From: a virus
IMG/VR virus record: IMGVR_UViG_3300020470_000868
Location: 48,458 to 112,457 of that record
Direction: 5' to 3' (one strand)
Length of the DNA: 64,000 nucleotides
The number at the start of each line of letters is the position of its first letter. The first letter of the stretch is position 1. A program made the translations under genes and the position numbers. Shown one piece after another: positions 1 through 64,000 of this stretch. Under the pieces are notes generated by a model, which saw only the letters and a list, made by a program, of their open reading frames with translations, searched no databases and was not told where the DNA came from.

Positions 1-2307
1 CTGTCCTCTGTTAAATCCTGCGGGTGAGAACCACGCTTCTGAATTTAATGTTGCACCTAGTACAAGACCTGCAACGTCTGCGTTACAAGGAATGTAACGA
101 TATTGATCGTTATACTTGTCATAGATGTATTTGTAGTTGTTATCGAATACCGCGTAAGATGTACTACCTAATTGCTCGTACATATCGATAGTCTTGTTCA
201 CAATTACATTTGTGTCAGACTGACCAATAATGTCTCCGCGTGATGGAGAAACAAATGCGATACAATCTTTACGAGTTGCAGCAATGTCAATGATCTTCTG
301 TGCTTTAGCAACAGTATCATTAGTGCTTGCCATTGATGGACCCATTAAGATGTAATCTACATCAACTGTTTCCTTATCACCTACGAGGTCATAACCTCCA
401 AGGATGTCAGAACGAGCAACTGTATATCCGTCAACACCACCTTGTAGTGTGTACTTAACAGTTGATCCGTTAGTTGTACCAATGATTTCGCGACCTAAAT
501 TTGTTTCTTTAGTCTTAAGAGGTGTTCCGTATTTGATAAGATCGAATGAACGAGACACACCTGATAAACCAAATCCACCATTAGCAGCACCGTCAACATC
601 CATTATAGATGATCCTTCGTGACTACCCCAGTAAATGTATGCTGAGTTTGCTTTAATAACGTCTTTGTAGTATAGTGTTTCGCCCTGTACACCTTTAGCA
701 TCTGTGGACTTAGAAACAAATAGGAATTTCTCAAGAAGTGATCCAGGAGTTCCTGTTAGTTTTCCGTCTCCATCAAGTACAAGGATGTGCATCTGGTCGT
801 TGTCACCACCACGATCTGAAACCCAAGGAGAAGTTGTAGGACGTGGAGCAATGTTGATCCATTTTTGCTCACCACCATAGTAACGCTCTTCGTAATCTGA
901 ACGTACACTTAAGATTTGAATACCACCACCAGAAGTGTTGTCATCATCTATTGTGTAGTTTGCTGCAAAGTTTTCTGAACCTGCTGCGTTTACAACACGT
1001 AATTGACGCTCAACACTTTGTACTGTTGCTTTGTCACCAGTTCTGTTACCACCTGATGCTGCATCCCATAGTGCAATAACGTCACCTATTTGTAAGAAGT
1101 CAGATGACTGGGCGTAGTCTACGCTAAGTTCAATCTTTCTTGTTACAGGATCGTATGCTACAACTTGACCAAGAACGTCAACGGATGATCCTGTAGAACT
1201 CTCTGCTCTCCAGTATTCATCTTTTTTGAAGTCACCATTGATTGTAGTTGCATCAAATGTTACGACCATTGTGTAGGAAAATACTTTTGCCTGTGAGTTT
1301 CCTAAGTTGTAAACTACATTAGTTGAGTTTGTAATTATATCTGAAAAGTCCCACTCAGCAGATGTTGGTTCTGCAAGTGATAAGATTTGATCTGGACCTG
1401 CATCTGTCATTACAACTCTTATAGAGTTACCATAGATTCCAGGGAATCTTGAACCCCACTTCCAAGCATTAGCAGCAGTTTCAACAGTTGTTTCATACTG
1501 CTCAATGTTTTTGATAAGAGGTGCAGTAACACCAGTTGTTGTTACTTCGTTGATAGATGTCTTACCGACTGTAACTGTTAGACGACTAATAGCAACACCG
1601 TCTGTATGAGATGCAGCGGTTGTGCTTAGTTCTCCACGTGTTACTGTTATGTTGTTTCCAACGATTGCAGATGCACGTACTATCTCATCTTCAATCTTTA
1701 AGTAGTCATTTAACTGTACGCCAAGAGTACCTGCGTCAGAAACAGTAATTGTTGTATCAGCAGCACTAAGTGTTCCACCTTCGTTTATAGTGGTTGAAGT
1801 TCCTGCTGCTTCAATTAATGTGACCGCAGATCCCGCAGCGTGTGAAGTAGCAGCAGATGCTAACTGTCCACGTAGAACTGTAAGGTCATTACTGTTAACA
1901 GCAGTTACTTGTAGAATTTCAGCGTCGATTAATATGAAATCGTTCTGAGCAAAGTCTGTACTGTTTTGAACTGTAAGAGTTGTGTCTGAACCAGAAAATA
2001 CAGTCTGAGTTGTTTGTGCTGTATCTATTGCGTTTTTAAGTGCACTTGCTTCTGCTCTAATAACTTTTAATGTACCGCCATAGAGTAGGAACTGTGATGC
2101 ACTAAACCAGTATTCGTAGTTATAATCATTAGGTCTACCAAAGATAGAAAGTAATTCTTTCTCGCTTGTAATGTCAACAATCTTGTTAACAGGACCCTTT
2201 TCAAAGGAACCAACAATCACTGCCACATTATCTAAAGTTGCATTTGCAACTGTTGTCAGATCCTTCTCAAGTACAACGACCCCTGGTGAAAGTTGGGTGG
2301 ATGCCAT
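1..2307 (-). CDS. 18: Tail sheath protein gp18, N-terminal 769 codons
   Basis: This is the contractile tail sheath protein of a T4-like phage. Its subunits form the helical sheath around the tail tube and contract on infection. The reading frame is open from the ATG at 2307 to the window edge, so the C-terminus and stop are outside. The N-terminus reads MASTQLSPGVVVLEKDLTT, a sheath start in this family, and the last visible residues include WFSPAGFNRG, which matches the conserved tryptophan/SPAG/NRG motif of the sheath C-terminal half. The 769 codons already exceed T4 gp18 (659 aa), as recalled for cyanophage sheaths with an enlarged outer domain. The start is supported by AAGGAG nine bases upstream. 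A late-type promoter box lies at 2350-2358. It follows the terminase and zinc-ribbon genes, as in T4 order. Confidence 0.93.
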   Translation of the reverse strand, partial: MASTQLSPGVVVLEKDLTTVANATLDNVAVIVGSFEKGPVNKIVDITSEKELLSIFGRPNDYNYEYWFSASQFLLYGGTLKVIRAEASALKNAIDTAQTTQTVFSGSDTTLTVQNSTDFAQNDFILIDAEILQVTAVNSNDLTVLRGQLASAATSHAAGSAVTLIEAAGTSTTINEGGTLSAADTTITVSDAGTLGVQLNDYLKIEDEIVRASAIVGNNITVTRGELSTTAASHTDGVAISRLTVTVGKTSINEVTTTGVTAPLIKNIEQYETTVETAANAWKWGSRFPGIYGNSIRVVMTDAGPDQILSLAEPTSAEWDFSDIITNSTNVVYNLGNSQAKVFSYTMVVTFDATTINGDFKKDEYWRAESSTGSSVDVLGQVVAYDPVTRKIELSVDYAQSSDFLQIGDVIALWDAASGGNRTGDKATVQSVERQLRVVNAAGSENFAANYTIDDDNTSGGGIQILSVRSDYEERYYGGEQKWINIAPRPTTSPWVSDRGGDNDQMHILVLDGDGKLTGTPGSLLEKFLFVSKSTDAKGVQGETLYYKDVIKANSAYIYWGSHEGSSIMDVDGAANGGFGLSGVSRSFDLIKYGTPLKTKETNLGREIIGTTNGSTVKYTLQGGVDGYTVARSDILGGYDLVGDKETVDVDYILMGPSMASTNDTVAKAQKIIDIAATRKDCIAFVSPSRGDIIGQSDTNVIVNKTIDMYEQLGSTSYAVFDNNYKYIYDKYNDQYRYIPCNADVAGLVLGATLNSEAWFSPAGFNRGQ

Positions 2308-2349
2308 TGTTTAATTCTCCTTGAAAAATGCTTCCAATTTTACTAGAAT

Positions 2350-2358
2350 TATTTATTA
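2350..2358 (-). promoter_or_regulatory. T4-like late promoter box upstream of gp18
   Basis: The minus strand reads TAATAAATA, one base off the T4 late consensus TATAAATA. It lies in the 90-base gap between the zinc-ribbon gene and gp18, 43 bases before the gp18 ATG. Assignment is by motif and position only. Confidence 0.5.
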
Positions 2359-2397
2359 ATACCGATCTTTCTGATGGGGAAACAAAACGTGAACTGT

Positions 2398-2628
2398 TTA
2401 CCAGTCAGGATAGTCACACCATTTACGACTCTTTTTATTTCTTCTACGTACTTGAACACGCTTCTTAGTACATTCTTTACACTCATACGCAAATGCAGAT
2501 GGATAGTTACCTCTATCCTTTCTAGTTTTGTAAAAATCTGATAATAAATTTTTTGTGACAAGACATTTACGACACCTTCTATCTTCTAATAACAGGTGTT
2601 CTAATTCTAACTCGTCCTCTAGGTTCAT
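2398..2628 (-). CDS. Small zinc-ribbon protein between gp17 and gp18
   Basis: A 76-aa protein with two CxxC knuckles, C19-R-K-C22 and C50-K-E-C53, separated by 27 residues. This is the layout of a treble-clef or zinc-ribbon fold. The C-terminus is very basic (RVQVRRRNKKSRKW), which suggests nucleic-acid contact. The ATG overlaps the terminase stop as ATGA (2625-2628), so it is probably translationally coupled to gp17. I do not recognise a named family. A role beside the packaging machine or as a small DNA/RNA-binding protein is inference. An overlapping frame at 2349-2561 is not protein-like. Confidence 0.8.
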   Translation of the reverse strand: MNLEDELELEHLLLEDRRCRKCLVTKNLLSDFYKTRKDRGNYPSAFAYECKECTKKRVQVRRRNKKSRKWCDYPDW

Positions 2629-4274
2629 CTATATTCCCACATATAGGTTCTTTCACCATAAGGATCAGAGTTCCAGACGTTACCATCTTCATCAATAAAT
2701 GTTGTATCTTCTATACCATTATCAACAAAACCAAATGGTGCCATATCTGCTTCTATTGCTTCTCTTTGTTCTTCATACATCTTTACACGAACATCATTAT
2801 CGTGTATCTCTTTGAAATATGGTTGCACTGCTAACCAAGCAAAGATAACTAAACACATAGCAAGGTCATCATTACATCCTTCTTCTGCTTGCCACGACTG
2901 TCCTTTCTGAATAAACGTAGTTAGTTCTGAGATAATATCATAATCACATAGAGTCATCTTATCATCTTCTATTAATTGTTTTAAGTTAGAACAACCAACT
3001 TTCTTTACAGCACTAGACATCTTTACACCAAGTTGTACTTTACCACCAGAGAATCCTTGTCCTATAACTTGTCCTGCTCTACCACGCATAGCAGACATTA
3101 ATAGATTGTCATACTCAAGATCATACTGTATGATGTCTGCTACCTGTGCACCAACGTCATTTACTTCTACTAATACAAAAGCGTGGTTGTATGCACTTGC
3201 AGTCTTGACTATAATATCTGGGAATAAAAGGGGTTTAACTGTATTACTTCTATATTTTGCTACTAATTTATACGGAGGTTCTGTAGTATCAAATATACAA
3301 AATGCACTATAGTCACCATCTACTCCGCGTGCTACGTCTACAGTCATTGTATAAGTGTGTCCGTCAATCGGATCTTCATAAACATCCAGTCCTACACTGG
3401 AGTGTAGAGGATCTTCATAAACCATCAATCTTAATTTACTTGCGGAAATTAGTGTATCTACAGATCCTAGAAACTCACATTCAAACTCAACTCTGAACTG
3501 TGCTTCTGATGTGTTTGCTATAGTTTGCTCTTTCCACTTCTGATCTCTACCTGGAACCTGTGACCAGTGCACTTCTGTATTAACATATTCATTCTTATTT
3601 CTTTCTGCATCGTGCCATATCTTATAATACATATTCATCCCGTGTGGGGTAGATATGATAATAACTTTTGTAGATTTACCAGATGAGATAGTAGGATAAA
3701 CAGAAGCAAAGAACTGTTCAGCAATATTATTTGGAACGAACGCAAACTCATCAAGGAAGATAATATTAAAGGACATCCCACGAACAGCAGAAGCAGAAGT
3801 AGATGAAGCAAGGAGACGAGATCCGTTCTCCAATTCGACTGACCCCTTGTTCCAACCAACAATACCTTGCTGCATCCATTTAGGAAGGTTCTCATAAGAT
3901 AACTGTAAGCGTCCCAACATTTCTCTAGCAGTTGGGGCTTTGTTTGCGAGGATTGCGACATTGACGTTATCGTTAAAAATTACATACCATAATAGATATG
4001 ATGTTACAATAGTTGACTTACCAGACTGTCTAGGTAATTTAGCAATATTAAATCTATTCTCGTGAAAACTTTTTACCATCTCCTCTTGGAAATCGTACAT
4101 ATTAAAAGGTATAACACCTTCATCAAGAGATACGATCCTAATATAATTACGAATAAAATATGCAGGATCTCTACTACATTTAACAAACTCTCTTACCTGT
4201 TCTGGTGAGAAGTTAGTTGCAACGTTTGCTTTCTTAAGATTGGGGTTGCCTAAGTATATCTGATTTTCTGCCAT
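2625..4274 (-). CDS. 17: Terminase large subunit gp17 (DNA packaging ATPase/nuclease)
   Basis: Two-domain packaging motor and headful nuclease of T4-like phages. The N-terminal ATPase shows Walker A PRQSGKST (residues 81-88, K86), Walker B IIFLDEF (D175, catalytic E176) and a coupling motif STP near 208-210. The C-terminal RNase H-fold nuclease shows TVDVARGVDGDYSAF with D313, an acidic residue in VLVEVNDVG (E370) and a DD pair at 469-470, giving the usual three-carboxylate site. At 549 aa it is slightly shorter than T4 gp17 (610 aa). The start is joined to the pcyA stop as TAATG. It acts at the prohead portal with the small terminase encoded at 8791-9252. Unlike T4, gp16 and gp17 are separated by about 4.5 kb of accessory genes. 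Confidence 0.97.
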   Translation of the reverse strand: MAENQIYLGNPNLKKANVATNFSPEQVREFVKCSRDPAYFIRNYIRIVSLDEGVIPFNMYDFQEEMVKSFHENRFNIAKLPRQSGKSTIVTSYLLWYVIFNDNVNVAILANKAPTAREMLGRLQLSYENLPKWMQQGIVGWNKGSVELENGSRLLASSTSASAVRGMSFNIIFLDEFAFVPNNIAEQFFASVYPTISSGKSTKVIIISTPHGMNMYYKIWHDAERNKNEYVNTEVHWSQVPGRDQKWKEQTIANTSEAQFRVEFECEFLGSVDTLISASKLRLMVYEDPLHSSVGLDVYEDPIDGHTYTMTVDVARGVDGDYSAFCIFDTTEPPYKLVAKYRSNTVKPLLFPDIIVKTASAYNHAFVLVEVNDVGAQVADIIQYDLEYDNLLMSAMRGRAGQVIGQGFSGGKVQLGVKMSSAVKKVGCSNLKQLIEDDKMTLCDYDIISELTTFIQKGQSWQAEEGCNDDLAMCLVIFAWLAVQPYFKEIHDNDVRVKMYEEQREAIEADMAPFGFVDNGIEDTTFIDEDGNVWNSDPYGERTYMWEYR

Positions 4275-4963
4275 TAATCTTTACTCCAAGGTTTGTCAAA
4301 TAAGACATTGTTTATGTATTTATCTGCCCAGAGGGGATCAAACCACTGTGACAATACTGCTTTAGTTTTTTGATTTTTTCTTTGAGACACACAGTACCAA
4401 CACTGATCATCTAATCTTTTCATTATTGGTATAAAAGGAGAATGTGGATCTTTCTTAGCGTGTCTCACAGCATTACAATATATTAGTAAATATTTCTGAA
4501 CTACAGTATAGAAATCATCTCTTGCTTTTTGATCTTTCAATCTAGCAAATTTACAATGGTTCGAGAATATATCCTCTGCCCATATAGGAAGAGGTCTCTT
4601 GTCTTTAAATTTATATTTTTCACTAACTACTGATAACTGAGGATTGAGATCCACCCCGTGTACAGGAGACACATCAACAATAGCAGCAGTAATAGTTGAA
4701 GTTGTTTGGATAATGTCACAACCAAAAATAGGTAAACGATATTCTGGATCTGGATAAAGAACACAGTGGATGATCTCTATCTTGTCAGTATTCGCTCTTT
4801 CAATATGTAATTTTCTGAGTCCTTTGCACTTCCACATCTCATTGTGTATAGTCACTTTCTCGTGCTCTATAACACTATGATCCGATTCCATAACCTCAAG
4901 GTCAGGCAAATCACTAATGTTCCTGCGAATAAGATCCGCTAACTCATCACAAAGATTTGTCAC
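4274..4963 (-). CDS. pcyA: Phycocyanobilin:ferredoxin oxidoreductase PcyA (auxiliary metabolic gene)
   Basis: Ferredoxin-dependent bilin reductase that converts biliverdin IXalpha to a phycobilin, the light-harvesting chromophore of cyanobacteria. The 229-aa length is right for the family. The stretch around residues 62-85 aligns with cyanobacterial PcyA as recalled (EIIHCVLYP, then LPIFGCDII), and so does the C-terminus (WYCVSQRKNQKTKAVL, then YINNVLFD). The catalytic triad of PcyA (E76, H88 and D105 in Synechocystis) maps to E55, H66 and D83, all present. The phage PEB-forming relative PcyX has Asp in place of that Glu, and PebS is much more diverged, so PcyA is the best call. The product is predicted to be phycocyanobilin by family, not proven. 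It lies between the nuclease gene and gp17, and no heme oxygenase gene is in the window, so biliverdin would come from the host or from a gene elsewhere. Confidence 0.93.
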   Translation of the reverse strand: MTNLCDELADLIRRNISDLPDLEVMESDHSVIEHEKVTIHNEMWKCKGLRKLHIERANTDKIEIIHCVLYPDPEYRLPIFGCDIIQTTSTITAAIVDVSPVHGVDLNPQLSVVSEKYKFKDKRPLPIWAEDIFSNHCKFARLKDQKARDDFYTVVQKYLLIYCNAVRHAKKDPHSPFIPIMKRLDDQCWYCVSQRKNQKTKAVLSQWFDPLWADKYINNVLFDKPWSKD

Positions 4964-4965
4964 AG

Positions 4966-5430
4966 TTAACCTGCTACAAGTGTACCATATGAACGACGAA
5001 TTTCGCGTAGTTCCTCAAAGTCTTTTTTCTTTGTACCACCATCATAAGACCACGCATATCCTTCGGTTATCATTTGCTCGTTGAGAGATACATCTTCATC
5101 ACCAACATATAACCAACCAAGCAAACGACCATACTTACCCATCCCTCCCTTGAGTTCAGTTCGTATAGTAAGTTCAGACTCTCCATCAATAGCACCCTCC
5201 AATTTTTCTTTTATCCAATTAGTAGCATCTATACCTAATGCTTTCTCTTCCAAGTCACGGGTGCGTTTCTCAGGAGTATCGACTCCTGCTACTCTCACCC
5301 TTTCTTTTTTGTATAGATCAAAACCTAGATCGATAGTAACATCAATAGTGTCACCATCAACTACTCTGTTTATCTCCGTCACTCGGAAGTTGTAGCAACT
5401 CTTCCTGCTTGGTGGAACCATTGCTCCCAT
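4966..5430 (-). CDS. Staphylococcal-nuclease-like (thermonuclease) protein
   Basis: A 154-aa single-domain SNase homologue, a calcium-dependent nuclease that cuts DNA or RNA. The core signatures are present: NRVVDGDTIDVTIDLG (metal-binding D27/D30), RVRVAGVDTPE (R46, D51, E54, matching R35, D40 and E43 of the S. aureus enzyme) and KYGRLLGWLYV (R102, matching R87). No signal peptide is visible, so it should act inside the host cell, perhaps in host DNA breakdown; that role is inferred. The ATG at 5430 is preceded by GGAG. The start region overlaps the end of a small membrane-protein gene by 74 bases, and pcyA follows after two bases. Confidence 0.9.
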   Translation of the reverse strand: MGAMVPPSRKSCYNFRVTEINRVVDGDTIDVTIDLGFDLYKKERVRVAGVDTPEKRTRDLEEKALGIDATNWIKEKLEGAIDGESELTIRTELKGGMGKYGRLLGWLYVGDEDVSLNEQMITEGYAWSYDGGTKKKDFEELREIRRSYGTLVAG

Positions 5431-5530
5431 CGTTCATCTCCATATATGCAGTCCTTAGTATATAGACGATATACCAAGTAACTATTACAACAAGTATTGC
5501 AATCATAATAACAACACCCCAGACAACCAT
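5357..5530 (-). CDS. Small single-pass membrane protein (57 aa)
   Basis: A short frame that begins at ATG 5530, joined to the oxygenase stop as TAATG, and ends at TGA 5357. The first 25 residues are almost entirely hydrophobic (VVWGVVIMIAILVVIVTWYI), giving one predicted transmembrane helix. A polar, acidic tail (KQEELLQLPSDGDKQSS) follows. The 3' part overlaps the nuclease gene in another frame. TAATG coupling, used by several neighbours, and the helix support a real gene. No family was recognised. A small inner-membrane peptide is a plausible role. Confidence is limited by size and the overlap. Confidence 0.6.
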   Translation of the reverse strand: MVVWGVVIMIAILVVIVTWYIVYILRTAYMEMNDGSNGSTKQEELLQLPSDGDKQSS

Positions 5531-6147
5531 TAGTTCTTATTGTGTACTATTGTATGGTTTCCATACCACTGTCCGTGTAATGGAAAGTCTCCTGTTTTAT
5601 TTACCTTTACATTAAATCCTATTGAATATTTTTGATCTCTTGAATAGTTCTGTGTAGTAGAATGTTCCAACCAAGATGGAAATAATATCAAAGTATCAGG
5701 GAATGTTTCTACTGCCATCTCTTGATAAGTAGCAAAACAACTCATTCTTGCTTGTACAAGTGGACTATGAAAATTAATTAATCCTTGTTCTGGACTTGTC
5801 TTATGATAATAACATCCTGACAACTCAAATCCTGGGTGCATATGTTGATTCTGATTAGCACCTGTTGGGTATATATTTAACCAAGACTCAGGTATATTCC
5901 AATTATCGTGACCAACATATTTAATAACACACTCTGCAATATATGATTCTAAGTTTGGCATTTCATACGCACGAAAAAAATCCCTCCAATGATCTTGCTT
6001 GGAAGGATCATCACCGAAGTGAAGAATTAATTGTTCTTTCTCTTGTACATCACTAATAACTTTTTCAAGTTCATCCCTTATCTCAGAGTCATCGTGTCTG
6101 AATCTTAGAACTGTGGATGGAAATAAATCAATAACGTCAGGTTGCAT
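5530..6147 (-). CDS. 2OG-Fe(II) oxygenase of the phage PF13759-like type
   Basis: A 205-aa non-heme iron, 2-oxoglutarate-dependent dioxygenase of the type common in cyanophages. The iron site is read from NQHMHPGFELSGCYYH (H102/H104) and the distal FPSWLEHST (H162). The following R170 and IGFNV strand would hold 2-oxoglutarate. The N-terminus VIDLFPSTVLRF also fits the family. The substrate is unknown; family members are proposed to hydroxylate proteins or other macromolecules. The gene lies 22 bases downstream of the Lys-rich gene and is coupled to the small membrane protein. A second, unrelated-looking 2OG oxygenase is at 60524-61060. Confidence 0.87.
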   Translation of the reverse strand: MQPDVIDLFPSTVLRFRHDDSEIRDELEKVISDVQEKEQLILHFGDDPSKQDHWRDFFRAYEMPNLESYIAECVIKYVGHDNWNIPESWLNIYPTGANQNQHMHPGFELSGCYYHKTSPEQGLINFHSPLVQARMSCFATYQEMAVETFPDTLILFPSWLEHSTTQNYSRDQKYSIGFNVKVNKTGDFPLHGQWYGNHTIVHNKN

Positions 6148-6169
6148 AATAAAGTTTCTGTTACACTAT

Positions 6170-8068
6170 CTAGGAACTACGACAGTTCCATTTTTTAAGT
6201 GCTAATGCTTTACGAGTTGGTCTACCTTTCTCATCTTTCATAGGTCCTCTCATTCCACCCATTCTTTTGCAAAAATTGTTTTGCCTTTTATCTGCCTTAC
6301 TACCTGGTTTTGGACTACCTGTTACAGGTGCTTTGAGATCTGAACCAGGATTTTCTCTTTCATAAGACTTTCTTCCCTTTTCATTTAACCCACCACTAGG
6401 GTTCTTTCCTTCTTTACGTTGCCACGCAGATTCCTTGAAACTCTTCAAACCACTTTTAAGGTTACTTGCTTTACCTGTTTTAACGTGACCATACTTAGCA
6501 AGATCTTTATGTAAGTCTCTATACTGTGCTTTACTATCACCAGATCTTTTGTTTGACTGATCCATCCTTTTATTTTTACCAACAGGTTTATAACCACTGC
6601 TAGTATATTTCTTTTGATAAAATTCTTCTTTATATGACTGCACTCTAGTCTTACCAAGAATGTATTTTGGATCATTCTTCATTGCTTTCTGTGCATCTGC
6701 CTCATCATTTTTATTTACATTTATAATTGTCTTTCCACCTTTTTTAGTTTTAGTATGTGCTATATTACCCATTTCTTCTTTTACTTCTTTTTTCTTCTTA
6801 GTTTTCTTAGCAAACGCTGCCATAGGACCTGATGGTTTACCAGTTCCCTTGTAGAGACCATAAGAAGTTCCTTCACTTTTCATTTTTGATTTTGCTGCTT
6901 TGATTCTATCAAGAAATGCTTGTCCACCTTTTTCTTTCCTGATCTCATCATCAGTCCTTGGTTTACCCATACTATTATTCTTAGCGTATAACTTACTCTG
7001 CATATCATTAGTGCTAGTAAGTCTACCTCTACCATAACTTTCTTTATACAAATCAATCAATTCATTTCTTGCTTCTCTTTTACTTGGTTTACGATAACGA
7101 CCAACTTCTGTGACCTTACCATCTTTACCATAGTGTCTACCTTTTGTTCTATTGACGTGATCTGTCATTGCAGTATCTACCTCTTTAGTGCTTCTAGCAT
7201 ACTGAGTAGACTTATCTCTTAGATTAACTTTCTCTAACTGTACTTCTTCTTTTACCTTAATTTTTCTAGGGTATGCTGATGTACTTGAATCTTGTCTCAT
7301 CGAGCGAGTATCAGTATCTGCAACATAGTTAACTCTATCACTAACTTTTTTTCCTAGTTTTTTCTCTGCTCTTTGTATTCCTTTGTCTCTCGCTTTTGCA
7401 TACTTACCCATCTTGCCACCGTGAACATAATTTTTATCTACCTTTGCGTGGTAGAGATAGTTCGCAGTAGTTGTCTTACTTAATTCATCAAGATGTTCTA
7501 CTTCTTCATTTTTCTTACCTACATCCATTATGGCATTCTTACCATACTTATCTCTAAGTCTTTGTTTAACATTCTCAACTGCTCTAGCAGTATTCTTCTG
7601 CTGCTTTAGCATACGTAATTTTCTTTGAGCATCAGTCTCAGTTTCTCTTGTATGGTTAGCAGTAGTTGCATCTTTCTTATCTTTAGATGGTTTTACCATT
7701 CCCATATCTCTTGCAATATCATATCCCTCTTCTGGAAGATAACCTTCACTGTTTATTCCAAGAGCTGCTTTTAATTTTTTACCTGCTGAATATGGATTTT
7801 CTTTTGCCTTTCTTTTTTTTGTCTCTGCTTTTATTGATGACATCTTCAAAGCATTAGAAATTTTAGCACGCTTACTATTGTACTTTGGTGCTTTACCTCT
7901 AAACGTTGAATCAATCGCACGAGCAACTCTCAATCTCTTACTAACTGTAGGATCACCATATTCTTTTATGATCTCTTCTTTAGTAACTTTAGATTTTTTC
8001 TTTTTGTCTTCACTATGATCGCAACCACAGTGTTCAGTAAAGTTAGAAAATGATTGAAGATTGTTCAT
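6170..8068 (-). CDS. Lys-rich 632-aa protein, probable virion or head-associated protein
   Basis: A long, strongly basic, low-complexity protein of unknown function. It is full of Lys/Arg/Gly segments (DKKKKSKVTKEE, KTKKKKEVKEE) with scattered acidic patches. The segment VEHLDELSKTTTANYLYHA (near residues 190-210) resembles an ELSK-type motif I recall from several marine phage proteins. The C-terminus carries a Cys-bounded signature (NNFCKRMGGMRG, then GRPTRKALALKKWNC), a short domain seen at the ends of other marine phage proteins (possibly DUF6321). The first residues contain HCGCDH, another possible metal knuckle. Its composition suggests DNA binding or disorder, such as an internal head protein. 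That is inference. The start is joined to the preceding zinc-finger gene as TAATG. Confidence 0.8.
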   Translation of the reverse strand: MNNLQSFSNFTEHCGCDHSEDKKKKSKVTKEEIIKEYGDPTVSKRLRVARAIDSTFRGKAPKYNSKRAKISNALKMSSIKAETKKRKAKENPYSAGKKLKAALGINSEGYLPEEGYDIARDMGMVKPSKDKKDATTANHTRETETDAQRKLRMLKQQKNTARAVENVKQRLRDKYGKNAIMDVGKKNEEVEHLDELSKTTTANYLYHAKVDKNYVHGGKMGKYAKARDKGIQRAEKKLGKKVSDRVNYVADTDTRSMRQDSSTSAYPRKIKVKEEVQLEKVNLRDKSTQYARSTKEVDTAMTDHVNRTKGRHYGKDGKVTEVGRYRKPSKREARNELIDLYKESYGRGRLTSTNDMQSKLYAKNNSMGKPRTDDEIRKEKGGQAFLDRIKAAKSKMKSEGTSYGLYKGTGKPSGPMAAFAKKTKKKKEVKEEMGNIAHTKTKKGGKTIINVNKNDEADAQKAMKNDPKYILGKTRVQSYKEEFYQKKYTSSGYKPVGKNKRMDQSNKRSGDSKAQYRDLHKDLAKYGHVKTGKASNLKSGLKSFKESAWQRKEGKNPSGGLNEKGRKSYERENPGSDLKAPVTGSPKPGSKADKRQNNFCKRMGGMRGPMKDEKGRPTRKALALKKWNCRSS

Positions 8069-8211
8069 TATGCTACTTGATTATTAGATGGGTGTCTAGG
8101 ACAATTTTTTTCGTGTTTTTCAATCCACGTTTTAGGTCTCCAATGTCCTTTAGGAGACTTCAATCCACAATATGCACATACCCATTGACCATTAATATCT
8201 TGTATCGCCAC
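8068..8211 (-). CDS. 47-aa zinc-finger protein with GTG start
   Basis: A very small gene. It starts at GTG 8211, four bases after the upstream stop, and is preceded by a strong GGAGG at ideal spacing. It ends in TAA, which overlaps the next ATG (TAATG). The product is VAIQDINGQWVCAYCGLK followed by a basic, aromatic helix. C12-A-Y-C15 and H33-E-K-N-C37 give a CCHC-type zinc site with a 17-residue linker. The ribosome site, coupling and intact zinc motif make it a convincing gene despite its size. Function is unknown; small phage zinc fingers often bind nucleic acid or host proteins. Confidence 0.82.
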   Translation of the reverse strand: MAIQDINGQWVCAYCGLKSPKGHWRPKTWIEKHEKNCPRHPSNNQVA

Positions 8212-8214
8212 GGA

Positions 8215-8763
8215 TCAACCTCCGACAACTTGTACTTGTTCTACAACTACGTCCGCAGAACCTGCTGTTAACTTAACAGTTCTTTGTAACATAGGAACGG
8301 TGTTAGCGATTACATCAGCATCACTAATTGAATATGCAGAACCTGCACCTGACGCATCAATGTCTGTAGTAATTGTTATGTCAGTAACTGCTGTCACTTT
8401 CTTACCTGCTGATGCAGCAGATTCAAAGTCTGTTCCAAAACCTGTGTCACCACCATCTATAGTCTGAACAAAATCTCCTACAGCAAAACTGTGACGACCA
8501 CCTGCTCCTGTACCGTGTCCACCACCTGCAACAGTAAATACTGAACCGTTAGCATTAGTTGCACCAGTAATACTAATATTTTTTGATTTACCTACTGAAA
8601 GCAAAACTGCTTCCCCTGCTGCAAGTGTAATAGCAGGACCGCTATCAAATTTTATGGTTGATGCAGATGCAGCATATGCACGTACAACTCCACTTTTAAC
8701 GACGATGTAAGCAGTACCTGAACCACTCACTGTCGTAGTATCTAAGACATTTAATACAGACAT
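8215..8763 (-). CDS. Probable virion structural protein (182 aa, beta-rich)
   Basis: An unrecognised protein rich in Gly, Ala, Ser, Thr and Val. It has alternating beta-type segments (GTAYIVVKSGVVRAYAA, VVVEQVQVVGG), a Gly-rich turn (AGGGHGTGAGG) and no Cys. This composition is like the decoration, fibre and tail proteins of this phage rather than an enzyme. It has its own late promoter box (GATAAATA at 8792-8799), which supports late expression and a virion role. It sits just after small terminase gp16. Exact function unknown. Confidence 0.75.
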   Translation of the reverse strand: MSVLNVLDTTTVSGSGTAYIVVKSGVVRAYAASASTIKFDSGPAITLAAGEAVLLSVGKSKNISITGATNANGSVFTVAGGGHGTGAGGRHSFAVGDFVQTIDGGDTGFGTDFESAASAGKKVTAVTDITITTDIDASGAGSAYSISDADVIANTVPMLQRTVKLTAGSADVVVEQVQVVGG

Positions 8764-8790
8764 CGACTTTTTGACACAAGATTGTTTTTA

Positions 8791-9252
8791 CTATTTATCC
8801 TCTTTCTGTTTCTGTTTGAGGAATTTCGCAAGATCAGCAGTGCTACCAACAAACATTGTGTTGTTAGTAACGTTACCTGTTACAGCACCTTTTGGACCTT
8901 CTTCTAATTCTTGCATTTTTTTCTGAAGGTCTATTAGTTTATCCGTGGCATCTGCCACGTTCTTAATAAGATTACCTGCTACCTCATAGGCACGTGGTGA
9001 ATCTGTTTGTTGTGATAGTTCTAGGATTCCGTCTACCGCTTCCTGTCCCTTGTCAATTAACGAATACAAATTGCCACGAGTATATTCGTAGTCTTTTTTA
9101 ATTGCTTCGTTTTGTTTTACAGGTGTATCTTCTACTCTCTCTAATGCAGGTTTCTCATCTTTAACGATGGATGTTTCTACATCAAGAGCGTCTTCAATAC
9201 CGTCGAATTTACTCGTCGTTTCCTGTGACTGGATTTCTTGATTTTCCATCAT
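8791..9252 (-). CDS. 16: Terminase small subunit gp16
   Basis: The small terminase recognises viral DNA and regulates the large subunit. The centre is a run of amphipathic helices (YTRGNLYSLIDKGQEAVDGI, then VAGNLIKNVADATDKLIDLQ) typical of the coiled-coil oligomerisation core of T4-like gp16. The N-terminus is acidic and flexible and the C-terminus is basic (FLKQKQKEDK). Its position directly after gp15 is as in T4. Several in-frame ATGs exist (9291, 9288, 9252, 9249). I chose 9252, giving MMENQEIQ and 153 aa, because the longer versions add hydrophobic residues that overlap gp15 further; no clear ribosome site decides it. The gene overlaps the end of gp15 by 44 bases. Confidence 0.85.
   Translation of the reverse strand: MMENQEIQSQETTSKFDGIEDALDVETSIVKDEKPALERVEDTPVKQNEAIKKDYEYTRGNLYSLIDKGQEAVDGILELSQQTDSPRAYEVAGNLIKNVADATDKLIDLQKKMQELEEGPKGAVTGNVTNNTMFVGSTADLAKFLKQKQKEDK
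8792..8799 (-). promoter_or_regulatory. T4-like late promoter box
   Basis: GATAAATA on the minus strand, 29 bases upstream of the ATG at 8763 and overlapping the last codons of gp16. It matches NATAAATA exactly. Confidence 0.55.
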
Positions 9253-10006
9253 TAAAAGTACTGAATAATTCATTAAAACCAAAATCATCATCTGGATCAG
9301 AAGTGATTGGGTCTGGTTCGACCGTGTATCTCATCTCACGAGGTGCACTTGTTTTATTATCAGTTGCAGTATCAACGATTGCCTTACGGATAAGTTCTTT
9401 CTCACCGTCAAGGACAGGACCGTAGATATATGTTTTGCAAGTGAAAGTTATTGTATATATGAGAGTTCTTCTTGTTGTATAATCACCTTCATAATCATCA
9501 TCATAAGATATTGTATTTAAAACTACTGGAAAATCTTTTTTCTCCTGTAACTGATCGTTCAGTTGTACAGTGATATTAAATGTGGGTTGGAAGTATGGAA
9601 GTATTTGTTCTAAGATTTGTAAACCGTCATCTTGATTCTTTGAAAGAATTGCTAACTCAAAGTCAACGTTGTACGGTACTGGCATAAACGCTTTTTGTAG
9701 GTCAGTTCCAACAGCAGTCCTAACTCTCTGTGTTGGGGAGACCTTTCTTGTTGCGTCGTAATTGAAACCAGAAATCTCAAACGAAATCCTAGGAAGCGTA
9801 ATTTGAGTCGCATCTTTCCTAGTTAAATCTCCTACTTGTTGAAGTCTTGCTAAAAACTTTTGTTTAGGTCCATATGCCAAAGGCACTTTCATATACTCAT
9901 ATTCCGTAGCATTTTTCTTTCTACGAATTTCTATGTTATTAAACAAAGTACCAAAAGCAATAACTGACTTTCGGAATATTTCATTGTATGTATATGTACC
10001 TAACAT
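9209..10006 (-). CDS. 15: Tail completion / sheath stabiliser gp15
   Basis: Terminator protein of the contractile tail. Its hexamer caps the last sheath ring and joins the tail to the neck. The N-terminus (YTYNEIFRKSVIAFGTLFNNIEIRR), the KVPLAYGPKQKFLARL segment and the central LEQILPYFQPTFNITVQ follow T4 gp15 closely (T4 has VEQILPYFQPHFNTTM, as recalled). The 265-aa length is very near T4 (272 aa). The C-terminal 40 residues are acidic and probably disordered. The ATG is followed by LGTYTYNE and abuts the gp14 stop (one-base overlap). It is the third of the neck genes 13-14-15. Confidence 0.96.
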   Translation of the reverse strand: MLGTYTYNEIFRKSVIAFGTLFNNIEIRRKKNATEYEYMKVPLAYGPKQKFLARLQQVGDLTRKDATQITLPRISFEISGFNYDATRKVSPTQRVRTAVGTDLQKAFMPVPYNVDFELAILSKNQDDGLQILEQILPYFQPTFNITVQLNDQLQEKKDFPVVLNTISYDDDYEGDYTTRRTLIYTITFTCKTYIYGPVLDGEKELIRKAIVDTATDNKTSAPREMRYTVEPDPITSDPDDDFGFNELFSTFNDGKSRNPVTGNDE

Positions 10007-10872
10007 TAATTAGCACCTCCAAAATCACCAAATGGATTCCCTTCTGAAAAATCAATAATTGAATCAGCAAGGGTTTCAAACGAACTATTTGAATCGTATT
10101 CGCTCGATGTATTATTTAGTGTATTATATGATGCAGTTGTCCAAGCAGCACTTGATGACTGCCCTGTTATAGTCTCTGGAATTGTAAATATTCCAGTTCT
10201 ATTAAAGACTTGTAATTGTCTATTAGTAGAATCCCAAGACTTAACCTCTGCTGTAATATTAGAGGTTCCACCTGCCACCACTTCACCGACTGTAAAGTCT
10301 CCAGTGCCACCTGTGGCAAAGTTGATAGTGATGGATACTGAGAAGTCCTGTTCGATTTGATCGATTGCAGTAACTCCTGTATCGAACTGCTCGTCGCTGA
10401 ACTCGAAGAGTTCACACTTAAGACCCCATACGTGGATCTTACCTAACTGATAGAAAGGTTGTTCGTGCTCAACGAACATAATTTTAAATATTTTATTTGC
10501 CATAGGGAAGTAAACCAAGTCTCCTTCGTTAGGTCTTCCTTCCACAATCAGTTGTGCATTGTCATCAACTGCTTCTGTAAATCTTTTTCTTGATATTATA
10601 AATGTAACTTGATCAGAAATCCTTACACCAAACTTAGTAAAGAGATCACCGTCACCAGTAAATCCAGTTGGATCTTCAATATATGCTTCTATTTCGTAGG
10701 CATCATCAAACTTAGACAAAGCATCTTCAGTAAATGTTGTATCTTCATTTACTAAAGTTCTAGGCATATAAAAGACATTCTTTCCAAACATCTTTATCTG
10801 TTCTATAACAAGATTCTCTATAAGATCTTGTTCACCAGTTGTGCCTTGTGTAAAGTAAGAGTTAGTTGCCAT
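10006..10872 (-). CDS. 14: Neck protein gp14 with an inserted repeat module
   Basis: Head-completion (neck) protein that seals the portal vertex and provides the tail attachment site with gp13. Residues 1-175 (NSYFTQGTTGEQDLIENLV, then KNVFYMPRTLV and KIHVWGLKCELFEFSDE) match the T4-like gp14 family. The C-terminal third is unusual. Around residues 185-235 there is a module GDFTVGEVVAGGTSNITAEV followed by SWDST and GIFTIPETITG, which recurs in baseplate-region proteins of this window. The total of 288 aa is longer than T4 gp14 (256 aa). It overlaps gp13 and gp15 by one base each. Confidence 0.94.
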   Translation of the reverse strand: MATNSYFTQGTTGEQDLIENLVIEQIKMFGKNVFYMPRTLVNEDTTFTEDALSKFDDAYEIEAYIEDPTGFTGDGDLFTKFGVRISDQVTFIISRKRFTEAVDDNAQLIVEGRPNEGDLVYFPMANKIFKIMFVEHEQPFYQLGKIHVWGLKCELFEFSDEQFDTGVTAIDQIEQDFSVSITINFATGGTGDFTVGEVVAGGTSNITAEVKSWDSTNRQLQVFNRTGIFTIPETITGQSSSAAWTTASYNTLNNTSSEYDSNSSFETLADSIIDFSEGNPFGDFGGAN

Positions 10873-11666
10873 TATCCTATCATATCCATAGGTGGTGTTT
10901 CATATGTGGTTCTTAACTGCTCATCTAGTTTTTCTAGTTCCTCTACAGCATCACTATAAATTTTCTCACCATTTAGAGTAACACCACCAGGGAGTTGAAC
11001 GTTTTGGAACTTAGTTAAATTTGTTCCCCAATATTTTTTAATCAAAGATGTAGCATAATCCTTAACCCACATCTCATTATAGATTTTTGTAAAGTTAACT
11101 GGATCTAATGCACGAACACAATCAATAACAATATACTCACCTTCACGAACATCAGTATTAGTGTCAAAGTCAATATATAAACGACCAGATGTATGAGTAA
11201 ATCTTGTAGGTTTCATTCCTTCTAATAAGAAATTTATTGTCTCAAGATGTGTCTGAATCATATAGTAATGATAAAACTGTGTTGATGTAAAATCAAACAG
11301 ATCATTCAATCTTAACTGATAACGAATGTCAAACATATTTGCAGTACCTTTGTCTTGGAAAGTAAAGATACCATTAACAGACGTTATAAAATCAGGTAAA
11401 GTTAAAAAATTATTTTGCGTCTTAAATTCTGTACTACCTACAGTTTCTGTAGTGTCTGCTTGAAATGCAGCGACTTCAGCAGCAGTCATTTGATGCTTTA
11501 GGTAAACTTTTTCTGAACCACCGTAATGATAAATGTGAAACTTCTCGATAGTGTAATCGATAGCATCATCTATTTGATCATCAGAAACGTTGACTTCTAA
11601 TACAGGTTTACCTAATCTGCGAAGTGCGTATTCTTTTAGTGTTGCTTTAGAGGTTGGAGTTGCCAT
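10872..11666 (-). CDS. 13: Neck protein gp13
   Basis: Head-completion protein that binds the portal and joins the filled head to the tail together with gp14. The N-terminus KEYALRRLGKPVLEVNVSDD is the recognisable signature of the T4-like gp13 family, followed by an aspartate-rich helix (DQIDDAIDYTIEKFHIYHYG). The C-terminal part has VKDYATSLIKKYWGTNLTKF, which also fits the family. The 264-aa length is slightly under T4 (309 aa). It opens the neck operon 13-14-15-16 and is spaced one base from the preceding 87-aa gene. Confidence 0.95.
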   Translation of the reverse strand: MATPTSKATLKEYALRRLGKPVLEVNVSDDQIDDAIDYTIEKFHIYHYGGSEKVYLKHQMTAAEVAAFQADTTETVGSTEFKTQNNFLTLPDFITSVNGIFTFQDKGTANMFDIRYQLRLNDLFDFTSTQFYHYYMIQTHLETINFLLEGMKPTRFTHTSGRLYIDFDTNTDVREGEYIVIDCVRALDPVNFTKIYNEMWVKDYATSLIKKYWGTNLTKFQNVQLPGGVTLNGEKIYSDAVEELEKLDEQLRTTYETPPMDMIG

Positions 11667-11667
11667 A

Positions 11668-11931
11668 TTAGTTGTTTTGTAACTTAACCATTACAGTCTC
11701 CTTTTGCATAGGAGCGACATCATTTAATCCATTAGCATCGAACCAAGGAGCAGTCTCCCAGTCAAATCCTTCACCAAAAGTATTGTCGGGTGCCATAACA
11801 TACCAATGACATTTAGCGTCAGGTATATCAACAGCACACACTGCCCAATCGTCTGCCCACTGTGGAACTTGCACATACATCACTGGTAAGTGATTGGCAA
11901 ATAATGAAATGATAAAAGAGAAGAAAATCAT
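11668..11931 (-). CDS. Small protein with hydrophobic N-terminus, unknown function
   Basis: An 87-aa protein coupled to the 2017-aa fibre gene by an ATGA overlap. The first 20 residues (MIFFSFIISLFANHLPVMYV) are hydrophobic and could be a membrane anchor or part of a beta fold. The rest is Trp-rich (WADDW, HWYVMAP, FDWETAPWFDANG) and resembles a small compact domain. I do not recognise a family. Its place between the fibre and neck genes suggests a late gene, perhaps a chaperone or fibre accessory, but that is inference. Confidence 0.7.
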   Translation of the reverse strand: MIFFSFIISLFANHLPVMYVQVPQWADDWAVCAVDIPDAKCHWYVMAPDNTFGEGFDWETAPWFDANGLNDVAPMQKETVMVKLQNN

Positions 11932-14900
11932 AATGCAGCGATTGCTATTTTAAATGCAGCAAATGTTGCTGAGTTTGCAACGGTTGTCTTAAGAGTTGCA
12001 AGATCAATCGTTTCTGCCTGTAACGCAGAGTCTGCTTTAACACCTTGTGCAGCAGTAGCATAATCAGATGAGGCAGTTGCAGCAGCAGTACCTAATGTAG
12101 GTTTGTTGCTTAAGTCATTATAATTACCAGAGAATAATGAAGGTAGTCCACTCAAGTCACTGTAAGCACCTGATGTAGCAACAGTTGCTAGTGATGGTGT
12201 ACCACTCAAGTCACTGTAAGCACCAGATGTTGCAACAGTAGCAAGAGATGGAGTTCCAGTCAAATCACTATAAGCACCAGTTCCTGCAACAGTAGCAAGA
12301 GAAGGTCCAGTAATAACACCAGTGCTACTATTGTAGGTGATGTTTTGTGTTGCTTGAATTGATTGACGAGCACGTGCAGTTGTGAAGTACTGGTTAGATC
12401 CTTCAGATATATCATCTGTATCCTTAGTTGCTAACTGGGTATCAAACCTAGCATTGGTATAGAATATATTTGTTGAACCCTCAGTAATATTATCAGTATT
12501 GATGTCTGCCTGAGTAACAGATAAACCACCAGAACCATCGTGTGTAATTCCTGTGCCATATGTAAAGTGTGATCTTGTTCTGGCAGCAGTAGTGAATAGG
12601 TTAGTTGATCCTTCAGTTACATTATCAGTATTAATATCTGCCTGTGTTACAGATAATTGACCTGCTCCACTTAGTTCAATACCAGTTCCATATGTAAAGT
12701 GAGTTCTTGTTCTAGCAGCAGTCGTAAATAAATTTGTAGATCCTTCTACAATACTATCTGTGTCAAACTCACCAAAGTCAGCAGATAGAGTTAGTAAGTT
12801 ACCTGCATCATCGTAAGTAGCAGAAATACCAGTACCACCTGTGATCAATGCAGCAACACGATCATCAACTCTCTCATCAGTGAAATATAGGTTTGTAGAT
12901 CCTTCAGTAAGAGCATCTGTGTCGTGGTTAGCAATACTACCAACCTGTGACTGTTGGAACGTGATAGTTCCAGTGATGTTTAAGTTACCTTGAATCTCAA
13001 AGTTTGTAGAACAAACAAAGTTACTTACAGATAAAGTGTTTGTACTAGGAACATATTTAAAGTTATCTGAGTCAGTTCTTATTTCAGTGTTTCCAGTTGT
13101 AGCAGAAACAAATGTTGGGAAGAATGTAAGGTTAGAACCTGTGGTATTTGTTACATCAACTAGAGATGCAGTATCAGCATTACCAGTCAAGTCACCTGTT
13201 ACGTTACCAGTAATCTGACCTGTAACTCCAAGTGTGCTTTGTAAAGTTACACCATCTTGAACATTAAGAGTTCCAGTAATATCAGTGTTACCTGTAGGTC
13301 CATCAACAATAAATTTAACTCCTGCTGCTCCACCTACTGATAAATCATCACCAACAAATGCTTTCTTCTTAACTGATAAACCACCATCTGTATGTACAGA
13401 AGCAGCAGAGTCATTATATGCAGAAGAATCTGTTACGTTATTTGCTTGTACAAGACCTGCGAATGTAGCATTACCTGATGTTACATCTATACCAGAATTA
13501 AAGTCTGCGTTACCATCTACATTTAAAGTTGAATCTAAGTCAACTCCACCTACTACATCAAGTGTACCTGCAATATCAGTATTACCACTTGGACCTGCAA
13601 CGTTAAATTTATTAGTGTTGATGTTAAATGAACCACCAACGTTTAAGGTTGACTGTAAGTTTGCTGTAGAAGTAGCAATCAGTGAGGATATAGTTGTTGT
13701 TCCACCTGTTACATCAAGTGTTCCACCAACAACTGTGTTACCTGTAGGTCCGTCTACAGTAAAGTTACCTCCACCAATATCAAAGTCATCTCCAATATAT
13801 GCCTTCTTAGTAACTGCTAAACCACCTGCTGTAAATATTGCAGCACCGTTATTGTTTGCAGCGGTTGCCTGTGCAGTAGAATTTGCTCTTAGTTTCTCAT
13901 CGAATGTTACGATACCACCAACACCAAGAGTTCCATCTAATGTACTGTTTGTATATACCTTTAAGTTTCCACCAATACCAGTATTACCTGAGATAGTTGC
14001 ACCACCTGCGGATACTCTTAACGCACCACTAGATGACCAAGTTCCACCAAGAGTTGCATTAGTAGCATTTGTAAGAGTTGTTACTCCAGTTACACCTAAA
14101 GTATTAGTAACATTGGTAGCACCTGATACATCCAAGGTATTACCTAATGTCGTTCCTAACGTCACTCCAAGCGTCCCTGAGAGGGTTGTATTGCTTGTGA
14201 CACCCAAAGTACCACCAACGCTTAGATTAGAACTTGCTCCAACAATATTTACAGATGAATTTAAAGTAGATACTCCGTCTGCTCTAAATGTTCCTGCAAC
14301 TAATGTATTACCTGTAGCATTAGCAACTGTAAATTTATTTGTGTTGACTCTAAAGTCATTTGTTACATCGAGCGTGCCATCAATGCTGACATTTCCACCA
14401 AACGATCCATCGTCATTGACTGTGAGGTCGTCACCGACATATAGATCAAGTCCAATACCCGCACCACCACCAACAATGAGAGCACCTGTAGAAGAATTCG
14501 TTGCATTTGTAGTATCAAATAATTTGATGGAACCTGCGTCTAAACCAGATCTAGTACCAGTAAATACTTCAGAACTATTAGTTGCATTGTGATAGAAAGC
14601 AAACCTAAGTGCTGAATCGTCCCACCCGAAGAATCCTATTTTAGCAGATGAATCGTAATATCGGAACTCTACACCACGATCTTTTGCGTCATCAGAACCA
14701 GGAGCAGTATCACCACCTAATGTAATGATAGGATCGTCCACAGTAATAGTAGTACTGTTTACTGTAGTTGTGCTACCGTGAACTGTTAAGTTACCATCAA
14801 CTATGGCATTACCACCAACATTAAGATCTTGTCCTGAACTCAGGGTAACTGGGGCTGTGAATTGAGTAGTAGCATTTACTGTTAATGCGTCACCAGATGC

Positions 14901-17900
14901 GTCACCAATGGTATTCTGTGCACCATTTAAAGTAACGTCTCTATTTAAAGTAACATCTCCGTGGACGGTAAGTGTTCCTGCTGTTGCTGAACCTTGTCCA
15001 GTTCTACCTATTGTTGTATTACCAGATTCTCCAAGAACTGTAAATTCTGTTGTATCTCCAGAGTTAAGTTTACCGATATAGAGGTCATCACCAATATGAA
15101 GGTCAGTAGCGATACCTGCACCACCATAAACTCTTAAGTTTGAATTATTATCTGTAGCGTATGAAGGTGTATAAGCAACTGTTGATCCTGCACGTAATTT
15201 ATATCTTACACGTAAGTAGTTTTGTGTACTGAATGTTTCTGTTGTTCCTAAGTCTTTTTGGTTAATAGCACCATTAATGTATAGATCTGAGTTAAACAGA
15301 GTGTCACCTTCAATGTAACCACCACCATCAAAACGGAAAGACCCGTAATCTCCACTAGATATGATGAAATCGTCTTGAGCATTAGTACCTATAGTTGGTG
15401 TGTCAGTATCCTCGTGATGGAAGAAGTTACCTAAATTTAGAGTTCCTTCTATATCTGTATTACCATTTGTGGTACTGATTTGAAATTTTTGTGTACTACC
15501 ATTAGTAAGAGTAAATGTCTTACCAGTAGTATCCATTAAGAAGTCATTATGAAGAGTTACATCGTCATCAACATCAAGTGTTGCATTAAGAGTAACGTCA
15601 CCATCTACATTTAGAGTTTGATCAAAGTCTACTGCTTGTTTCGTGTTGAGTGTTCCTTCGATAACTGTATTACCGTTATCAGTGTCAACCGTAAACTTAT
15701 CAACATTACTAGCAGTGCGTATTTTGAATTCTTTTGCATCGGCAGTAACAATTAGATTGTCTGTGATCTCAGTTTCTAACTGAACATCTAATGTACCTTC
15801 AATAATAGTATTGCCATTATCAGTATCAACAGTAAACTTATCTACACCCGCAGCAGTTTGTATTGCAAACTCTTTATTATCTGCTTTGATAATTACATTA
15901 TTGTTGATTTCTGATTGACCTGCAATAGTAACAGTTCCACCAATATGTGCGTTCTCGGAAAGTCCGAAACCACCAGTTACTACTAAAGTACCTGTAGTTG
16001 TTGATGTAGAACCTGTATTAGTTGTAAGTGCTAAGTTACCTGCTATTAAAGGAGCATCAGTTCCAGAAAATACTTCTGAAGTATTAGTTGCATTATAAAG
16101 GAATCTATACCCACCTGTGCCTGTCCAGATATTTGCATTAGTATAGTCTTCATCCCAACCAAAGAATCCAACACGTGCCTGACTATCGTAGTATTTAATC
16201 TCAACACCACGATCTTTATTATCGTCAGCAACGGGGGCAGTGTCTCCACCAAGAGTAATGATGGGGTCATCTACCGATATTGTTGTACTATTTACTGTGG
16301 TTGTAGTTCCGTCTACTTGTAGATTACCACGTACTTGTACTAAACCTGTTGCAGCATCATCGTCACCTGGATCTAATACCATAGTGGCATCACTGGTTCC
16401 GATAGTATTCTGCTGTAAGTAGAAATCTTCTACTTGAACTTTTGAAGCAACATTAGTTGCTGTGATAACAATACCATCATCTGATGTTACGTTTATCTTT
16501 GCTGTTCCTGATCCTGCATTATTTGAGGTAATGTCAAGAGTTCTATTTACAGAAGAGTTTACGTTATGATGAATTAAAAGAGAACCTGCTGAACGTTCTA
16601 TTGTTTGTAGAGGTGTGTTTCCAGGTCTGTCAAGTTTTATAAGTGCACCACTAATATGAGTATCAACGTTAATGTCTACTCCACCTGCACCAGTATTATC
16701 TACATTGTTAGCAGTAAATAATAAGTTTCCACTGGTATCATTTACAGTAACATAATTAAGATAATTAAATCCTCTATATCCAGTTGTCGCTGTTAATTCT
16801 TGATCTAACTCAAAAGTTTCTATATTATTACCATCAGCAAATCCCACTCTAGTGTTTTGCATCTGAGTGTTATCAACTGCAAGTGGTGCAATAGTAACGT
16901 GACCATTTGCATCTACATCAAAATCTTCTTGAGCAAATGATGCTAAACCTTTTTGTTCTGTAGCAGCAGCAGCGAGGTATCTCCAATTACTTACATCACC
17001 ACTTGTATGAGTAGGTGCTCCTTGTCCTGCACCAATATTTGTTATCGCCTGATATACTTTGCTTGCATTCTCAATAATATCGTATCTATTATATGTTGAA
17101 CCTGCATTATAGGTTGCATACTTTGAACCTTCAGTTGCAGTGGCAATCGGTACATTGGTTGCTTGTGTAATTCTTCCATATCTATCAACGGAAAACTTAG
17201 ATGCGTTTACAGTTTCTGTTCCGAATGGTTCACCATTAGCACCGTTAGTAGATACAGATGTTAATGATTCAACGTTATATGAACCCACAACAACCGCAGT
17301 ATCAGCAAGGTCAATAAATGGGTTGGATGCTACACCATCAGGTGTAGTAAATATAACTCTACCTGCACCACCAGTTAGGTTTCTAGTTGTAATCTGTCCT
17401 GTAGCAGTTCTAGTTAATAAACCAAAGGTAGTTAAGTTTGCTAATGCTGTTAAGTCACTATCTAATCCTTGTGCGTCAGTAATACCATACTCTGCAAGAG
17501 TAGATGCCAAACTAGCACCAACAACCCTACCTCTTGAGTCAACTTGAACTCTAGAATATAGAGCAGTTGCATCAGGATCATTAGGATTATAATGTGGAAG
17601 AGATGTAACTAATTCTAAGTTTGTGGCAAGGTTCAAGTTTGACGAACCGTCAAAAGATCCAGATCCAGTTATAGAACCAGTTAACTGAATTTGTCTTGCA
17701 GATGCAAGTCTCGTAGAAGTAGAAGCATTTCCAATTAAAGTCGCACTAATAGCACCCGCTTCAAAGTTACCGTCAGCATCTCGTTTAACAAGAGTGTTAG
17801 CAGCATTTGATTCAGTTTCTATCGGTCTCTCATAACGCAGAGAGTTCCAAGGTGTAACACCGTCTCCGATCTTGATACGTGAAGTATCGATCTCGATTCC

Positions 17901-17981
17901 CAGTTCACCTTGAGCAAGTATAGGGTTGATGTTTGCCCACTGTTGAGCACCATCACGTCTTAATTGGAGTCTATTTGCCAT
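11928..17981 (-). CDS. Giant tail-fibre-like virion protein (2017 aa)
   Basis: Probable trimeric fibre or host-contact protein. Residues 1-50 (NRLQLRRDGAQQWANINPIL, then GELGIEIDTSRIKIGDG) match the N-terminal tropism-determinant/fibre attachment motif found in many phage fibres. The body is a long beta-repeat array with phrases such as GNTDIEGTLNV and GDDLYVGG. A block of about 90 residues (DDPIITLGGDTAP, then GVEIKYYD and VGFFGWD) occurs twice. Near the C-terminus are EGSTNLFTTAARTR repeats and 18-residue SLATVATSGAYSDLSGTP repeats, ending in a helical tail. No enzyme or chaperone domain is evident. It has its own perfect late promoter box at 18012-18019 and occupies the T4 gene 10-12/wac position before gene 13. 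Confidence 0.88.
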   Translation of the reverse strand: MANRLQLRRDGAQQWANINPILAQGELGIEIDTSRIKIGDGVTPWNSLRYERPIETESNAANTLVKRDADGNFEAGAISATLIGNASTSTRLASARQIQLTGSITGSGSFDGSSNLNLATNLELVTSLPHYNPNDPDATALYSRVQVDSRGRVVGASLASTLAEYGITDAQGLDSDLTALANLTTFGLLTRTATGQITTRNLTGGAGRVIFTTPDGVASNPFIDLADTAVVVGSYNVESLTSVSTNGANGEPFGTETVNASKFSVDRYGRITQATNVPIATATEGSKYATYNAGSTYNRYDIIENASKVYQAITNIGAGQGAPTHTSGDVSNWRYLAAAATEQKGLASFAQEDFDVDANGHVTIAPLAVDNTQMQNTRVGFADGNNIETFELDQELTATTGYRGFNYLNYVTVNDTSGNLLFTANNVDNTGAGGVDINVDTHISGALIKLDRPGNTPLQTIERSAGSLLIHHNVNSSVNRTLDITSNNAGSGTAKINVTSDDGIVITATNVASKVQVEDFYLQQNTIGTSDATMVLDPGDDDAATGLVQVRGNLQVDGTTTTVNSTTISVDDPIITLGGDTAPVADDNKDRGVEIKYYDSQARVGFFGWDEDYTNANIWTGTGGYRFLYNATNTSEVFSGTDAPLIAGNLALTTNTGSTSTTTGTLVVTGGFGLSENAHIGGTVTIAGQSEINNNVIIKADNKEFAIQTAAGVDKFTVDTDNGNTIIEGTLDVQLETEITDNLIVTADAKEFKIRTASNVDKFTVDTDNGNTVIEGTLNTKQAVDFDQTLNVDGDVTLNATLDVDDDVTLHNDFLMDTTGKTFTLTNGSTQKFQISTTNGNTDIEGTLNLGNFFHHEDTDTPTIGTNAQDDFIISSGDYGSFRFDGGGYIEGDTLFNSDLYINGAINQKDLGTTETFSTQNYLRVRYKLRAGSTVAYTPSYATDNNSNLRVYGGAGIATDLHIGDDLYIGKLNSGDTTEFTVLGESGNTTIGRTGQGSATAGTLTVHGDVTLNRDVTLNGAQNTIGDASGDALTVNATTQFTAPVTLSSGQDLNVGGNAIVDGNLTVHGSTTTVNSTTITVDDPIITLGGDTAPGSDDAKDRGVEFRYYDSSAKIGFFGWDDSALRFAFYHNATNSSEVFTGTRSGLDAGSIKLFDTTNATNSSTGALIVGGGAGIGLDLYVGDDLTVNDDGSFGGNVSIDGTLDVTNDFRVNTNKFTVANATGNTLVAGTFRADGVSTLNSSVNIVGASSNLSVGGTLGVTSNTTLSGTLGVTLGTTLGNTLDVSGATNVTNTLGVTGVTTLTNATNATLGGTWSSSGALRVSAGGATISGNTGIGGNLKVYTNSTLDGTLGVGGIVTFDEKLRANSTAQATAANNNGAAIFTAGGLAVTKKAYIGDDFDIGGGNFTVDGPTGNTVVGGTLDVTGGTTTISSLIATSTANLQSTLNVGGSFNINTNKFNVAGPSGNTDIAGTLDVVGGVDLDSTLNVDGNADFNSGIDVTSGNATFAGLVQANNVTDSSAYNDSAASVHTDGGLSVKKKAFVGDDLSVGGAAGVKFIVDGPTGNTDITGTLNVQDGVTLQSTLGVTGQITGNVTGDLTGNADTASLVDVTNTTGSNLTFFPTFVSATTGNTEIRTDSDNFKYVPSTNTLSVSNFVCSTNFEIQGNLNITGTITFQQSQVGSIANHDTDALTEGSTNLYFTDERVDDRVAALITGGTGISATYDDAGNLLTLSADFGEFDTDSIVEGSTNLFTTAARTRTHFTYGTGIELSGAGQLSVTQADINTDNVTEGSTNLFTTAARTRSHFTYGTGITHDGSGGLSVTQADINTDNITEGSTNIFYTNARFDTQLATKDTDDISEGSNQYFTTARARQSIQATQNITYNSSTGVITGPSLATVAGTGAYSDLTGTPSLATVATSGAYSDLSGTPSLATVATSGAYSDLSGLPSLFSGNYNDLSNKPTLGTAAATASSDYATAAQGVKADSALQAETIDLATLKTTVANSATFAAFKIAIAAL
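12099..12302 (-). repeat. 54-base tandem repeats (18-aa units) in the fibre gene
   Basis: Three consecutive 54-base units begin at 12302, 12248 and 12194 on the minus strand and encode SLATVAxxGAYSDLxGxP. They are followed by a shorter degenerate unit (SLFSGNYNDLSNKP). Such YxDLxxxP repeats are common near the tips of phage fibres. Confidence 0.9.
12380..12910 (-). repeat. Repeats of the EGSTNLF/FTYGTGI type in the fibre gene
   Basis: Four to five degenerate units share D(T/I)xxxxEGSTNLFxTxAR followed, in two of them, by HFTYGTGI and LSVTQADINTDN. Adjacent units are close to identical at protein level, which suggests recent duplication or recombination. Confidence 0.8.
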
Positions 17982-18011
17982 TGTTTATTAAGGACACTAT
18001 CGCCTCTTTGA

Positions 18012-18019
18012 TATTTATA
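18012..18019 (-). promoter_or_regulatory. Perfect T4-like late promoter box for the fibre gene
   Basis: TATAAATA on the minus strand, 31 bases upstream of the ATG at 17981. It lies just after a terminator hairpin, so it starts a new late unit. Confidence 0.75.
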
Positions 18020-18031
18020 AGCAAAATAGAA

Positions 18032-18048
18032 AGGGACCGACGGTCCCT
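18032..18048 (-). terminator. Rho-independent terminator
   Basis: Perfect 7-bp stem AGGGACC with loop GTC and GGTCCCT, followed on the minus strand by TTTCTATTTT. It starts 5 bases after the stop of the 67-aa gene and separates two late transcription units. Confidence 0.85.
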
Positions 18049-18053
18049 AACGA

Positions 18054-18257
18054 TTATTCTGCAATTACTTCGTCTACCGTATTAGTTTTTAGGTATTCTA
18101 GAGTCTCAATAGCACCTTGTAATTTGAGCATTTGAGTCTCATTTTCTTTTACCTTTGCTACGAGTTGTTGGTTTTCATCACGTAGTTTTGTGTACCTGCT
18201 TTTAAAATCGTCGAGAAGTTCTTTCTCGTCCATTGTCTCAGGTGTGTCTACAGTCAT
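18054..18257 (-). CDS. Small coiled-coil protein (67 aa)
   Basis: An unrecognised protein that is nearly all helix. Heptad-like spacing in LLDDFKSRYTKLRDENQQLV and MLKLQGAIETLEYLKTN predicts a coiled coil. The charge is mixed, with an acidic N-terminus. The start overlaps the previous stop as ATGA, and a terminator follows the stop. It may assemble with the preceding coiled-coil protein or serve as a fibre or baseplate assembly factor. That role is inference from neighbourhood. Confidence 0.75.
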   Translation of the reverse strand: MTVDTPETMDEKELLDDFKSRYTKLRDENQQLVAKVKENETQMLKLQGAIETLEYLKTNTVDEVIAE

Positions 18258-18475
18258 TGTTGTTTCTCCAGGAATGATTTTAGTAGAGATTTGATCTCGG
18301 TCAATTCAGATTTTAGCACAGAAACGTCAGTTTGTAAGTCGGAAACTTCCTTCTCTTTTTTCTTACGTTTTTTTGCTGCACTACCGCTAGTTGCATTAAT
18401 ATTTAGCACAGCACCAGAAGAGGTATCTCGAACTAAATTAGGGTGTCCTCTAACCTCTTGGTATCTTGGTTTCAT
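18254..18475 (-). CDS. Small protein with basic linker and coiled coil (73 aa)
   Basis: The N-terminal 27 residues (KPRYQEVRGHPNLVRDTSSG, then AVLNIN) form a compact conserved-looking motif. I recall it from short proteins of other T4-like phages without a named function. It continues into a lysine-rich linker (KKRKKKEKE) and a C-terminal helix with leucine heptads (LKSELTEIKSLLKSFLEK). The start is joined to the stop of the 2397-aa gene as TAATG, and the end overlaps the next gene as ATGA. This places it in one translational chain with its neighbours. Confidence 0.8.
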   Translation of the reverse strand: MKPRYQEVRGHPNLVRDTSSGAVLNINATSGSAAKKRKKKEKEVSDLQTDVSVLKSELTEIKSLLKSFLEKQQ

Positions 18476-21400
18476 TATAAATCGCTTAATGCAAGGACTC
18501 TAAGGTTTTTAACTTGTGGTACAAAGCACTGGTTAGACGAAGTAAGAATAATTTTAACCTGTGCTATGGTAAATTCAGTTCCCTCAAAGGTGTACTCAAA
18601 GTCTCTGTAAAGAAGACTCTCAGTCTTTTGGATTGATTTATCTTCAAGACCATTACCATTAAAGTATGTATATCCTATTTCACTCATTGGGATTGATGTT
18701 CCAACAGGGAGAATCTTATACATAACCTTAATTTCTGTGCTAGGATGTCTCCATCCTTCAAACCTAACTTTCAATGAGTTAGCAGGATTCAGTAGGTTCA
18801 TCACTTTAGTTACATAAACCGCTGTATCAAGATCACCAGTAGGTTTCTCTGCATCATTACTACCAATCGCAAGGTCATTAACCCTGTTCATAGTTGTAAT
18901 TAAAGAACAACGATCTGTATCAATTACAGGTGAAATATTAGCATTGAATGTTGTCATTACCATTTGAACGTTCAATGACTTAGAACCAGAAAGTTTAGCA
19001 TCTTCATTTACTTGTGAACAAACTAACTTAGGTTTATCAAGATAATTATCTTCATTAGCAATCATATCGTAGTAGATGCCATCATTAATAAATGATGCTT
19101 CAGTAACATTATTACCATCTTGGATTGATGTACCAGATACTGCATTAAGTCTAGGTACAACTTCAGTTTCTGGATATACAGTAGATTGAATTTGAGGATA
19201 AACCTGATCAAACTGTATGTTTTGTGTAGCAACTATCTCGTGTCCACCACTTACAATTCCTGCTGTAGAAACAGATGTAACCGCAAGTTTATATGTATCA
19301 AGAGTAGGTTCACCAATAGCAGTGTGTAATTTATTAACTTCCGTTAATGGAATACCATCAAGGTTATAACATTCAACAATACTATTAGCACTATGTGCTA
19401 ATGCAGCAGTTCCTGCTTGTCCACGAGAACCAGATGGTAAAGTAAAGATCTTACCGTCACCAGAAATACCAGTATATTCAATAATCTCAAAATGCTGAGT
19501 AGGAATTTCTGGATCACGAATAAGAATAAATCCTTTGTTAGATGTACTTACTACAGCACCATTAATAATAGTATGGAATGCACTACCATCTATAACGTGT
19601 AATTGGAATGAACCTGTTACACCATCACTTGCTGTAATACCATTTGTATGATATGCAGAATCTAATAATGTTGGTGGGACTTCAGACTTAACACCGCTAA
19701 GTTGTACTGAGTTAGCACCATCGTGCATACAATGATTTGCGTGACGAACTTTAATTTCAGTTGCTTGGTTGAAGTAAGATATAGGAGCAGATGGATAATC
19801 ATTAATATCATCTCCACCAAATGATGTTCCACTTGTTCCAATAGTACCAGAACCAGTAGTAGCAGAGTTAATTACCTGTGTAATTGCATCTCCGTCAGCA
19901 AATGTTCCTGTAATTGATTTGACTGTAACAACTCCAGTTCCTGCATTCCAATCAGTAACCATTGCAGATGCACCAGTACCGTTTGTTATTGCTGTACCAG
20001 TAGCAAATGTTCCTGCTACACCAGTCAACGTAATAGTACCAGTAGATCTTGAAGATACAAGTCTATAGATGTAACTAGCACCAGATGCAACACCTTCTCT
20101 AAATGTTCCTACAACATCATCAAGTATTAAGTATGCGTTAGATGATCCTTGTACACCTTGAACTACTTCACGAACAATAGCAGATGGAGCAGGAGATACA
20201 TCAGTCTGTGTAATCTCAGCACCGATTGTAAAGTTAGCAACGTGGTCTGCAAGTATTACTTTAATCTCAGGTTTTGTAGTCTCAATAGCATCTAATCTTA
20301 GTCTTGATATACCAAAGTTACCTTCTGCAAGTTCTGCATTATTAAACCAAGCAAGACCTGATCCGCTAGTATCAAACTGTGCTTTATATAATACAAATTT
20401 AAGATCCTCATACTGATCGGCAGTCCAAGTAGATGCGTTCTGTGATTTGAATAACACACCTGCATATGGTTGTTCAGATATGGTTCTATCAGATGTAACA
20501 TCATCTTCACCCATTCTTGAGATCCAAAGTTTATATTCATTAGAGTCAGATAATACAACTGCACAATAGTCTCTATTCTCAGTCACATATACAGGTGATG
20601 GGAATGTAAATTTAGTTGCAATAGTACCGTTTTCAGATAAGTTAATATCAGATGGAAGTAAAGTAACATCAGAGAATGCAAGAACTTTAGTGGTTGGATA
20701 ACCATTTGCCATCTCTCTTATCTGTACTGATACAGGAATTCTTTCATCACGAGTTCTAAAGTATAGATCAATACTTGTTAAGAACGCACCACCCTTAGAT
20801 TCAACTAAGAATGATTGAGCAAGAGGGTCATACCATCCAGTATCTCTAACACTTGTTGTTGTAGTATTAACTGTACGATCTTGAGATACTGTATCTCTTA
20901 CAAGATCAGCATTTCTAACTGCAAGAATTGTTTGTTGTTGAGTTTCAATAACACCAGAAGCAACGTAGTTATGTTGTGCAGCAGAATCAACTTCACCAGG
21001 AACTCTAGAGTCAGTTGGTGATGTAGTCATACGTATAACACGAGTACCAGTAGCAAAACGTGGGTTGGTGCTAACAGCAGGATTAGGAATCCACATAATT
21101 CCTTCCATATCACCGTTAGTATTTGAGACCATACGTTTTGGTTTTACAACAGCACGAGCACCAGATGTAGCACCTACAAGAATCTCACCTTCTAATGGGT
21201 TTCCATAGAATGAACCCATAACTGTGTCTGACATTGTTCTAGTATCAATGTTCAGATATGGAGTAGTAGATGCGTAAGATGATGGTAATTCACTTTGATC
21301 ATAAGGTGATAAACCATCAGTAAAACCATCATTAGCATCAACAAGTTTTAAACGACAACCTGATGTCTGACCAACAACTGTTTCACCAACAACAAAAGGT

Positions 21401-24400
21401 GTATCGTTGGTACGAATATCTTCAACAGTATTCTTGATAACTTCAAGAAGTTTTGGTGATGTGTAGAAGTTTACATCTACATTATCAATGAAAGAATAGA
21501 ATCTTGTGTTAGGTTTTAAACGTTGAATCTTAAACGCAATATTTCTAGATCTAATAAATGGAACAATAGTTCTTTCAATAACACGATCACCTAATGACTG
21601 ACGGTCAATTCTAGGAACAACACGAGTTCTTAAACCAGATCTAGTTTGTGAACTTGTAGTATTAGTTGTAGTTGTAGTAATAAATCTAATACCAGGTCCA
21701 CGCATAAACACTGTGTTTGATGCAGTTGTAGTTGCAGACCAGTTAGTTCTCCAAGCATTCCATTGTGTAGGAGCAAAACCACTGTTAGCATCAGCACCTA
21801 AACGTAGCAAAGTGGCATTAAAGTCACCTTCAATATTTACAACTTGATCAGGAGCACGACGTGTATCTACCCAGTCATCTGATGATGGGAATAAATCTAA
21901 TCTACCAATATATGCAAACACGTTAAATGGGTTTACATTCTCAACTCTAGAAGCATATGGTTGAACAATGAATCTAGTTTCTGTATATGGTCTAGTAACT
22001 GTTCCTGTTTCGTGAAGAGTTACACCAGTAGATTGTGTTGTACTAAATTCTAAGGATACGTTAGTTGTGTAATGTGAAGGACGTAATACACCTTCTTGGA
22101 AATCTAATGATACACCAAAATCTTCGTGGGTAGTATCAGCAGAATCGAAACTTGTAAAGTTATCTACTAAGAAACCATTCTTGAATTTATCGAAACCATC
22201 ACTATCTTTAATAGGTAGTGTATTAGTTTCCAACTCAAGCATATTAAGAGAAGTATAATATTCTAATTGGTCAACACGTTTCTCTATTGCACCAATATCA
22301 CGCATTGTAAATCTACGATTATTCTCACGAGCAATACTTACATCAGCAGGACTGTAACCATATGGTTTATGGAACATTGTTGCAAGTAACATTGCATTAT
22401 CAATATTTGCAGGAATCTCTTGCTGTTCTCCAGATATACCTGTAACAACTTTAAATTCTTGTTGATCTGTTAAGAATACTTTATCTACTCTGCCAAGATA
22501 GAAATCATAGTCACAACGGAAATCAGATTCTGGTTTAGGAATATCGATAATAGTAGCATTGTTAGATACGCCTCCTGATGCGAAACTACGGTCTTTGAAG
22601 TCTAATGATGCACAGTTTACAAAGTATGGTGAACCAACGGTTCCTGATCCTGATAATACAGGAGTTACACCTGGACGGAAATCAAGAACATCTCTAAGTT
22701 GCTTGCTTACACCATCTTGATGGAATGCAGGAATATCATCATAATCTACACCAACATAAGATTCAGCAGCAAAATAGTCACCAGTTGCTTCGTGAACAAA
22801 CCTGTTAAATACAACTTTAAGTTTTCTTAATGGTTTAGTAGATTGTGCAAAACGAACTAATTTTGAAATATCATAATAATGTCCTTGTTGGTTAGTATCA
22901 AGGAAGAATGAAGATGTTATATTTTTACTACCATCATCTATAGAACCATCAGCGTCATTTATAATACCAGTAATTACAACGTTGTTTGCATTGAAACCAG
23001 TTACACTTTCACCAAGTTGGAAGAACTTATCGTTCTCATATACAAAGTGGCAAACATAAGACACTGAGTTAAAGTTCACAACTCTTGCCTTTGCCTTAGA
23101 TGTTACACCTTCAATGATTGTACCTTTCTGGAAGATAGTAGCATCCTGCATTGTAATGAAAGGAACTTTAGCAGAATTATCATCTAATGATTCATATACT
23201 GCGTGCACTTTATAAACATCAGAAGAGCCCAGAGATATTTCTTCGTCTTCAATTCGTGTACCATACAGTGAACCATAAGCAAGACCATACTTAGGAGCGT
23301 CAGAAGATATATTTGTTTTCTCAATCTTCATTACTTCCATTTCTGTAGCGTTCTTCAACTTCTTCTCTGCTTGGTTTTTAGATACAGAAGTAATTAAACG
23401 ACAAGATGTAATACCTGTTAAACCAGAAACTGTTAAAGATGTTCTAGGAGTACCAGTGCTGTTAAATGTTAGATTAGGTTCAATATCAATTAAAGTACCT
23501 GCTGTTGGTGCTAGTTCTACTAAAGCATAATGATCTTTATCATAAGCAAGGAATTGTTCATCAGCAGGAAGAGATATTGTAAAGTCATTAGAACCTGTAA
23601 CGGTAATATCATCAAATGTTCTTGCAACTATTGCTGATTCGTCAGTAATACTCTTGATAGAATCTTTAGGCATCTCAATAAGAAGATCCGCAGTTTCTTT
23701 ATCATATACTTGTGCTCTACGACGAACCATAAATGAATAGTCACCATTAGATAAACCACTCGCAGTACCTGCTGCTGTTAGAGAGTTTGTTATTGGTGAT
23801 GTTATAGTTCCTCCACCTATAGGATAAATTCTATCAATAGTATAAGTATCTGTTCCATTTGGTGTTAAAACGTCTCCTGGACGTAAATCAAGAGCAAAGT
23901 TTGAACTTGTACCTGTTATGGTAGTGTTATTAATATTAAAGTTAACACCACTAATAGTAGTTTCATTATCAAGAACTAAATCACCTGCAAATATAATAGC
24001 ATTAGTATCTGGATCTTTACCTGTTACACCTTTAGCGTCTGTTATCTGGAAAGCAAAATTAGCATCCATTGTACCTATTTCTACACCATCTTTCTCTATA
24101 ACTTCTCCTGCACGGAATGTACCAAATACTTGATACACTTTAAATAAAGTTTGTCCAGATACAGCATCGACAACAAATGCTTTTGCTCTAGATGTTCTAC
24201 CACGAATAACAGCACCTTGTCCCGCAGTTACTGCTTGAGACATTTGAACTGTAGTTAATGGTTGAATATCAAAGATGTATGTTTTAAATACTGTAGAACT
24301 TGATGTTACAGTTGTTCCATTGTGATACTCATATGCAGCACAACGTGCGTATGCTATAACTTCTCCAGATGCGGTTAATGATCCACCTGGGGCTGTGTCT

Positions 24401-25668
24401 CTAAATTCAAGAACCTGATAGTTTGATGATATATTATTACCGTTTATAATAGGTGATCCTTTTACATTATTCATCAGCATATAGTTGCCGAGTTCAAATG
24501 GAATGATTGAGTTCTGTAATGCTTTTGTTTCTCTTGGTTTTGCTATATCTACAAAAGTAGGTGCTAGGGTTTCAATCTCAAATCCTCTGACGTACGCTTT
24601 TCCTGGCGATACTTCTAAAGCATAATAAGCAGGAGATGATGCTACGTTACCACGAGATGTAGATCCTGGAAGATATACACCATTATTTTCACCATCATTC
24701 TGATGTTCTCTGACTCTTAAATCAAATGCTCTAACAGTATAGTCACCTGACTCGTCAAATGTACGACGAGCAAGTTCTCTTGCTATTTCATTATATGGAG
24801 TTCTATCTACAAATGATTCTACATTTGCATTATTAATACGAAGTAATTCTACAAAGTTTTTATCTGTATCGTCATCAATAACTTTTTTAGTTAATGAACA
24901 ACGAATTCTAAATCTATGTGCTCCAGGTGCAGAATAGTTTGATGTTCCAGTAGCATTGTCATTCAATGATGGATCATCTTCTGGAGTTACAATAGATTCA
25001 AATATTTCTAAACCAACTCTGTAAGATGGATTGTTTGTATATTGATCAAGAATAATTGTTTGCTCATTTACATCAACAAAATATCCACGTATAAAATATA
25101 CACCATTAGCAACAGTAGCAGTAGAACCAACAGCAGTTGCAGTCGTTGGTAATAATTGTGCAAAAGGTGTGCCAACTTCAATTAGAGTAGATCCAAAAGT
25201 AAGTTCAGCATCACAAACCAACTGCTCATTAGCAGTAAAAGTTCTAGTGTTACTGTCTGTTCCACCAGATGTAATATATTTTAGATAAAGTGTTATATAA
25301 CCACGTTCTGATTCTGTTGCTGATATAGAGAATATAACTTTTGCTTTGATACCAGTTGTTAGACCTGTAACTATTCTTCCTTCTAATTGTGAACGATATA
25401 ATTCTACGTTAGTTCCCAAGAAACTTGCTTGTAGCAATACTGCTTTAGCATCTAAGTCATAACCTATTTGTCCAGGGATGACCATTGCACCATCCTTGAA
25501 CATATGAGTTCCCATCGACTCAACCTGATTTTGCATCAGTGATTGAAGCGTGGTTAATTCTCTTGCCTGTATTGGATACCCAGGACGGAATAAAACTTTG
25601 TAAAAGTTATTATCCGAACTAAAGTCGTCGTAATAAGGACTGATATTGAGGTTGGTATTCTGTGGCAT
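18475..25668 (-). CDS. DUF4815-type virion protein (2397 aa)
   Basis: A very large structural protein. The N-terminus (NISPYYDDFSSDNNFYKVLF, then RPGYPIQARELTTLQSLMQN) matches the DUF4815 family of cyanophage virion proteins as I recall it. It continues for about 500 residues as ring-forming beta domains, then to a helical segment (RFTMRDIGAIEKRVDQLEYY) typical of the same family. Between residues 450 and 2000 are copies of a TSGA-type module (VGETVVGQTSGCRLKLVDA, GEILVGATSGARAVVKPK). The C-terminus (VPQVKNLRVLALSDL) is compact. It follows gp8 with only three bases between, at the place of T4 genes 9-10. A role as baseplate periphery or long-fibre adaptor is likely but inferred. Confidence 0.86.
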   Translation of the reverse strand: MPQNTNLNISPYYDDFSSDNNFYKVLFRPGYPIQARELTTLQSLMQNQVESMGTHMFKDGAMVIPGQIGYDLDAKAVLLQASFLGTNVELYRSQLEGRIVTGLTTGIKAKVIFSISATESERGYITLYLKYITSGGTDSNTRTFTANEQLVCDAELTFGSTLIEVGTPFAQLLPTTATAVGSTATVANGVYFIRGYFVDVNEQTIILDQYTNNPSYRVGLEIFESIVTPEDDPSLNDNATGTSNYSAPGAHRFRIRCSLTKKVIDDDTDKNFVELLRINNANVESFVDRTPYNEIARELARRTFDESGDYTVRAFDLRVREHQNDGENNGVYLPGSTSRGNVASSPAYYALEVSPGKAYVRGFEIETLAPTFVDIAKPRETKALQNSIIPFELGNYMLMNNVKGSPIINGNNISSNYQVLEFRDTAPGGSLTASGEVIAYARCAAYEYHNGTTVTSSSTVFKTYIFDIQPLTTVQMSQAVTAGQGAVIRGRTSRAKAFVVDAVSGQTLFKVYQVFGTFRAGEVIEKDGVEIGTMDANFAFQITDAKGVTGKDPDTNAIIFAGDLVLDNETTISGVNFNINNTTITGTSSNFALDLRPGDVLTPNGTDTYTIDRIYPIGGGTITSPITNSLTAAGTASGLSNGDYSFMVRRRAQVYDKETADLLIEMPKDSIKSITDESAIVARTFDDITVTGSNDFTISLPADEQFLAYDKDHYALVELAPTAGTLIDIEPNLTFNSTGTPRTSLTVSGLTGITSCRLITSVSKNQAEKKLKNATEMEVMKIEKTNISSDAPKYGLAYGSLYGTRIEDEEISLGSSDVYKVHAVYESLDDNSAKVPFITMQDATIFQKGTIIEGVTSKAKARVVNFNSVSYVCHFVYENDKFFQLGESVTGFNANNVVITGIINDADGSIDDGSKNITSSFFLDTNQQGHYYDISKLVRFAQSTKPLRKLKVVFNRFVHEATGDYFAAESYVGVDYDDIPAFHQDGVSKQLRDVLDFRPGVTPVLSGSGTVGSPYFVNCASLDFKDRSFASGGVSNNATIIDIPKPESDFRCDYDFYLGRVDKVFLTDQQEFKVVTGISGEQQEIPANIDNAMLLATMFHKPYGYSPADVSIARENNRRFTMRDIGAIEKRVDQLEYYTSLNMLELETNTLPIKDSDGFDKFKNGFLVDNFTSFDSADTTHEDFGVSLDFQEGVLRPSHYTTNVSLEFSTTQSTGVTLHETGTVTRPYTETRFIVQPYASRVENVNPFNVFAYIGRLDLFPSSDDWVDTRRAPDQVVNIEGDFNATLLRLGADANSGFAPTQWNAWRTNWSATTTASNTVFMRGPGIRFITTTTTNTTSSQTRSGLRTRVVPRIDRQSLGDRVIERTIVPFIRSRNIAFKIQRLKPNTRFYSFIDNVDVNFYTSPKLLEVIKNTVEDIRTNDTPFVVGETVVGQTSGCRLKLVDANDGFTDGLSPYDQSELPSSYASTTPYLNIDTRTMSDTVMGSFYGNPLEGEILVGATSGARAVVKPKRMVSNTNGDMEGIMWIPNPAVSTNPRFATGTRVIRMTTSPTDSRVPGEVDSAAQHNYVASGVIETQQQTILAVRNADLVRDTVSQDRTVNTTTTSVRDTGWYDPLAQSFLVESKGGAFLTSIDLYFRTRDERIPVSVQIREMANGYPTTKVLAFSDVTLLPSDINLSENGTIATKFTFPSPVYVTENRDYCAVVLSDSNEYKLWISRMGEDDVTSDRTISEQPYAGVLFKSQNASTWTADQYEDLKFVLYKAQFDTSGSGLAWFNNAELAEGNFGISRLRLDAIETTKPEIKVILADHVANFTIGAEITQTDVSPAPSAIVREVVQGVQGSSNAYLILDDVVGTFREGVASGASYIYRLVSSRSTGTITLTGVAGTFATGTAITNGTGASAMVTDWNAGTGVVTVKSITGTFADGDAITQVINSATTGSGTIGTSGTSFGGDDINDYPSAPISYFNQATEIKVRHANHCMHDGANSVQLSGVKSEVPPTLLDSAYHTNGITASDGVTGSFQLHVIDGSAFHTIINGAVVSTSNKGFILIRDPEIPTQHFEIIEYTGISGDGKIFTLPSGSRGQAGTAALAHSANSIVECYNLDGIPLTEVNKLHTAIGEPTLDTYKLAVTSVSTAGIVSGGHEIVATQNIQFDQVYPQIQSTVYPETEVVPRLNAVSGTSIQDGNNVTEASFINDGIYYDMIANEDNYLDKPKLVCSQVNEDAKLSGSKSLNVQMVMTTFNANISPVIDTDRCSLITTMNRVNDLAIGSNDAEKPTGDLDTAVYVTKVMNLLNPANSLKVRFEGWRHPSTEIKVMYKILPVGTSIPMSEIGYTYFNGNGLEDKSIQKTESLLYRDFEYTFEGTEFTIAQVKIILTSSNQCFVPQVKNLRVLALSDL

Positions 25669-25671
25669 TTC

Positions 25672-27207
25672 TTAGAACTCTACAACGATTTTGATGTCTT
25701 CAATTTGGTCGCCCGCCCTTGAGATTGCTCTCCTATTGTCTATGTAGATCACTTTTCCTGAGTCCTTTTTCACTTCTGGTTTGGCGTAACCAGATGTAAA
25801 TGACATACCTAAATCATATTCTGTGTTGTTTATAACACGTGTTGCTTCACCAGGAACTACAGGGAAGTTGATGTCAGGGTCAACAGATGTACCAGAACCC
25901 GAACCAACTATGGTGTTACCACCAGAAAACTCAACTTTGTTACCAGTAATCTCAGGGAATATACCATCAACTCTGTTTTGATAAAATTTCAAAACTTTAG
26001 TTATGGAGTTCCAAGAAACTACACGACCACGAGCAGTGACTTGTTGTCCACCCACAGTACGAGTTTGAGTTATGATTTCATCAGTATTAAATGATCCTGT
26101 GAAATCAGGAGAAAATATTACAGCGTTTGATGCTGACAAAGTAATCGCATCTGCTAATTCTTCTGTACCAAACTTAAATGGATTTAGAACTAGACCAATA
26201 CGACGATAATCATTATCAGTAGGGAAGTCTCCAGATCCCTCTGAGTATGTAAATTTGGTGTTAATCATAACTCGGAAACCACCTAACTCAATAGCAGGAG
26301 TAGATCCGTGACCACCTTTAGGTGGAATAATAACGTCAATAGCACCACCAGATCCTGTACCAGAACCAATACCATTAACTTCATCAACAATGATCTTACC
26401 GAAGGAATAATTAGATCCTCCAGATGTAACTGTTGCAGAAACAATACGACCACCATCTACAACGATAGAGATACGTCCACCAGTTCCATCTCCTCTTAGA
26501 GGGATGTTTTCATATGTACCATTGTTATATCCAGATCCAGATGATTGAATAACAACAGTATCAATTTCTCCTCCTACAGCATCTGACTGAACAGCAGTGT
26601 CAACTAACACAGGCATATAGTCTGCTGAGAAGAATTTTAGAACCTGCCCCACTGGGATGGTGTACATATACTTCCAACGATAACCATCAGCAGTGGTGAT
26701 AATAGAAGTAGAAGTGCCAGTGGGTTCGATCGTACTAGGTTTACCGTTCGGATCAGAGGGTGACGTTCCATTGTAGATACATTTGTAAACTTGATATGAA
26801 CTGTTAACAACATAGAAATCAGCATCATATAGTTTAGTAGCACCACTAGAAGCAGTCTTACTAGATGAATAGTCGTTACGATACATATCGTAAACATAAC
26901 CCAAACCACCAGTAGTTTGTTCTGGGGGTATCCAGTCAATACGACGTACAACTTGAATAGCGTCACTAGCAAGGACACGCTTCATAGAAATCATATCGTC
27001 ATATGCGTCTGAAAACTCTTGGAAAGAGTCTATAGGAGTTGGAGGATTATTCTCGTTATCCCATTCTTGAGGACGACCAATGAAAACATACAAACGGTCA
27101 CGATTTGCACCCGCAACGATGTCACTCTGAGTCGAATCTGGTCCCTCAAGTGATTTGATGAATTTTTCAGCGGTGAAAATTCTAAATTGATCGGTAAGTA
27201 ATGCCAT
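25672..27207 (-). CDS. 8: Baseplate wedge protein gp8 with a Gly-rich insertion
   Basis: Structural component of the baseplate wedge. The N-terminus (FRIFTAEKFIKSLEG, then RLYVFIGRPQEWDNE) and the motif IEP plus DGYRWKYMYTIPVGQVLKF match T4 gp8 (GDGYVWEYLFEIPPD in T4, as recalled). The C-terminus YIDNRRAISRAGDQIEDIKI parallels the T4 ending YMENRPPIIMAMDQTEEINI. At 511 aa it is much longer than T4 gp8 (334 aa). The extra length includes a Gly-rich block at about residues 215-305 (SGSGYNNGTYENIPLRGDG, then GSGGAIDVIIPPKGG), absent from T4 and closely similar to a segment of the 7028-aa protein. A perfect late promoter box lies 23 bases upstream. Confidence 0.93.
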   Translation of the reverse strand: MALLTDQFRIFTAEKFIKSLEGPDSTQSDIVAGANRDRLYVFIGRPQEWDNENNPPTPIDSFQEFSDAYDDMISMKRVLASDAIQVVRRIDWIPPEQTTGGLGYVYDMYRNDYSSSKTASSGATKLYDADFYVVNSSYQVYKCIYNGTSPSDPNGKPSTIEPTGTSTSIITTADGYRWKYMYTIPVGQVLKFFSADYMPVLVDTAVQSDAVGGEIDTVVIQSSGSGYNNGTYENIPLRGDGTGGRISIVVDGGRIVSATVTSGGSNYSFGKIIVDEVNGIGSGTGSGGAIDVIIPPKGGHGSTPAIELGGFRVMINTKFTYSEGSGDFPTDNDYRRIGLVLNPFKFGTEELADAITLSASNAVIFSPDFTGSFNTDEIITQTRTVGGQQVTARGRVVSWNSITKVLKFYQNRVDGIFPEITGNKVEFSGGNTIVGSGSGTSVDPDINFPVVPGEATRVINNTEYDLGMSFTSGYAKPEVKKDSGKVIYIDNRRAISRAGDQIEDIKIVVEF

Positions 27208-27229
27208 TGGATACTATGTACCTTCCTTT

Positions 27230-27237
27230 TATTTATA
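27230..27237 (-). promoter_or_regulatory. Perfect T4-like late promoter box for gp8
   Basis: TATAAATA on the minus strand in the 35-base gap before gp8, 23 bases from the ATG at 27207. AAGGAAGG follows, which may serve as a ribosome site. Confidence 0.75.
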
Positions 27238-27242
27238 GTAGT

Positions 27243-29114
27243 TTAGTCAGGTTCGTTTCTGATGTAGGATGGATAATTTATAAATTGGATAACACCTATA
27301 GCACCTGACGTACCTCCAGTGATATTTTCATTCTTATTCCAAAGATAATTTCCTGAGTTTGCAACTGGATTTATACAGACAAGTTTTTTTGTAGTCGCAT
27401 CCCAAGATTGGACTGTTGCTGTTACTCCACTTAAACTTCCTGTTACGGTTTCACCTTGAACAAAGTCATTAGTGTTATTCATAACACGGAAGATAAACTC
27501 AATAGTTGCTAAATGCAAATCACCATCACCTAAAGCACCTGCAACTGAGACAGTAGGAGATCTATTAGGAAGAGACGAATCTGTCATTTGGTCTCCAACT
27601 TGGAACAATGAAGTGTTTTGTCCACCTAATGTTTCCTCAATACCATATAGAGATGATGCAATACCACCATCAAGACTGATAGCATTTGCAAATTCTGTAT
27701 TAGTATTTACTAGATCAGGAATACCATCTCCTGCTCCTTGTAATTCGTCATCATCTTCAAATTTTTTATCTTGTATTAGACCAATAGGATCTGTTAACTG
27801 AACGATAGTATCACCTATAGAATCAACTAATACGTGTGGTTCAACACCAGTAGCACTAGATGATGCAACACCACCAACAAAATCAATAACTTGAGATATA
27901 GTATTTGATGATCCACCATCAATGAATGCTAGTTTATCAACTTCAAATACCAAATATAGTGCATTAATCTCAGGTCTCCAGTCATATACACGAGCAATTT
28001 TGTTACTTGAACTTTCAGATGTTCTTATAACACGATCACCTACATTAAATTTATATTGACTAACACCATCATTATCATCAGCAAGAGTATCTAGGGTTAC
28101 TTTTTGATCATATCTAAAATTAACAGCACGGTCACAACCAACAAAAGATGTAGGAGTTTTACCAGTATATCTGATAACTTCACTTCCAATTAATATTTTT
28201 CCTGATCCAGGATAAGGTGCAGTAGTCTCAACAAATATTGTTTGATCGGAAATACTTACATTATTAATAAGACCAGTTAAATTATATAAAAATGAGTTAA
28301 ATGCTTGTCTATTTCTAGACCTTTTGACTAAATCTGTATTTCTAGTAAAAAGAACTTGGGGTTCTGATGAGAAACCACCACCAGGATCTAAAACATCAAT
28401 AGAAACTATTGAACCTAAATCTACAGTAGCGATTGCTCTGGCACCACCTCCACCACCACCGTTGAGTAATATAACAGGAGGAGTTTGGAAATATTCACCT
28501 GCGTTTGATATATTTACTGCTTTAACAATACCAAATTCATCTACCTCTGCAACTCCAGTAGCACCTTGTCCACCTCCACCAGATACGATGATATTAATAT
28601 CACCATTTTCATAGTTAGATCCAGTATCTTCTAATGCTAAACCAGTTATTAATCCAGTAACAGGTCTAAGTTCAGCACCTGCACCACCTCCACCATCTAT
28701 TTCAGCAGTTGTGGCATCACTAAAATATTGATCCCCATTCGATAACATCTGAATATACTGAAGAGAACCTGCGGGTGCAGTCAATGTTCCATCAGGAGCA
28801 TATTGATCTTCGTCCCATAATATTGCTTTTGCAGCAGCACCATAACCATTACCACTTGTGTTTATCTTAATCCTGAGAGGATCATATCCTTCACCTGGAT
28901 CTAATACTTTTACAGCAGCAATTTGACCATTAGTAATTACAGGTTCAAGTATTGCTTCTCTTAATGGTGTTCCACAATTTCCAACTTTTAATTCTGGAGG
29001 GTCCCCTGCCACATAGCCAGTACCCCCATCATTAACAAATACGTCCTTGATACCGAACGTACTGTTAAAAATGGGTTCAATAACTGCTCCTGATCCTGGG
29101 ACTGTTCTTGCCAT
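27243..29114 (-). CDS. Gly-rich repeat virion protein (623 aa)
   Basis: A baseplate-region structural protein of unknown precise role. Residues 1-260 are an array of about six Gly-rich units (NDGGTGYVAGDPPELKV, DTGSNYENGDINIIVSGGGG, DPGGGFSSEPQVLF) with a GxGY turn every 35-45 residues. This is probably a beta-solenoid or chain of small beta domains. Residues near 290-335 (IFVETTAPYPGSGKILIGSE, then YTGK) form a module also seen in the 7028-aa protein. Near the C-terminus (FVQGETVTGSLSGVTATV, then SWDATTKKL) is the module shared with gp14 and gp8. It abuts the preceding gene (one-base overlap) and gp8 follows. Confidence 0.82.
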   Translation of the reverse strand: MARTVPGSGAVIEPIFNSTFGIKDVFVNDGGTGYVAGDPPELKVGNCGTPLREAILEPVITNGQIAAVKVLDPGEGYDPLRIKINTSGNGYGAAAKAILWDEDQYAPDGTLTAPAGSLQYIQMLSNGDQYFSDATTAEIDGGGGAGAELRPVTGLITGLALEDTGSNYENGDINIIVSGGGGQGATGVAEVDEFGIVKAVNISNAGEYFQTPPVILLNGGGGGGARAIATVDLGSIVSIDVLDPGGGFSSEPQVLFTRNTDLVKRSRNRQAFNSFLYNLTGLINNVSISDQTIFVETTAPYPGSGKILIGSEVIRYTGKTPTSFVGCDRAVNFRYDQKVTLDTLADDNDGVSQYKFNVGDRVIRTSESSSNKIARVYDWRPEINALYLVFEVDKLAFIDGGSSNTISQVIDFVGGVASSSATGVEPHVLVDSIGDTIVQLTDPIGLIQDKKFEDDDELQGAGDGIPDLVNTNTEFANAISLDGGIASSLYGIEETLGGQNTSLFQVGDQMTDSSLPNRSPTVSVAGALGDGDLHLATIEFIFRVMNNTNDFVQGETVTGSLSGVTATVQSWDATTKKLVCINPVANSGNYLWNKNENITGGTSGAIGVIQFINYPSYIRNEPD

Positions 29115-30793
29115 TACCTAATTTCTATAGTTCCATTCATAGATGAGTGGATTGTGCATTGATAATATAAAGTTGTAGGTGCATCAAAAGGAACTGTAAA
29201 TGACTGCATAGCAGTTTGTGATCCAGTAATACCTGTAGTATATGGAGTTCCTGAAAGACCAGTTGTAGACTGTATTCTTAGTGGATGAGATGATCCAGTA
29301 GTATTATTAAAATCGTATGTAAATCCACGATAAAGAATTATATTAGGATCTGTAGATCCTCCTGATGGTAATCCAGGTCCATTAACTGTATAGTTTGATT
29401 GTCCAACTGCACTGAATGTATATAAAATTGTTGGAGATGGTTTATATACAGTTGCATTATTATATCCTTTAATAACACTTGCTCCCGCAGGTGCACTAGA
29501 ACCTTGACGTTTGAATCCTCTATCAACGTCTTCAAAAGTTGTACCATCATTAGCAACCTGTAGTTCACCATTAGTATCAATTTTAATTTTTTTGGTACCA
29601 ATATGAATTTCAGTTCCTGTAGGAAGAACTAAGTTGTTACTTCCATCAAGCGATATTTTTTTAGTACCACCACTACCAAATCTTATCTCAGAGTTTTCTG
29701 GAACTTCTAAATTACCAGATCCGTCAAACTTAATAGACTTTGCAGCATCACCACCAAAACGAATATCTGTTCCTGTAGGTAAATCTAAATTGTTGTTTCC
29801 ATCAAACTTAAGTTCTTTAGCAGAACCTGGAGTACCAAAACGGATAGAACTTGAAGCAGGAAGTTCAAGAATACCATCAGTATCAAATGATATATCACCA
29901 AAACCAAACTTTAGTTTCTGTGCACCAAGATCTACAGCACCATCTTCTTGTTCAGTAATTAATTTATTTTTAGATGAAATCTTAATATCACCAGATACTG
30001 CTAGTTCTTGTGTTTGGTTAGCAGTTCCTGTAGCACTAACTGTAACAGTACCACGAGTAGCACCTGCTTCAGCAGTAAATGATGCAAATGTTGCTTCAAT
30101 TTTATTACCATTAACATCCTCAATTTCTAGAGGTGTTCCTACTTTCATCGCACTAAAACGTAAACGAAGACCCTCTTCTTCTGTAGAGTTTTCTGACGCT
30201 AATTTAGATGTAATAGTACGAGTAGCACCTGTGTCTATACTATGAACAGTATGTGCTTTTCTCTTTCTACGAGTAATTTCTTGATCAGATCCTATAGAAA
30301 TACCTGTATCATCCATCCAAATAGTAGAACTGGATAGATATAAATCCCTAAACTTAAGTGAGTTACTACCTAAGTCATATGTGTTGTCGGTGTTTGGTAG
30401 AAAATGAGTTGAGATAACAACGTTATTAGAACCATTGTTAGTCAAGTTAGTAATGGCATTGCCCCCACCGCCACCACTACCTTGTAAGTCATCACCAGGT
30501 TGGAATCTTGAGTTTGCTGTATTCCATTTTAGTACTTGACCATTTCCAATACCAGTCAAGTCAACATCAGTCAAATTAGATGATGCCAGATCTCCTTCTG
30601 TAAATACTGTTCCATTCCATTTAAGGACTTGGTTTGTTGATGGTGATCCAATACTAACTTGCAAATTAGTATTATCACCAAGTTGGGTGTATAACTCGTT
30701 AATTACGTTATTAAGTTTTATAGCACCGTCTCTGAGGGTATCTCCTGTACCATCATTTGCCGATACACCGACGTTTACATTCTGCTTAGCCAT
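29114..30793 (-). CDS. Fibre-like virion protein with cupredoxin-like C-terminus (559 aa)
   Basis: The N-terminus (NVGVSANDGTGDTLRDGAIK, then LNNVINELYTQLG) is a baseplate- or fibre-attachment motif that I recall from many cyanophage fibres. The centre has five copies of a 22-residue repeat (IRFG..KELKFDGNNNLDLPTGTD type), predicted beta-structured and trimeric. The last 100 residues look like a cupredoxin. A His is in FNNTTGSSHPLRI, and the end shows LYYQCTIHSSMNGTI, so His, Cys, His and Met are placed as in a type-1 copper site with the short Cys-x2-His-x2-Met loop of amicyanin. Copper binding is a prediction. A late promoter box CATAAATA lies 25 bases upstream. Confidence 0.83.
   Translation of the reverse strand: MAKQNVNVGVSANDGTGDTLRDGAIKLNNVINELYTQLGDNTNLQVSIGSPSTNQVLKWNGTVFTEGDLASSNLTDVDLTGIGNGQVLKWNTANSRFQPGDDLQGSGGGGGNAITNLTNNGSNNVVISTHFLPNTDNTYDLGSNSLKFRDLYLSSSTIWMDDTGISIGSDQEITRRKRKAHTVHSIDTGATRTITSKLASENSTEEEGLRLRFSAMKVGTPLEIEDVNGNKIEATFASFTAEAGATRGTVTVSATGTANQTQELAVSGDIKISSKNKLITEQEDGAVDLGAQKLKFGFGDISFDTDGILELPASSSIRFGTPGSAKELKFDGNNNLDLPTGTDIRFGGDAAKSIKFDGSGNLEVPENSEIRFGSGGTKKISLDGSNNLVLPTGTEIHIGTKKIKIDTNGELQVANDGTTFEDVDRGFKRQGSSAPAGASVIKGYNNATVYKPSPTILYTFSAVGQSNYTVNGPGLPSGGSTDPNIILYRGFTYDFNNTTGSSHPLRIQSTTGLSGTPYTTGITGSQTAMQSFTVPFDAPTTLYYQCTIHSSMNGTIEIR
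29556..29875 (-). repeat. 22-residue repeat array in the fibre-like protein
   Basis: About five units with the pattern LPxGTxIRFGxxxxKxIKFDGxGN, read from the encoded protein. The DNA units have diverged, so the array is protein-level rather than a perfect DNA repeat. Confidence 0.8.
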
Positions 30794-30817
30794 AGTAGGG
30801 GGTTTTTTCTACAGTTT

Positions 30818-30825
30818 TATTTATG
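30818..30825 (-). promoter_or_regulatory. T4-like late promoter box for the 559-aa gene
   Basis: CATAAATA on the minus strand, 25 bases before the ATG at 30793 and overlapping the end of the upstream gene. It matches NATAAATA. Confidence 0.55.
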
Positions 30826-32188
30826 TCATATCGAAGGAAGTTGTCGAATTATCCAGTGTAAAGTTCTGTATAGTAAAGTCAGGGTTGTTATTATCCCTGT
30901 CAAAATTAACTGGAGTCATATCGTATTTTCCAATACCACTGTCAAATTTGAGGATACTGGCATAATCTATAGTCGTTCCACTACCTGTTACAGTAAGGAT
31001 CGCCAAATTACTTATTAAAGGTGAGTTTTGTGCTTGAGTAGATGCACCAACTGGACCAGTCAACACACATCTATAACGATAACCTGTCATAAATGGTTGA
31101 GCATTTATATTCAGTGTTGCTGATGTATTACCAGTTAAGTTAGACCAAGCAAATCCACCATCTGTTGATACTTGCCACTGATATGCAATAGTATCATTTT
31201 GTGGTTGTATTTCTGCTAACAAACTAAACTGTTGAAGGTTTCCACTTTGAATAGTAGCGTTTGTTGGTTGATTTGTAATTACAAGAGTAGGGGGTTGATC
31301 GGGAGTATCGCCACCATCATCAGTAGGTGGTGCAGTTTGTGTAAAACCATCATTGGCAGGTACTACCATTGCCTCTTTCGAGGTCAAACCCATCATAAAA
31401 GGAAATACTGGATTTCCAGAATTATCTTCAGTAAGAAAGTATGCAAAAGTACCACTAGGATACTCAGGTGTTACACAATGTCTACCGTTATGTGTATCTA
31501 ACTTTCCTGTTCCACCAGTATATTCATAATCTTCCATAAACACACCTGCGGGGTATGTTGTATCATATGCAGGTCTTCCAGGTGCTTCTTGAGTTCTTAC
31601 TGTCCATCCAGAAGACATTCTGATTACAGGTGTAGTGTTATCATTAGCATCTGTATATCCATAAGGACCATACACAGGATAACCATCAAAACTATAACCT
31701 ATTATCTTAGAGTGACCATCAGGGTGTCTAATATTATCACCATTATATTGAGATGAACCATAGTAATCATTATATCCTGCCATCACTTGATTGGCATTCC
31801 AACAATCTATGAAGTCGCTGTCGTTATAACGGTACTGACCACTTGACTCAGGATACCCACCACAACTATCTTCTCCATAATTAACAGCAGAACCAATACC
31901 CGCTGCCACGTAGGAAAATCCTGACGGGGGCGACCCATCAGTTCCTGCACTAGGATTAAAGAAGACGACACCGTTTGCAGCAATACCAATAGCACCCAAA
32001 CCGACAACCCCAGAATCAGACGTGTTTGATCCACCTCTGTAAACAAAGTTGTGGTTGAAAGCATATGATGTAATTGTGTTTGAATTGTTAGCATTAGGAA
32101 AAGTTCCTGAGTTCACTGGAGATGGCAAACCATCGCCAGTTACTGTTAGGACATTATTGCTACTATTATAGGATCCATTTGCTGCCAT
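30821..32188 (-). CDS. YHYH-domain and Ig-like virion protein (455 aa)
   Basis: Residues 1-290 carry a YHYH-type domain. The diagnostic part is KIIGYSFDGYPVYGPYGY near residue 170, followed by EDYEYTGGTGKLDTHNGRHC and TPEYPSGTFAYFLTEDN. These correspond to the conserved aromatic/Gly core of that family (function unknown, often on secreted or surface proteins). Residues 300-400 form an Ig-like domain (ITNQPTNATIQSGNLQQFSL, then IAYQWQVSTDGGFAWSN and YRCVLTG). The C-terminal 50 residues look like a separate short segment. The gene starts eight bases after the 7028-aa gene, whose sequence contains the same two domain types. A surface-exposed baseplate or fibre role is inferred. Confidence 0.83.
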   Translation of the reverse strand: MAANGSYNSSNNVLTVTGDGLPSPVNSGTFPNANNSNTITSYAFNHNFVYRGGSNTSDSGVVGLGAIGIAANGVVFFNPSAGTDGSPPSGFSYVAAGIGSAVNYGEDSCGGYPESSGQYRYNDSDFIDCWNANQVMAGYNDYYGSSQYNGDNIRHPDGHSKIIGYSFDGYPVYGPYGYTDANDNTTPVIRMSSGWTVRTQEAPGRPAYDTTYPAGVFMEDYEYTGGTGKLDTHNGRHCVTPEYPSGTFAYFLTEDNSGNPVFPFMMGLTSKEAMVVPANDGFTQTAPPTDDGGDTPDQPPTLVITNQPTNATIQSGNLQQFSLLAEIQPQNDTIAYQWQVSTDGGFAWSNLTGNTSATLNINAQPFMTGYRYRCVLTGPVGASTQAQNSPLISNLAILTVTGSGTTIDYASILKFDSGIGKYDMTPVNFDRDNNNPDFTIQNFTLDNSTTSFDMT

Positions 32189-32196
32189 AAGAGTAT

Positions 32197-35100
32197 TTAG
32201 TCGTCGTCAAAGATTTGGGTAGGTGTGAAGGAACTGAGTGTTGTTGCACCGATGTTGACGGTAAGAACAGCAGCAGTTGATAGAACAGGGATTGCACCGT
32301 TAGATGTGATACCAACACGATATTCATCATTTGTATCTGCCTGTGTAGTAGCAGCAGTTGTATATGTAGAACTAATTGCTCCAGTGATATTGTTCCAACT
32401 TGATGTTCCATAATCTTTTTTCTGCCACTGATATGAAAGAGTTCCGTTGTTAACGTTAATTGCTGAACCCATATACTGATGATTACCACATACGTAATTA
32501 AGAGTAGCAGGAGCATCAGCAGCGACTGTAATGCTAACACTACGTGTTGTAGCAGCATTAAATCCCGCAGCATATGTTGCGTAGTCTGCAACTTGATTAC
32601 CGTTAAGACGATATACAACACCAGTCTCATATCTACTATTGCCACCATAAGCAGTAGCATCTTCACTAAAGTAAAGTGCGTGAGTAGCATTGGTAACATC
32701 GTTTTGATTAAACTGATATGTTGCTCCACGAACAAATACAAGTGTTGGTGCTTCAGTGCTTGAATTAAATTGACCACCAGTAAAGTTATAACCTTTTCCA
32801 GATCCTTGACCATAGTAAGGATGGTTAACAGACTTATCAGCAACATTAATTTGATAAGCAACAACATTAGATATTGTTACTTTTGCTGCAACTTGGAATG
32901 TAGCAGTCTGACCTTGGTTAACAGTAATATTTCTAGGTGATTCAGTTATTGTTATAAAGTTCTCTATGACTCCAGTACCACCTGTTACAGGTATGAAGTT
33001 AGGATCGTAAATATCAATACCACCATTTAATGCAGGTCCTGTAGGTCCTAAGAAATCATCTGCAACAGTTGTATTTGCAACAATAGTAGGTAATGAATAT
33101 CCTTGACCTGCGTTCTTAACATCAATTCTTGCTACACCAACAAGTGCCTTAATACGTCCACCAAATCCTGTTGAAGATATAACATCAACTTGTGGTCTTG
33201 TACTATAACCATCACCAGAGTTTGTTAATATCGCATTGGTAATACGTCCTTTTTCAATTTCAGCAAGTGCAGAAGCATTACGTCCTTTAACTGCTCCACC
33301 ATACTCAAATGTAATTAGAGAGTTAGATGATTCAATAAGAGCAACTGTTCTTGTTTCTTCCTCACCATCAATGATAAGTTCATCACCTGCTTCAATAGGT
33401 GGTACAACTGTTGCTGCAATAACGTCAACATCAGAACCAACATAAGAGAATGCAACGAAGGTTGAACCTGCACGAGGAACTTCAGAGAAGATAATTCTAG
33501 AACCAACAATTTCAAAACCAATTCCAGGTTCCTGTATAACACCATTTAACTGACAAATAATATTGTTCTCAGGTAAGATTGTATTTGATTGTACACCATC
33601 AGTTAAAGTCAATGAGTAGAACACTCCATTTAACTTTAAGTTGAATGAGTTACGTAATGAATCAAAGTCGAATGATATATCATCTAATTGTCTTAACTTA
33701 CCTTTATATACACCGTGGAAAGTTGATCCTATAGCAGGTGCTTCAGTAAACTGTATGTTATCTGAGAATGCTGTGAATGCGTAGTCAGCACCAGGTGGTT
33801 GTAAGATACCATTCACAAAGATCATCATATGTCCTGCGGGATCTGGGAAGTATTGTGTACCATTTCCTTGAGTTAGTTTAAATGCCTTTTGTACACCATC
33901 AAATCCTCTAAAGAATCTACGTACTCTACCTCTTAAAGATCTAGCAGATGAACAAGCACCTTTGAAACCATTGTCTCCAATAATTTGTGAGTTCTTCTGG
34001 AATGTTCCACTTGTTCCTTCTAAGTGGAGAACAGCACGAGTACCAAACTGTGTAATCTTAGCAATCTTACCGTATGCTGTTGTATCTGTTATTGTAACTG
34101 CTGCAACTCCTGTATATACGGATGGGAATAGAGTTCCAACTGGTACTTTAGCAAGTTGATATTGTGAATTACTTGCAATATCAGAAATAGTTACACCTTC
34201 TGGAGTTCCAGTTTCATTTGCAACAAATACGTAATTATTATTTGTATCAATCTCAGTAACAGTCACTGTCCAACCAATACTAATACCACCAGATTGAACC
34301 TGTAATACATCACCAACATTAAATGTATCAGTAACACCTGTATCAGTAATTAACTGAACATATGTAAGTCTTGTAATTTGTCTACCGTGTACATACTCAC
34401 CAAAATTAGGTAGAGTAACAAAAGATTCAATTTCAATAATTTGATCAGTAACAGATCCATAGATAACATCTTGGGGTTTAAACTCTCCAGTTACTGTGGT
34501 GATGTCGTAAGTGATTCTACCACTCTGATTATCAATTAGTGCACCGTTATTGTTTCTAACAATTAGAGCAGTTGCTTTAGATCCAGTATCTGTAGAGAAG
34601 AACTTATCAGTTGCAATAAATTCACCCTGACGGAAATTAACAAGAAGTCTATCGTGCTCATCAGCAAATGTACAAGTACCACCAGATGTAACACCTTCTA
34701 TAGTATCACCTGCTGTAAATGTTCCATTGTAATCAATCAACTTAATATATGTCTCGTTATCAGTAGCAAGAACCTTACCAGTATTTTGAGTAGCACCTTG
34801 AACAACAACTGTCTCACCATTCTGAATCTTGATTCCAGTTCCACCACCTTGTGCAGAGAATGTATTACAGGTCATATATTTTGCCTGATACATAATATCT
34901 GCTAAATTATCTTCCATACGAACTATCTGAGCAGTAGCACCAGATGTTCCACCGTAGATAACATCAGCAAGGTTGAAACCTGCTTTGATTGGTGTTGGTA
35001 CATCACGTGTTCCATAAGTTGTAGGTACACGATCTACACCTGGATCTACTTCAACAGCGAGTGTATGTAACTGTGATGCTAGACCTGGACTTAGATATAT

Positions 35101-38100
35101 TGGTTCTCCATCAATATATTCTGTAAGAACTATCTTATTAGATGTTGAATTAGGATGTACATAATAGGTTGTTCCATCAAGTTCTGGAATATTAGATCCT
35201 AGAACAATATAAGCAACTCTATCATATGGTTCAAAGTTATTAGCAACATTAATAACTCCATCATAAACAGCAACACCTGCGTCAAATTGTGTTCTTAAGT
35301 ATGTTGTTGGGAATTGTGAGTATTGTAACGCAGTTAATATTAAGTGGAATAATTGATGTAACTTATGAGATGCAGTCGCAGTAGGACGTAATTCTCTATC
35401 AGGATTAGTTCCATCAAGTGAATAAAGAGGTTGGTTAGCATTTACACCAGGATCAGGTGCAGTTCCTTTTAAGATATGATCCATCAACTCTTTAATCATT
35501 CTTGCGTGATAAAGAAGACGAGTTCTAAAGAGTGTTGGGTATGCTACGAAATTACCATCAGCATCAAACCAAGAGTTAACTAATTGTAAAGTCCTAGCAT
35601 TACCATTTGTAATGAAGTCATATACAATCGCTTTTTGTATTGGTTCAGCAAACGAAGCATCTCCTGCATAACCAGGATATTGATTTAAAGTTTTCTCATA
35701 TGATTCTAATCGAGTATATGTGTCATTGTATATTAATAATCTTGCAGATTGTTTATACATCTCTGTGCCACTTCCAAGACCGTGAAGAAGTGTCTTGAAT
35801 AGTACGTGTGCAGCAGATGTGACATCGTAACAAGTTCCACCTTTATATACAGTGTTGTTAGTGACAGGTGCAGTTCTGGTTATAGTTGCAAGATGACTAC
35901 CATTTCCTTGAGCAGCAGTATCAATAGTATTAATAAGTATCTCCCAAAGGGTATTAATCGCTGAACTCTGTGTGGTGCAGTTTCCGTTACCTGCTGAATC
36001 GTAAGTTATAGAAACGTCACGTCTAATAGCACGTTCACCTGTAAGTGGCCATTCGAGTGGTAATGTTCTCGTAATTCCATTTAGATATGCTGTAGGATTA
36101 CTTGTATTACTACTATCAAATAGATTGATAGGAATACCCATTAATGTTGTTATAGACGCTGCTTCATTTACACAACGAACTCCACCACCACCAATAATAA
36201 AGGTTATAGCATTAGTATTAGCACTTACAAAGTTGTGAGGATGATTACCACCATAAGATACAGCACCAGAAACAGCACTTACAAATGTATGTGGATATTG
36301 TTCGTTTGTAGGTGCAGGGTTTACATTAACCTTAATACGTCCATTCTTAAATCTAACACCTCCAGGTGCAGCAGATATGAATGTATGAGTGTAATTTCCA
36401 CCTGCACTTATTGCATTTGTTGCAGCATTTACAAATGTATGAGTAGTTACGTTAGTAGATGGGATTCTTCCAGATGCTAAAACATTAACTGTAATAGTTG
36501 TTTGACCAACTGCTTTTACTTCTAAAGGAACATCATATGCTCTATCTTTCTTCCAAGTAATATTATTTGTAGCAGAAGAAACATATGTGTGTGGTGTTGT
36601 ATTTGTTGAAGGTATTCCAGTAGATAATAAAACTTGAACTTTAAATGTATTTGCAGTTACATCTGAAATTTCTAACCAAGAATTAGCAGCAGGGTCAGTA
36701 GCACGTGGATATGTATGATTTGTTTGATTGTTATCTTGACCACAAGTAAATGTTAGAGAATCAGTTGCAATCTTAATTTGATCACCATTTGCAAATCCGT
36801 GTTGAGGAACAGTCAACTGCATCATACCTGTAGTAGGTTCATATACAGCAGCAGTGCTCTGATGTATTGTAGTTGTTGTTCTAGGATATGAATGCTCAGT
36901 AGCATTATTATCTTCTAAACAAGTAAATATTAATGAATTATCAGCAATCTTAATGTGTGATCCAGGAACAAGACTGTGATTACCGATTGTGATAACCATA
37001 TCTCCTGTAGTAGGACTGTAAACAACATTTGATGGAGTATAATTTAGAGTATTTGTAGAACCAACGTTTACATCAAAAGTATTTGTAGCAACGTTGCTGA
37101 TTGTTAGATACTGGTTTGATGCAGGATCACTAGCACGAGGATAAGAATGTACACTATAGTTGTTATCCATTGTACAAGTGAAGTTCAATGAATTATTAAC
37201 AAGTCTTATCTGATCACCATTACTAAATCCGTGTTGAGGAACAGTCAGGGTCATAGCACCAGTAGTAGGTGAATATGTTGCTCCTGTTGCTGTAAACGCA
37301 GAATCACTAATTTCTAAAACTTCTAATGATTTACCACTAGCATAGTCAGTAGGACGAGGATATGCGTGGTTAGTAGTATTACCATCTTTTGTGCAAGTAA
37401 ATGTTATTGCATAATCTTGAGAGAACTTAATATGTCTTCCAACATTAAGATTATTTGTACCAATATCTAAGAATAGATTACCAGTTGCTTCTTCATATAT
37501 TGCATCAGTAACATCGTGAGTTCCGTTAGCAGTAGTTCCTACATTTACTGTAAATGTATTTGTAGTAAATGCTGTAACTGGTAATAAAGCACCGCTAGAA
37601 GGATCTAATGGTCTTGGATATGTATGGTTTGTTGCATTACCATCAAAATCACAAGTAAATGTTAATGAGTTTTGAGCAAGTTGAATACTATCACTTGTAG
37701 TTAAGTTATGACCATTAACAGTAAGTCTTAAATTACCTGTAGTTGGGAAGTATTCTACATTTGTTGGAGTTAAGTTACCAACTGTTGTATTAGTACCATC
37801 AATAGTAATACTAGAATCATATATTGCACTTCCTTCTGTTACACCATTAATTGTAACAATCTGCTGTCTCATTATTTGTATTGCAATATCTCTTGCTTGT
37901 TCAAAGATATATTTAACTTCTGCTGCTTGGTTACTAATATGCTGTATAGCATTTCCAACTGTAATATAGAACTCACTTGAATACCACATACGGTTGTTAC
38001 CACCGTGCTTTAAGTTGAATACTAATGCTTCAAGTAAATCTACAACGTCATCAACACAAGACTGATAATTATAACCACCAGAGAATGCCAAATTAGGATA

Positions 38101-41100
38101 CTGAGACATACCACGACCAACAGCAGTTGTAGCGATAAATCTTATATTATTTTCAATTTCATTTGCAGCATCATAGTAACCATTGGTTGTAGCATTATTA
38201 TAGTAATCAGGTCTCTGTATTGCTTGTCCTAATCCACCTGTTGCTGCCTCACTCTCATAGGGAGTAAACCCTAAACGGTTTCTGATGGTTAGGATTGACA
38301 TATCTCTTGCTAACTTAAACGCATAGATTGTCTCATCAGATTGATTAGTTACGTGACTTAATGCTAAATCAGTATTTAAGTATAAAGCAGCAGCATCATA
38401 TGTCTCGCTGTTACCACCAAAACGTAAATCGTGTGCTACAGATTCGATGATGTCAACAATATCATCTTCACAGTTAACTTTACCACCTGGAACTCTAAAC
38501 TTCTTAGATTGTGCAAACGATGTTTTAGTTAGAATATCAACTGCTTCACCTGCAATGGTCTTAGCATTTTGCTGTAAAAGATTTGCAGCGTCAAGATCTC
38601 TATCAGATCCAGTATATGCTTTAGGATCTATTGTAATAGTATCGTCACGATAAACAGACTCATCTGTGTATAACATCTGATAGTAATCAGAGAAATCAGC
38701 AGCGACTTGAGCAGGGTTCTCATTTCTACCAATTAATAAACCTTGTATTGCTTTTTGTGCTAACTTCTTAGCATATTCAATCGCATCAATCATTGCAAGC
38801 AATTCATCTTCAATATAATTGATATTAGTCTCATTATCGAGATAACTATCAATCATTGCTTGAGTTTCAAAGTTACCACCTGTAACCAAGTCACCTGCAA
38901 TAGCAGGAAGTATATGATCTCTAATATCTCTTACACATTTTGCTCTATTAGGTATTGTTAGTTTATTTACTGTTGAGAAACCAACTTGTACTTGATATTT
39001 GTTTTCAATATAATATACTGCTTCATCAGCGATTGCTTTTCTATTAAAGTAAATTAAATCAGCACCATCTCTAAATCTATGACCTGTAGGACCTATAACA
39101 TCTAATAGATCATCTACAAGAGTCATAATATCAGTTTGTATCTGTGAAGATGCAGGAGATGCAAAATAATTAGGAACACGAACTTTAGTTGAATAAGTTC
39201 CTTCTAAATCTGCTTCATCTAATGTAATTACATCAATACAAAGTTTTGCAACTTCTCTCCAAGTATAGATTGATTGTAATTGCTCACCACCAATATGTTG
39301 TAATGCACCAGATCCTTCAATGTAAGCACGACCAACAATGGTTGTTTGGAAGTTACCACCTGATATAAGATCGTCAATTATAGCAGGAATAATATATGAT
39401 TTAGTATCACGTAGACAAACATTAGATCCATAACCACTCATACCACCATCACCAGGGATGACAAAATCAGGGTATCTATACTTAAGACGACCAACTGCTT
39501 CTTCAGCAATATAGTCAATATTCTTACGTATAACTTCAGCACATATTCTATATTCTTCACGACTAAGATCAACACCTTCAGTTGTAAGTTCAGAACGCCA
39601 TAGCTCAACTTCATCAGCAGTAGCAGTAGATATTATATGATTAACGTATGTTGCATATACTGCACTCTGTTCCATAGGGAATGGTGCTTCACCAAGAAGT
39701 GCGAATGATACATCTGTACTATCGTTAAAGATAATAGGGGGAGTAAAACTACTATTGTACTGGGAAATTCCTTTGCGGATTATAAGATTATCAATCCAAC
39801 CATTGAAAGGATTACCATTGTTCCATCCTGCACCAACAGTAATCTTACTATTTGCATTATAATTGTTTGTATCAGTGTATGTACCCATCTGCTGACCATT
39901 TACAAACAGTTTAGTAACACTTGTAGAACGAGATACTGCAATATGATACCAGTTATTGATTGTAGTAATAGCAGAACTAACAGTAATTACATCACTAGCA
40001 CCTATAGATAAGCGAAGTGACTGACCAGACATCAATATACCTAACTTAGTGTCAGAAGATGACTCTCTAAGATCAATAAGTCTCTGTGTGCCAGTAACAG
40101 AAGCAGGACGTATCCATAATTCCATTGTATAGTCACCAGTAGCAGCATCTGCTCCATCACCAAATAATACAGCATTACTTGATGGGAAAGTAGCATATGA
40201 ACCAGATCCAGTAAATCTAAGTGAACCAGAATCAGTTTTAAATGTTAATTTATCTTGAGATACGTTTGCATATGTAAGTTTAGAGTTGGTTATGTACTCA
40301 CCTGCTTGTAATACACCACTAATCTGTTTAGAGAAGATCCACTTGTTACCTGCATTAGATCCAATAACATCATATGTTGCACCTGATGTAACTGCTCTTA
40401 CAGTATCACCAAATACAAAGAATCCACCAGATGATTTATCTCTATAAGCGTGTTTAGCACAACGTAAAGTTTCTCCATCCACAAAAGCATAAGGAGGAAG
40501 AACACGAGGTACATTAGTAATTGCCCACTGATATGTTGCAGGAGTGCCACCTGTAGGATCCTCTAGAGTATCAGTAATGATTCTCATATAGGATGTTATA
40601 GCATTTGCCTGATTAACACAACTGTTAGTATATCCTGCATACGCTCCAGAAGGTGCAGTCTCAGTTACTGCTGCTTCAAATGCTGCTACTGTTCCTGGAG
40701 ATGCAGTTGATCCAAGATTAGTAATCAAAATATTCATTAGTGTAGTAATTGCTGATGCAACTGCCTGACAAGTTGGGTTTGCAGGATCAGCGGTTATAGA
40801 TGTATCAGTTACTTGATTCCAGTTATGAGATCCTGCTTTTGTCCAAGCATTATTTCTCATTACTTCAATAGCAATATCTCTTGCCTTAGTAAAAGCATCT
40901 ACAATAGTATCTCTATCACCAGATGTTACACCATACTGTAGAGTTTTCTTAGTTGCTTTATATACAAAGTTATTACCACCGTGTGCTAAGTTATAAACCA
41001 TCGCTTCAAGAACATCAACAATATCAGATAAACAATGAACATCTCCACCTGATACGTTATATCCTGGATTTTGTGTTTTAGCATAATGTAATGCTTCATA

Positions 41101-44100
41101 TGCAATGAACCATTTATTAGCAAGAATTAAATCTCTTGCATCACCGTGACTATTGCTTATAACAGCAAACTCTTCTGTGATAGTAGGATCTCTATATTGA
41201 GGTAGATTAGTGGTAGTTGTATTAATAACTTCATTGCGGATACACTGTATCGCTAAATCACGTGCTTTGTTAAATGCGTATATTGTTTGTGCTACTTCAC
41301 CATCAACGTGATATATTGCATTACCCTGTACATATGTACTAGCAGCATCCCAGATTTCTGAGTTACCATCAACTTCTAATTGATATGCAACAATATTTAA
41401 AATATCTACAATATCATCTTCACAATCTCTATCTCCACCTAATGATGGAACTACAAATGATGGGAAAAATGCCTTCATTAATCCAACTGCTTCTTCAGCA
41501 ATGAATCTAGCATTCTTTCTTATCAATACAGCAGCATCAAATGAACGTTGATCGTCTACACCTACTAATGAAGCGTTATCATAGTAGATTTGTTTGTTAC
41601 GTATTGAGTCACCTGCTACAAATTGTGATCCTGACAGATAATTATATCTAATTTCTTGGTTTCTTACCTCTTCAAAGTCTAAGAAGTCTTGGTTATTAGC
41701 AGTTCCCTCTTCATATAGTTCTTCTGGATTGATAACTGTCTCAGAAATATTGTCTAAGATAGTATTTGGATAGGTAATTGAAGGAACACGTTGGAAAATT
41801 AGACCAAAGAATGATGATGGAGGTGATAAATCAACAGTATCAATGATTTGTTGAGATACATCGTCTGTATATGGTGCAATTACAGTAACTCTTGCAGCAA
41901 TTTTAGATGCAGCAGAGTATATTGTGTCGTTAAATTTGATATTAAAGTCACCAGTTTCAAATTCAGATGTACCAGATGTACGAGAAACTACCAATCTAGC
42001 GTCTACAACACCATCTCTAAGGTTATTTTCTTCAATAATTGCAAAATCACCTTGTAAATTTGTTATTCTTTCACCTTGTTCGTAAATTGTTTTGCTAGTT
42101 AAACCAGTTACAGCACTTAATGTACCATCAAATCCACTAGATGACGCTAAAACATTGTCACCAATCTGGAAAGTACCTTCTACATCGATAACATCAATGT
42201 AATCTACACCACTATCAATGACAGTTGCAGTTCCCTCGTTCTGTAAAGACCTTACAGGTTTACCTGTTTGTGGGAAAATACCAGATGTTGTACTAAATGT
42301 ATATCTTATAATATTAATTTGAGAGAATGTAAGATTTCTAAACTTAATTCTTGATGGTGCTTTAGGTGGTTCTGAGAATACAACAGATGGACCAGATGTT
42401 GTGAATGCAGTTCCAGGTGACTGGGCAACACCGTTAATAAGAATCAATAATTGATCATCAGTTGCAGTTACAGATTCACCTTCTACAGTCAATGGGAATT
42501 GTGTTTTAACACCATTAAAGTCATTATCAATATTATCAAGTTTTTTAACAATAGAAGTTAAGATTTCTTCAGAGTTAGTAAGTCTTCTTTGTCTGAATAA
42601 TACTTCAGTGTTATTAAACTCGGTATATATTGGTTGTGAGTTAGCAAAAGATGTAATCTGATTAATATTAGTAGCACTAAAGATATTAACTTCTTTAACA
42701 AGATCAGATACAACCTTTCTTCCTGATATATCTTTACCTGCTGCAAGTGCCAATTCACCAAACATATTGAATCCAACTGGGTGATTGGTTTCAAGAATAC
42801 TCTTTCTCCATTCGTTAATAGGAGTTTGTGATTTAATAACGTAAGAGAAGTTCTGATAGAAGTAAGAGTCTTGAATTTTCTGTACAATTTCAGATGGTTT
42901 ACCAATGTCATCAATAAACTGACCAGTAGTGGTTGTCATTGAGTCTATATTCAATGTACCACGAGCAATAGATAAGTTATCAATCAAACCAGATGCACGA
43001 GATACCTGTGCAGTTACACGTTCTCCAACAGTCCAATTTCCGTTATAGTTTTCAAGTTTTAATATACGAGGACCAATCTGCCAACCTTCATTATCTGAAA
43101 CGTAACCTGTTGCAGTAGCAGTTTCTAGGGATGAACCTTGATATACAAGTTCTCCTTTTAAGAAACGAGATGTTTGTACAATAGCAGTTGCTTGACCACC
43201 AAATACTTCAGTAAGAAGAATCTGACGACCATCACCTTGAGTTAAGAATGTAATAAAGTTACCAGACTCAGCATCAACTTGTGTTAGTGCTATTCTAAGT
43301 TGGTCTGCTTCAAGTGAATTTGCCTCACCTGCAATAGCATAGTAAGTGGTTGTAGAACTTAAACTAACCAAACCTGCTGAACTTGGTTTTGGTAGAACAC
43401 CAACTGTAGATCCTAAATCTTCTGCTCTAAGTTGAACAGCAGCACCAGTTGTAATACCGTGTGGGAAGTTAAACTGTAAATATCCTAAATCAAGGTTTAC
43501 AACATAGTTAAATTCTGACTTAAGTGTAACTGATGGTTCAGAACTATATCCAGATCCAGGATTTTTAATTATTATTTCAGATAGTCTATTATTTTTAACA
43601 ATCGCTTCTGCTTCAGCACCTGATCCACCACCACCTTCAATAACAACTCTAGGAATTGATGTATAACCAGAACCAGGATCTGTAACCTTAATTTCAGAAA
43701 GTATAGCAGTATTAAACAACTGAAGGTTTACAGGGAATGTAATCTCAGGTCTTAGTGTATAATCGTGAGAATAACCGAAACCAAATTCATTATTTTTAAG
43801 TTTCTTAATCTTACCAATACTTGTACCTTGTAAGAACACAGATGCACCAGATCCCTCAGCAGGAATTACAACATCAAGTTGTCCACCAGAACCTTGTAAT
43901 AGTGATCCCAATATTCCTGGAATAGTATCAATATCAATAGATGCAGTAGTATATCCTTTACCTGGAGATGTTAATTCAACAGCAGTAATAACACCTGTTA
44001 ATTCACCATCATCTGCAACTGTAATATTACATAGACCACCTTCACCATCTCCTGCAATAGGAACATTATAATAGATGCCATTAATGTATTCTGTACCACC

Positions 44101-47100
44101 AGATATGATACGTATTTTCTCAATTTCTCTATCAGATGATATATCAGTAACAATAGGTAATTTCTGATAGAAACCACCTGGGTTTACCAGTTTGATACTT
44201 GCAATAGGACCAATCGCTTTTAGAGAAGTTGTACTATAAGATGCTCTTGTAAGACCTGTTTCAGTTGTTCCTAAAGGAGCAGTTGTTTTTTCTGGTTCTA
44301 CAAGAAGTGGGAATGTAAATTCTGTATCTGATAATATCTGATTAATATTAAATGTTCCTTTATAAGGAGTTTCTATAACGTCAATAAATGATGCTTCACC
44401 TACAGGAGAGTTACTTGGAAGAGTTCTTGATGGATCGAAGTAATATGAAATATTGGTAACATCTTCATCAACAATAAACTTAACAAGTGGTTTAGGTGAT
44501 GTTTGGTCAGTTAAACCTGGGATACCCTCTCTAACAATGTTTACAAAAGGATATTCTAATTTATATTGATTATCCTTAGAGAACGACATATAATATCCAA
44601 AATTAGATGGATCATCAAGGTCAAATATGTATTGATGTTTACGAACAAATAATAATTGTGGATGTTTAGCGTAGATATTAACACTTGCAATAGTAGAACT
44701 TGTAAATGAAGGATCTTGTACAGCAGTTGATCTTAAACGATATAAGAATCTTCTACTATCAAGAACCTCTTCTACAAAGAATGATCCACCATATTCAGTT
44801 GTTGTAAATCCTTCAACAAATATAATTTCGTTTTGAGTAAAATTATGCCTACTTGTAGAAACACAGAATACTAAATCTGTAAATGCTAGAGCACCAGTTG
44901 GAATAATATCTTTATCAAGATTCGATGTAAGATGGAATTTCTTAACTCCAACTAAACCTGATATTGTTATTATCTTTCCAGTAGCATCGAATGTTGCTGA
45001 AAGACCAACAGCGTCAGCATCAATGTTATCACCTTTAATAAATGCTGATCCCTCATATACTGCTTCAATTCTAATTGAGTAATCTGTTGCTACAAATGGT
45101 CTCCAAGAACCAAATTGATTTAATGTTCCACTAGAATATGAAGTATTTGCAAGATCTATATTAAAACTACCTGCATCACGAGTATATACCCAGTTTATAT
45201 TTCCATCAGTTACTGTACCAATCGTATGAATAGGAGCACTAGCACCAGAAACTCCAGTAGAACCTGCTGTATAGATCTTACCTGCATTATAAACTTCATC
45301 TCCAGTTGTATAACTGAAGTTTGTAAACCATTGAGGTATAGTTGTTTCAACTAAAAATGTTTGATTAATAAGGTTTACATCATTTGCAGTTGATTTTAAT
45401 TTCTTAGTAGTATCAAAATTACCAATAATATTACCAATATCAACCTGTCCTTGTGCTCCACGAACATTTACAATAGTACCGTATGCACTGACTACATCTT
45501 GTCCACCAATAACTGAATACTGTTGTAATATAGAACCTTTAGTAAAGTTTGCTGTTTGGTTAAATGTTACTGTCTTTACAGTATCAATAGACTGATATAT
45601 TGCATCACGAATATAGAATTTAGGAATAACAGTAGTGCTTAGTAGTAGTTTTCTACCAAGAGGTGTTGGGATAGTAGCAGTTCTAGTCTCATATATCTGA
45701 TCTGTAGACGTAAATGAGTAAGTTCCTTCAACATTATTTGATACAACATCAGCATAATCAAGTATTTGTAGACCCGCAGGACCTAATGTCCAATCTCCAG
45801 AAGTAATCACCTGGGTATTAAACGTAAAGTCGTTCACAGCGGCTGCGACTTGAATCTGCATACCAGTTTGAACGGTGTTTAATGTATATGTTCCAGTCTT
45901 AGTTTGTTCTCTATCTAACTTGTAGCAGAAAGCAGATACTGTTTTATTAGAACCAACTGCTTGTGCAGGAGTAAATGTATCACTATATTTTGCAATACCT
46001 GATACAGAAATATTATCTACCCAACCACCAATAGAACTAGCGACAACAGGAGATGATTTACCAAATAATAGTATAGATTTAAGTTGTGTATCTATAGTTG
46101 TACTTGTTACATCAATTTGTTCAACACCATTGATGAATACTTTATAAACGTAAGTACCAACACCAGGAGTTGACTTAACAAGAGCAACGTGTATAAATGC
46201 TTCGTTATTAAATGTTGTCCAGTTAGTTGTGGTTGTAGATAGGTAAGTATTAGAACCTAACTTTAAACGAACTTTACCAAAATCAGGACTTGTAGCATCA
46301 CCTTCTAGTTCTACAACTGCATTATCACCTGTAGTAGGAGCAACATCAAAAATATTTGGTGTAGAACTTTGAGCGTTATATTGTGCTTGTCCAATAGCAA
46401 TCCACGCTTCAATAGTATAATTTGTTGCTACATCAGCACCCCAGTCTAACGATAGTCTATTCGCAGCAGCACTGATATTTGCTGACTGTGCACCATATTT
46501 CCATTTAGAAGTATCTAATGTAGGATCTACAGACCATCCTGCTGTTAAAGTATTATTATATGTTTCATCTCCAGTTATAGTTGATTCAAAATTGAGTATT
46601 GCTAATTCATTAGATTCAATTTTATTACCTGCAATAATAGTATCACCAGAATTATCGTTACTAATTGTAGTTGGTTGGAAACCAATACCACTAACCTGTT
46701 TTACAGAAGCAGCAGTTAATATATTACTTGTATTCCAAGAAATCTTGAATATGATTGCTCTATGATCATTGAAAGCATATTTAACGTATGCACCAACATC
46801 AATATTACCAAATATATCAAATTTAACTCCAGTTGATTGTATATCTTCAAATACACCAGTAGGTGAAAGTAATTTAACAACTGATGGAGTTTTGTAATCA
46901 CTAGGTGCAAACTTCATATACAAAACACCAGTATTCTTGGTATTAGAAATTTGGTATGCAGTTGCAGTTACGTATCTAGAACCATAGTCATCAATAGTAA
47001 TTTTAGGATTAGAGAATCTATATCCAGTATTACCAAACTGTCTACTCCAAGAAACGTTAATAGTTACATTATCATAGTTAGTTTCACCAATAATAATTTC

Positions 47101-50100
47101 ACTCGTTCCCGCAGGATCATTAACACCAACAAATATACAGGTGTTATCACTTGTAAATTTAAGGTCTGTTAATTGTTCTGATCCTGATGCAGTACATATC
47201 TTACGTTTTTCTTTAATAGCACCCTGTTCATCTAACAAAGCAATCCACATATCATCTGGATTTGGAGAGTTAGTATCTGTTGTACCACCAACGTATATTT
47301 GACCGTTATCATCTATAGTTAAGGATGATATATAATCTCTTCTTGAAGAACCAGATATACCTGCAATTTCACGTTGCCATACAGGAACAGCAGTAGGATT
47401 GTTCTGTGCATCAAATCCAGAGGTATATTTGGCAACAACTAGGTCTGGATTGTATGATAAGTTGACATTATTAGGAATTGTTTCACCAACAACGTAGATA
47501 GAATGTGGTGATGTGTTTTCAAGATAAATTCTGTTAAATACACAACGTTTATCTCCCGCAGCAGGTTGTAGTGGTGCCATTGTACGTGTCCACAACAATC
47601 TACCATCACTATTGAATTTTGCAAGTAATCCTGCTGAATCTCCATCAACATCATCTGCTTCACCGACAACATAGAATGTTCTATCATCAGCAGTAACAAT
47701 ATCTTTAAGTTTTACTATTTTCTCAATACCACTACTCTCATCTAATAATGTAAGAGCATAATTTGCTTTTTTATATCTTTGTGGATGACTTACTCTAACT
47801 TCTGGTGGATTGCTAGGTGTATATTCTGATCCAGAGTTAATAATATTAACTGTATTAACAGCACCAGATTCAAGTTGTACAAGTTCTAATTTAAAATCTT
47901 GACCAGTTCCTGTAACAATTTCGTAAGTTGGTGGAATATCATCATTATATCCAAGACCTTGTTGACTAATATTTACTGTTTCAACACCAGATACAACTTT
48001 TACTCTAAATGTTTTGTTTGTTTGATCAATAATAGGAATACTATCAACAATAATTTCATCATTAACTCTTAAATCGTGTTCACCAGTAGTTGTAATCTTT
48101 GCTAACGGTGAATCATTAACCATAGATGAAGTGTACTGACTGACATCAATACCTTTTACAGCATTTACTTTAGCAGATGCACCATATCCACCAGTTCCTG
48201 TATCGTCAAAGAACAACTTATCATTAACTTTATATGATATACCTGGGTTTTCAACTACAAATCCACTAATTTTAGCATCTTCAAATTTAGTAGTAGTATC
48301 AATCTCAATATCAACCTGTGATCTAGTAGATACACTAGGGTAGTAATCAAATAATTGCAGTACAGGTTCTTCTGAGATATAATTTAATTCGTTTTCTTCT
48401 TCTGTTGATATAACACCATCTCTATTAGTATCTTCTATTTCAAAGATAAACTCGTCACCTATCTCAGTTACAAGAGTATCTGTATCTTGGTTAGGTGTAC
48501 GTTGAATATCAATGTCAACATCTTCATAAGGATCACGGAATCTAACAACATCAAGAGGAATATTGGTTTGTACAGCATCTTGACTATAGTTCCATTCGTC
48601 AGGTCTTGAATATAATTGTGGTCCACAGACATATGGGAATACAGGTAAACCTGCTTCTGATGCGTCAATGGAAACAAAATAAGCATAAGTTCCTTCAGGA
48701 TATTCAGGTGTCTTACAATATCTACCATTATACTGATCTAAATCACCTGCTTGGAACACATACTCATAATCTTCTATATAAGTTCCTGCGGGTTTGTCTG
48801 ATAATAGTGGTCCATCAGCACGAACTGGATTTGGATTGGTTGCACTGTCAAATAATAACGCAGGTTTTACTCTGTAAGAAGATACACATCTCTTAATACC
48901 AGATGACTGATCAGCAGCATCAATATAACCATATGGTCCGTATATTGGGTTTCCATCAAATGCCCAACCAATAATAGGAGAGTGTCTTAGTCCTGCTGAA
49001 AGTTCTCTAAGATTTCCTGATGATGGATCTTTAAATACATTATCACCAAGAACATAACGTAATTGTTTAGGATCTGATAAATGTGCATATTCACCACCAT
49101 ATTGTGTGTTATATCCTGCAAATACATAACCACGAGAAGGATCCATTAGTCCTGATAGTTCAGTTTCTAAGTTCTGTGTCCACTCAAATACATTTGCAGT
49201 AAATGATGCACCTTGACCAATAGATTCACAACGAATAGTTGTAAGACCAGTTGAATATCCTATACCTCTGTTCTCAACAGTAATACTTAAAACACGTCCT
49301 TTATCTTCACCAAATGTTCCTATGGTTGCTTTTGCAATAGCACCATAACCATCACCATTAATAATTACATTAGGAGGAGATGTATATCCACTACCTGAGT
49401 TAATAATAGCGATTGATACAATACGACCATTGATAATAATTGGTTGTGCAACAGCACCTTCACCAGAATTTAATTTAATATTAGGTGCAGTTGTATAACT
49501 TGATCCTGCTGTATCTACACTAATAGATTGAATAGGACCTCTTACCTCGGCAGTAGCAGTTGCACCTGTTCCATTGCCTCCTGAGATGCTTACAGTAGGT
49601 GCTGAGGTGTACCCTTGACCAGGTGTTTCAACAAGAACTTTACTTACAACTCCATTTGTAATAACAGCAGTTGCAGTAGCACCAAATCCACCTCCACCAA
49701 CAATAGAAACTAATGGAGATGAGGTGTATCCAGAACCACCTGCTGTTACATCAACATTAAATAAAGAACCATTTACAACAACACTAGCAGCAGCACCAGA
49801 TCCACCACCACCACTTATTTCAATTAATGGTTTAGAAGCAGCGTCATATCCTTCACCTGCATCTACAATATCAAAACTTGTAATTCCACCAAATTTTGTC
49901 TTAATTTGAGACTTATAAGACCAAACAGCAACACCATTTACCCAACATCCAATAGGACCAAATGATAAATCATCACGACGTGATACAGTATCAACAATTC
50001 TAGGAAATCTACTTAACTTTCTTTGGTTTCCTGGGAGTAGAGCAGACCCAATGAACGGACCAACTTTATAGTTTGGAATACCTGTTGTAGCAATATAAGA

Positions 50101-53100
50101 GTAATTTGAGTTGAAGAACGTATTTTGTACATTAGTTGTAAATTGTGCGATAGAGTTATTGATTGATTCTTCATCTGATTTACCTTTATTAAGGTCAACA
50201 GACATCAAAATGTTACCTTGAGGTGAATTAGGTGCAGGAGCAGATATTTGATATGAGAATACAGTAGCACTAATACGAGAAGTTACAGAAAACGTACCGT
50301 TAAATATCGTTGGGTTTGCACCATAGATTGTTACAGAGTCACCAACAAGAAGACCGTGATTATTTGTAGTGTAAACAGTTGCAGTCTGGTTATTAAGACC
50401 ACCTGGTTCAATATTGTTTACAGAGATTAATTTTTTAACATTATATAACCAAGATGTAACTCTCTGATCTGTAGATGAAGAACCAAGAGATGCTACGTTT
50501 AATTTGTCACTAGGAAGATAATATGAACCAGTATCAGTAAGAACTGTTCCTGTTGCTTCAGCAATACCAAGAACACGTAATTTTACTTCAGTATCTAGTC
50601 CTCTATTGATATAACAGAAAATATCAGAGTAAATTGGAGTACCAGAATCCCAATCTTCTACAATACCATTTTTAGAACGTGTACACTCAATAAACTGGTT
50701 TAATGATTTTTCTTTATATTGTATTCTTTCACTATCACCCATAATGATGATACCGTTTCTTTCTGGCCACCCAATAGTAGAGTCAACAGTTATAATAGAC
50801 TCAGTTGTCGTTAGTGGTTCTACAAGAGTGGTTTTATAAGGTATTGAGAACTTACCTTCTAAAGTTTCCTCAGATATTGATAATTCATAGATTGTTCTAT
50901 CACCAGTGTTGATTGCAATAACGTTTTCAACTAAACATACAGCATTTCCAACAGTTGTATCTACAGCATCTGCATATTGGAATAATTGAGAGTCTAAAAT
51001 ATCAACTGGATTACCACTTATCAATTCAACACGAATAATAGTGTCAACAGACCAAGTTGCAGCAGATGGTTTGATTAATTCATCTTTTGGATATGAAACA
51101 TCAACATTTTCAGAGAATAATATTTTAAATAAGTATTCTGTAGCAGTTTTTGTACCTTTAGAGACATAAAAGTCTTTAATTGTCTTAACAATCTGTGGAG
51201 CGTTGATTGTAGTGTAATCAATATCAGCATCAGGTAAGAATTGATTTACAAAACGTTCATATAGTGTTTTTGCAAATAAAGAATCTAAATTTTCTATAGA
51301 AGTTCCAACTTCGTGTGAAGATTGAATACTTTGTGCTTCATTAGTAAATACTTGGTTTCCTCTAATATCATATGAAGAAACACCAGAAACTCCTCTTTTA
51401 CAATTCTTAAATTGTGATGGTTGATATTCAGAACCGTGTGAATGAACTGTAAAACCAGTTATTTCTTGAAATCCAACATCACAAGACGCTGCTGCTGCTT
51501 TTGGACTTGCGATAAAGACTTGTGGAGGTTCAGTATCAGAATATCCATCACCAAAACTTGTTATATTAATATCAGTAATTTCACCATTGAATATTGTTGC
51601 AACAGCAGTTGCTCCAGTTCCACCTATTGCTTCACCAGATAAATTCTTTCTATTATCAACAATATAAACAGATGGTGCATCATTGTAACCAGATCCACCA
51701 GTTAAAAGTTGAATATCAGTTAATTTACCACCAGATACCTTAACATCAAGTATTTGAGCACCTATAGGATCAATAATACGACATCTAGGAGGAGTTACAT
51801 ATCCTCTACCAGGAGAAATCATTTCAATCCTGTCTACTCTGCTCTGATCATCTAAAACTGCTATGGCAGATGCTCTAATACCAATAGGATCAACAGGAGC
51901 ATCAATATAGACTTCTGGAGCAGTTGTATAATGTAATCCTTTAGTTAATACTTGGATAGATCCATCAACTACCTTTCCTTCCGAGTCAATTTGAGCATCA
52001 CTAATAGTTGCACCTGCTGCATTTGTAAAACTAATGGATGGAATAGTGTCATATCCAGATCCAGATGATTGTACGTTAATTCCTGTGACTTGACCAGTAG
52101 CATCATCAACAGTTACAGTTGCTTTTGCTATAGAACCAGAAGGATCTGCGGGTGTATCAAATACAACTACAGGAGGGTTAGCAGAAGTATAACCTTGACC
52201 ACCATCAATTAATTGTACATTCTTAATACCATTTACAAGTGCTTCAGCAGTCGCTTCTTTACCAGTTACACCTTCTGGAGTAAGAATAGTTACTTTTGGT
52301 GTGAAATTAATTCTATAATCTTGACCACCATTTTTTACAATTAAATCTGTAACTTTATTATCACTAACTCTAGCAATAGCAGAAGCACCTTTACCAAATT
52401 GAGGTGCAATTAGTTCAACAGACCTTACAGTAATCTTATCATTTAAAGATACTGCTTTTTTTAGTATTAAATGATCATTATAAACTGTGTAGTCAGTAAA
52501 TGGTTCTTGAACCACTCCATTTACAGCAATCAAACAAGATACTGTAGATAAAGGTGTATATACAACAGTGTTTAACCTTAATGGAAGTATTTTTGCACCT
52601 ACAAGGTCGTCAGTTATATTAATTACATCTAAAACTCTAACAGGAACACTTGTATAACCTATAAGATATTCAATCTTAGTTACTGTAGTTGATCCTGCAA
52701 GGTTTGCAGGAGGAGTTTGGAATCTAATGTTTGATCCATCAAGAAAATAATCAACATTAGGTTCTAACTGCAAACCATTTATTATAACACGTAAATACTC
52801 AACAGAACTTGGTGTAATTGGAGTTCCAAGTAGTTTTAATTGGAAACTTGTTTCAGTTCCATCAAATAGAGGTCTTATATTTTCTAACTCTTGTATTTTC
52901 TTATCAAATTCTAACTTATTGACACCTGGAGTAAATACAACCTCTGGTGATTTAGTTGTTTCTTCATAAAAAATAATTTCATTATCAATCTTTATTGTTC
53001 CATCTTTCTCAAGAAAATTATCAACAGTTTCTACAGTAATATTTTGATCAGTAGCACCTATGCGATCTAAAACAATAGATGATGAAGAAATAAAGTTAGG

Positions 53101-53283
53101 ATCATATTCGTCACTTGAAATATCTGTATAACTTAAAATATTGTTTAAAATATCATACGGTTTACCACTTTTCTCCTGTGACTTGTAGTATTGTACTAGC
53201 AAGTCTACAAAAGACTGATCCTCTTCTTTTATAAACGCAGGGATCTGGTCCTGTAACCGTTGGGATACCTTAACTGACTTCAT
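32197..53283 (-). CDS. 7028-aa giant virion protein, gp7-like baseplate wedge protein with massive insertions
   Basis: One uninterrupted frame of 21 kb at the T4 gene 7 position, directly after gp6. Residues 1-60 (helical, DQSFVDLLVQYYKSQEKSG), 660-830 (IKDFYVSKGTKTATEYLFKI, then LF) and about 3485-3510 (NEWRKSILETNHPVGF) resemble the C-terminal part of T4 gp7 as recalled. Other parts in order: Gly-rich GxGY repeats (300-645, 1128-1368); YHYH domain (1378-1565); EF-hand loop DTNRDGVISTEE (near 1620); beta-propeller-like region (1855-2220); LamG-like domain (2238-2442); more GxGY repeats (near 3030-3260); six helical repeats (3920-5140) with a second LamG inside; five FTC/YPR repeats and five HTFV repeats (5165-5695); and an Ig domain holding a cupredoxin-like insert at the C-terminus. 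AAGAG precedes the ATG, and a late promoter box lies at 53359-53366. No frameshift was seen. The wedge assignment is inference; a virion role is nearly certain. Confidence 0.9.
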   Translation of the reverse strand: MKSVKVSQRLQDQIPAFIKEEDQSFVDLLVQYYKSQEKSGKPYDILNNILSYTDISSDEYDPNFISSSSIVLDRIGATDQNITVETVDNFLEKDGTIKIDNEIIFYEETTKSPEVVFTPGVNKLEFDKKIQELENIRPLFDGTETSFQLKLLGTPITPSSVEYLRVIINGLQLEPNVDYFLDGSNIRFQTPPANLAGSTTVTKIEYLIGYTSVPVRVLDVINITDDLVGAKILPLRLNTVVYTPLSTVSCLIAVNGVVQEPFTDYTVYNDHLILKKAVSLNDKITVRSVELIAPQFGKGASAIARVSDNKVTDLIVKNGGQDYRINFTPKVTILTPEGVTGKEATAEALVNGIKNVQLIDGGQGYTSANPPVVVFDTPADPSGSIAKATVTVDDATGQVTGINVQSSGSGYDTIPSISFTNAAGATISDAQIDSEGKVVDGSIQVLTKGLHYTTAPEVYIDAPVDPIGIRASAIAVLDDQSRVDRIEMISPGRGYVTPPRCRIIDPIGAQILDVKVSGGKLTDIQLLTGGSGYNDAPSVYIVDNRKNLSGEAIGGTGATAVATIFNGEITDINITSFGDGYSDTEPPQVFIASPKAAAASCDVGFQEITGFTVHSHGSEYQPSQFKNCKRGVSGVSSYDIRGNQVFTNEAQSIQSSHEVGTSIENLDSLFAKTLYERFVNQFLPDADIDYTTINAPQIVKTIKDFYVSKGTKTATEYLFKILFSENVDVSYPKDELIKPSAATWSVDTIIRVELISGNPVDILDSQLFQYADAVDTTVGNAVCLVENVIAINTGDRTIYELSISEETLEGKFSIPYKTTLVEPLTTTESIITVDSTIGWPERNGIIIMGDSERIQYKEKSLNQFIECTRSKNGIVEDWDSGTPIYSDIFCYINRGLDTEVKLRVLGIAEATGTVLTDTGSYYLPSDKLNVASLGSSSTDQRVTSWLYNVKKLISVNNIEPGGLNNQTATVYTTNNHGLLVGDSVTIYGANPTIFNGTFSVTSRISATVFSYQISAPAPNSPQGNILMSVDLNKGKSDEESINNSIAQFTTNVQNTFFNSNYSYIATTGIPNYKVGPFIGSALLPGNQRKLSRFPRIVDTVSRRDDLSFGPIGCWVNGVAVWSYKSQIKTKFGGITSFDIVDAGEGYDAASKPLIEISGGGGSGAAASVVVNGSLFNVDVTAGGSGYTSSPLVSIVGGGGFGATATAVITNGVVSKVLVETPGQGYTSAPTVSISGGNGTGATATAEVRGPIQSISVDTAGSSYTTAPNIKLNSGEGAVAQPIIINGRIVSIAIINSGSGYTSPPNVIINGDGYGAIAKATIGTFGEDKGRVLSITVENRGIGYSTGLTTIRCESIGQGASFTANVFEWTQNLETELSGLMDPSRGYVFAGYNTQYGGEYAHLSDPKQLRYVLGDNVFKDPSSGNLRELSAGLRHSPIIGWAFDGNPIYGPYGYIDAADQSSGIKRCVSSYRVKPALLFDSATNPNPVRADGPLLSDKPAGTYIEDYEYVFQAGDLDQYNGRYCKTPEYPEGTYAYFVSIDASEAGLPVFPYVCGPQLYSRPDEWNYSQDAVQTNIPLDVVRFRDPYEDVDIDIQRTPNQDTDTLVTEIGDEFIFEIEDTNRDGVISTEEENELNYISEEPVLQLFDYYPSVSTRSQVDIEIDTTTKFEDAKISGFVVENPGISYKVNDKLFFDDTGTGGYGASAKVNAVKGIDVSQYTSSMVNDSPLAKITTTGEHDLRVNDEIIVDSIPIIDQTNKTFRVKVVSGVETVNISQQGLGYNDDIPPTYEIVTGTGQDFKLELVQLESGAVNTVNIINSGSEYTPSNPPEVRVSHPQRYKKANYALTLLDESSGIEKIVKLKDIVTADDRTFYVVGEADDVDGDSAGLLAKFNSDGRLLWTRTMAPLQPAAGDKRCVFNRIYLENTSPHSIYVVGETIPNNVNLSYNPDLVVAKYTSGFDAQNNPTAVPVWQREIAGISGSSRRDYISSLTIDDNGQIYVGGTTDTNSPNPDDMWIALLDEQGAIKEKRKICTASGSEQLTDLKFTSDNTCIFVGVNDPAGTSEIIIGETNYDNVTINVSWSRQFGNTGYRFSNPKITIDDYGSRYVTATAYQISNTKNTGVLYMKFAPSDYKTPSVVKLLSPTGVFEDIQSTGVKFDIFGNIDVGAYVKYAFNDHRAIIFKISWNTSNILTAASVKQVSGIGFQPTTISNDNSGDTIIAGNKIESNELAILNFESTITGDETYNNTLTAGWSVDPTLDTSKWKYGAQSANISAAANRLSLDWGADVATNYTIEAWIAIGQAQYNAQSSTPNIFDVAPTTGDNAVVELEGDATSPDFGKVRLKLGSNTYLSTTTTNWTTFNNEAFIHVALVKSTPGVGTYVYKVFINGVEQIDVTSTTIDTQLKSILLFGKSSPVVASSIGGWVDNISVSGIAKYSDTFTPAQAVGSNKTVSAFCYKLDREQTKTGTYTLNTVQTGMQIQVAAAVNDFTFNTQVITSGDWTLGPAGLQILDYADVVSNNVEGTYSFTSTDQIYETRTATIPTPLGRKLLLSTTVIPKFYIRDAIYQSIDTVKTVTFNQTANFTKGSILQQYSVIGGQDVVSAYGTIVNVRGAQGQVDIGNIIGNFDTTKKLKSTANDVNLINQTFLVETTIPQWFTNFSYTTGDEVYNAGKIYTAGSTGVSGASAPIHTIGTVTDGNINWVYTRDAGSFNIDLANTSYSSGTLNQFGSWRPFVATDYSIRIEAVYEGSAFIKGDNIDADAVGLSATFDATGKIITISGLVGVKKFHLTSNLDKDIIPTGALAFTDLVFCVSTSRHNFTQNEIIFVEGFTTTEYGGSFFVEEVLDSRRFLYRLRSTAVQDPSFTSSTIASVNIYAKHPQLLFVRKHQYIFDLDDPSNFGYYMSFSKDNQYKLEYPFVNIVREGIPGLTDQTSPKPLVKFIVDEDVTNISYYFDPSRTLPSNSPVGEASFIDVIETPYKGTFNINQILSDTEFTFPLLVEPEKTTAPLGTTETGLTRASYSTTSLKAIGPIASIKLVNPGGFYQKLPIVTDISSDREIEKIRIISGGTEYINGIYYNVPIAGDGEGGLCNITVADDGELTGVITAVELTSPGKGYTTASIDIDTIPGILGSLLQGSGGQLDVVIPAEGSGASVFLQGTSIGKIKKLKNNEFGFGYSHDYTLRPEITFPVNLQLFNTAILSEIKVTDPGSGYTSIPRVVIEGGGGSGAEAEAIVKNNRLSEIIIKNPGSGYSSEPSVTLKSEFNYVVNLDLGYLQFNFPHGITTGAAVQLRAEDLGSTVGVLPKPSSAGLVSLSSTTTYYAIAGEANSLEADQLRIALTQVDAESGNFITFLTQGDGRQILLTEVFGGQATAIVQTSRFLKGELVYQGSSLETATATGYVSDNEGWQIGPRILKLENYNGNWTVGERVTAQVSRASGLIDNLSIARGTLNIDSMTTTTGQFIDDIGKPSEIVQKIQDSYFYQNFSYVIKSQTPINEWRKSILETNHPVGFNMFGELALAAGKDISGRKVVSDLVKEVNIFSATNINQITSFANSQPIYTEFNNTEVLFRQRRLTNSEEILTSIVKKLDNIDNDFNGVKTQFPLTVEGESVTATDDQLLILINGVAQSPGTAFTTSGPSVVFSEPPKAPSRIKFRNLTFSQINIIRYTFSTTSGIFPQTGKPVRSLQNEGTATVIDSGVDYIDVIDVEGTFQIGDNVLASSSGFDGTLSAVTGLTSKTIYEQGERITNLQGDFAIIEENNLRDGVVDARLVVSRTSGTSEFETGDFNIKFNDTIYSAASKIAARVTVIAPYTDDVSQQIIDTVDLSPPSSFFGLIFQRVPSITYPNTILDNISETVINPEELYEEGTANNQDFLDFEEVRNQEIRYNYLSGSQFVAGDSIRNKQIYYDNASLVGVDDQRSFDAAVLIRKNARFIAEEAVGLMKAFFPSFVVPSLGGDRDCEDDIVDILNIVAYQLEVDGNSEIWDAASTYVQGNAIYHVDGEVAQTIYAFNKARDLAIQCIRNEVINTTTTNLPQYRDPTITEEFAVISNSHGDARDLILANKWFIAYEALHYAKTQNPGYNVSGGDVHCLSDIVDVLEAMVYNLAHGGNNFVYKATKKTLQYGVTSGDRDTIVDAFTKARDIAIEVMRNNAWTKAGSHNWNQVTDTSITADPANPTCQAVASAITTLMNILITNLGSTASPGTVAAFEAAVTETAPSGAYAGYTNSCVNQANAITSYMRIITDTLEDPTGGTPATYQWAITNVPRVLPPYAFVDGETLRCAKHAYRDKSSGGFFVFGDTVRAVTSGATYDVIGSNAGNKWIFSKQISGVLQAGEYITNSKLTYANVSQDKLTFKTDSGSLRFTGSGSYATFPSSNAVLFGDGADAATGDYTMELWIRPASVTGTQRLIDLRESSSDTKLGILMSGQSLRLSIGASDVITVSSAITTINNWYHIAVSRSTSVTKLFVNGQQMGTYTDTNNYNANSKITVGAGWNNGNPFNGWIDNLIIRKGISQYNSSFTPPIIFNDSTDVSFALLGEAPFPMEQSAVYATYVNHIISTATADEVELWRSELTTEGVDLSREEYRICAEVIRKNIDYIAEEAVGRLKYRYPDFVIPGDGGMSGYGSNVCLRDTKSYIIPAIIDDLISGGNFQTTIVGRAYIEGSGALQHIGGEQLQSIYTWREVAKLCIDVITLDEADLEGTYSTKVRVPNYFASPASSQIQTDIMTLVDDLLDVIGPTGHRFRDGADLIYFNRKAIADEAVYYIENKYQVQVGFSTVNKLTIPNRAKCVRDIRDHILPAIAGDLVTGGNFETQAMIDSYLDNETNINYIEDELLAMIDAIEYAKKLAQKAIQGLLIGRNENPAQVAADFSDYYQMLYTDESVYRDDTITIDPKAYTGSDRDLDAANLLQQNAKTIAGEAVDILTKTSFAQSKKFRVPGGKVNCEDDIVDIIESVAHDLRFGGNSETYDAAALYLNTDLALSHVTNQSDETIYAFKLARDMSILTIRNRLGFTPYESEAATGGLGQAIQRPDYYNNATTNGYYDAANEIENNIRFIATTAVGRGMSQYPNLAFSGGYNYQSCVDDVVDLLEALVFNLKHGGNNRMWYSSEFYITVGNAIQHISNQAAEVKYIFEQARDIAIQIMRQQIVTINGVTEGSAIYDSSITIDGTNTTVGNLTPTNVEYFPTTGNLRLTVNGHNLTTSDSIQLAQNSLTFTCDFDGNATNHTYPRPLDPSSGALLPVTAFTTNTFTVNVGTTANGTHDVTDAIYEEATGNLFLDIGTNNLNVGRHIKFSQDYAITFTCTKDGNTTNHAYPRPTDYASGKSLEVLEISDSAFTATGATYSPTTGAMTLTVPQHGFSNGDQIRLVNNSLNFTCTMDNNYSVHSYPRASDPASNQYLTISNVATNTFDVNVGSTNTLNYTPSNVVYSPTTGDMVITIGNHSLVPGSHIKIADNSLIFTCLEDNNATEHSYPRTTTTIHQSTAAVYEPTTGMMQLTVPQHGFANGDQIKIATDSLTFTCGQDNNQTNHTYPRATDPAANSWLEISDVTANTFKVQVLLSTGIPSTNTTPHTYVSSATNNITWKKDRAYDVPLEVKAVGQTTITVNVLASGRIPSTNVTTHTFVNAATNAISAGGNYTHTFISAAPGGVRFKNGRIKVNVNPAPTNEQYPHTFVSAVSGAVSYGGNHPHNFVSANTNAITFIIGGGGVRCVNEAASITTLMGIPINLFDSSNTSNPTAYLNGITRTLPLEWPLTGERAIRRDVSITYDSAGNGNCTTQSSAINTLWEILINTIDTAAQGNGSHLATITRTAPVTNNTVYKGGTCYDVTSAAHVLFKTLLHGLGSGTEMYKQSARLLIYNDTYTRLESYEKTLNQYPGYAGDASFAEPIQKAIVYDFITNGNARTLQLVNSWFDADGNFVAYPTLFRTRLLYHARMIKELMDHILKGTAPDPGVNANQPLYSLDGTNPDRELRPTATASHKLHQLFHLILTALQYSQFPTTYLRTQFDAGVAVYDGVINVANNFEPYDRVAYIVLGSNIPELDGTTYYVHPNSTSNKIVLTEYIDGEPIYLSPGLASQLHTLAVEVDPGVDRVPTTYGTRDVPTPIKAGFNLADVIYGGTSGATAQIVRMEDNLADIMYQAKYMTCNTFSAQGGGTGIKIQNGETVVVQGATQNTGKVLATDNETYIKLIDYNGTFTAGDTIEGVTSGGTCTFADEHDRLLVNFRQGEFIATDKFFSTDTGSKATALIVRNNNGALIDNQSGRITYDITTVTGEFKPQDVIYGSVTDQIIEIESFVTLPNFGEYVHGRQITRLTYVQLITDTGVTDTFNVGDVLQVQSGGISIGWTVTVTEIDTNNNYVFVANETGTPEGVTISDIASNSQYQLAKVPVGTLFPSVYTGVAAVTITDTTAYGKIAKITQFGTRAVLHLEGTSGTFQKNSQIIGDNGFKGACSSARSLRGRVRRFFRGFDGVQKAFKLTQGNGTQYFPDPAGHMMIFVNGILQPPGADYAFTAFSDNIQFTEAPAIGSTFHGVYKGKLRQLDDISFDFDSLRNSFNLKLNGVFYSLTLTDGVQSNTILPENNIICQLNGVIQEPGIGFEIVGSRIIFSEVPRAGSTFVAFSYVGSDVDVIAATVVPPIEAGDELIIDGEEETRTVALIESSNSLITFEYGGAVKGRNASALAEIEKGRITNAILTNSGDGYSTRPQVDVISSTGFGGRIKALVGVARIDVKNAGQGYSLPTIVANTTVADDFLGPTGPALNGGIDIYDPNFIPVTGGTGVIENFITITESPRNITVNQGQTATFQVAAKVTISNVVAYQINVADKSVNHPYYGQGSGKGYNFTGGQFNSSTEAPTLVFVRGATYQFNQNDVTNATHALYFSEDATAYGGNSRYETGVVYRLNGNQVADYATYAAGFNAATTRSVSITVAADAPATLNYVCGNHQYMGSAINVNNGTLSYQWQKKDYGTSSWNNITGAISSTYTTAATTQADTNDEYRVGITSNGAIPVLSTAAVLTVNIGATTLSSFTPTQIFDDD
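36200..36600 (-). repeat. Five short HTFVSA-type repeats in the giant protein
   Basis: Encoded segments HTYVSSATNNI, HTFVNAATNAI, HTFISAAPGGV, HTFVSAVSGAV and HNFVSANTNAI recur at intervals of roughly 35-165 bases, each with a leading His. They probably form one beta strand per unit of a larger fold. Confidence 0.8.
36700..37790 (-). repeat. Five FTC...HxYPR repeats in the giant protein
   Basis: Five copies of FTCxxDxNxTxHxYPRxxDPAS occur at about 240-base spacing (the last interval is shorter). Each is preceded by a YxPTTGxMxLTVxxHGF-type segment. Conserved Cys, Asp, Asn and His in every unit hint at metal binding or disulfide-stabilised folds. Confidence 0.85.
37860..41530 (-). repeat. Six helical repeats of about 100-110 aa in the giant protein
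   Basis: Units at about 41530-41225, 41130-40850, 39530-39215, 39045-38735, 38585-38270 and 38165-37860. The shared pattern is IAxEAVxxxxxxYP, then a Cys followed by DDIVDIIExxxxDLxxGGN, then IYAFxxARDxAIxxIRN. A LamG-like domain (about 40260-39750) separates the second and third units. A seventh, degenerate unit may lie near 35760-35440. Confidence 0.85.
49180..49900 (-). repeat. GxGY Gly-rich repeat array (second array) in the giant protein
   Basis: About six units of roughly 38 residues with the pattern GxGYTxxPxVxIxGGxGxGAxAxAxV, such as GSGYTSSPLVSIVGGGGFGA. Related arrays lie near 52380-51340 and 44200-43500 and in the 623-aa protein. Confidence 0.88.
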
Positions 53284-53302
53284 CTCTTATTATTTTTGGT
53301 GC

Positions 53303-55396
53303 TTAGAAGCAAGTGTCAAACTCAGGGTATTCAAATACCGTGGTTGGATAATCAATTATATTTATCGAGGTTCCGTCAAAGTTAATTGGAGTAAAGTCTA
53401 ACGGATCGAAGTTTGGAATATTAGTTCCATCAATGGTGTAATCTATAGTAATTACTTGTGGGTTGAAAATAGTAGGATCTACACCAGTTCCTATATTTAC
53501 ATTACCACTATCTAGCAGAACTGTAACAGGAATACGTGTTGTTCCATCAGGAGTACTTGCTACGTCTATAGGACCTAAACAAACTTCTCCAGTTTTATAA
53601 TCTACGGTTCCAACACCAGATTTAAGAATAACTTCTTTTTCATCAAGTTTTGTAACCATTATCAAACTACCTCTACCATCATCTCTTACGTTTACTGGTA
53701 AAAGTGCACTAGCATCATTTTCTACAAATGTACTGATACTCAATACTGAGTTTGTAGTTAGTTGTTGAGATGATACAGCAAGATCTAGTAAATTTTCTGT
53801 ATAACCTGTTGAGTAGAATGTACCAGTCTTTACTGATGAGAAATTAGGACTACAAGTTATTCCTCCAGATGAGTCAGAAGGATTACCTGCACCAATATCA
53901 CCAGGATTAACTATGGAGTTACCAAAGTCTACACACTGAGTAAATGTGCTTCCAAATGGGAATCCTGTAACATTTAAACCAAGAGTCATAGTGGTTTGAT
54001 TACCAACTATGGAATTTTGTGACTGGTCGATCATTGTTTGGAACGCAGATCTATCAATTCTTCCATTAAATCTATTTGCAGATCCTTGAGTATTGTACTC
54101 ATCAATAGCACCTAGAACTCTAGAAGCAAGTTCATTATTAGAAAGTGTTGTTGAAGTACCATCAAAGAACACATAAGTCTTAGGACGTATGTATAGAGTT
54201 GTAGGATCGATAATAACTGGTTCGATCGCTGCCATAGAGTATTTCAACAAATCATTCTTAATACGCTTCTTAGTAGTTGCGTTTAATGCAGCACCAGACT
54301 TAGTTTTTACAGCAACAAAGACCTTTCCGTAAACTGGTGGATAGATTCTTTCTCCACCATATGCAGTAACAGACTTTGCTTGAGGATAAACCAGTTTAGT
54401 AATGTATTCATAGTCGGACTCCGTGACTGCTCTGTTTTGAGCACTGAATGCCCTTGGAGCATTGTACTTGATGGATATAACATCTTCTCCCATTTCACCG
54501 TCCTGAGAGGCATCTACGGTCGCTAGAGAGATGTTAGCAGATGATACAGCACGACCAGTATTATCTCTTACTTGACCTATAAAAGTAAACTTCTTACAAC
54601 CATTTGCTTCTGGTCCATCTGTTCTAACATATTTCAGTCTTATAACCTCACCTGCAATTAGTTCTCTACCAATAACACCATCACCAAATATAATTGTATA
54701 TCTTAAATCGTCAGTTTCTTCTAAGAAATATCCACGAGTTGTTCCGTCAACATTAACAATATTTGTAATTTGGTTATAAGTGTCAATCTCTTCACTCTGA
54801 GCGTTAGGTGAAATAGACACATAAAGTAAGTCTGTATCTATGTTGTCAACAGGAATTTCATATTTTCTTTTTTTAACATCAACAACATCATACTCATATG
54901 AAAGTAAGTTTCCTTGATATATGATTGTTTTGTTAAAAGATGCAATACCAGTCTGTTGATCTACCATTTGAGTGATCTGTTCTGGAACAGTAAATGTAAA
55001 TGCTTGACCATCAACAGATGAAACAAATACATCACCCGCAGGAATAGTTACAGTAGATGGATAAGTGGTACTAGCACCAACAAATGTAGTTTGTACAGAA
55101 AAAGCAACACACGCTTTTGCTGCTTTTATTGATCTAGGTGTATAATTTAACTGTTTTGCTATCTTTACTACGTTGTCTCTTATTGTTGCTGACTCTAAAA
55201 ATGCTTCGTTCATCGCCATATTAGCGTTGAAAGCAGAATAATATGTATTATATGCTAGTACGTCTAGTAGATATGAAGCAGCAGAACCTTCAAAATCGTA
55301 ATCAGTGAACTCAGTTCGAGTTCTCATATAAGATTTGATAGATTCTTTTATTTCCGAAAAATCTAAAGAAGTTAAATTTGAGGGTATTGCGGGCAT
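53303..55396 (-). CDS. 6: Baseplate wedge protein gp6
   Basis: A baseplate J-family protein whose dimers form the continuous inner ring of the T4 baseplate. The N-terminus (LDFSEIKESIKSYMRTRTEF, then DYDFEGSAASYLLDVLAYNT) is the strongly conserved gp6 helix pair. The middle (RAFSAQNRAVTESDYEYITK, then LVYPQAKSVTAYGGE) is the conserved trigger region. The 697-aa length is close to T4 gp6 (660 aa). The ATG abuts the gp25 stop. It is followed by the 7028-aa gene after 19 bases. A stretch inside the 3' end, around 53359-53366, carries a late promoter box for that gene. Confidence 0.96.
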   Translation of the reverse strand: MPAIPSNLTSLDFSEIKESIKSYMRTRTEFTDYDFEGSAASYLLDVLAYNTYYSAFNANMAMNEAFLESATIRDNVVKIAKQLNYTPRSIKAAKACVAFSVQTTFVGASTTYPSTVTIPAGDVFVSSVDGQAFTFTVPEQITQMVDQQTGIASFNKTIIYQGNLLSYEYDVVDVKKRKYEIPVDNIDTDLLYVSISPNAQSEEIDTYNQITNIVNVDGTTRGYFLEETDDLRYTIIFGDGVIGRELIAGEVIRLKYVRTDGPEANGCKKFTFIGQVRDNTGRAVSSANISLATVDASQDGEMGEDVISIKYNAPRAFSAQNRAVTESDYEYITKLVYPQAKSVTAYGGERIYPPVYGKVFVAVKTKSGAALNATTKKRIKNDLLKYSMAAIEPVIIDPTTLYIRPKTYVFFDGTSTTLSNNELASRVLGAIDEYNTQGSANRFNGRIDRSAFQTMIDQSQNSIVGNQTTMTLGLNVTGFPFGSTFTQCVDFGNSIVNPGDIGAGNPSDSSGGITCSPNFSSVKTGTFYSTGYTENLLDLAVSSQQLTTNSVLSISTFVENDASALLPVNVRDDGRGSLIMVTKLDEKEVILKSGVGTVDYKTGEVCLGPIDVASTPDGTTRIPVTVLLDSGNVNIGTGVDPTIFNPQVITIDYTIDGTNIPNFDPLDFTPINFDGTSINIIDYPTTVFEYPEFDTCF
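53359..53366 (-). promoter_or_regulatory. T4-like late promoter box for the 7028-aa gene
   Basis: GATAAATA on the minus strand inside the 3' end of gp6, 76 bases upstream of the ATG at 53283. It matches NATAAATA. The distance is longer than for the other boxes here. Confidence 0.4.
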
Positions 55397-55810
55397 TTAT
55401 ATTGTCTCCAATAGGAAGTCAACAGTTTGTATCAAGGTTTCACCAACAATAGTATAGTCAAATTCAACACGAAGATTGTTTTCATCTTCTGGGTCATTAA
55501 AAACTCTAACTTGACGAACATTAATTCTTGGTTCTAGTCTTTTAACGACGTTGATGATTTCTTCTTTTATGTCTTGTGCTAGAAAAACATCATATGGTTC
55601 AAATAATAGTTGTCTCAAACGTGATCCAATCTTAGGTTGAAATGGTCTTTCACCCATTCCAGTTAATACTAAATTACGTACTGATTGCTTAATAGCGTTT
55701 TCATTCTTAACCACAGTAAAATCTTCAGTATTCGGATTTGCTCTCATCTGAATACTGAAGTCTTTGAATTGTCTGCTAAGAGTTCGTTCTGCTCTGAACT
55801 TGTACGCCAT
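55397..55810 (-). CDS. 25: Baseplate wedge protein gp25
   Basis: Small wedge protein of the gp25 / phage W family that nucleates sheath assembly by contacting the first sheath ring. At 137 aa it is near T4 gp25 (132 aa). Characteristic parts are FSIQMRANPNTEDFTVVKNE and the EPR-type segment RNLVLTGMGERPFQPKIGSR, followed by LFEPYD, all conserved in the family. A late promoter box is located 27 bases upstream. Gene 6 follows directly, so 25-6 form one unit as in cyanophages. The short frame at 55776-55913 overlaps its start. Confidence 0.96.
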   Translation of the reverse strand: MAYKFRAERTLSRQFKDFSIQMRANPNTEDFTVVKNENAIKQSVRNLVLTGMGERPFQPKIGSRLRQLLFEPYDVFLAQDIKEEIINVVKRLEPRINVRQVRVFNDPEDENNLRVEFDYTIVGETLIQTVDFLLETI

Positions 55811-55913
55811 TACTCAAAACTTTCATTTGTTTTAAGTATTTATCACGTTCGGGCATAGTTACTAACCATCCACCAGTTTTGATAAAATCTTCACTCATAT
55901 CTACTCGAATCAT
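55776..55913 (-). CDS. Possible 45-aa protein overlapping the gp25 start
   Basis: A short frame whose ATG overlaps the previous stop as ATGA. It encodes MIRVDMSEDFIKTGGWLV and continues TMPERDKYLKQMKVLSN, then runs 35 bases into gp25 in another frame. The composition is protein-like and the coupling fits the local style. However, a late promoter box lies inside it and no ribosome site is needed or seen. It could be a real small protein or a chance frame. Confidence 0.45.
   Translation of the reverse strand: MIRVDMSEDFIKTGGWLVTMPERDKYLKQMKVLSNGVQVQSRTNS
55837..55844 (-). promoter_or_regulatory. T4-like late promoter box for gp25-gp6
   Basis: GATAAATA on the minus strand, 27 bases upstream of the gp25 ATG at 55810. 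It matches NATAAATA. Confidence 0.55.
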
Positions 55914-56047
55914 TTACCTTGTCCTCGATAACGTTTTTTTGCTTTGTTACGAGAAGTTGCAGAATACTTACTGTGTTGTCCTCTGCCTTGTCGTGTTTTT
56001 TTAGGTTTGGATTCAATAGTTTGACCCATACTGAAAGTTTTTGCCAT
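55910..56047 (-). CDS. Small basic protein (45 aa), SKPKKTRQGRGQHSK type
   Basis: A short, Lys/Arg-rich protein MAKTFSMGQTIES continuing KPKKTRQGRGQHSKYSATSR and ending RYRGQGK. I recall very similar small basic proteins in other T4-like cyanophages, so the frame is favoured over the overlapping frame at 55891-56076. The composition suggests RNA/DNA or ribosome binding; function unknown. No strong ribosome site precedes the ATG. It lies between the 43-aa gene and gp25. Confidence 0.72.
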   Translation of the reverse strand: MAKTFSMGQTIESKPKKTRQGRGQHSKYSATSRNKAKKRYRGQGK

Positions 56048-56106
56048 AGTAATAATGTAGTTTTATAAGAGGGCACTCCTTCTAAGTGGAGATCTTTTGT
56101 ACTCCC

Positions 56107-56238
56107 TCAGTGTGAATGACTATAATCTATATCTATATCTATTCCTGACGCATCAGGAATCTCTGGCAAATCTTCTTCTTGCCCTTCTAACATTTCCTTC
56201 ATCCATTCGTCAAAACTTTTCGTTTTAGTCTTTTCCAT
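56107..56238 (-). CDS. Small acidic protein (43 aa)
   Basis: Starts four bases after the PAAR gene stop. It encodes MEKTKTKSFDEWMKEMLEGQ, then an acidic tail (EEDLPEIPDASGIDIDIDYS) ending in HSH. One amphipathic helix with a disordered acidic end is predicted. A longer in-frame start at 56319 would overlap the PAAR gene and adds non-conserved-looking residues, so the shorter start is preferred. Function unknown; late baseplate-operon location. Confidence 0.65.
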   Translation of the reverse strand: MEKTKTKSFDEWMKEMLEGQEEDLPEIPDASGIDIDIDYSHSH

Positions 56239-56242
56239 TGGA

Positions 56243-56770
56243 TTAACCACAGAGAACAGTAGGTGAACCATAAGCAACAACCGATTTACACGGCCAGGAT
56301 ACTTTTGGTAATCCTGCACCTAATGGGTCTAGCATTCTGGCAACTCTTCTCTTAAGGGCAAATACTGTAAATGTAGTAGCGTTTAAAATTCTTTCGTGAC
56401 CAATACCACCTTTATCTTCTATAGTCAACAATCCGCAAATTATTGGTGTTGGAATAATACACATTGCTTTTCCGCAGGGACACAAATAATTTATGATATT
56501 TGTAGTAGGAGATATGTGCGGAGTAAAAACATCCATCTCCAACATAATAGGAAGTTTATTTACTAATACTAATGATCTCTCAGGTGTCAATCCAGTTAGA
56601 GGAATCAATGGAGTGGGTGGCCACCAACAAGTTTTATCTTTTATCTCGATAGTAAATGGTATGGGTGGACTTCCGCAAGGTTGTTGAGCGTGAATAGTTG
56701 AAGGTATAGGAATCCCGTGCCCACTACAAGGTAGACCATTATGACTTGCAACTGGCATTGGTTTTCCCAT
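56243..56770 (-). CDS. PAAR-type spike-tip protein
   Basis: A 175-aa protein rich in Pro, Gly, Cys and His with PAAR-like repeats, including MPVASHNGLPCSGHG and PCGSPPIPFTIEIKDK. PAAR proteins cap the central baseplate spike and sharpen the tip that punctures the envelope; metal is bound by His/Cys near the apex. Several CxC and His residues here (C15, C32, C48, CPCGK, the SHNG motif) suit that. It is larger than T4 gp5.4 (97 aa) and carries an extra C-terminal basic/hydrophobic part. The start at 56770 comes one base after the stop of the preceding 56-aa gene. A start at 56875 would overlap that gene. Confidence 0.8.
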   Translation of the reverse strand: MGKPMPVASHNGLPCSGHGIPIPSTIHAQQPCGSPPIPFTIEIKDKTCWWPPTPLIPLTGLTPERSLVLVNKLPIMLEMDVFTPHISPTTNIINYLCPCGKAMCIIPTPIICGLLTIEDKGGIGHERILNATTFTVFALKRRVARMLDPLGAGLPKVSWPCKSVVAYGSPTVLCG

Positions 56771-56771
56771 T

Positions 56772-56942
56772 TTAGAAAGATGCGTCTGAATAGTCTTCTG
56801 CTTTTTCAAAAACAGCAGAGTATGTGAGTTCATCCGCAAAGTAGGACTTATATATCCTACCCCAGATGAGATCAAACTCTTCTTGGTTTAAGTTTTTGAA
56901 TAAACACTTCTCGTTTAGATAGATGTGGTAAGTTGGAGTCAT
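56772..56942 (-). CDS. Small protein of the YHIYL/IWGRIY type (56 aa)
   Basis: A short frame that starts at ATG 56942, joined to the previous stop as TAATG, and ends one base before the PAAR start. It reads MTPTYHIYLNEKCLFKNLNQ, then EEFDLIWGRIYKSYFADELT and an acidic tail. I recall similar short proteins with a YHIYL..CLFKNL..EEF..IWGRI pattern in cyanophage baseplate operons. The exact fit between two genes and the alpha/beta composition make it convincing. Function unknown. Confidence 0.8.
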   Translation of the reverse strand: MTPTYHIYLNEKCLFKNLNQEEFDLIWGRIYKSYFADELTYSAVFEKAEDYSDASF

Positions 56943-59900
56943 TAGTCGAACCTTAAATCACATTCATCAAAGTAAGGGTTTCCGTAGTTGTTCATTGTGT
57001 CATCTAGTAACTTTGTGCTCGCTGCGGAATAATTACGATAGAGTAATGTACCCTCGTAGGGTCCCATCTCTATATAGTTGTCCGCGTTGACTAAGTTTGG
57101 ATCTATGGATATAGCAGCGTGTACTACTTGGTACAGAGCACTACCGTTTGTACCACTACACGCTTGTAATGGTGAGGAACTACACAAATCCGCTTGTGAA
57201 AGAGCACTTCCACCTCCATCATATCCCTTATTGACATCTAGCACTCCATCCGTGACAAAATTGTGCCAACACGGATTAGGTAACTTTCCTCCGCTACACG
57301 CTGCGATTGATACGGTGTTATAACCGTAAGTGAAGTTAGTACTTCCTCCATATCCGCTAACATTGTTTCCTATCCACGTTTGTAGTTGCCCTAACTCCGT
57401 CATTCCAGATAATCCGTAATCAAATGTATTTTCATCACCGCCAAGAGGAACAAATGCGTATTGACCTGCGGAGGTTTGATAACATCTACCCTCTGCATCT
57501 CCTTGGAAACAAGGATGTGCTTTTATTCCATTAGGTAGGTTTGTAATCTTCCTAGGACGTGTTAATGTGGGTGCAGGTAGTGTTTTAAGGAAATTGTTAA
57601 AAGCAGTGCTTACAGACGCTCCTGCACCGCTTACATCGCCTTCTATCTCCATAGATACACGTACCCTTGCAGTCTCTTGTTGACTAGCACAATACTTGTA
57701 AGGCATAAACCCAAATAATGACTTTTCACCATCAGCATCTAGTGTTACATAAGGACACGGTATGTCAAAGAACCTTCTTACGTGAAATATGTTTGGTTGT
57801 TCCCATTCTTCACACCCTTGCGGATATAATGACTCTATTCCACCCGTATCTGCGTTAACTTCATCAGATGTTTCACGGGACATTTGCCACATCTGCGATA
57901 TTTCCGCGTTTCTTTCGTTAAAGTCTGGTGCATATCTCCGCACACTTGCAAAAGTAGTGTCTGTATCGTAAATATTATTAATATCACTCCATCCAGGTGC
58001 AACTTCTAGGTTAATACAGTTCTTTGGAGTAGATTCACAGTCTTTACTCATCTCTTCTGGGTTAACATCTGGCATATTAATGTAACTTGTGACTGTTCCT
58101 TCACTTCTAGGTTGATCATACTCAGGAATATCTTCTTCAAAGTTATCTAAATTGGCATTTACCTGCTCTTGCATCTCAGGATCTAATTGTCCAGTCTTTA
58201 AAGTTGAGTTATATTGTAAATCTAAATCTTGAACTTGGTTGTCTGTACCCCTTTCTTCTAGTTGTTCCTCATATCTTTCTGCAACTAATATCTTTGGTTG
58301 AGACGCAGGACTGTATCCTTGACCAGGATCTTCAATAATTACGTTTATAATACTACCTTGATCGTCTAAAACTGCTCTTAACTGTGCTTGTCTTAACGTT
58401 CCTCTAAATCCAGACTCGTTTTTATAGGATTCATTAAGAATAGATGCTGTTCCGTCCTTGGAACTTTGCTCTCCATCCTTAAAATCTGGGTCTTCTACCG
58501 CTTTTGACTGTAAATTTATACCTGTATCGTTCTTAAATATCTCTTGACGGAACTTCATATCGTCTGCAAACCCTTGTTCACGCAATGTTTCTGGAAATTC
58601 TATCGCAAGATCGGGATCTTTGTAGTCTTTTCCGCTATTAATGATGTTAATTGACGCAACTTTTCCTAATTCATCAATTCTTGCCTCTAAAAATGCCTCA
58701 TCTAGGTTACGATCTGGTATAAGTGCACCCTCTTTTAGTGAAACTGGTACATAAGATACTCTTTTTGGGAACTCATACACTCCCCAGAACGCTGCTTTGT
58801 CCTTTATACCGTATCCTGCTAGTACATTTATACTCCCGCCATTGGTTGAAGTGAAAGATTGGTTGTATGTGAACGCATTTCCTGCGGTTTCATTGTTTAT
58901 TTGGGTCAATTCCATATATCCGCAGTTCATTTCATCACCAAAATAGCGACACGCACTAATCATCCAGTTGTTTATGCGTTCTCCCACTCCAAAAAACCCA
59001 GTGCTAGAGGTATATCTAAAAAATATGCGGTGTTCATCAGTGCAAGTTCCCCAGAATGACTCATTTGCACCTACTTGGTTCTGAGGAGCATCAACATATA
59101 TCCTAGTCTTCTGTGTAACCCACGCACTCTCTTTTATAGTGTAATTGAAGGTATGATATTCATAAGTAGGTTGCTGATTAGAGTTTTGTAGACAAGGAGC
59201 GTTAGTTGTGAGGAAATTTATACCATATACGGGTCCATTCCACGGATATGAGGTATCATAGAGGTAATATACGAATTGTCCCTCAAAAGCATCGTGAAAA
59301 TTGAGTGATTTTGGTACAGAACCTTTTACTGGTCCGTTTTTTCCGTAAAACCACTCATAATACGCTGCTGTACTCAATATTTCTACGTTAGAACCACCCC
59401 AACCTGACTGAGATGGGTTATCCATCGATTCTAAGTAGTCTCTTTCCCCATAATTACCCGCTTCATCCCAATTATACCATCCTGCACGGGAAATTTCCCC
59501 AGTATTCCTCGGTCCACCTAAATTTTCTATTCTTTTCTTACCTCTTGGACCTGTAGAGGTCATTACATACCCAAAAATGCCCACATATGCGTATTGTTGC
59601 TGTCTAGCATCCAAACAATCAGGAACTCCCGCAACTCCTACCTCTAAATTTACCTCAGTTACGGGATTTATTGTATAAAATGTATCAGGACCACGGTTTA
59701 CTCCGTTTGGTAACTTATATTCATACAGAGGAGTTACACTTTCTCCTCCTTTTAGTAAACCAGATGAGTTAGCAGCACTTTCAGATGTCCAAATATACCC
59801 TAGTAACTCTCCTCCGCTTCCTGTAGTTAAATATGTATCATTATTTACGGAATCATAGTTACGGTACACAGCGGAAGTACCTGTTTGACTATCTTTCATC

Positions 59901-60250
59901 AAAGAGAAGTATGCTGCTGACCTTTGACGAGGTTCTCTGTTATAGGAACGGAACTCTTCCTGAGTATCCTCCATAACATCACTCTTTGTATATGCGTGAT
60001 CACGCTGCTTACCACTATAGTACCTAAAGATAGTGGTTCTCTCTGCATTACAGTTATCTAAACACACCTCAGTAGGTTCACCAAGGTAAAATACTTGATC
60101 TTTACCAAACTTGTACCCACCAGGACCTACACCTTGAAACTGTATAGTGTATCCTGCGGGTACATTAGTTCCAGTGTATGTCTTAGTATAATCTTCAGAG
60201 TCAACAGGGTTCATATAAGAACGACCTGTTTCTAGAATCTTAGCGGGCAT
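56942..60250 (-). CDS. Large virion protein with DUF5648-like repeats (1102 aa)
   Basis: A baseplate-operon structural protein. Residues 60-200 contain aromatic repeats (TIFRYYSGKQRDHAYTKSD, SAVYRNYDSVNNDTYLTTG, PLYEYKLPNGVNR) like the tyrosine/His-rich DUF5648 sugar-contacting repeats. Residues 520-680 hold two GxGY-type units (SINIINSGKDYKDPDLAIEF and VIIEDPGQGYSPAS), the module of other virion proteins here. The C-terminal third has many Cys (NPCWHNFV, CSSSPLQACSG, KAHPCFQGDAEGRC), which is unusual in this window and suggests disulfides or metal sites. CTAAATA lies 28 bases upstream as a possible late promoter. Its placement upstream of the PAAR gene suggests a spike- or hub-associated role, which is inference. 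Confidence 0.82.
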   Translation of the reverse strand: MPAKILETGRSYMNPVDSEDYTKTYTGTNVPAGYTIQFQGVGPGGYKFGKDQVFYLGEPTEVCLDNCNAERTTIFRYYSGKQRDHAYTKSDVMEDTQEEFRSYNREPRQRSAAYFSLMKDSQTGTSAVYRNYDSVNNDTYLTTGSGGELLGYIWTSESAANSSGLLKGGESVTPLYEYKLPNGVNRGPDTFYTINPVTEVNLEVGVAGVPDCLDARQQQYAYVGIFGYVMTSTGPRGKKRIENLGGPRNTGEISRAGWYNWDEAGNYGERDYLESMDNPSQSGWGGSNVEILSTAAYYEWFYGKNGPVKGSVPKSLNFHDAFEGQFVYYLYDTSYPWNGPVYGINFLTTNAPCLQNSNQQPTYEYHTFNYTIKESAWVTQKTRIYVDAPQNQVGANESFWGTCTDEHRIFFRYTSSTGFFGVGERINNWMISACRYFGDEMNCGYMELTQINNETAGNAFTYNQSFTSTNGGSINVLAGYGIKDKAAFWGVYEFPKRVSYVPVSLKEGALIPDRNLDEAFLEARIDELGKVASINIINSGKDYKDPDLAIEFPETLREQGFADDMKFRQEIFKNDTGINLQSKAVEDPDFKDGEQSSKDGTASILNESYKNESGFRGTLRQAQLRAVLDDQGSIINVIIEDPGQGYSPASQPKILVAERYEEQLEERGTDNQVQDLDLQYNSTLKTGQLDPEMQEQVNANLDNFEEDIPEYDQPRSEGTVTSYINMPDVNPEEMSKDCESTPKNCINLEVAPGWSDINNIYDTDTTFASVRRYAPDFNERNAEISQMWQMSRETSDEVNADTGGIESLYPQGCEEWEQPNIFHVRRFFDIPCPYVTLDADGEKSLFGFMPYKYCASQQETARVRVSMEIEGDVSGAGASVSTAFNNFLKTLPAPTLTRPRKITNLPNGIKAHPCFQGDAEGRCYQTSAGQYAFVPLGGDENTFDYGLSGMTELGQLQTWIGNNVSGYGGSTNFTYGYNTVSIAACSGGKLPNPCWHNFVTDGVLDVNKGYDGGGSALSQADLCSSSPLQACSGTNGSALYQVVHAAISIDPNLVNADNYIEMGPYEGTLLYRNYSAASTKLLDDTMNNYGNPYFDECDLRFD

Positions 60251-60524
60251 CCATTTGTGCTAGAGTTTCTTCAATTTTATTTAGTCTGTCAAAAATAGTA
60301 TCAAATACCTGTAGTAGATTACTGTGATTATCGTTTCCAGGAACTTTATATTGTATCATATCAGCACCTCTACTTAAAAATGCTTCTATCTGCTGAGTAC
60401 GGTTAGCAAGGTTAGTAGCAGTCTTTGCTATCATCTCAAACCTCCACTCGTTCTCCTCCTCTATAGATTTAAAGTTAGGTACCTCTATATCTTGAGGTAT
60501 TACTAGATCTTCTTGGTTTTCCAT
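60240..60524 (-). CDS. Small helical protein (94 aa), unknown
   Basis: An acidic, mostly helical protein (VPNFKSIEEENEWRFEMIAK, TATNLANRTQQIEAFLSRG) with a C-terminal coiled-coil segment (LQVFDTIFDRLNKIEETLAQ). Its end overlaps the start of the 1102-aa gene by 11 bases and its start overlaps the oxygenase stop by one, so it belongs to the same transcript. No family was recognised. It may be an assembly factor or coiled-coil adaptor for the following virion protein, on context only. Confidence 0.75.
   Translation of the reverse strand: MENQEDLVIPQDIEVPNFKSIEEENEWRFEMIAKTATNLANRTQQIEAFLSRGADMIQYKVPGNDNHSNLLQVFDTIFDRLNKIEETLAQMDAR
60278..60284 (-). promoter_or_regulatory. Possible late promoter box CTAAATA
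   Basis: CTAAATA on the minus strand inside the 94-aa gene, 28 bases before the 1102-aa gene. It is a weaker match to the late consensus than the NATAAATA boxes, but at the usual distance. Confidence 0.35.
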
Positions 60525-61060
60525 TAAAAATAATTAAAATTCAATACTACACGGAACTTTTGGTCTGTGCAACTGGTACCTGCGTGAGGTGTATTCACCT
60601 TAAATTGTAGCAAACGATTTGCCTTACTGTCAACTTTAGTACCGTCTTGAAAGTATGTATAACCATTATTGTCATTTAGATAGTATATTGCAGTGGTAGC
60701 ACCTTCAAATTCATTAGACCCATACTCACCACAGTCTGTATGAAAGTCATATTCCTGTAGTCTATCAGTATGGTGGTTTAGGTTTGCCTTTATACGTATC
60801 AGTGCTCTTGGTTGTAATCTGTTTATTATAGGTAATACCTTCTCATACTGAGGTCCTAGAGGTTGTCCTCCTCCATATACGTAGTTTACCATTTGCCAGT
60901 TATATATCTCTTTCGCTTGCAACTCAGGATCTACCATTCGGGCAACGTGCATTACCTTCGCTTGGTTTACATACCACGGAAAGTCTTGCCCCGTAAAGTA
61001 GTCTTGGATCTCCTCAAATTCGTTCGGGGGGAGGAAGTTATCGATTAGTTCAAAATTCAT
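60524..61060 (-). CDS. 2OG-Fe(II) oxygenase, prolyl 4-hydroxylase-like
   Basis: A double-stranded beta-helix dioxygenase of about 178 aa. The HxD motif is FHTD (H107, D109 from the ATG at 61060). The distal iron ligand is in NTPHAGT (H159) and the 2-oxoglutarate-binding arginine is in KFRVVLNFNY (R170). The intervening TTAIYYLNDNNGYTYF strand pair is typical of the P4H-like class. It may hydroxylate protein or nucleic-acid targets; the substrate is unknown. A GTG one codon earlier (61063) is an alternative start. It differs in motif layout from the oxygenase at 5530-6147, so the two are not recent duplicates. Confidence 0.88.
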   Translation of the reverse strand: MNFELIDNFLPPNEFEEIQDYFTGQDFPWYVNQAKVMHVARMVDPELQAKEIYNWQMVNYVYGGGQPLGPQYEKVLPIINRLQPRALIRIKANLNHHTDRLQEYDFHTDCGEYGSNEFEGATTAIYYLNDNNGYTYFQDGTKVDSKANRLLQFKVNTPHAGTSCTDQKFRVVLNFNYF

Positions 61061-61129
61061 CACGATTTCAGAATAGTTACGACGACGCGGGGGTAACGAT
61101 TCTCACGTCAGACCCCTCTAAATGCCTCT

Positions 61130-61297
61130 CTAGTGGTCACAAACATAGTGTCCCCTATATCTGGACACATTCGGTGTTATTCTATCTAATATTTCTTCAC
61201 AATCTTCATACTCCACAGACTGATACTGTGACAGTGAGTTCTTATACAAGTCTACTGCCTTGTAGATTAAACCAAGTTCTTTTGAGTTAAATGTCAT
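61130..61297 (-). CDS. Small protein (55 aa), unknown
   Basis: A frame from ATG 61297 to TAG 61130. It encodes MTFNSKELGLIYKAVDLYKN, then SLSQYQSVEYEDCEEILDRI, then a short basic tail with two Cys/His residues (YRGHYVCDH). Helix-rich composition, an 11-base overlap with the preceding AbrB-like gene and the absence of other coding frames support it. Function is not recognised. Confidence 0.7.
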   Translation of the reverse strand: MTFNSKELGLIYKAVDLYKNSLSQYQSVEYEDCEEILDRITPNVSRYRGHYVCDH

Positions 61298-61451
61298 CTG
61301 CCTTACGGATAATGAAATGATCGTCTTCTATATCATATTGTAACATATCTCCTACTCCCCATCCAAGTTCTTCAACTATCGTATCTGGTATCTTAAAAGT
61401 CATTTCACCATAGTCATCTTCCTCGATGGGAACTAGAAATCGTTTACTCAT
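61287..61451 (-). CDS. AbrB/MazE-like small protein (54 aa)
   Basis: A 54-aa protein MSKRFLVPIEEDDYGEMTFK, then IPDTIVEELGWGVGDMLQYD and a final IIRK strand. The IPxxIVEELGWxxGDxLxYxI pattern is that of swapped-hairpin AbrB / SpoVT / MazE-type DNA-binding domains. No toxin partner is seen beside it, so a transcription regulator or orphan antitoxin-like protein is more likely than a toxin-antitoxin pair. It overlaps the NlpC-like gene by eight bases and the 55-aa gene by 11. Confidence 0.7.
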   Translation of the reverse strand: MSKRFLVPIEEDDYGEMTFKIPDTIVEELGWGVGDMLQYDIEDDHFIIRKADDI

Positions 61452-61863
61452 TCTTTCGTAAAATATAGCGTATCAATGGTATATAGGATTTTATGTATTC
61501 TAGATTACTAACGTACGCATACTTGTGTTGAAGTATTAACCCATCACCCAAATATATCGCTGCGTGCTTTATTTTATCACCCCCAAATGAGAAGCATATC
61601 ACGTCGTTCTTTTTCAAAATACCTGAGTCAAATTCACAGTCACCTTCTTCTTTCTCGAAGATAATGCTCCAACCCTCTCCTTCTATATCCTCTAACTTGT
61701 ATTCCCTAACTGTAAGAGAGTAGTCCTGAGAGAACTCCTGTACTCCAGTATCCTTCATATAATCATAGATGAGTGTGAAACACCCTCCACCCCTTTGCTG
61801 TTTCCAAGGGCGACCTAACCAAGGGGAGTAATCATCCTCGTACTTTTTTAGCAAATGGTCCAT
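61444..61863 (-). CDS. NlpC/P60-like cell-wall hydrolase
   Basis: A 139-aa papain-fold peptidase-like protein. The candidate catalytic cysteine is in QQRGGGCFTLIYDYM (C28). The histidine is in KIKHAAIYLGDG (H100) and the third polar residue in ILQHKYAY (H113), in the order Cys-His-His of the NlpC/P60 family. Such enzymes cut the stem peptide of peptidoglycan. It opens the baseplate cluster, so a tail-associated wall hydrolase is likely, perhaps replacing the lysozyme function of T4 gp5, which is not in this window. An endolysin role is the main alternative. Confidence 0.8.
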   Translation of the reverse strand: MDHLLKKYEDDYSPWLGRPWKQQRGGGCFTLIYDYMKDTGVQEFSQDYSLTVREYKLEDIEGEGWSIIFEKEEGDCEFDSGILKKNDVICFSFGGDKIKHAAIYLGDGLILQHKYAYVSNLEYIKSYIPLIRYILRKNE

Positions 61864-62056
61864 ACGTAAAATTTTTTTTGGGATTTTTTTTATATATCAG
61901 GGTACCTTAAATGCGTTTTCGATAATATATCAAACCCTATACTTTTGTAGGTTAGACAAAATCGAATTTTTTAATATGCCACTTTGCCAACTGTCACAAG
62001 GCGAAAATGATAATCGTTTTCATTCTCACCTGTGTCACTTATTGAGAATGGTGCTA
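61864..62056. other. Non-coding stretch with a Fur-box-like palindrome
   Basis: 193 bases with no credible gene. The stretch holds poly-A/T tracts near 61870-61895 and the dyad at 62003-62021 described separately. I see no strong promoter here for the NlpC-like gene. Confidence 0.6.
62003..62021. promoter_or_regulatory. Fur-box-like inverted repeat
   Basis: GAAAATGATAATCGTTTTC differs at three of 19 positions from the E. coli Fur consensus. It is a near-perfect 9-1-9 dyad (8 of 9 pairs). Flanking CACAAGG and CCTGTG add a broken outer dyad. It could be an operator or an RNA hairpin between the 69-aa gene and the NlpC-like gene. Confidence 0.4.
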
Positions 62057-62266
62057 TTAGTATAAGCACCCCTCATTAGGAAATTGTAGTTTCTCGCCAT
62101 CTACTAGGATCGCATTTTCTTTTCTGAGATATGCAAGAGTTTCAGATAGGTATTTGTTAGCACCATACACGCCCATAGTAAATTTTTCCATATTAAATCT
62201 TTTCTGAAAATATTTTGTCTGTGTGAACTGTCTCCAAGTGATGTTATTAAGATTAATAGTTTCCAT
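62057..62266 (-). CDS. Small early protein (69 aa), unknown
   Basis: An unrecognised protein METINLNNITWRQFTQTKYF, then QKRFNMEKFTMGVYGANKYL and a C-terminal LQFPNEGCLY. Mixed alpha/beta composition, slightly basic. It carries the same promoter and leader as two other genes in this region (see 62294-62323) and has no Shine-Dalgarno sequence, so it is probably expressed early. Function unknown. Confidence 0.7.
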   Translation of the reverse strand: METINLNNITWRQFTQTKYFQKRFNMEKFTMGVYGANKYLSETLAYLRKENAILVDGEKLQFPNEGCLY

Positions 62267-62496
62267 AGTGGGTTAGTTAGTGTTGTTATATTAATTATAG
62301 CGAATAATTCTAATATATGTGAATATCTGGGAATATATGTTAAGTTGCAGTTATTATGACATAGTGTAACAGAATAGGTAGAAAAAAAATCCGTTTCGTG
62401 CTAACTTCCTAAGACTCCTATTCCTACAGATATTTAAAGAGATATAAAATTATAAACTATATTTTTTTATACCTTTTTATTAATAGGGTTTTTTAC
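62267..62496. other. Non-coding stretch with an early promoter
   Basis: 230 bases of very A/T-rich sequence. It contains the promoter of the 69-aa gene near its lower end. I see no gene in either direction and no tRNA. Confidence 0.6.
62294..62323 (-). promoter_or_regulatory. Early sigma70-like promoter of the 69-aa gene
   Basis: TTCACA (62323-62318), 18-base spacer and TATAAT (62299-62294) on the minus strand. The downstream leader contains ATTAATATAACAACACTAA, which is shared with the promoters at 63502 and 63859. Confidence 0.7.
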
Positions 62497-62862
62497 TTAC
62501 TTATACCGCAAGTTTTTAAAATGATCGTTTATTTTGTTGCCATCTATATGTCTGACTTGCTTATGTTCTATAGGGTTAGTTAGTCCACTTTCTGAAGTCT
62601 CCGCATTTAAAAAAGCACTTGCAACAAGTCTAGCAATTCTCCTTACTACGGTCTTACCGTTATGTCTCAAAGTTACTCTCTTGTAACCGTTTTCATTAAT
62701 ATGAGTCCTAAGTTTTTTCCACTTTCCCCACTTAGTTGAATAGACCTCGCCATTCTCCTTAATGTAATAATCTTCATATAGTGGTAAAGGTTTATATATG
62801 TTTCCGCTATCGTCTATAAATGTCTCCGCATCTACTTTTTTAAACGTGTAAATAGTCATCAT
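62497..62862 (-). CDS. NUMOD4/HNH_3 endonuclease-like protein
   Basis: A 121-aa protein of the free-standing homing-endonuclease type. Residues 25-70 (EDYYIKENGEVYSTKWGKWK, then KLRTHINENGYKRVTL) fit the NUMOD4 DNA-contact motif. The C-terminal part (VVRRIARLVASAFLN, then VRHIDGNKINDHFKNLRY) is the HNH_3 core with H, D, N and N. It stops immediately after the last conserved motif, so it is short and may be truncated at the C-terminus. It sits alone between a terminator and a non-coding gap and lacks the shared early promoter, as expected for an inserted mobile gene. ATG 62859 is an alternative start. Confidence 0.82.
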   Translation of the reverse strand: MMTIYTFKKVDAETFIDDSGNIYKPLPLYEDYYIKENGEVYSTKWGKWKKLRTHINENGYKRVTLRHNGKTVVRRIARLVASAFLNAETSESGLTNPIEHKQVRHIDGNKINDHFKNLRYK

Positions 62863-62880
62863 TTTAAAGGATAATAAAAA

Positions 62881-62903
62881 AAGGGACTTGTTAATAGTCC
62901 CTT
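62881..62903 (-). terminator. Rho-independent terminator after the ArdA-like gene
   Basis: Perfect 8-bp stem AAGGGACT and AGTCCCTT with a 7-base loop, followed on the minus strand by TTTTTATTATCC. It lies about 30 bases after the stop at 62936. Confidence 0.88.
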
Positions 62904-62935
62904 TATATATAAGATTAATTAAAACCCTTTTTTAC

Positions 62936-63475
62936 TTAGAAATTGCTAAAAATATGGTTATCCCATTCGCAATAGTCATAACTTAGAGAATGATTCCAAA
63001 TTTTTTCGTAGTCGATACAGTTCTCTATCCAACTTGGAAGTGAGTTAGAAATATAACCACATTCTGCGATTAATTCCTCTGTAAATTCTGCTCCGCTGTA
63101 GTATTTTCCTCTATAGGACTCTTCTAAGTGCATTAAGTCGTTTATACTGAATAAGTTAATAAATGCTTCAATAATTTCATCAACTGGGGAATCGAAGTAA
63201 CGTAACTCATTACAAACATTTTCGTATGTGTCAATTTCTTCAATAGCGTCATCTATATCTAAGTTGAAAGTCTCTTGAAATTCTTGAATTTCGTCTAGTC
63301 TCTCTGTTCCCTCATCAAGTGCTATTTCTGAGACTTTAGAAAATTCTACTCCATAATCAGTAGAAAATTGTAAACTACGGTTAACAATTTCATTAAGTTC
63401 TAAAACTCTTGACTTTCTTAGGTCAGCATTGATTTTGTCTAGTCTAGTTTGCTGAGAGTTAGATAAAGTTTGCAT
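62936..63475 (-). CDS. ArdA-like antirestriction protein
   Basis: A 179-aa acidic protein. Residues 115-179 (LEESYRGKYYSGAEFTEELI, then AECGYISNSLPSWIENCIDY, then EKIW) match the C-terminal domain of ArdA. That domain carries a Y.G.Y.S...F..EL..E.G pattern, then a D-Y-E segment, and ends in a short aromatic strand. ArdA mimics B-form DNA and blocks type I restriction enzymes in the host. The N-terminal part is more divergent but also acidic and helical (LDIDDAIEEIDTYENV). The catalytic-free, acidic surface fits mimicry. It has an early promoter and its own terminator. Other acidic early proteins are possible alternatives. Confidence 0.72.
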   Translation of the reverse strand: MQTLSNSQQTRLDKINADLRKSRVLELNEIVNRSLQFSTDYGVEFSKVSEIALDEGTERLDEIQEFQETFNLDIDDAIEEIDTYENVCNELRYFDSPVDEIIEAFINLFSINDLMHLEESYRGKYYSGAEFTEELIAECGYISNSLPSWIENCIDYEKIWNHSLSYDYCEWDNHIFSNF

Positions 63476-63501
63476 TTTGGGAAATTAGTGTTGTTAAATT
63501 A

Positions 63502-63531
63502 ATGATAACATAAATTTTTGATTTATGGGAA
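63502..63531 (-). promoter_or_regulatory. Early sigma70-like promoter of the ArdA-like gene
   Basis: TTCCCA (63531-63526), 18-base spacer and TATCAT (63507-63502) on the minus strand. It is followed by ATTAATTTAACAACACTAA and CCCAAAATG, which forms the start codon region. Confidence 0.65.
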
Positions 63532-63537
63532 TAAAAA

Positions 63538-63559
63538 AAGAGATTTTTTACAATCTCTT
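63538..63559 (-). terminator. Rho-independent terminator of the 93-aa gene
   Basis: Perfect 8-bp stem AAGAGATT and AATCTCTT with a 6-base loop, followed on the minus strand by a T run. The stop codon of the gene (63548-63550) lies in the loop. Confidence 0.85.
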
Positions 63560-63829
63560 AAGGTTTACATATCCCTCATAAATGTGAATTACTGTCTCTA
63601 AAACAGTTTCTAAAACTTCGCTTGAAACATAAATTTCATTATCATATACCCAAGAATCACGTTTATATAAAACTTGTAAAACATTATGGGCAATATCTTC
63701 TAAATTTTTCTGTGAATAAACTGTTGCCTTCCAGTTGCCACAATAGTTAAATTTTTTATCTAATACTTTGACTAAATCCTCTGTTGTAATTGTAGATAGG
63801 TCAAGAGTGAAATTTGCAATTTTGTACAT
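63548..63829 (-). CDS. Small early protein (93 aa), unknown
   Basis: MYKIANFTLDLSTITTEDLV, followed by KVLDKKFNYCGNWKATVYSQ and helical segments (LEDIAHNVLQVLYK, LETVLETVIHIYEG). It is alpha/beta with no recognised domain. The ATG at 63829 is chosen because the promoter -10 is at 63859-63864, which would place a start at 63868 upstream of the transcription start. It shares the CCCAAAATG start context with the ArdA-like gene. Function unknown. Confidence 0.75.
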   Translation of the reverse strand: MYKIANFTLDLSTITTEDLVKVLDKKFNYCGNWKATVYSQKNLEDIAHNVLQVLYKRDSWVYDNEIYVSSEVLETVLETVIHIYEGYVNLKRL

Positions 63830-63858
63830 TTTGGGAAAAAAGTGTTTTGTATAAATTA

Positions 63859-63887
63859 ATGATAACATATTTTTTAAAATATGTGAG
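63859..63887 (-). promoter_or_regulatory. Early sigma70-like promoter of the 93-aa gene
   Basis: CTCACA (63887-63882), 17-base spacer and TATCAT (63864-63859) on the minus strand. The leader repeats ATTAATTTA and ends in CCCAAAATG. Confidence 0.65.
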
Positions 63888-63894
63888 AGTAAAA

Positions 63895-63915
63895 AAGAGA
63901 ATTTAATATTCTCTT
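63895..63915 (-). terminator. Rho-independent terminator of the partial gene
   Basis: Perfect 8-bp stem AAGAGAAT and ATTCTCTT with a 5-base loop, followed by TTTTTT on the minus strand. It overlaps the stop of the partial gene. Confidence 0.82.
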
Positions 63916-64000
63916 AATATTCGCTCCATTGTCTCAAATATGAGTTAATTTCTGCTAATGTGCAAGAATACTTATATTCTGCTCCATTACCAGTAATAAA
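63914..64000 (-). CDS. Partial small early gene (C-terminal 28 aa)
   Basis: Only the end of the gene is in the window. The frame reads FITGNGAEYKYSCTLAEINS, then YLRQWSEY and TAA at 63914-63916. A terminator follows immediately, so it is a separate transcription unit from the 93-aa gene. Function unknown. Confidence 0.6.
   Translation of the reverse strand, partial: FITGNGAEYKYSCTLAEINSYLRQWSEY

Follow-up and report, generated by a model that had tools for sequence, protein, structure and literature searches.

A Likely gp7-Type Baseplate Wedge Protein of 7,028 Residues, with Its Core Apparently Divided into Three Blocks

Gene Neighborhood and Layout of the Protein

The DNA analyzed here (the window) is a stretch of 64,000 nucleotides from an incomplete IMG/VR virus record of 112,457 bases; all the features described below lie on its minus strand. 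An ORF with an ATG start and without internal stop (32197..53283) encodes 7,028 amino acids, with a calculated mass of 760 kDa vs 119 kDa for T4 gp7. Immediately upstream lie gp25 (55397..55810; PF04965, E 1.9e-15) and gp6 (53303..55396; phrog_219, E 1.1e-193, and Gp6-like_1st), the expected partner of the core. The ORF is followed by a YHYH protein, a gp9/10-type protein, a phrog_708 baseplate protein, and gp8 (25672..27207; PF09215, E 2.5e-16). A VrlC homolog is also present (18475..25668; 50.7% identical to the part annotated as VrlC in S-SM1), on which gp7-core HMMs are silent. The criteria used for membership of a gp7-type wedge core were a place directly after gp25 and gp6, an N-terminal helix of the core bundle, a helical block with a KGT motif followed by domain V, and a W..HPVGF block after domain V. 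The first is met, and the first-pass annotation of the window, made from the letters alone, was right to place the gene at the T4 gene 7 position.

By comparison with known gp7 proteins, the wedge core consists of three parts, residues 5–57, 638 to about 835, and 3453–3511; 580 residues lie between the first two, about 2,617 between the second and the third, and 3,517 after the last. The first-pass annotation had proposed a gp7 split into two segments, which correspond to blocks 2 and 3 as named here, by an insertion of about 2,650 residues. The split and the approximate size of the insertion hold, but the core is in three pieces rather than two, the one at residues 5–57 having been overlooked. 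The HMM blocks 2 and 3 of the window protein are 2,719 residues apart, from which the retained domain V has to be subtracted to give the insertion of about 2,617 residues.

The first insertion (A; residues 58–637; 51373..53112) fills the 580-residue gap between blocks 1 and 2 with repeat modules that appear beta-rich by eye and that are similar to modules elsewhere in the protein, as judged by self-comparison (phmmer of windows of the sequence). The second (B; residues about 836–3452; 42928..50778) contains repeat modules along with a YHYH domain (residues 1393–1540; 48664..49107; PF14240, E 4.4e-30), beta-propeller-like repeats (residues about 1871–2004; 47272..47673), and a LamG/concanavalin-like domain (residues about 2289–2450; 45934..46419). 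The propeller-like assignment rests on PF06739 SBBP, with 21.3 bits against a cut-off of 20.5 at residues 1976–2004, and on a weak, below cut-off match to DUF5122 at residues 1871–1895. The LamG-like copy is not itself among the Pfam matches and was identified by its similarity (best E 9.4e-7) to a second copy (residues 4369–4500; 39784..40179; PF13385, E 1.6e-21) in the C-terminal extension (residues 3512–7028; 32200..42750). This extension, the most variable part of the protein in most comparisons, also holds a repeat region found by self-comparison (residues about 3895–5160; 37804..41601), alpha-helical by eye and not by computation, and tandem modules (residues about 5164–5574; 36562..37794), found in the same way, whose conserved Cys and His were read from the translation. 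Module types recur across both insertions and the C-terminus, and also in neighboring genes; NCBIfam gave weak matches only.

Comparison of the Core Blocks with T4 gp7

Block 1 (residues 5–57; 53113..53271) is an N-terminal helix block that corresponds to the helical domain of T4 gp7 (T4 about 643–689). An HMM built from eight short gp7s matched it in the window with an E-value of 3.8e-8 (next best, 6.5), so that the criterion of an N-terminal core helix is met against these short relatives. The same HMM had no significant match in T4 gp7 (E 13) or in S-CRM01 (E 10), and block 1 is thus tied to T4 only through the alignment of the T4 profile with the eight short relatives, which begins at T4 residue 643. 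Positions 4–53 of PF23786 match the block 1 region in S-SM1 and P-SSM4.

Block 2 (residues 638–733; 51085..51372) corresponds to T4 gp7 672–761 and is made of helices ending in a DFYxxKGT..LF motif. The first gp7-like motif reported in the first-pass annotation, DFYVSKGTKTATEYLFKILF, is indeed present in the ORF, at residues 704–723. As an independent test, HMMs were built from eight gp7s, none of them from T4 or the giant-type cyanophages, and run on 415 stop-to-stop ORFs of at least 60 amino acids, drawn from the 112 kb record and 18 kb of T4, together with 2,075 shuffled versions of them. For this segment, the window ORF came first (E 2e-15) and T4 gp7 second (1.2e-5), the next match being at 0.39. 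Profile-profile comparison by hhalign of the T4 gp7 C-terminal profile with eight other gp7s, none of them T4-type or giant, gave a probability of 97.6% (E 3.5e-12) over T4 643–830. With seven cyanophage segments, the T4 profile gave E-values of 1.7e-8 and, in a second run, 4.5e-11, the latter with a score of 79.1 vs at most 22.5 in 60 column shuffles. The comparison of T4 with the pelagiphage alignment A2 reached only 54.8%, and beyond domain V the alignment wandered.

Block 2 is followed by a domain V-like beta domain (residues 745–815; 50839..51051; T4 765–823), supported by profile-profile comparison and by superposition of an AlphaFold model. The template-free model of residues 623–861 had a pTM of 0.32. 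When it was compared by Foldseek and VIA with 350,542 PDB chains, the best three rows were baseplate entries of T4 and Klebsiella phage KP1 that hold gp7, at positions about equal to those given by sequence. Model residues 123–193 superposed on residues 765–823 of 5hx2 chain A over 59 residues, at 2.4 Å and Z 5.3 (a VIA Z of 5–6 is middling according to the tool's own note). Over 117 residues the VIA rmsd was 17.6 Å, and the superposition is tight for domain V alone. The criterion of a helical KGT block followed by domain V is met.

Block 3 (residues 3453–3511; 42751..42927; IQDSYFYQ-FSYVIKS...W........HPVGF) corresponds to T4 gp7 839–892. In the independent HMM test the window ORF was again first (E 1.8e-19), and T4 gp7 was second at a non-significant 0.31, next to 0.40 for the following match. 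The criterion of a W..HPVGF block after domain V is thus met, with a link to T4 alone that is weak in this test. An hhalign comparison of T4 block 3 with twelve others reached 94.9% (E 4.4e-8; score 44.6 vs at most 17.5 in 60 shuffles). A tryptophan does precede HPVGF, as noted in the first-pass annotation, but the spacing between W3492 and H3501 is eight residues, not nine; it is also eight in T4 gp7 (W875, H884). T4 gp7 does carry both motifs, as the first-pass annotation has it, 141 residues apart (position 734 to W875).

Searches of 177,635 PDB sequences with three profiles, those of blocks 2 and 3 having been built without T4, placed the two solved gp7 sequences at the top for all three profiles, and they were the sole matches at E ≤ 10 for two of the three. 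Matches of the block-3 profile were modest (KP1 gp7, 0.0065; T4 gp7, 0.037), with nothing else at E ≤ 10. As single phmmer queries against PDB, residues 1–900 did not find gp7, and residues 3400–3600 placed T4 gp7 first in the list at an E-value of 0.38. The first-pass annotation would have been refuted by the lack of any gp7 profile match or by a separate gp7 homolog. Both segments match gp7 profiles, the first also matches by fold, their order and gene position are correct, and no separate homolog was found in the 112 kb record, incomplete as it is.

At the family level, PF23786 (Baseplate_wedge) matches the window ORF in two parts (profile positions 173–221 with 21.6 bits, then 235–280 with 12.4 bits), each below the curated cut-off of 27 bits on its own; the insertion interrupts the profile. 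It matches 15 of 17 complete phage records, always within one ORF per record, and both halves were found in only eight of the 17. It is not fully sensitive, since T4 and ACG-2014f are unmatched. Neither the 112 kb record nor, with PF23786, the 17 complete phage records yielded a second gp7 core. The Pfam models specific to the helical domain, domain V, and domain VI of T4 gp7 (PF21428, PF21427, and PF21456) and phrog_964, all matched by T4 gp7, are not listed for the window protein, which places it outside the strict T4-type gp7 family. Presumably the KGT motif resembles P2 gpI; no match to P2 gpI/Tail_P2_I (PF09684) was found in the record.

Relatives and Spacing of the Blocks

In all of 18 proteins (from 17 named phages and the window), the gene that follows gp6, identified by annotation or HMM, carries blocks 2 and 3. 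The spacing between them ranges from 77 residues in T4 and 97 in phiOC to 2,807 in P-SSM4. Because the HMMs used here were seeded with T4, BUCT-ZZ01, and the window for block 2, P-TIM40 and HTVC008M being added for block 3, the E-values of this series are not independent. Block order is constant in the 18 proteins, taking the best match per protein. Among the matches listed for 269 environmental loci, not deduplicated, 171 carry the two blocks in the same order within a single ORF, 92 are cut by the locus end, two carry them on different ORFs (L094, L279), and four are short fragments without block 2. None of the listed ORFs has two copies of either block (E 1e-3). The presence of block 2 in these loci is by construction, as they were fetched with block-2, whole-short-gene or, once, also block-3-pattern queries.

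T4 gp7 (1,032 aa; PDB 5IV5, 5HX2) occupies the same place after gene 6 and has the helical block, the DFYxxKGT block, domain V, and the HPVGF block in the same order. Its core is preceded by about 640 residues, and only 77 lie between blocks 2 and 3, whereas the window protein begins with the core, takes up insertions of 580 and about 2,617 residues, and ends in a tail of 3,517 residues; T4 domain VI (PF21456) is not listed for it. The closest layouts are those of P-SSM4 gp7 (AAX46881, 7,312 aa) and the S-SM1 T4-GC969 protein (6,180 aa), with the same three blocks at spacings of 573 and 2,807 and of 572 and 2,712 residues, respectively. Identity to the window protein is 44% over its residues 5–3727 for P-SSM4 and 5–3758 for S-SM1, but the C-terminal halves differ, P-SSM4 covering 52% and S-SM1 37% of residues 3512–7028. 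P-TIM40 (7,351 aa) also has this layout and is colinear over residues 1–4019 at 50% identity. Insertions between blocks 2 and 3 are moderate in HTVC008M (AGE60389, 1,016 aa; 522 residues) and Mosig (QOI69069, 874 aa; 369 residues), whose homologs have the same blocks in one gene after gp6 and are annotated only as structural or hypothetical proteins. In a FastTree of the core blocks, the four longest proteins group together (support 0.99), and the order in which the insertions grew is unresolved because the branch supports (0.39–0.45) are too weak. An AlphaFold model of the complete HTVC008M gp7 had a mean pLDDT of 57.5, with blocks 2 and 3 at 25–49, and Foldseek found no match for it below E 0.087; joint packing of the three blocks is therefore not demonstrated.

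The split core is common to these relatives and not peculiar to the window phage, and the first-pass description of the protein as cryptic is only half right, since the P-SSM4 and P-SSM2 homologs are already named gp7 in GenBank/RefSeq. What the comparison adds, and supports, is that the core is split in three by giant adhesin-like insertions. The feature tables of P-SSM4 and S-SM1 make no mention of it, and no description of a split gp7 core was found in the open-licence papers searched, as far as their available text goes (including PMC7824862, PMC6630229, PMC5587285, PMC5349666, PMC10966104; the other papers cited here by PMC number were likewise available in part). The series from 77 to 2,807 residues is a natural spacing series inside one small core, and it carries a warning that gene clustering by whole-protein similarity can overlook a core spread over 3,500 residues.

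Alternative Readings and Proposed Role

The published view is that gp7 is absent from cyanophages and pelagimyophages and that VrlC substitutes for it (PMC7029224, 2020), in which case the window ORF would be an unrelated structural protein. The available text of Sullivan et al. 2010 (PMC3037559) likewise lists gp7 in the non-cyanophage core, yet expects many such functions to exist as divergent cyanophage copies. A search of the record with T4 gp7 found nothing, a failure we attribute to the weakness of single-sequence searches. We give this view very little credence and reject VrlC as the substitute: the profile, fold, and gene-position evidence favors the window ORF, four VrlC sequences (one partial) gave no gp7-core HMM signal beyond a single score of 2.1 bits (E 37), and VrlC coexists with a gp7-core gene in the four viewed records that have an annotated VrlC (HTVC008M, phiN3, S-SM1, Mosig). 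Our data contradict the published claim that pelagimyophages and cyanomyophages lack gp7, and move this protein from the non-cyanophage list to the parts found in all 18 phages examined.

The strong modularity of the protein, with module types recurring within it and in neighbor genes, could suggest that a giant adhesin acquired the two segments separately, as small phage motifs, by shuffling, in which case finding them in a single ORF would not imply a single gp7 core. This is improbable in our judgment, and was rejected, because each block is single, the order is fixed in every one of the 18 named proteins and 171 listed environmental ORFs with both, and the blocks lie near each other in the short relatives T4 and phiOC. 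That the source is a 112 kb IMG/VR virus record raises the question of an assembly chimera or an unusual single virus, which we consider next to impossible, since the isolates P-SSM4, P-TIM40, and S-SM1 share the layout, P-TIM40 is colinear over more than half of it, and at least five other contigs encode an identical 340-residue stretch. Structural proteins of phages sometimes undergo processing, and a real gp7 core could be made as a precursor that is cleaved, the insertions and C-terminus becoming separate proteins with no giant chain in the virion. There are no cleavage data, hence no direct evidence for or against this possibility, which is compatible with our preferred reading and which we regard as unlikely without dismissing it.

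That preferred reading, which we hold with good confidence, is that the 7,028-aa ORF encodes the gp7-type wedge protein of a cyanophage-like T4 relative, with its split core as a wedge scaffold bearing host-contact modules; copy number, contacts, and receptor binding are inferred. Comparison shows a gp7 core that is intact at the level of sequence but interrupted twice, by large modular insertions that part block 1 from block 2 and domain V from block 3; a large C-terminal extension follows block 3. The S-SM1 homolog, SSM1_102, is labelled T4-GC 969, and T4-GC969 was detected by mass spectrometry in purified S-SM1 virions, according to the portion of the source available (PMC3037559). The likely role, also an inference, is that of a wedge scaffold into whose loops host-binding modules are fused. 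In the T4 wedge, one gp7 chain is bound to two gp6, with six gp7 per virion (PMC3004832, PMC6300606). By analogy, the three blocks would assemble into one fold and join two gp6 chains in the helical core bundle and the trifurcation unit, through which the signal for firing would reach gp25 and the sheath. The insertions may exit the core through loops and form the outer wedge rim. The YHYH, LamG-like, and propeller-like modules would be covalently built-in receptor-binding or surface-processing parts, taking the role that separate fibers or spikes attached to gp7-like proteins have in other contractile tails, and a pull on the insertions through host contact would be transmitted straight to the core.

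Precedents for such attachment exist, as far as the available text of their sources goes. Vibrio phage XM1 gp17, a 242-aa gp7 ortholog, is a minimal wedge core whose outer parts attach at a loop inside the core domain and at the C-terminus, where 12 tail spikes are held (PMC10457771); it binds separate spike proteins, whereas the window protein carries fused modules. XM1 gp17 was absent from the results of the three gp7-core profile searches of PDB. In AlgoCIS, the gp7-like part of Alg12 contacts tail fibers and has been called a hotspot for re-engineering; this part and domain IV of Alg11 are, as in the window, wedge proteins enlarged by extra domains (PMC8894135). The AlgoCIS extra domain (residues 278–643) is in the other wedge protein, and the accessible text describes nothing near 2,600 residues (PMC8894135).

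More tentatively, and with somewhat less than even confidence, we propose that gp7 of marine T4-like phages is a host-recognition organ, in which whole adhesin arrays are fused at the core loops and C-terminus, the places where separate spikes or fibers dock in smaller phages, and that core, rim, and receptor-binding apparatus are united in one chain of ~760 kDa whose core pieces are held together across 2,600 residues. Likely host-contact modules can be named for phages of Synechococcus, Prochlorococcus, and Pelagibacter. If the copy number of six is carried over from T4, a virion would hold about 4.6 MDa of gp7-type protein.

Gene position and gp7 identity of the giant protein

The giant protein, a candidate gp7-type baseplate wedge, is encoded by an ORF of 7,028 codons (window 32197..53283, minus strand) that starts with ATG and has no internal stop. 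The window is the final 64 kb of a 112,457-base virus contig, and all 89 records matched in a near-identity DNA search of a phage collection are named Synechococcus phage, Prochlorococcus phage or Cyanophage. By Pfam and PHROGs, gp25 and gp6 adjoin the ORF directly upstream, which bears out its placement at the T4 gene 7 position in the first-pass annotation. A separate YHYH protein, a gp9/10-type protein, a phrog_708 baseplate protein, gp8 and a VrlC homologue lie on its 3' side.

The two gp7-like motifs reported earlier were found where they had been read, at residues 704-723 and at W3492...H3501PVGF. T4 gp7 contains both (DFYSTKGIEASYKFLFKVLY and W875...H884PVGF); counted from position 734 to the Trp they lie 141 residues apart, near the first-pass figure of about 150. 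The Trp-to-His gap, put at nine residues, is in fact eight in both proteins. The two proteins differ in the spacing of the surrounding segments 1 (residues 638-733) and 2 (3453-3511), hereafter blocks 2 and 3, which is 77 residues in T4 and 2719 in the ORF.

The gp7 identity of both segments is supported by four agreeing lines of evidence: independent HMMs, profile-profile comparison, PDB sequence search and, for segment 1, predicted fold. The HMMs were built from eight gp7s of phages outside both the T4-type group and the giant-type cyanophages (phiOC, BUCT-ZZ01, YB07, Mosig, Melnitz-3, HTVC008M, Cr30 and phiN3). Run on 2,490 ORFs, real and shuffled, they placed the giant ORF first for both segments and T4 gp7 second (E 1.2e-5 for segment 1 and a nonsignificant 0.31 for segment 2). 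In profile-profile comparisons, the T4-group C-terminal profile matched the eight short gp7s (97.6%, E 3.5e-12, T4 643-830) and seven cyanophage segments including the window (E 1.7e-8 or 4.5e-11 in two runs), and the T4 second segment matched twelve others including the window (94.9%, E 4.4e-8); each of the three tests run gave a score over double the highest from 60 column-shuffled controls. Compared with 38 aligned pelagiphage-type gp7s, T4 reached just 54.8%. Profiles made without T4 were also searched against 177,635 PDB sequences. T4 and Klebsiella phage KP1 gp7 led for residues 623-861 and relatives (6.5e-5 and 8.6e-5; next match 1.1), were the only matches at E ≤ 10 for segment 2 (KP1 0.0065, T4 0.037), and were again the only matches of the eight-short-gp7 profile (7.7e-8 and 1.9e-5).

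A template-free AlphaFold model of residues 623-861 (89 sequences, mean pLDDT 67.4, pTM 0.32) gave 5iv5, 9f4a and 5hx2 as the first three Foldseek rows (E 6.5e-4, 7.3e-4 and 0.044; probability 0.99, 0.99 and 0.14). All three entries contain gp7, and the matched chains agree with gp7 in length and residue numbering, though the fold search gives no chain names. With VIA, model residues 123-193 (window 745-815) aligned with 5hx2 765-823 at 2.4 Å across 59 residues (Z 5.3). Alignments to 5iv5 and 9f4a extend to 117 residues (Z 6.1 and 6.0), with an rmsd of 17.6 Å, meaning that the pieces are correct but lack a shared rigid placement. Such Z scores, below 8, are middling on the scale given with the tool; the weight of this model-based evidence lies in gp7 entries ranking first, at about the residues predicted from sequence.

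A wedge core in three blocks

A further block, at window residues 5-57, was detected with an HMM built on the N-terminal 60 residues of the eight short gp7s (E 3.8e-8; next best 6.5), and positions 4-53 of PF23786, an independent Pfam profile, match at the extreme N-terminus of the homologues from S-SM1 and P-SSM4. With this N-terminal block 1 added to blocks 2 and 3, the wedge core thus falls into three separated pieces. Blocks 1 and 2 are contiguous in phiOC, BUCT-ZZ01, Cr30 and phiN3, and are separated by 19 residues in YB07 (block 2 partly matched), 84-111 in HTVC008M, Mosig and Melnitz-3, 72-85 in Syn1, ACG-2014f, P-SSM2 and MED4-213, and 572-580 in S-SM1, P-SSM4, P-TIM40 and the window. 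The block-1 HMM had no significant match in S-CRM01 or T4 (E 10 and 13), and T4 block 1 is tied to the others through the profile alignment (T4 643-830) alone.

Pfam places domain V of T4 gp7 at 766-861. Fold and profile alignments of this domain reach T4 823-830 (window about 815-835), past which variants of an ITVDSTIG module begin in all seven aligned cyanophage segments; segment 2 resumes at window residue 3453, opposite T4 839. Insertion B (about 836-3452) thus lies near the end of domain V, about T4 823-839. It spans about 2,617 residues, against the 2650 or so first proposed; insertion A (58-637) has 580 and the C-terminal tail (3512-7028) 3,517. The earlier observation of two widely separated gp7-like motifs holds, and its gp7 interpretation is supported and widened from two pieces to three.

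Blocks 2 and 3 were present in all 18 proteins compared (17 named phages and the window), at spacings of 77 (T4), 97, 199, 260, 369, 389, 522, 548, 801, 1086, 1583, 2167, 2235, 2350, 2712, 2719 (window), 2802 and 2807 (P-SSM4) residues. The gene just upstream was gp6 in every case: by annotation in ten (P-SSM4, P-TIM40, P-SSM2, BUCT-ZZ01, ACG-2014f, S-CRM01, Syn1, S-SM1, MED4-213 and T4), by a gp6 HMM in the other seven named phages (E 3.9e-106 or better; T4 at 4.9e-76), and by Pfam and PHROGs in the window. In the core-block tree the four longest forms join (0.99), and the order of growth is unresolved. Among the listed matches from 269 environmental loci, not deduplicated, 171 had both blocks in one ORF, at spacings of 357-377, 505-542, 2126-2286, 2487 and 2715-2796; 92 were truncated, 4 lacked block 2 and 2 had separate ORFs. 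The latter two IMG/VR loci, L279 (with long ORFs in two frames) and L094, are probably assembly or sequencing errors.

A separate gp7 homologue elsewhere in the genome would have refuted the proposal. PF23786 matched 15 of the 17 phage records (all but T4 and ACG-2014f), both halves in 8, and no second gp7 was seen, because all its matches in each matching record fall in one ORF. In Ochrobactrum phage vB_OspM_OC, two adjoining genes are both annotated as T4-like gp7; the gp7 core lies in the second (p050), and an HMM identifies the first (p051) as gp6 (E 7.6e-147).

gp7 and VrlC in marine T4-like phages

Sullivan et al. 2010 (PMC3037559) count gp7 as a structural protein of the non-cyanophage core, while expecting cyanophages to have many such functions in diverged form. 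The DLP6 paper (PMC5349666) gives gp7 identity across relatives as 4-11%, and a 2020 paper on pelagimyophages (PMC7029224) states that T4 gp7 is absent from pelagimyophages and cyanomyophages, apparently substituted by VrlC. We find this substitution unsupported: all four examined records with annotated VrlC also contain a gp7-core gene, and gp7-core HMMs gave no gp7-core signal in four VrlC homologues, those of the window (18475-25668, minus strand), HTVC008M, phiN3 and S-SM1 (partial).

The gp7 name is already in databases, because GenBank and RefSeq so name the P-SSM4 and P-SSM2 genes and several matching PHROGs families are labelled baseplate wedge subunit; other records use 'baseplate wedge initiator', and the best match, phrog_701, is a 'virion structural protein' alone. 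The gp7 identity is hence partly known from annotation, and we found no published description of the split core in the literature searched. The split, its three-part nature and graded size across phages, and the conflict with the published absence open the question of what became of gp7 in marine T4-like phages to direct testing. The S-SM1 homologue SSM1_102 bears cluster number T4-GC969, which Sullivan et al. (PMC3037559) report as a Synechococcus-enriched structural protein detected in purified S-SM1 virions.

Insertions, tail and their possible role

The insertions and tail are built of modules: a YHYH domain (residues 1393-1540; PF14240, E 4.4e-30), beta-propeller-like SBBP repeats in the insertions (Pfam), a LamG-like domain at the C-terminus (Pfam, E 1.6e-21) with another copy in insertion B (self-similarity), tandem modules at residues 5164-5574, and short modules that recur in both insertions and in the C-terminal part (both by self-comparison). 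Residues 1-4019 are colinear with P-TIM40 (50% identity), to which only 63% of the C-terminal part aligns. P-SSM4 and S-SM1 cover insertion B fully and the C-terminus by 52% and 37%; P-SSM2 and MED4-213 cover residues 638-835 fully, insertion B by 48% and 62%, and the C-terminus by 19% and 25%. BLAST at E 1e-5 misses block 3 of ACG-2014f and block 2 of Syn1, both recovered by HMMs. Judged from these sequences, the core is conserved and loop content, above all tail content, turns over.

In T4, two gp6 chains and a single gp7 chain build a three-helix bundle and a trifurcation, an arrangement that T6SS TssF2-TssG resembles (PMC6300606); 12 spikes are carried by a core-domain loop and the C-terminus of the 242-residue XM1 gp7 orthologue (PMC10457771); the gp7-like part of AlgoCIS is exposed at the baseplate side and contacts tail fibres (PMC8894135); the long tail fibre of Anabaena myophage A-1(L) is held by an insertion domain of a wedge protein (PMC10966104); and a metal-dependent hydrolase function has been predicted for the YHYH domain (PMC7824862). 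Blocks 1-3 may likewise assemble into a gp7-(gp6)2 core, though neither their meeting in space nor their copy number has been shown. The insertions would then project outward as built-in adhesins; receptor binding and absence of cleavage have not been shown. The XM1 spikes, by contrast, are separate proteins, and their loop is not equated with insertion A or B.

The stand-alone YHYH protein (window 30821-32188, minus strand) adjoins the giant gene, which itself carries such a domain. Within the repeat region judged alpha-helical by eye (residues about 3895-5160; window 37804-41601, minus strand), two copies match PF00502 Phycobilisome weakly and below cut-off (E 5.3e-4 and 3.8e-3), and NCBIfam CpeA matches at E 0.0035. 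This may be a chance match between helical sequences; it is unexplained in a cyanophage. The giant protein, gp8, the phrog_708 protein and the neck (Hc2) protein match common PHROG families over short modules, the sharing involving window 25672-29114 and 10006-10872 (both minus strand) and the ORF insertions. Given these matches and the recurrence inside the giant protein, it is possible that modules are exchanged within one virion. By eye, residues about 6850-6930 and the C-terminus of window 29114-30793 (minus strand) carry a similar segment with a C..H....M pattern (YVCGNHQYMGS and YYQCTIHSSMNGT), which may resemble that of copper-binding cupredoxins.
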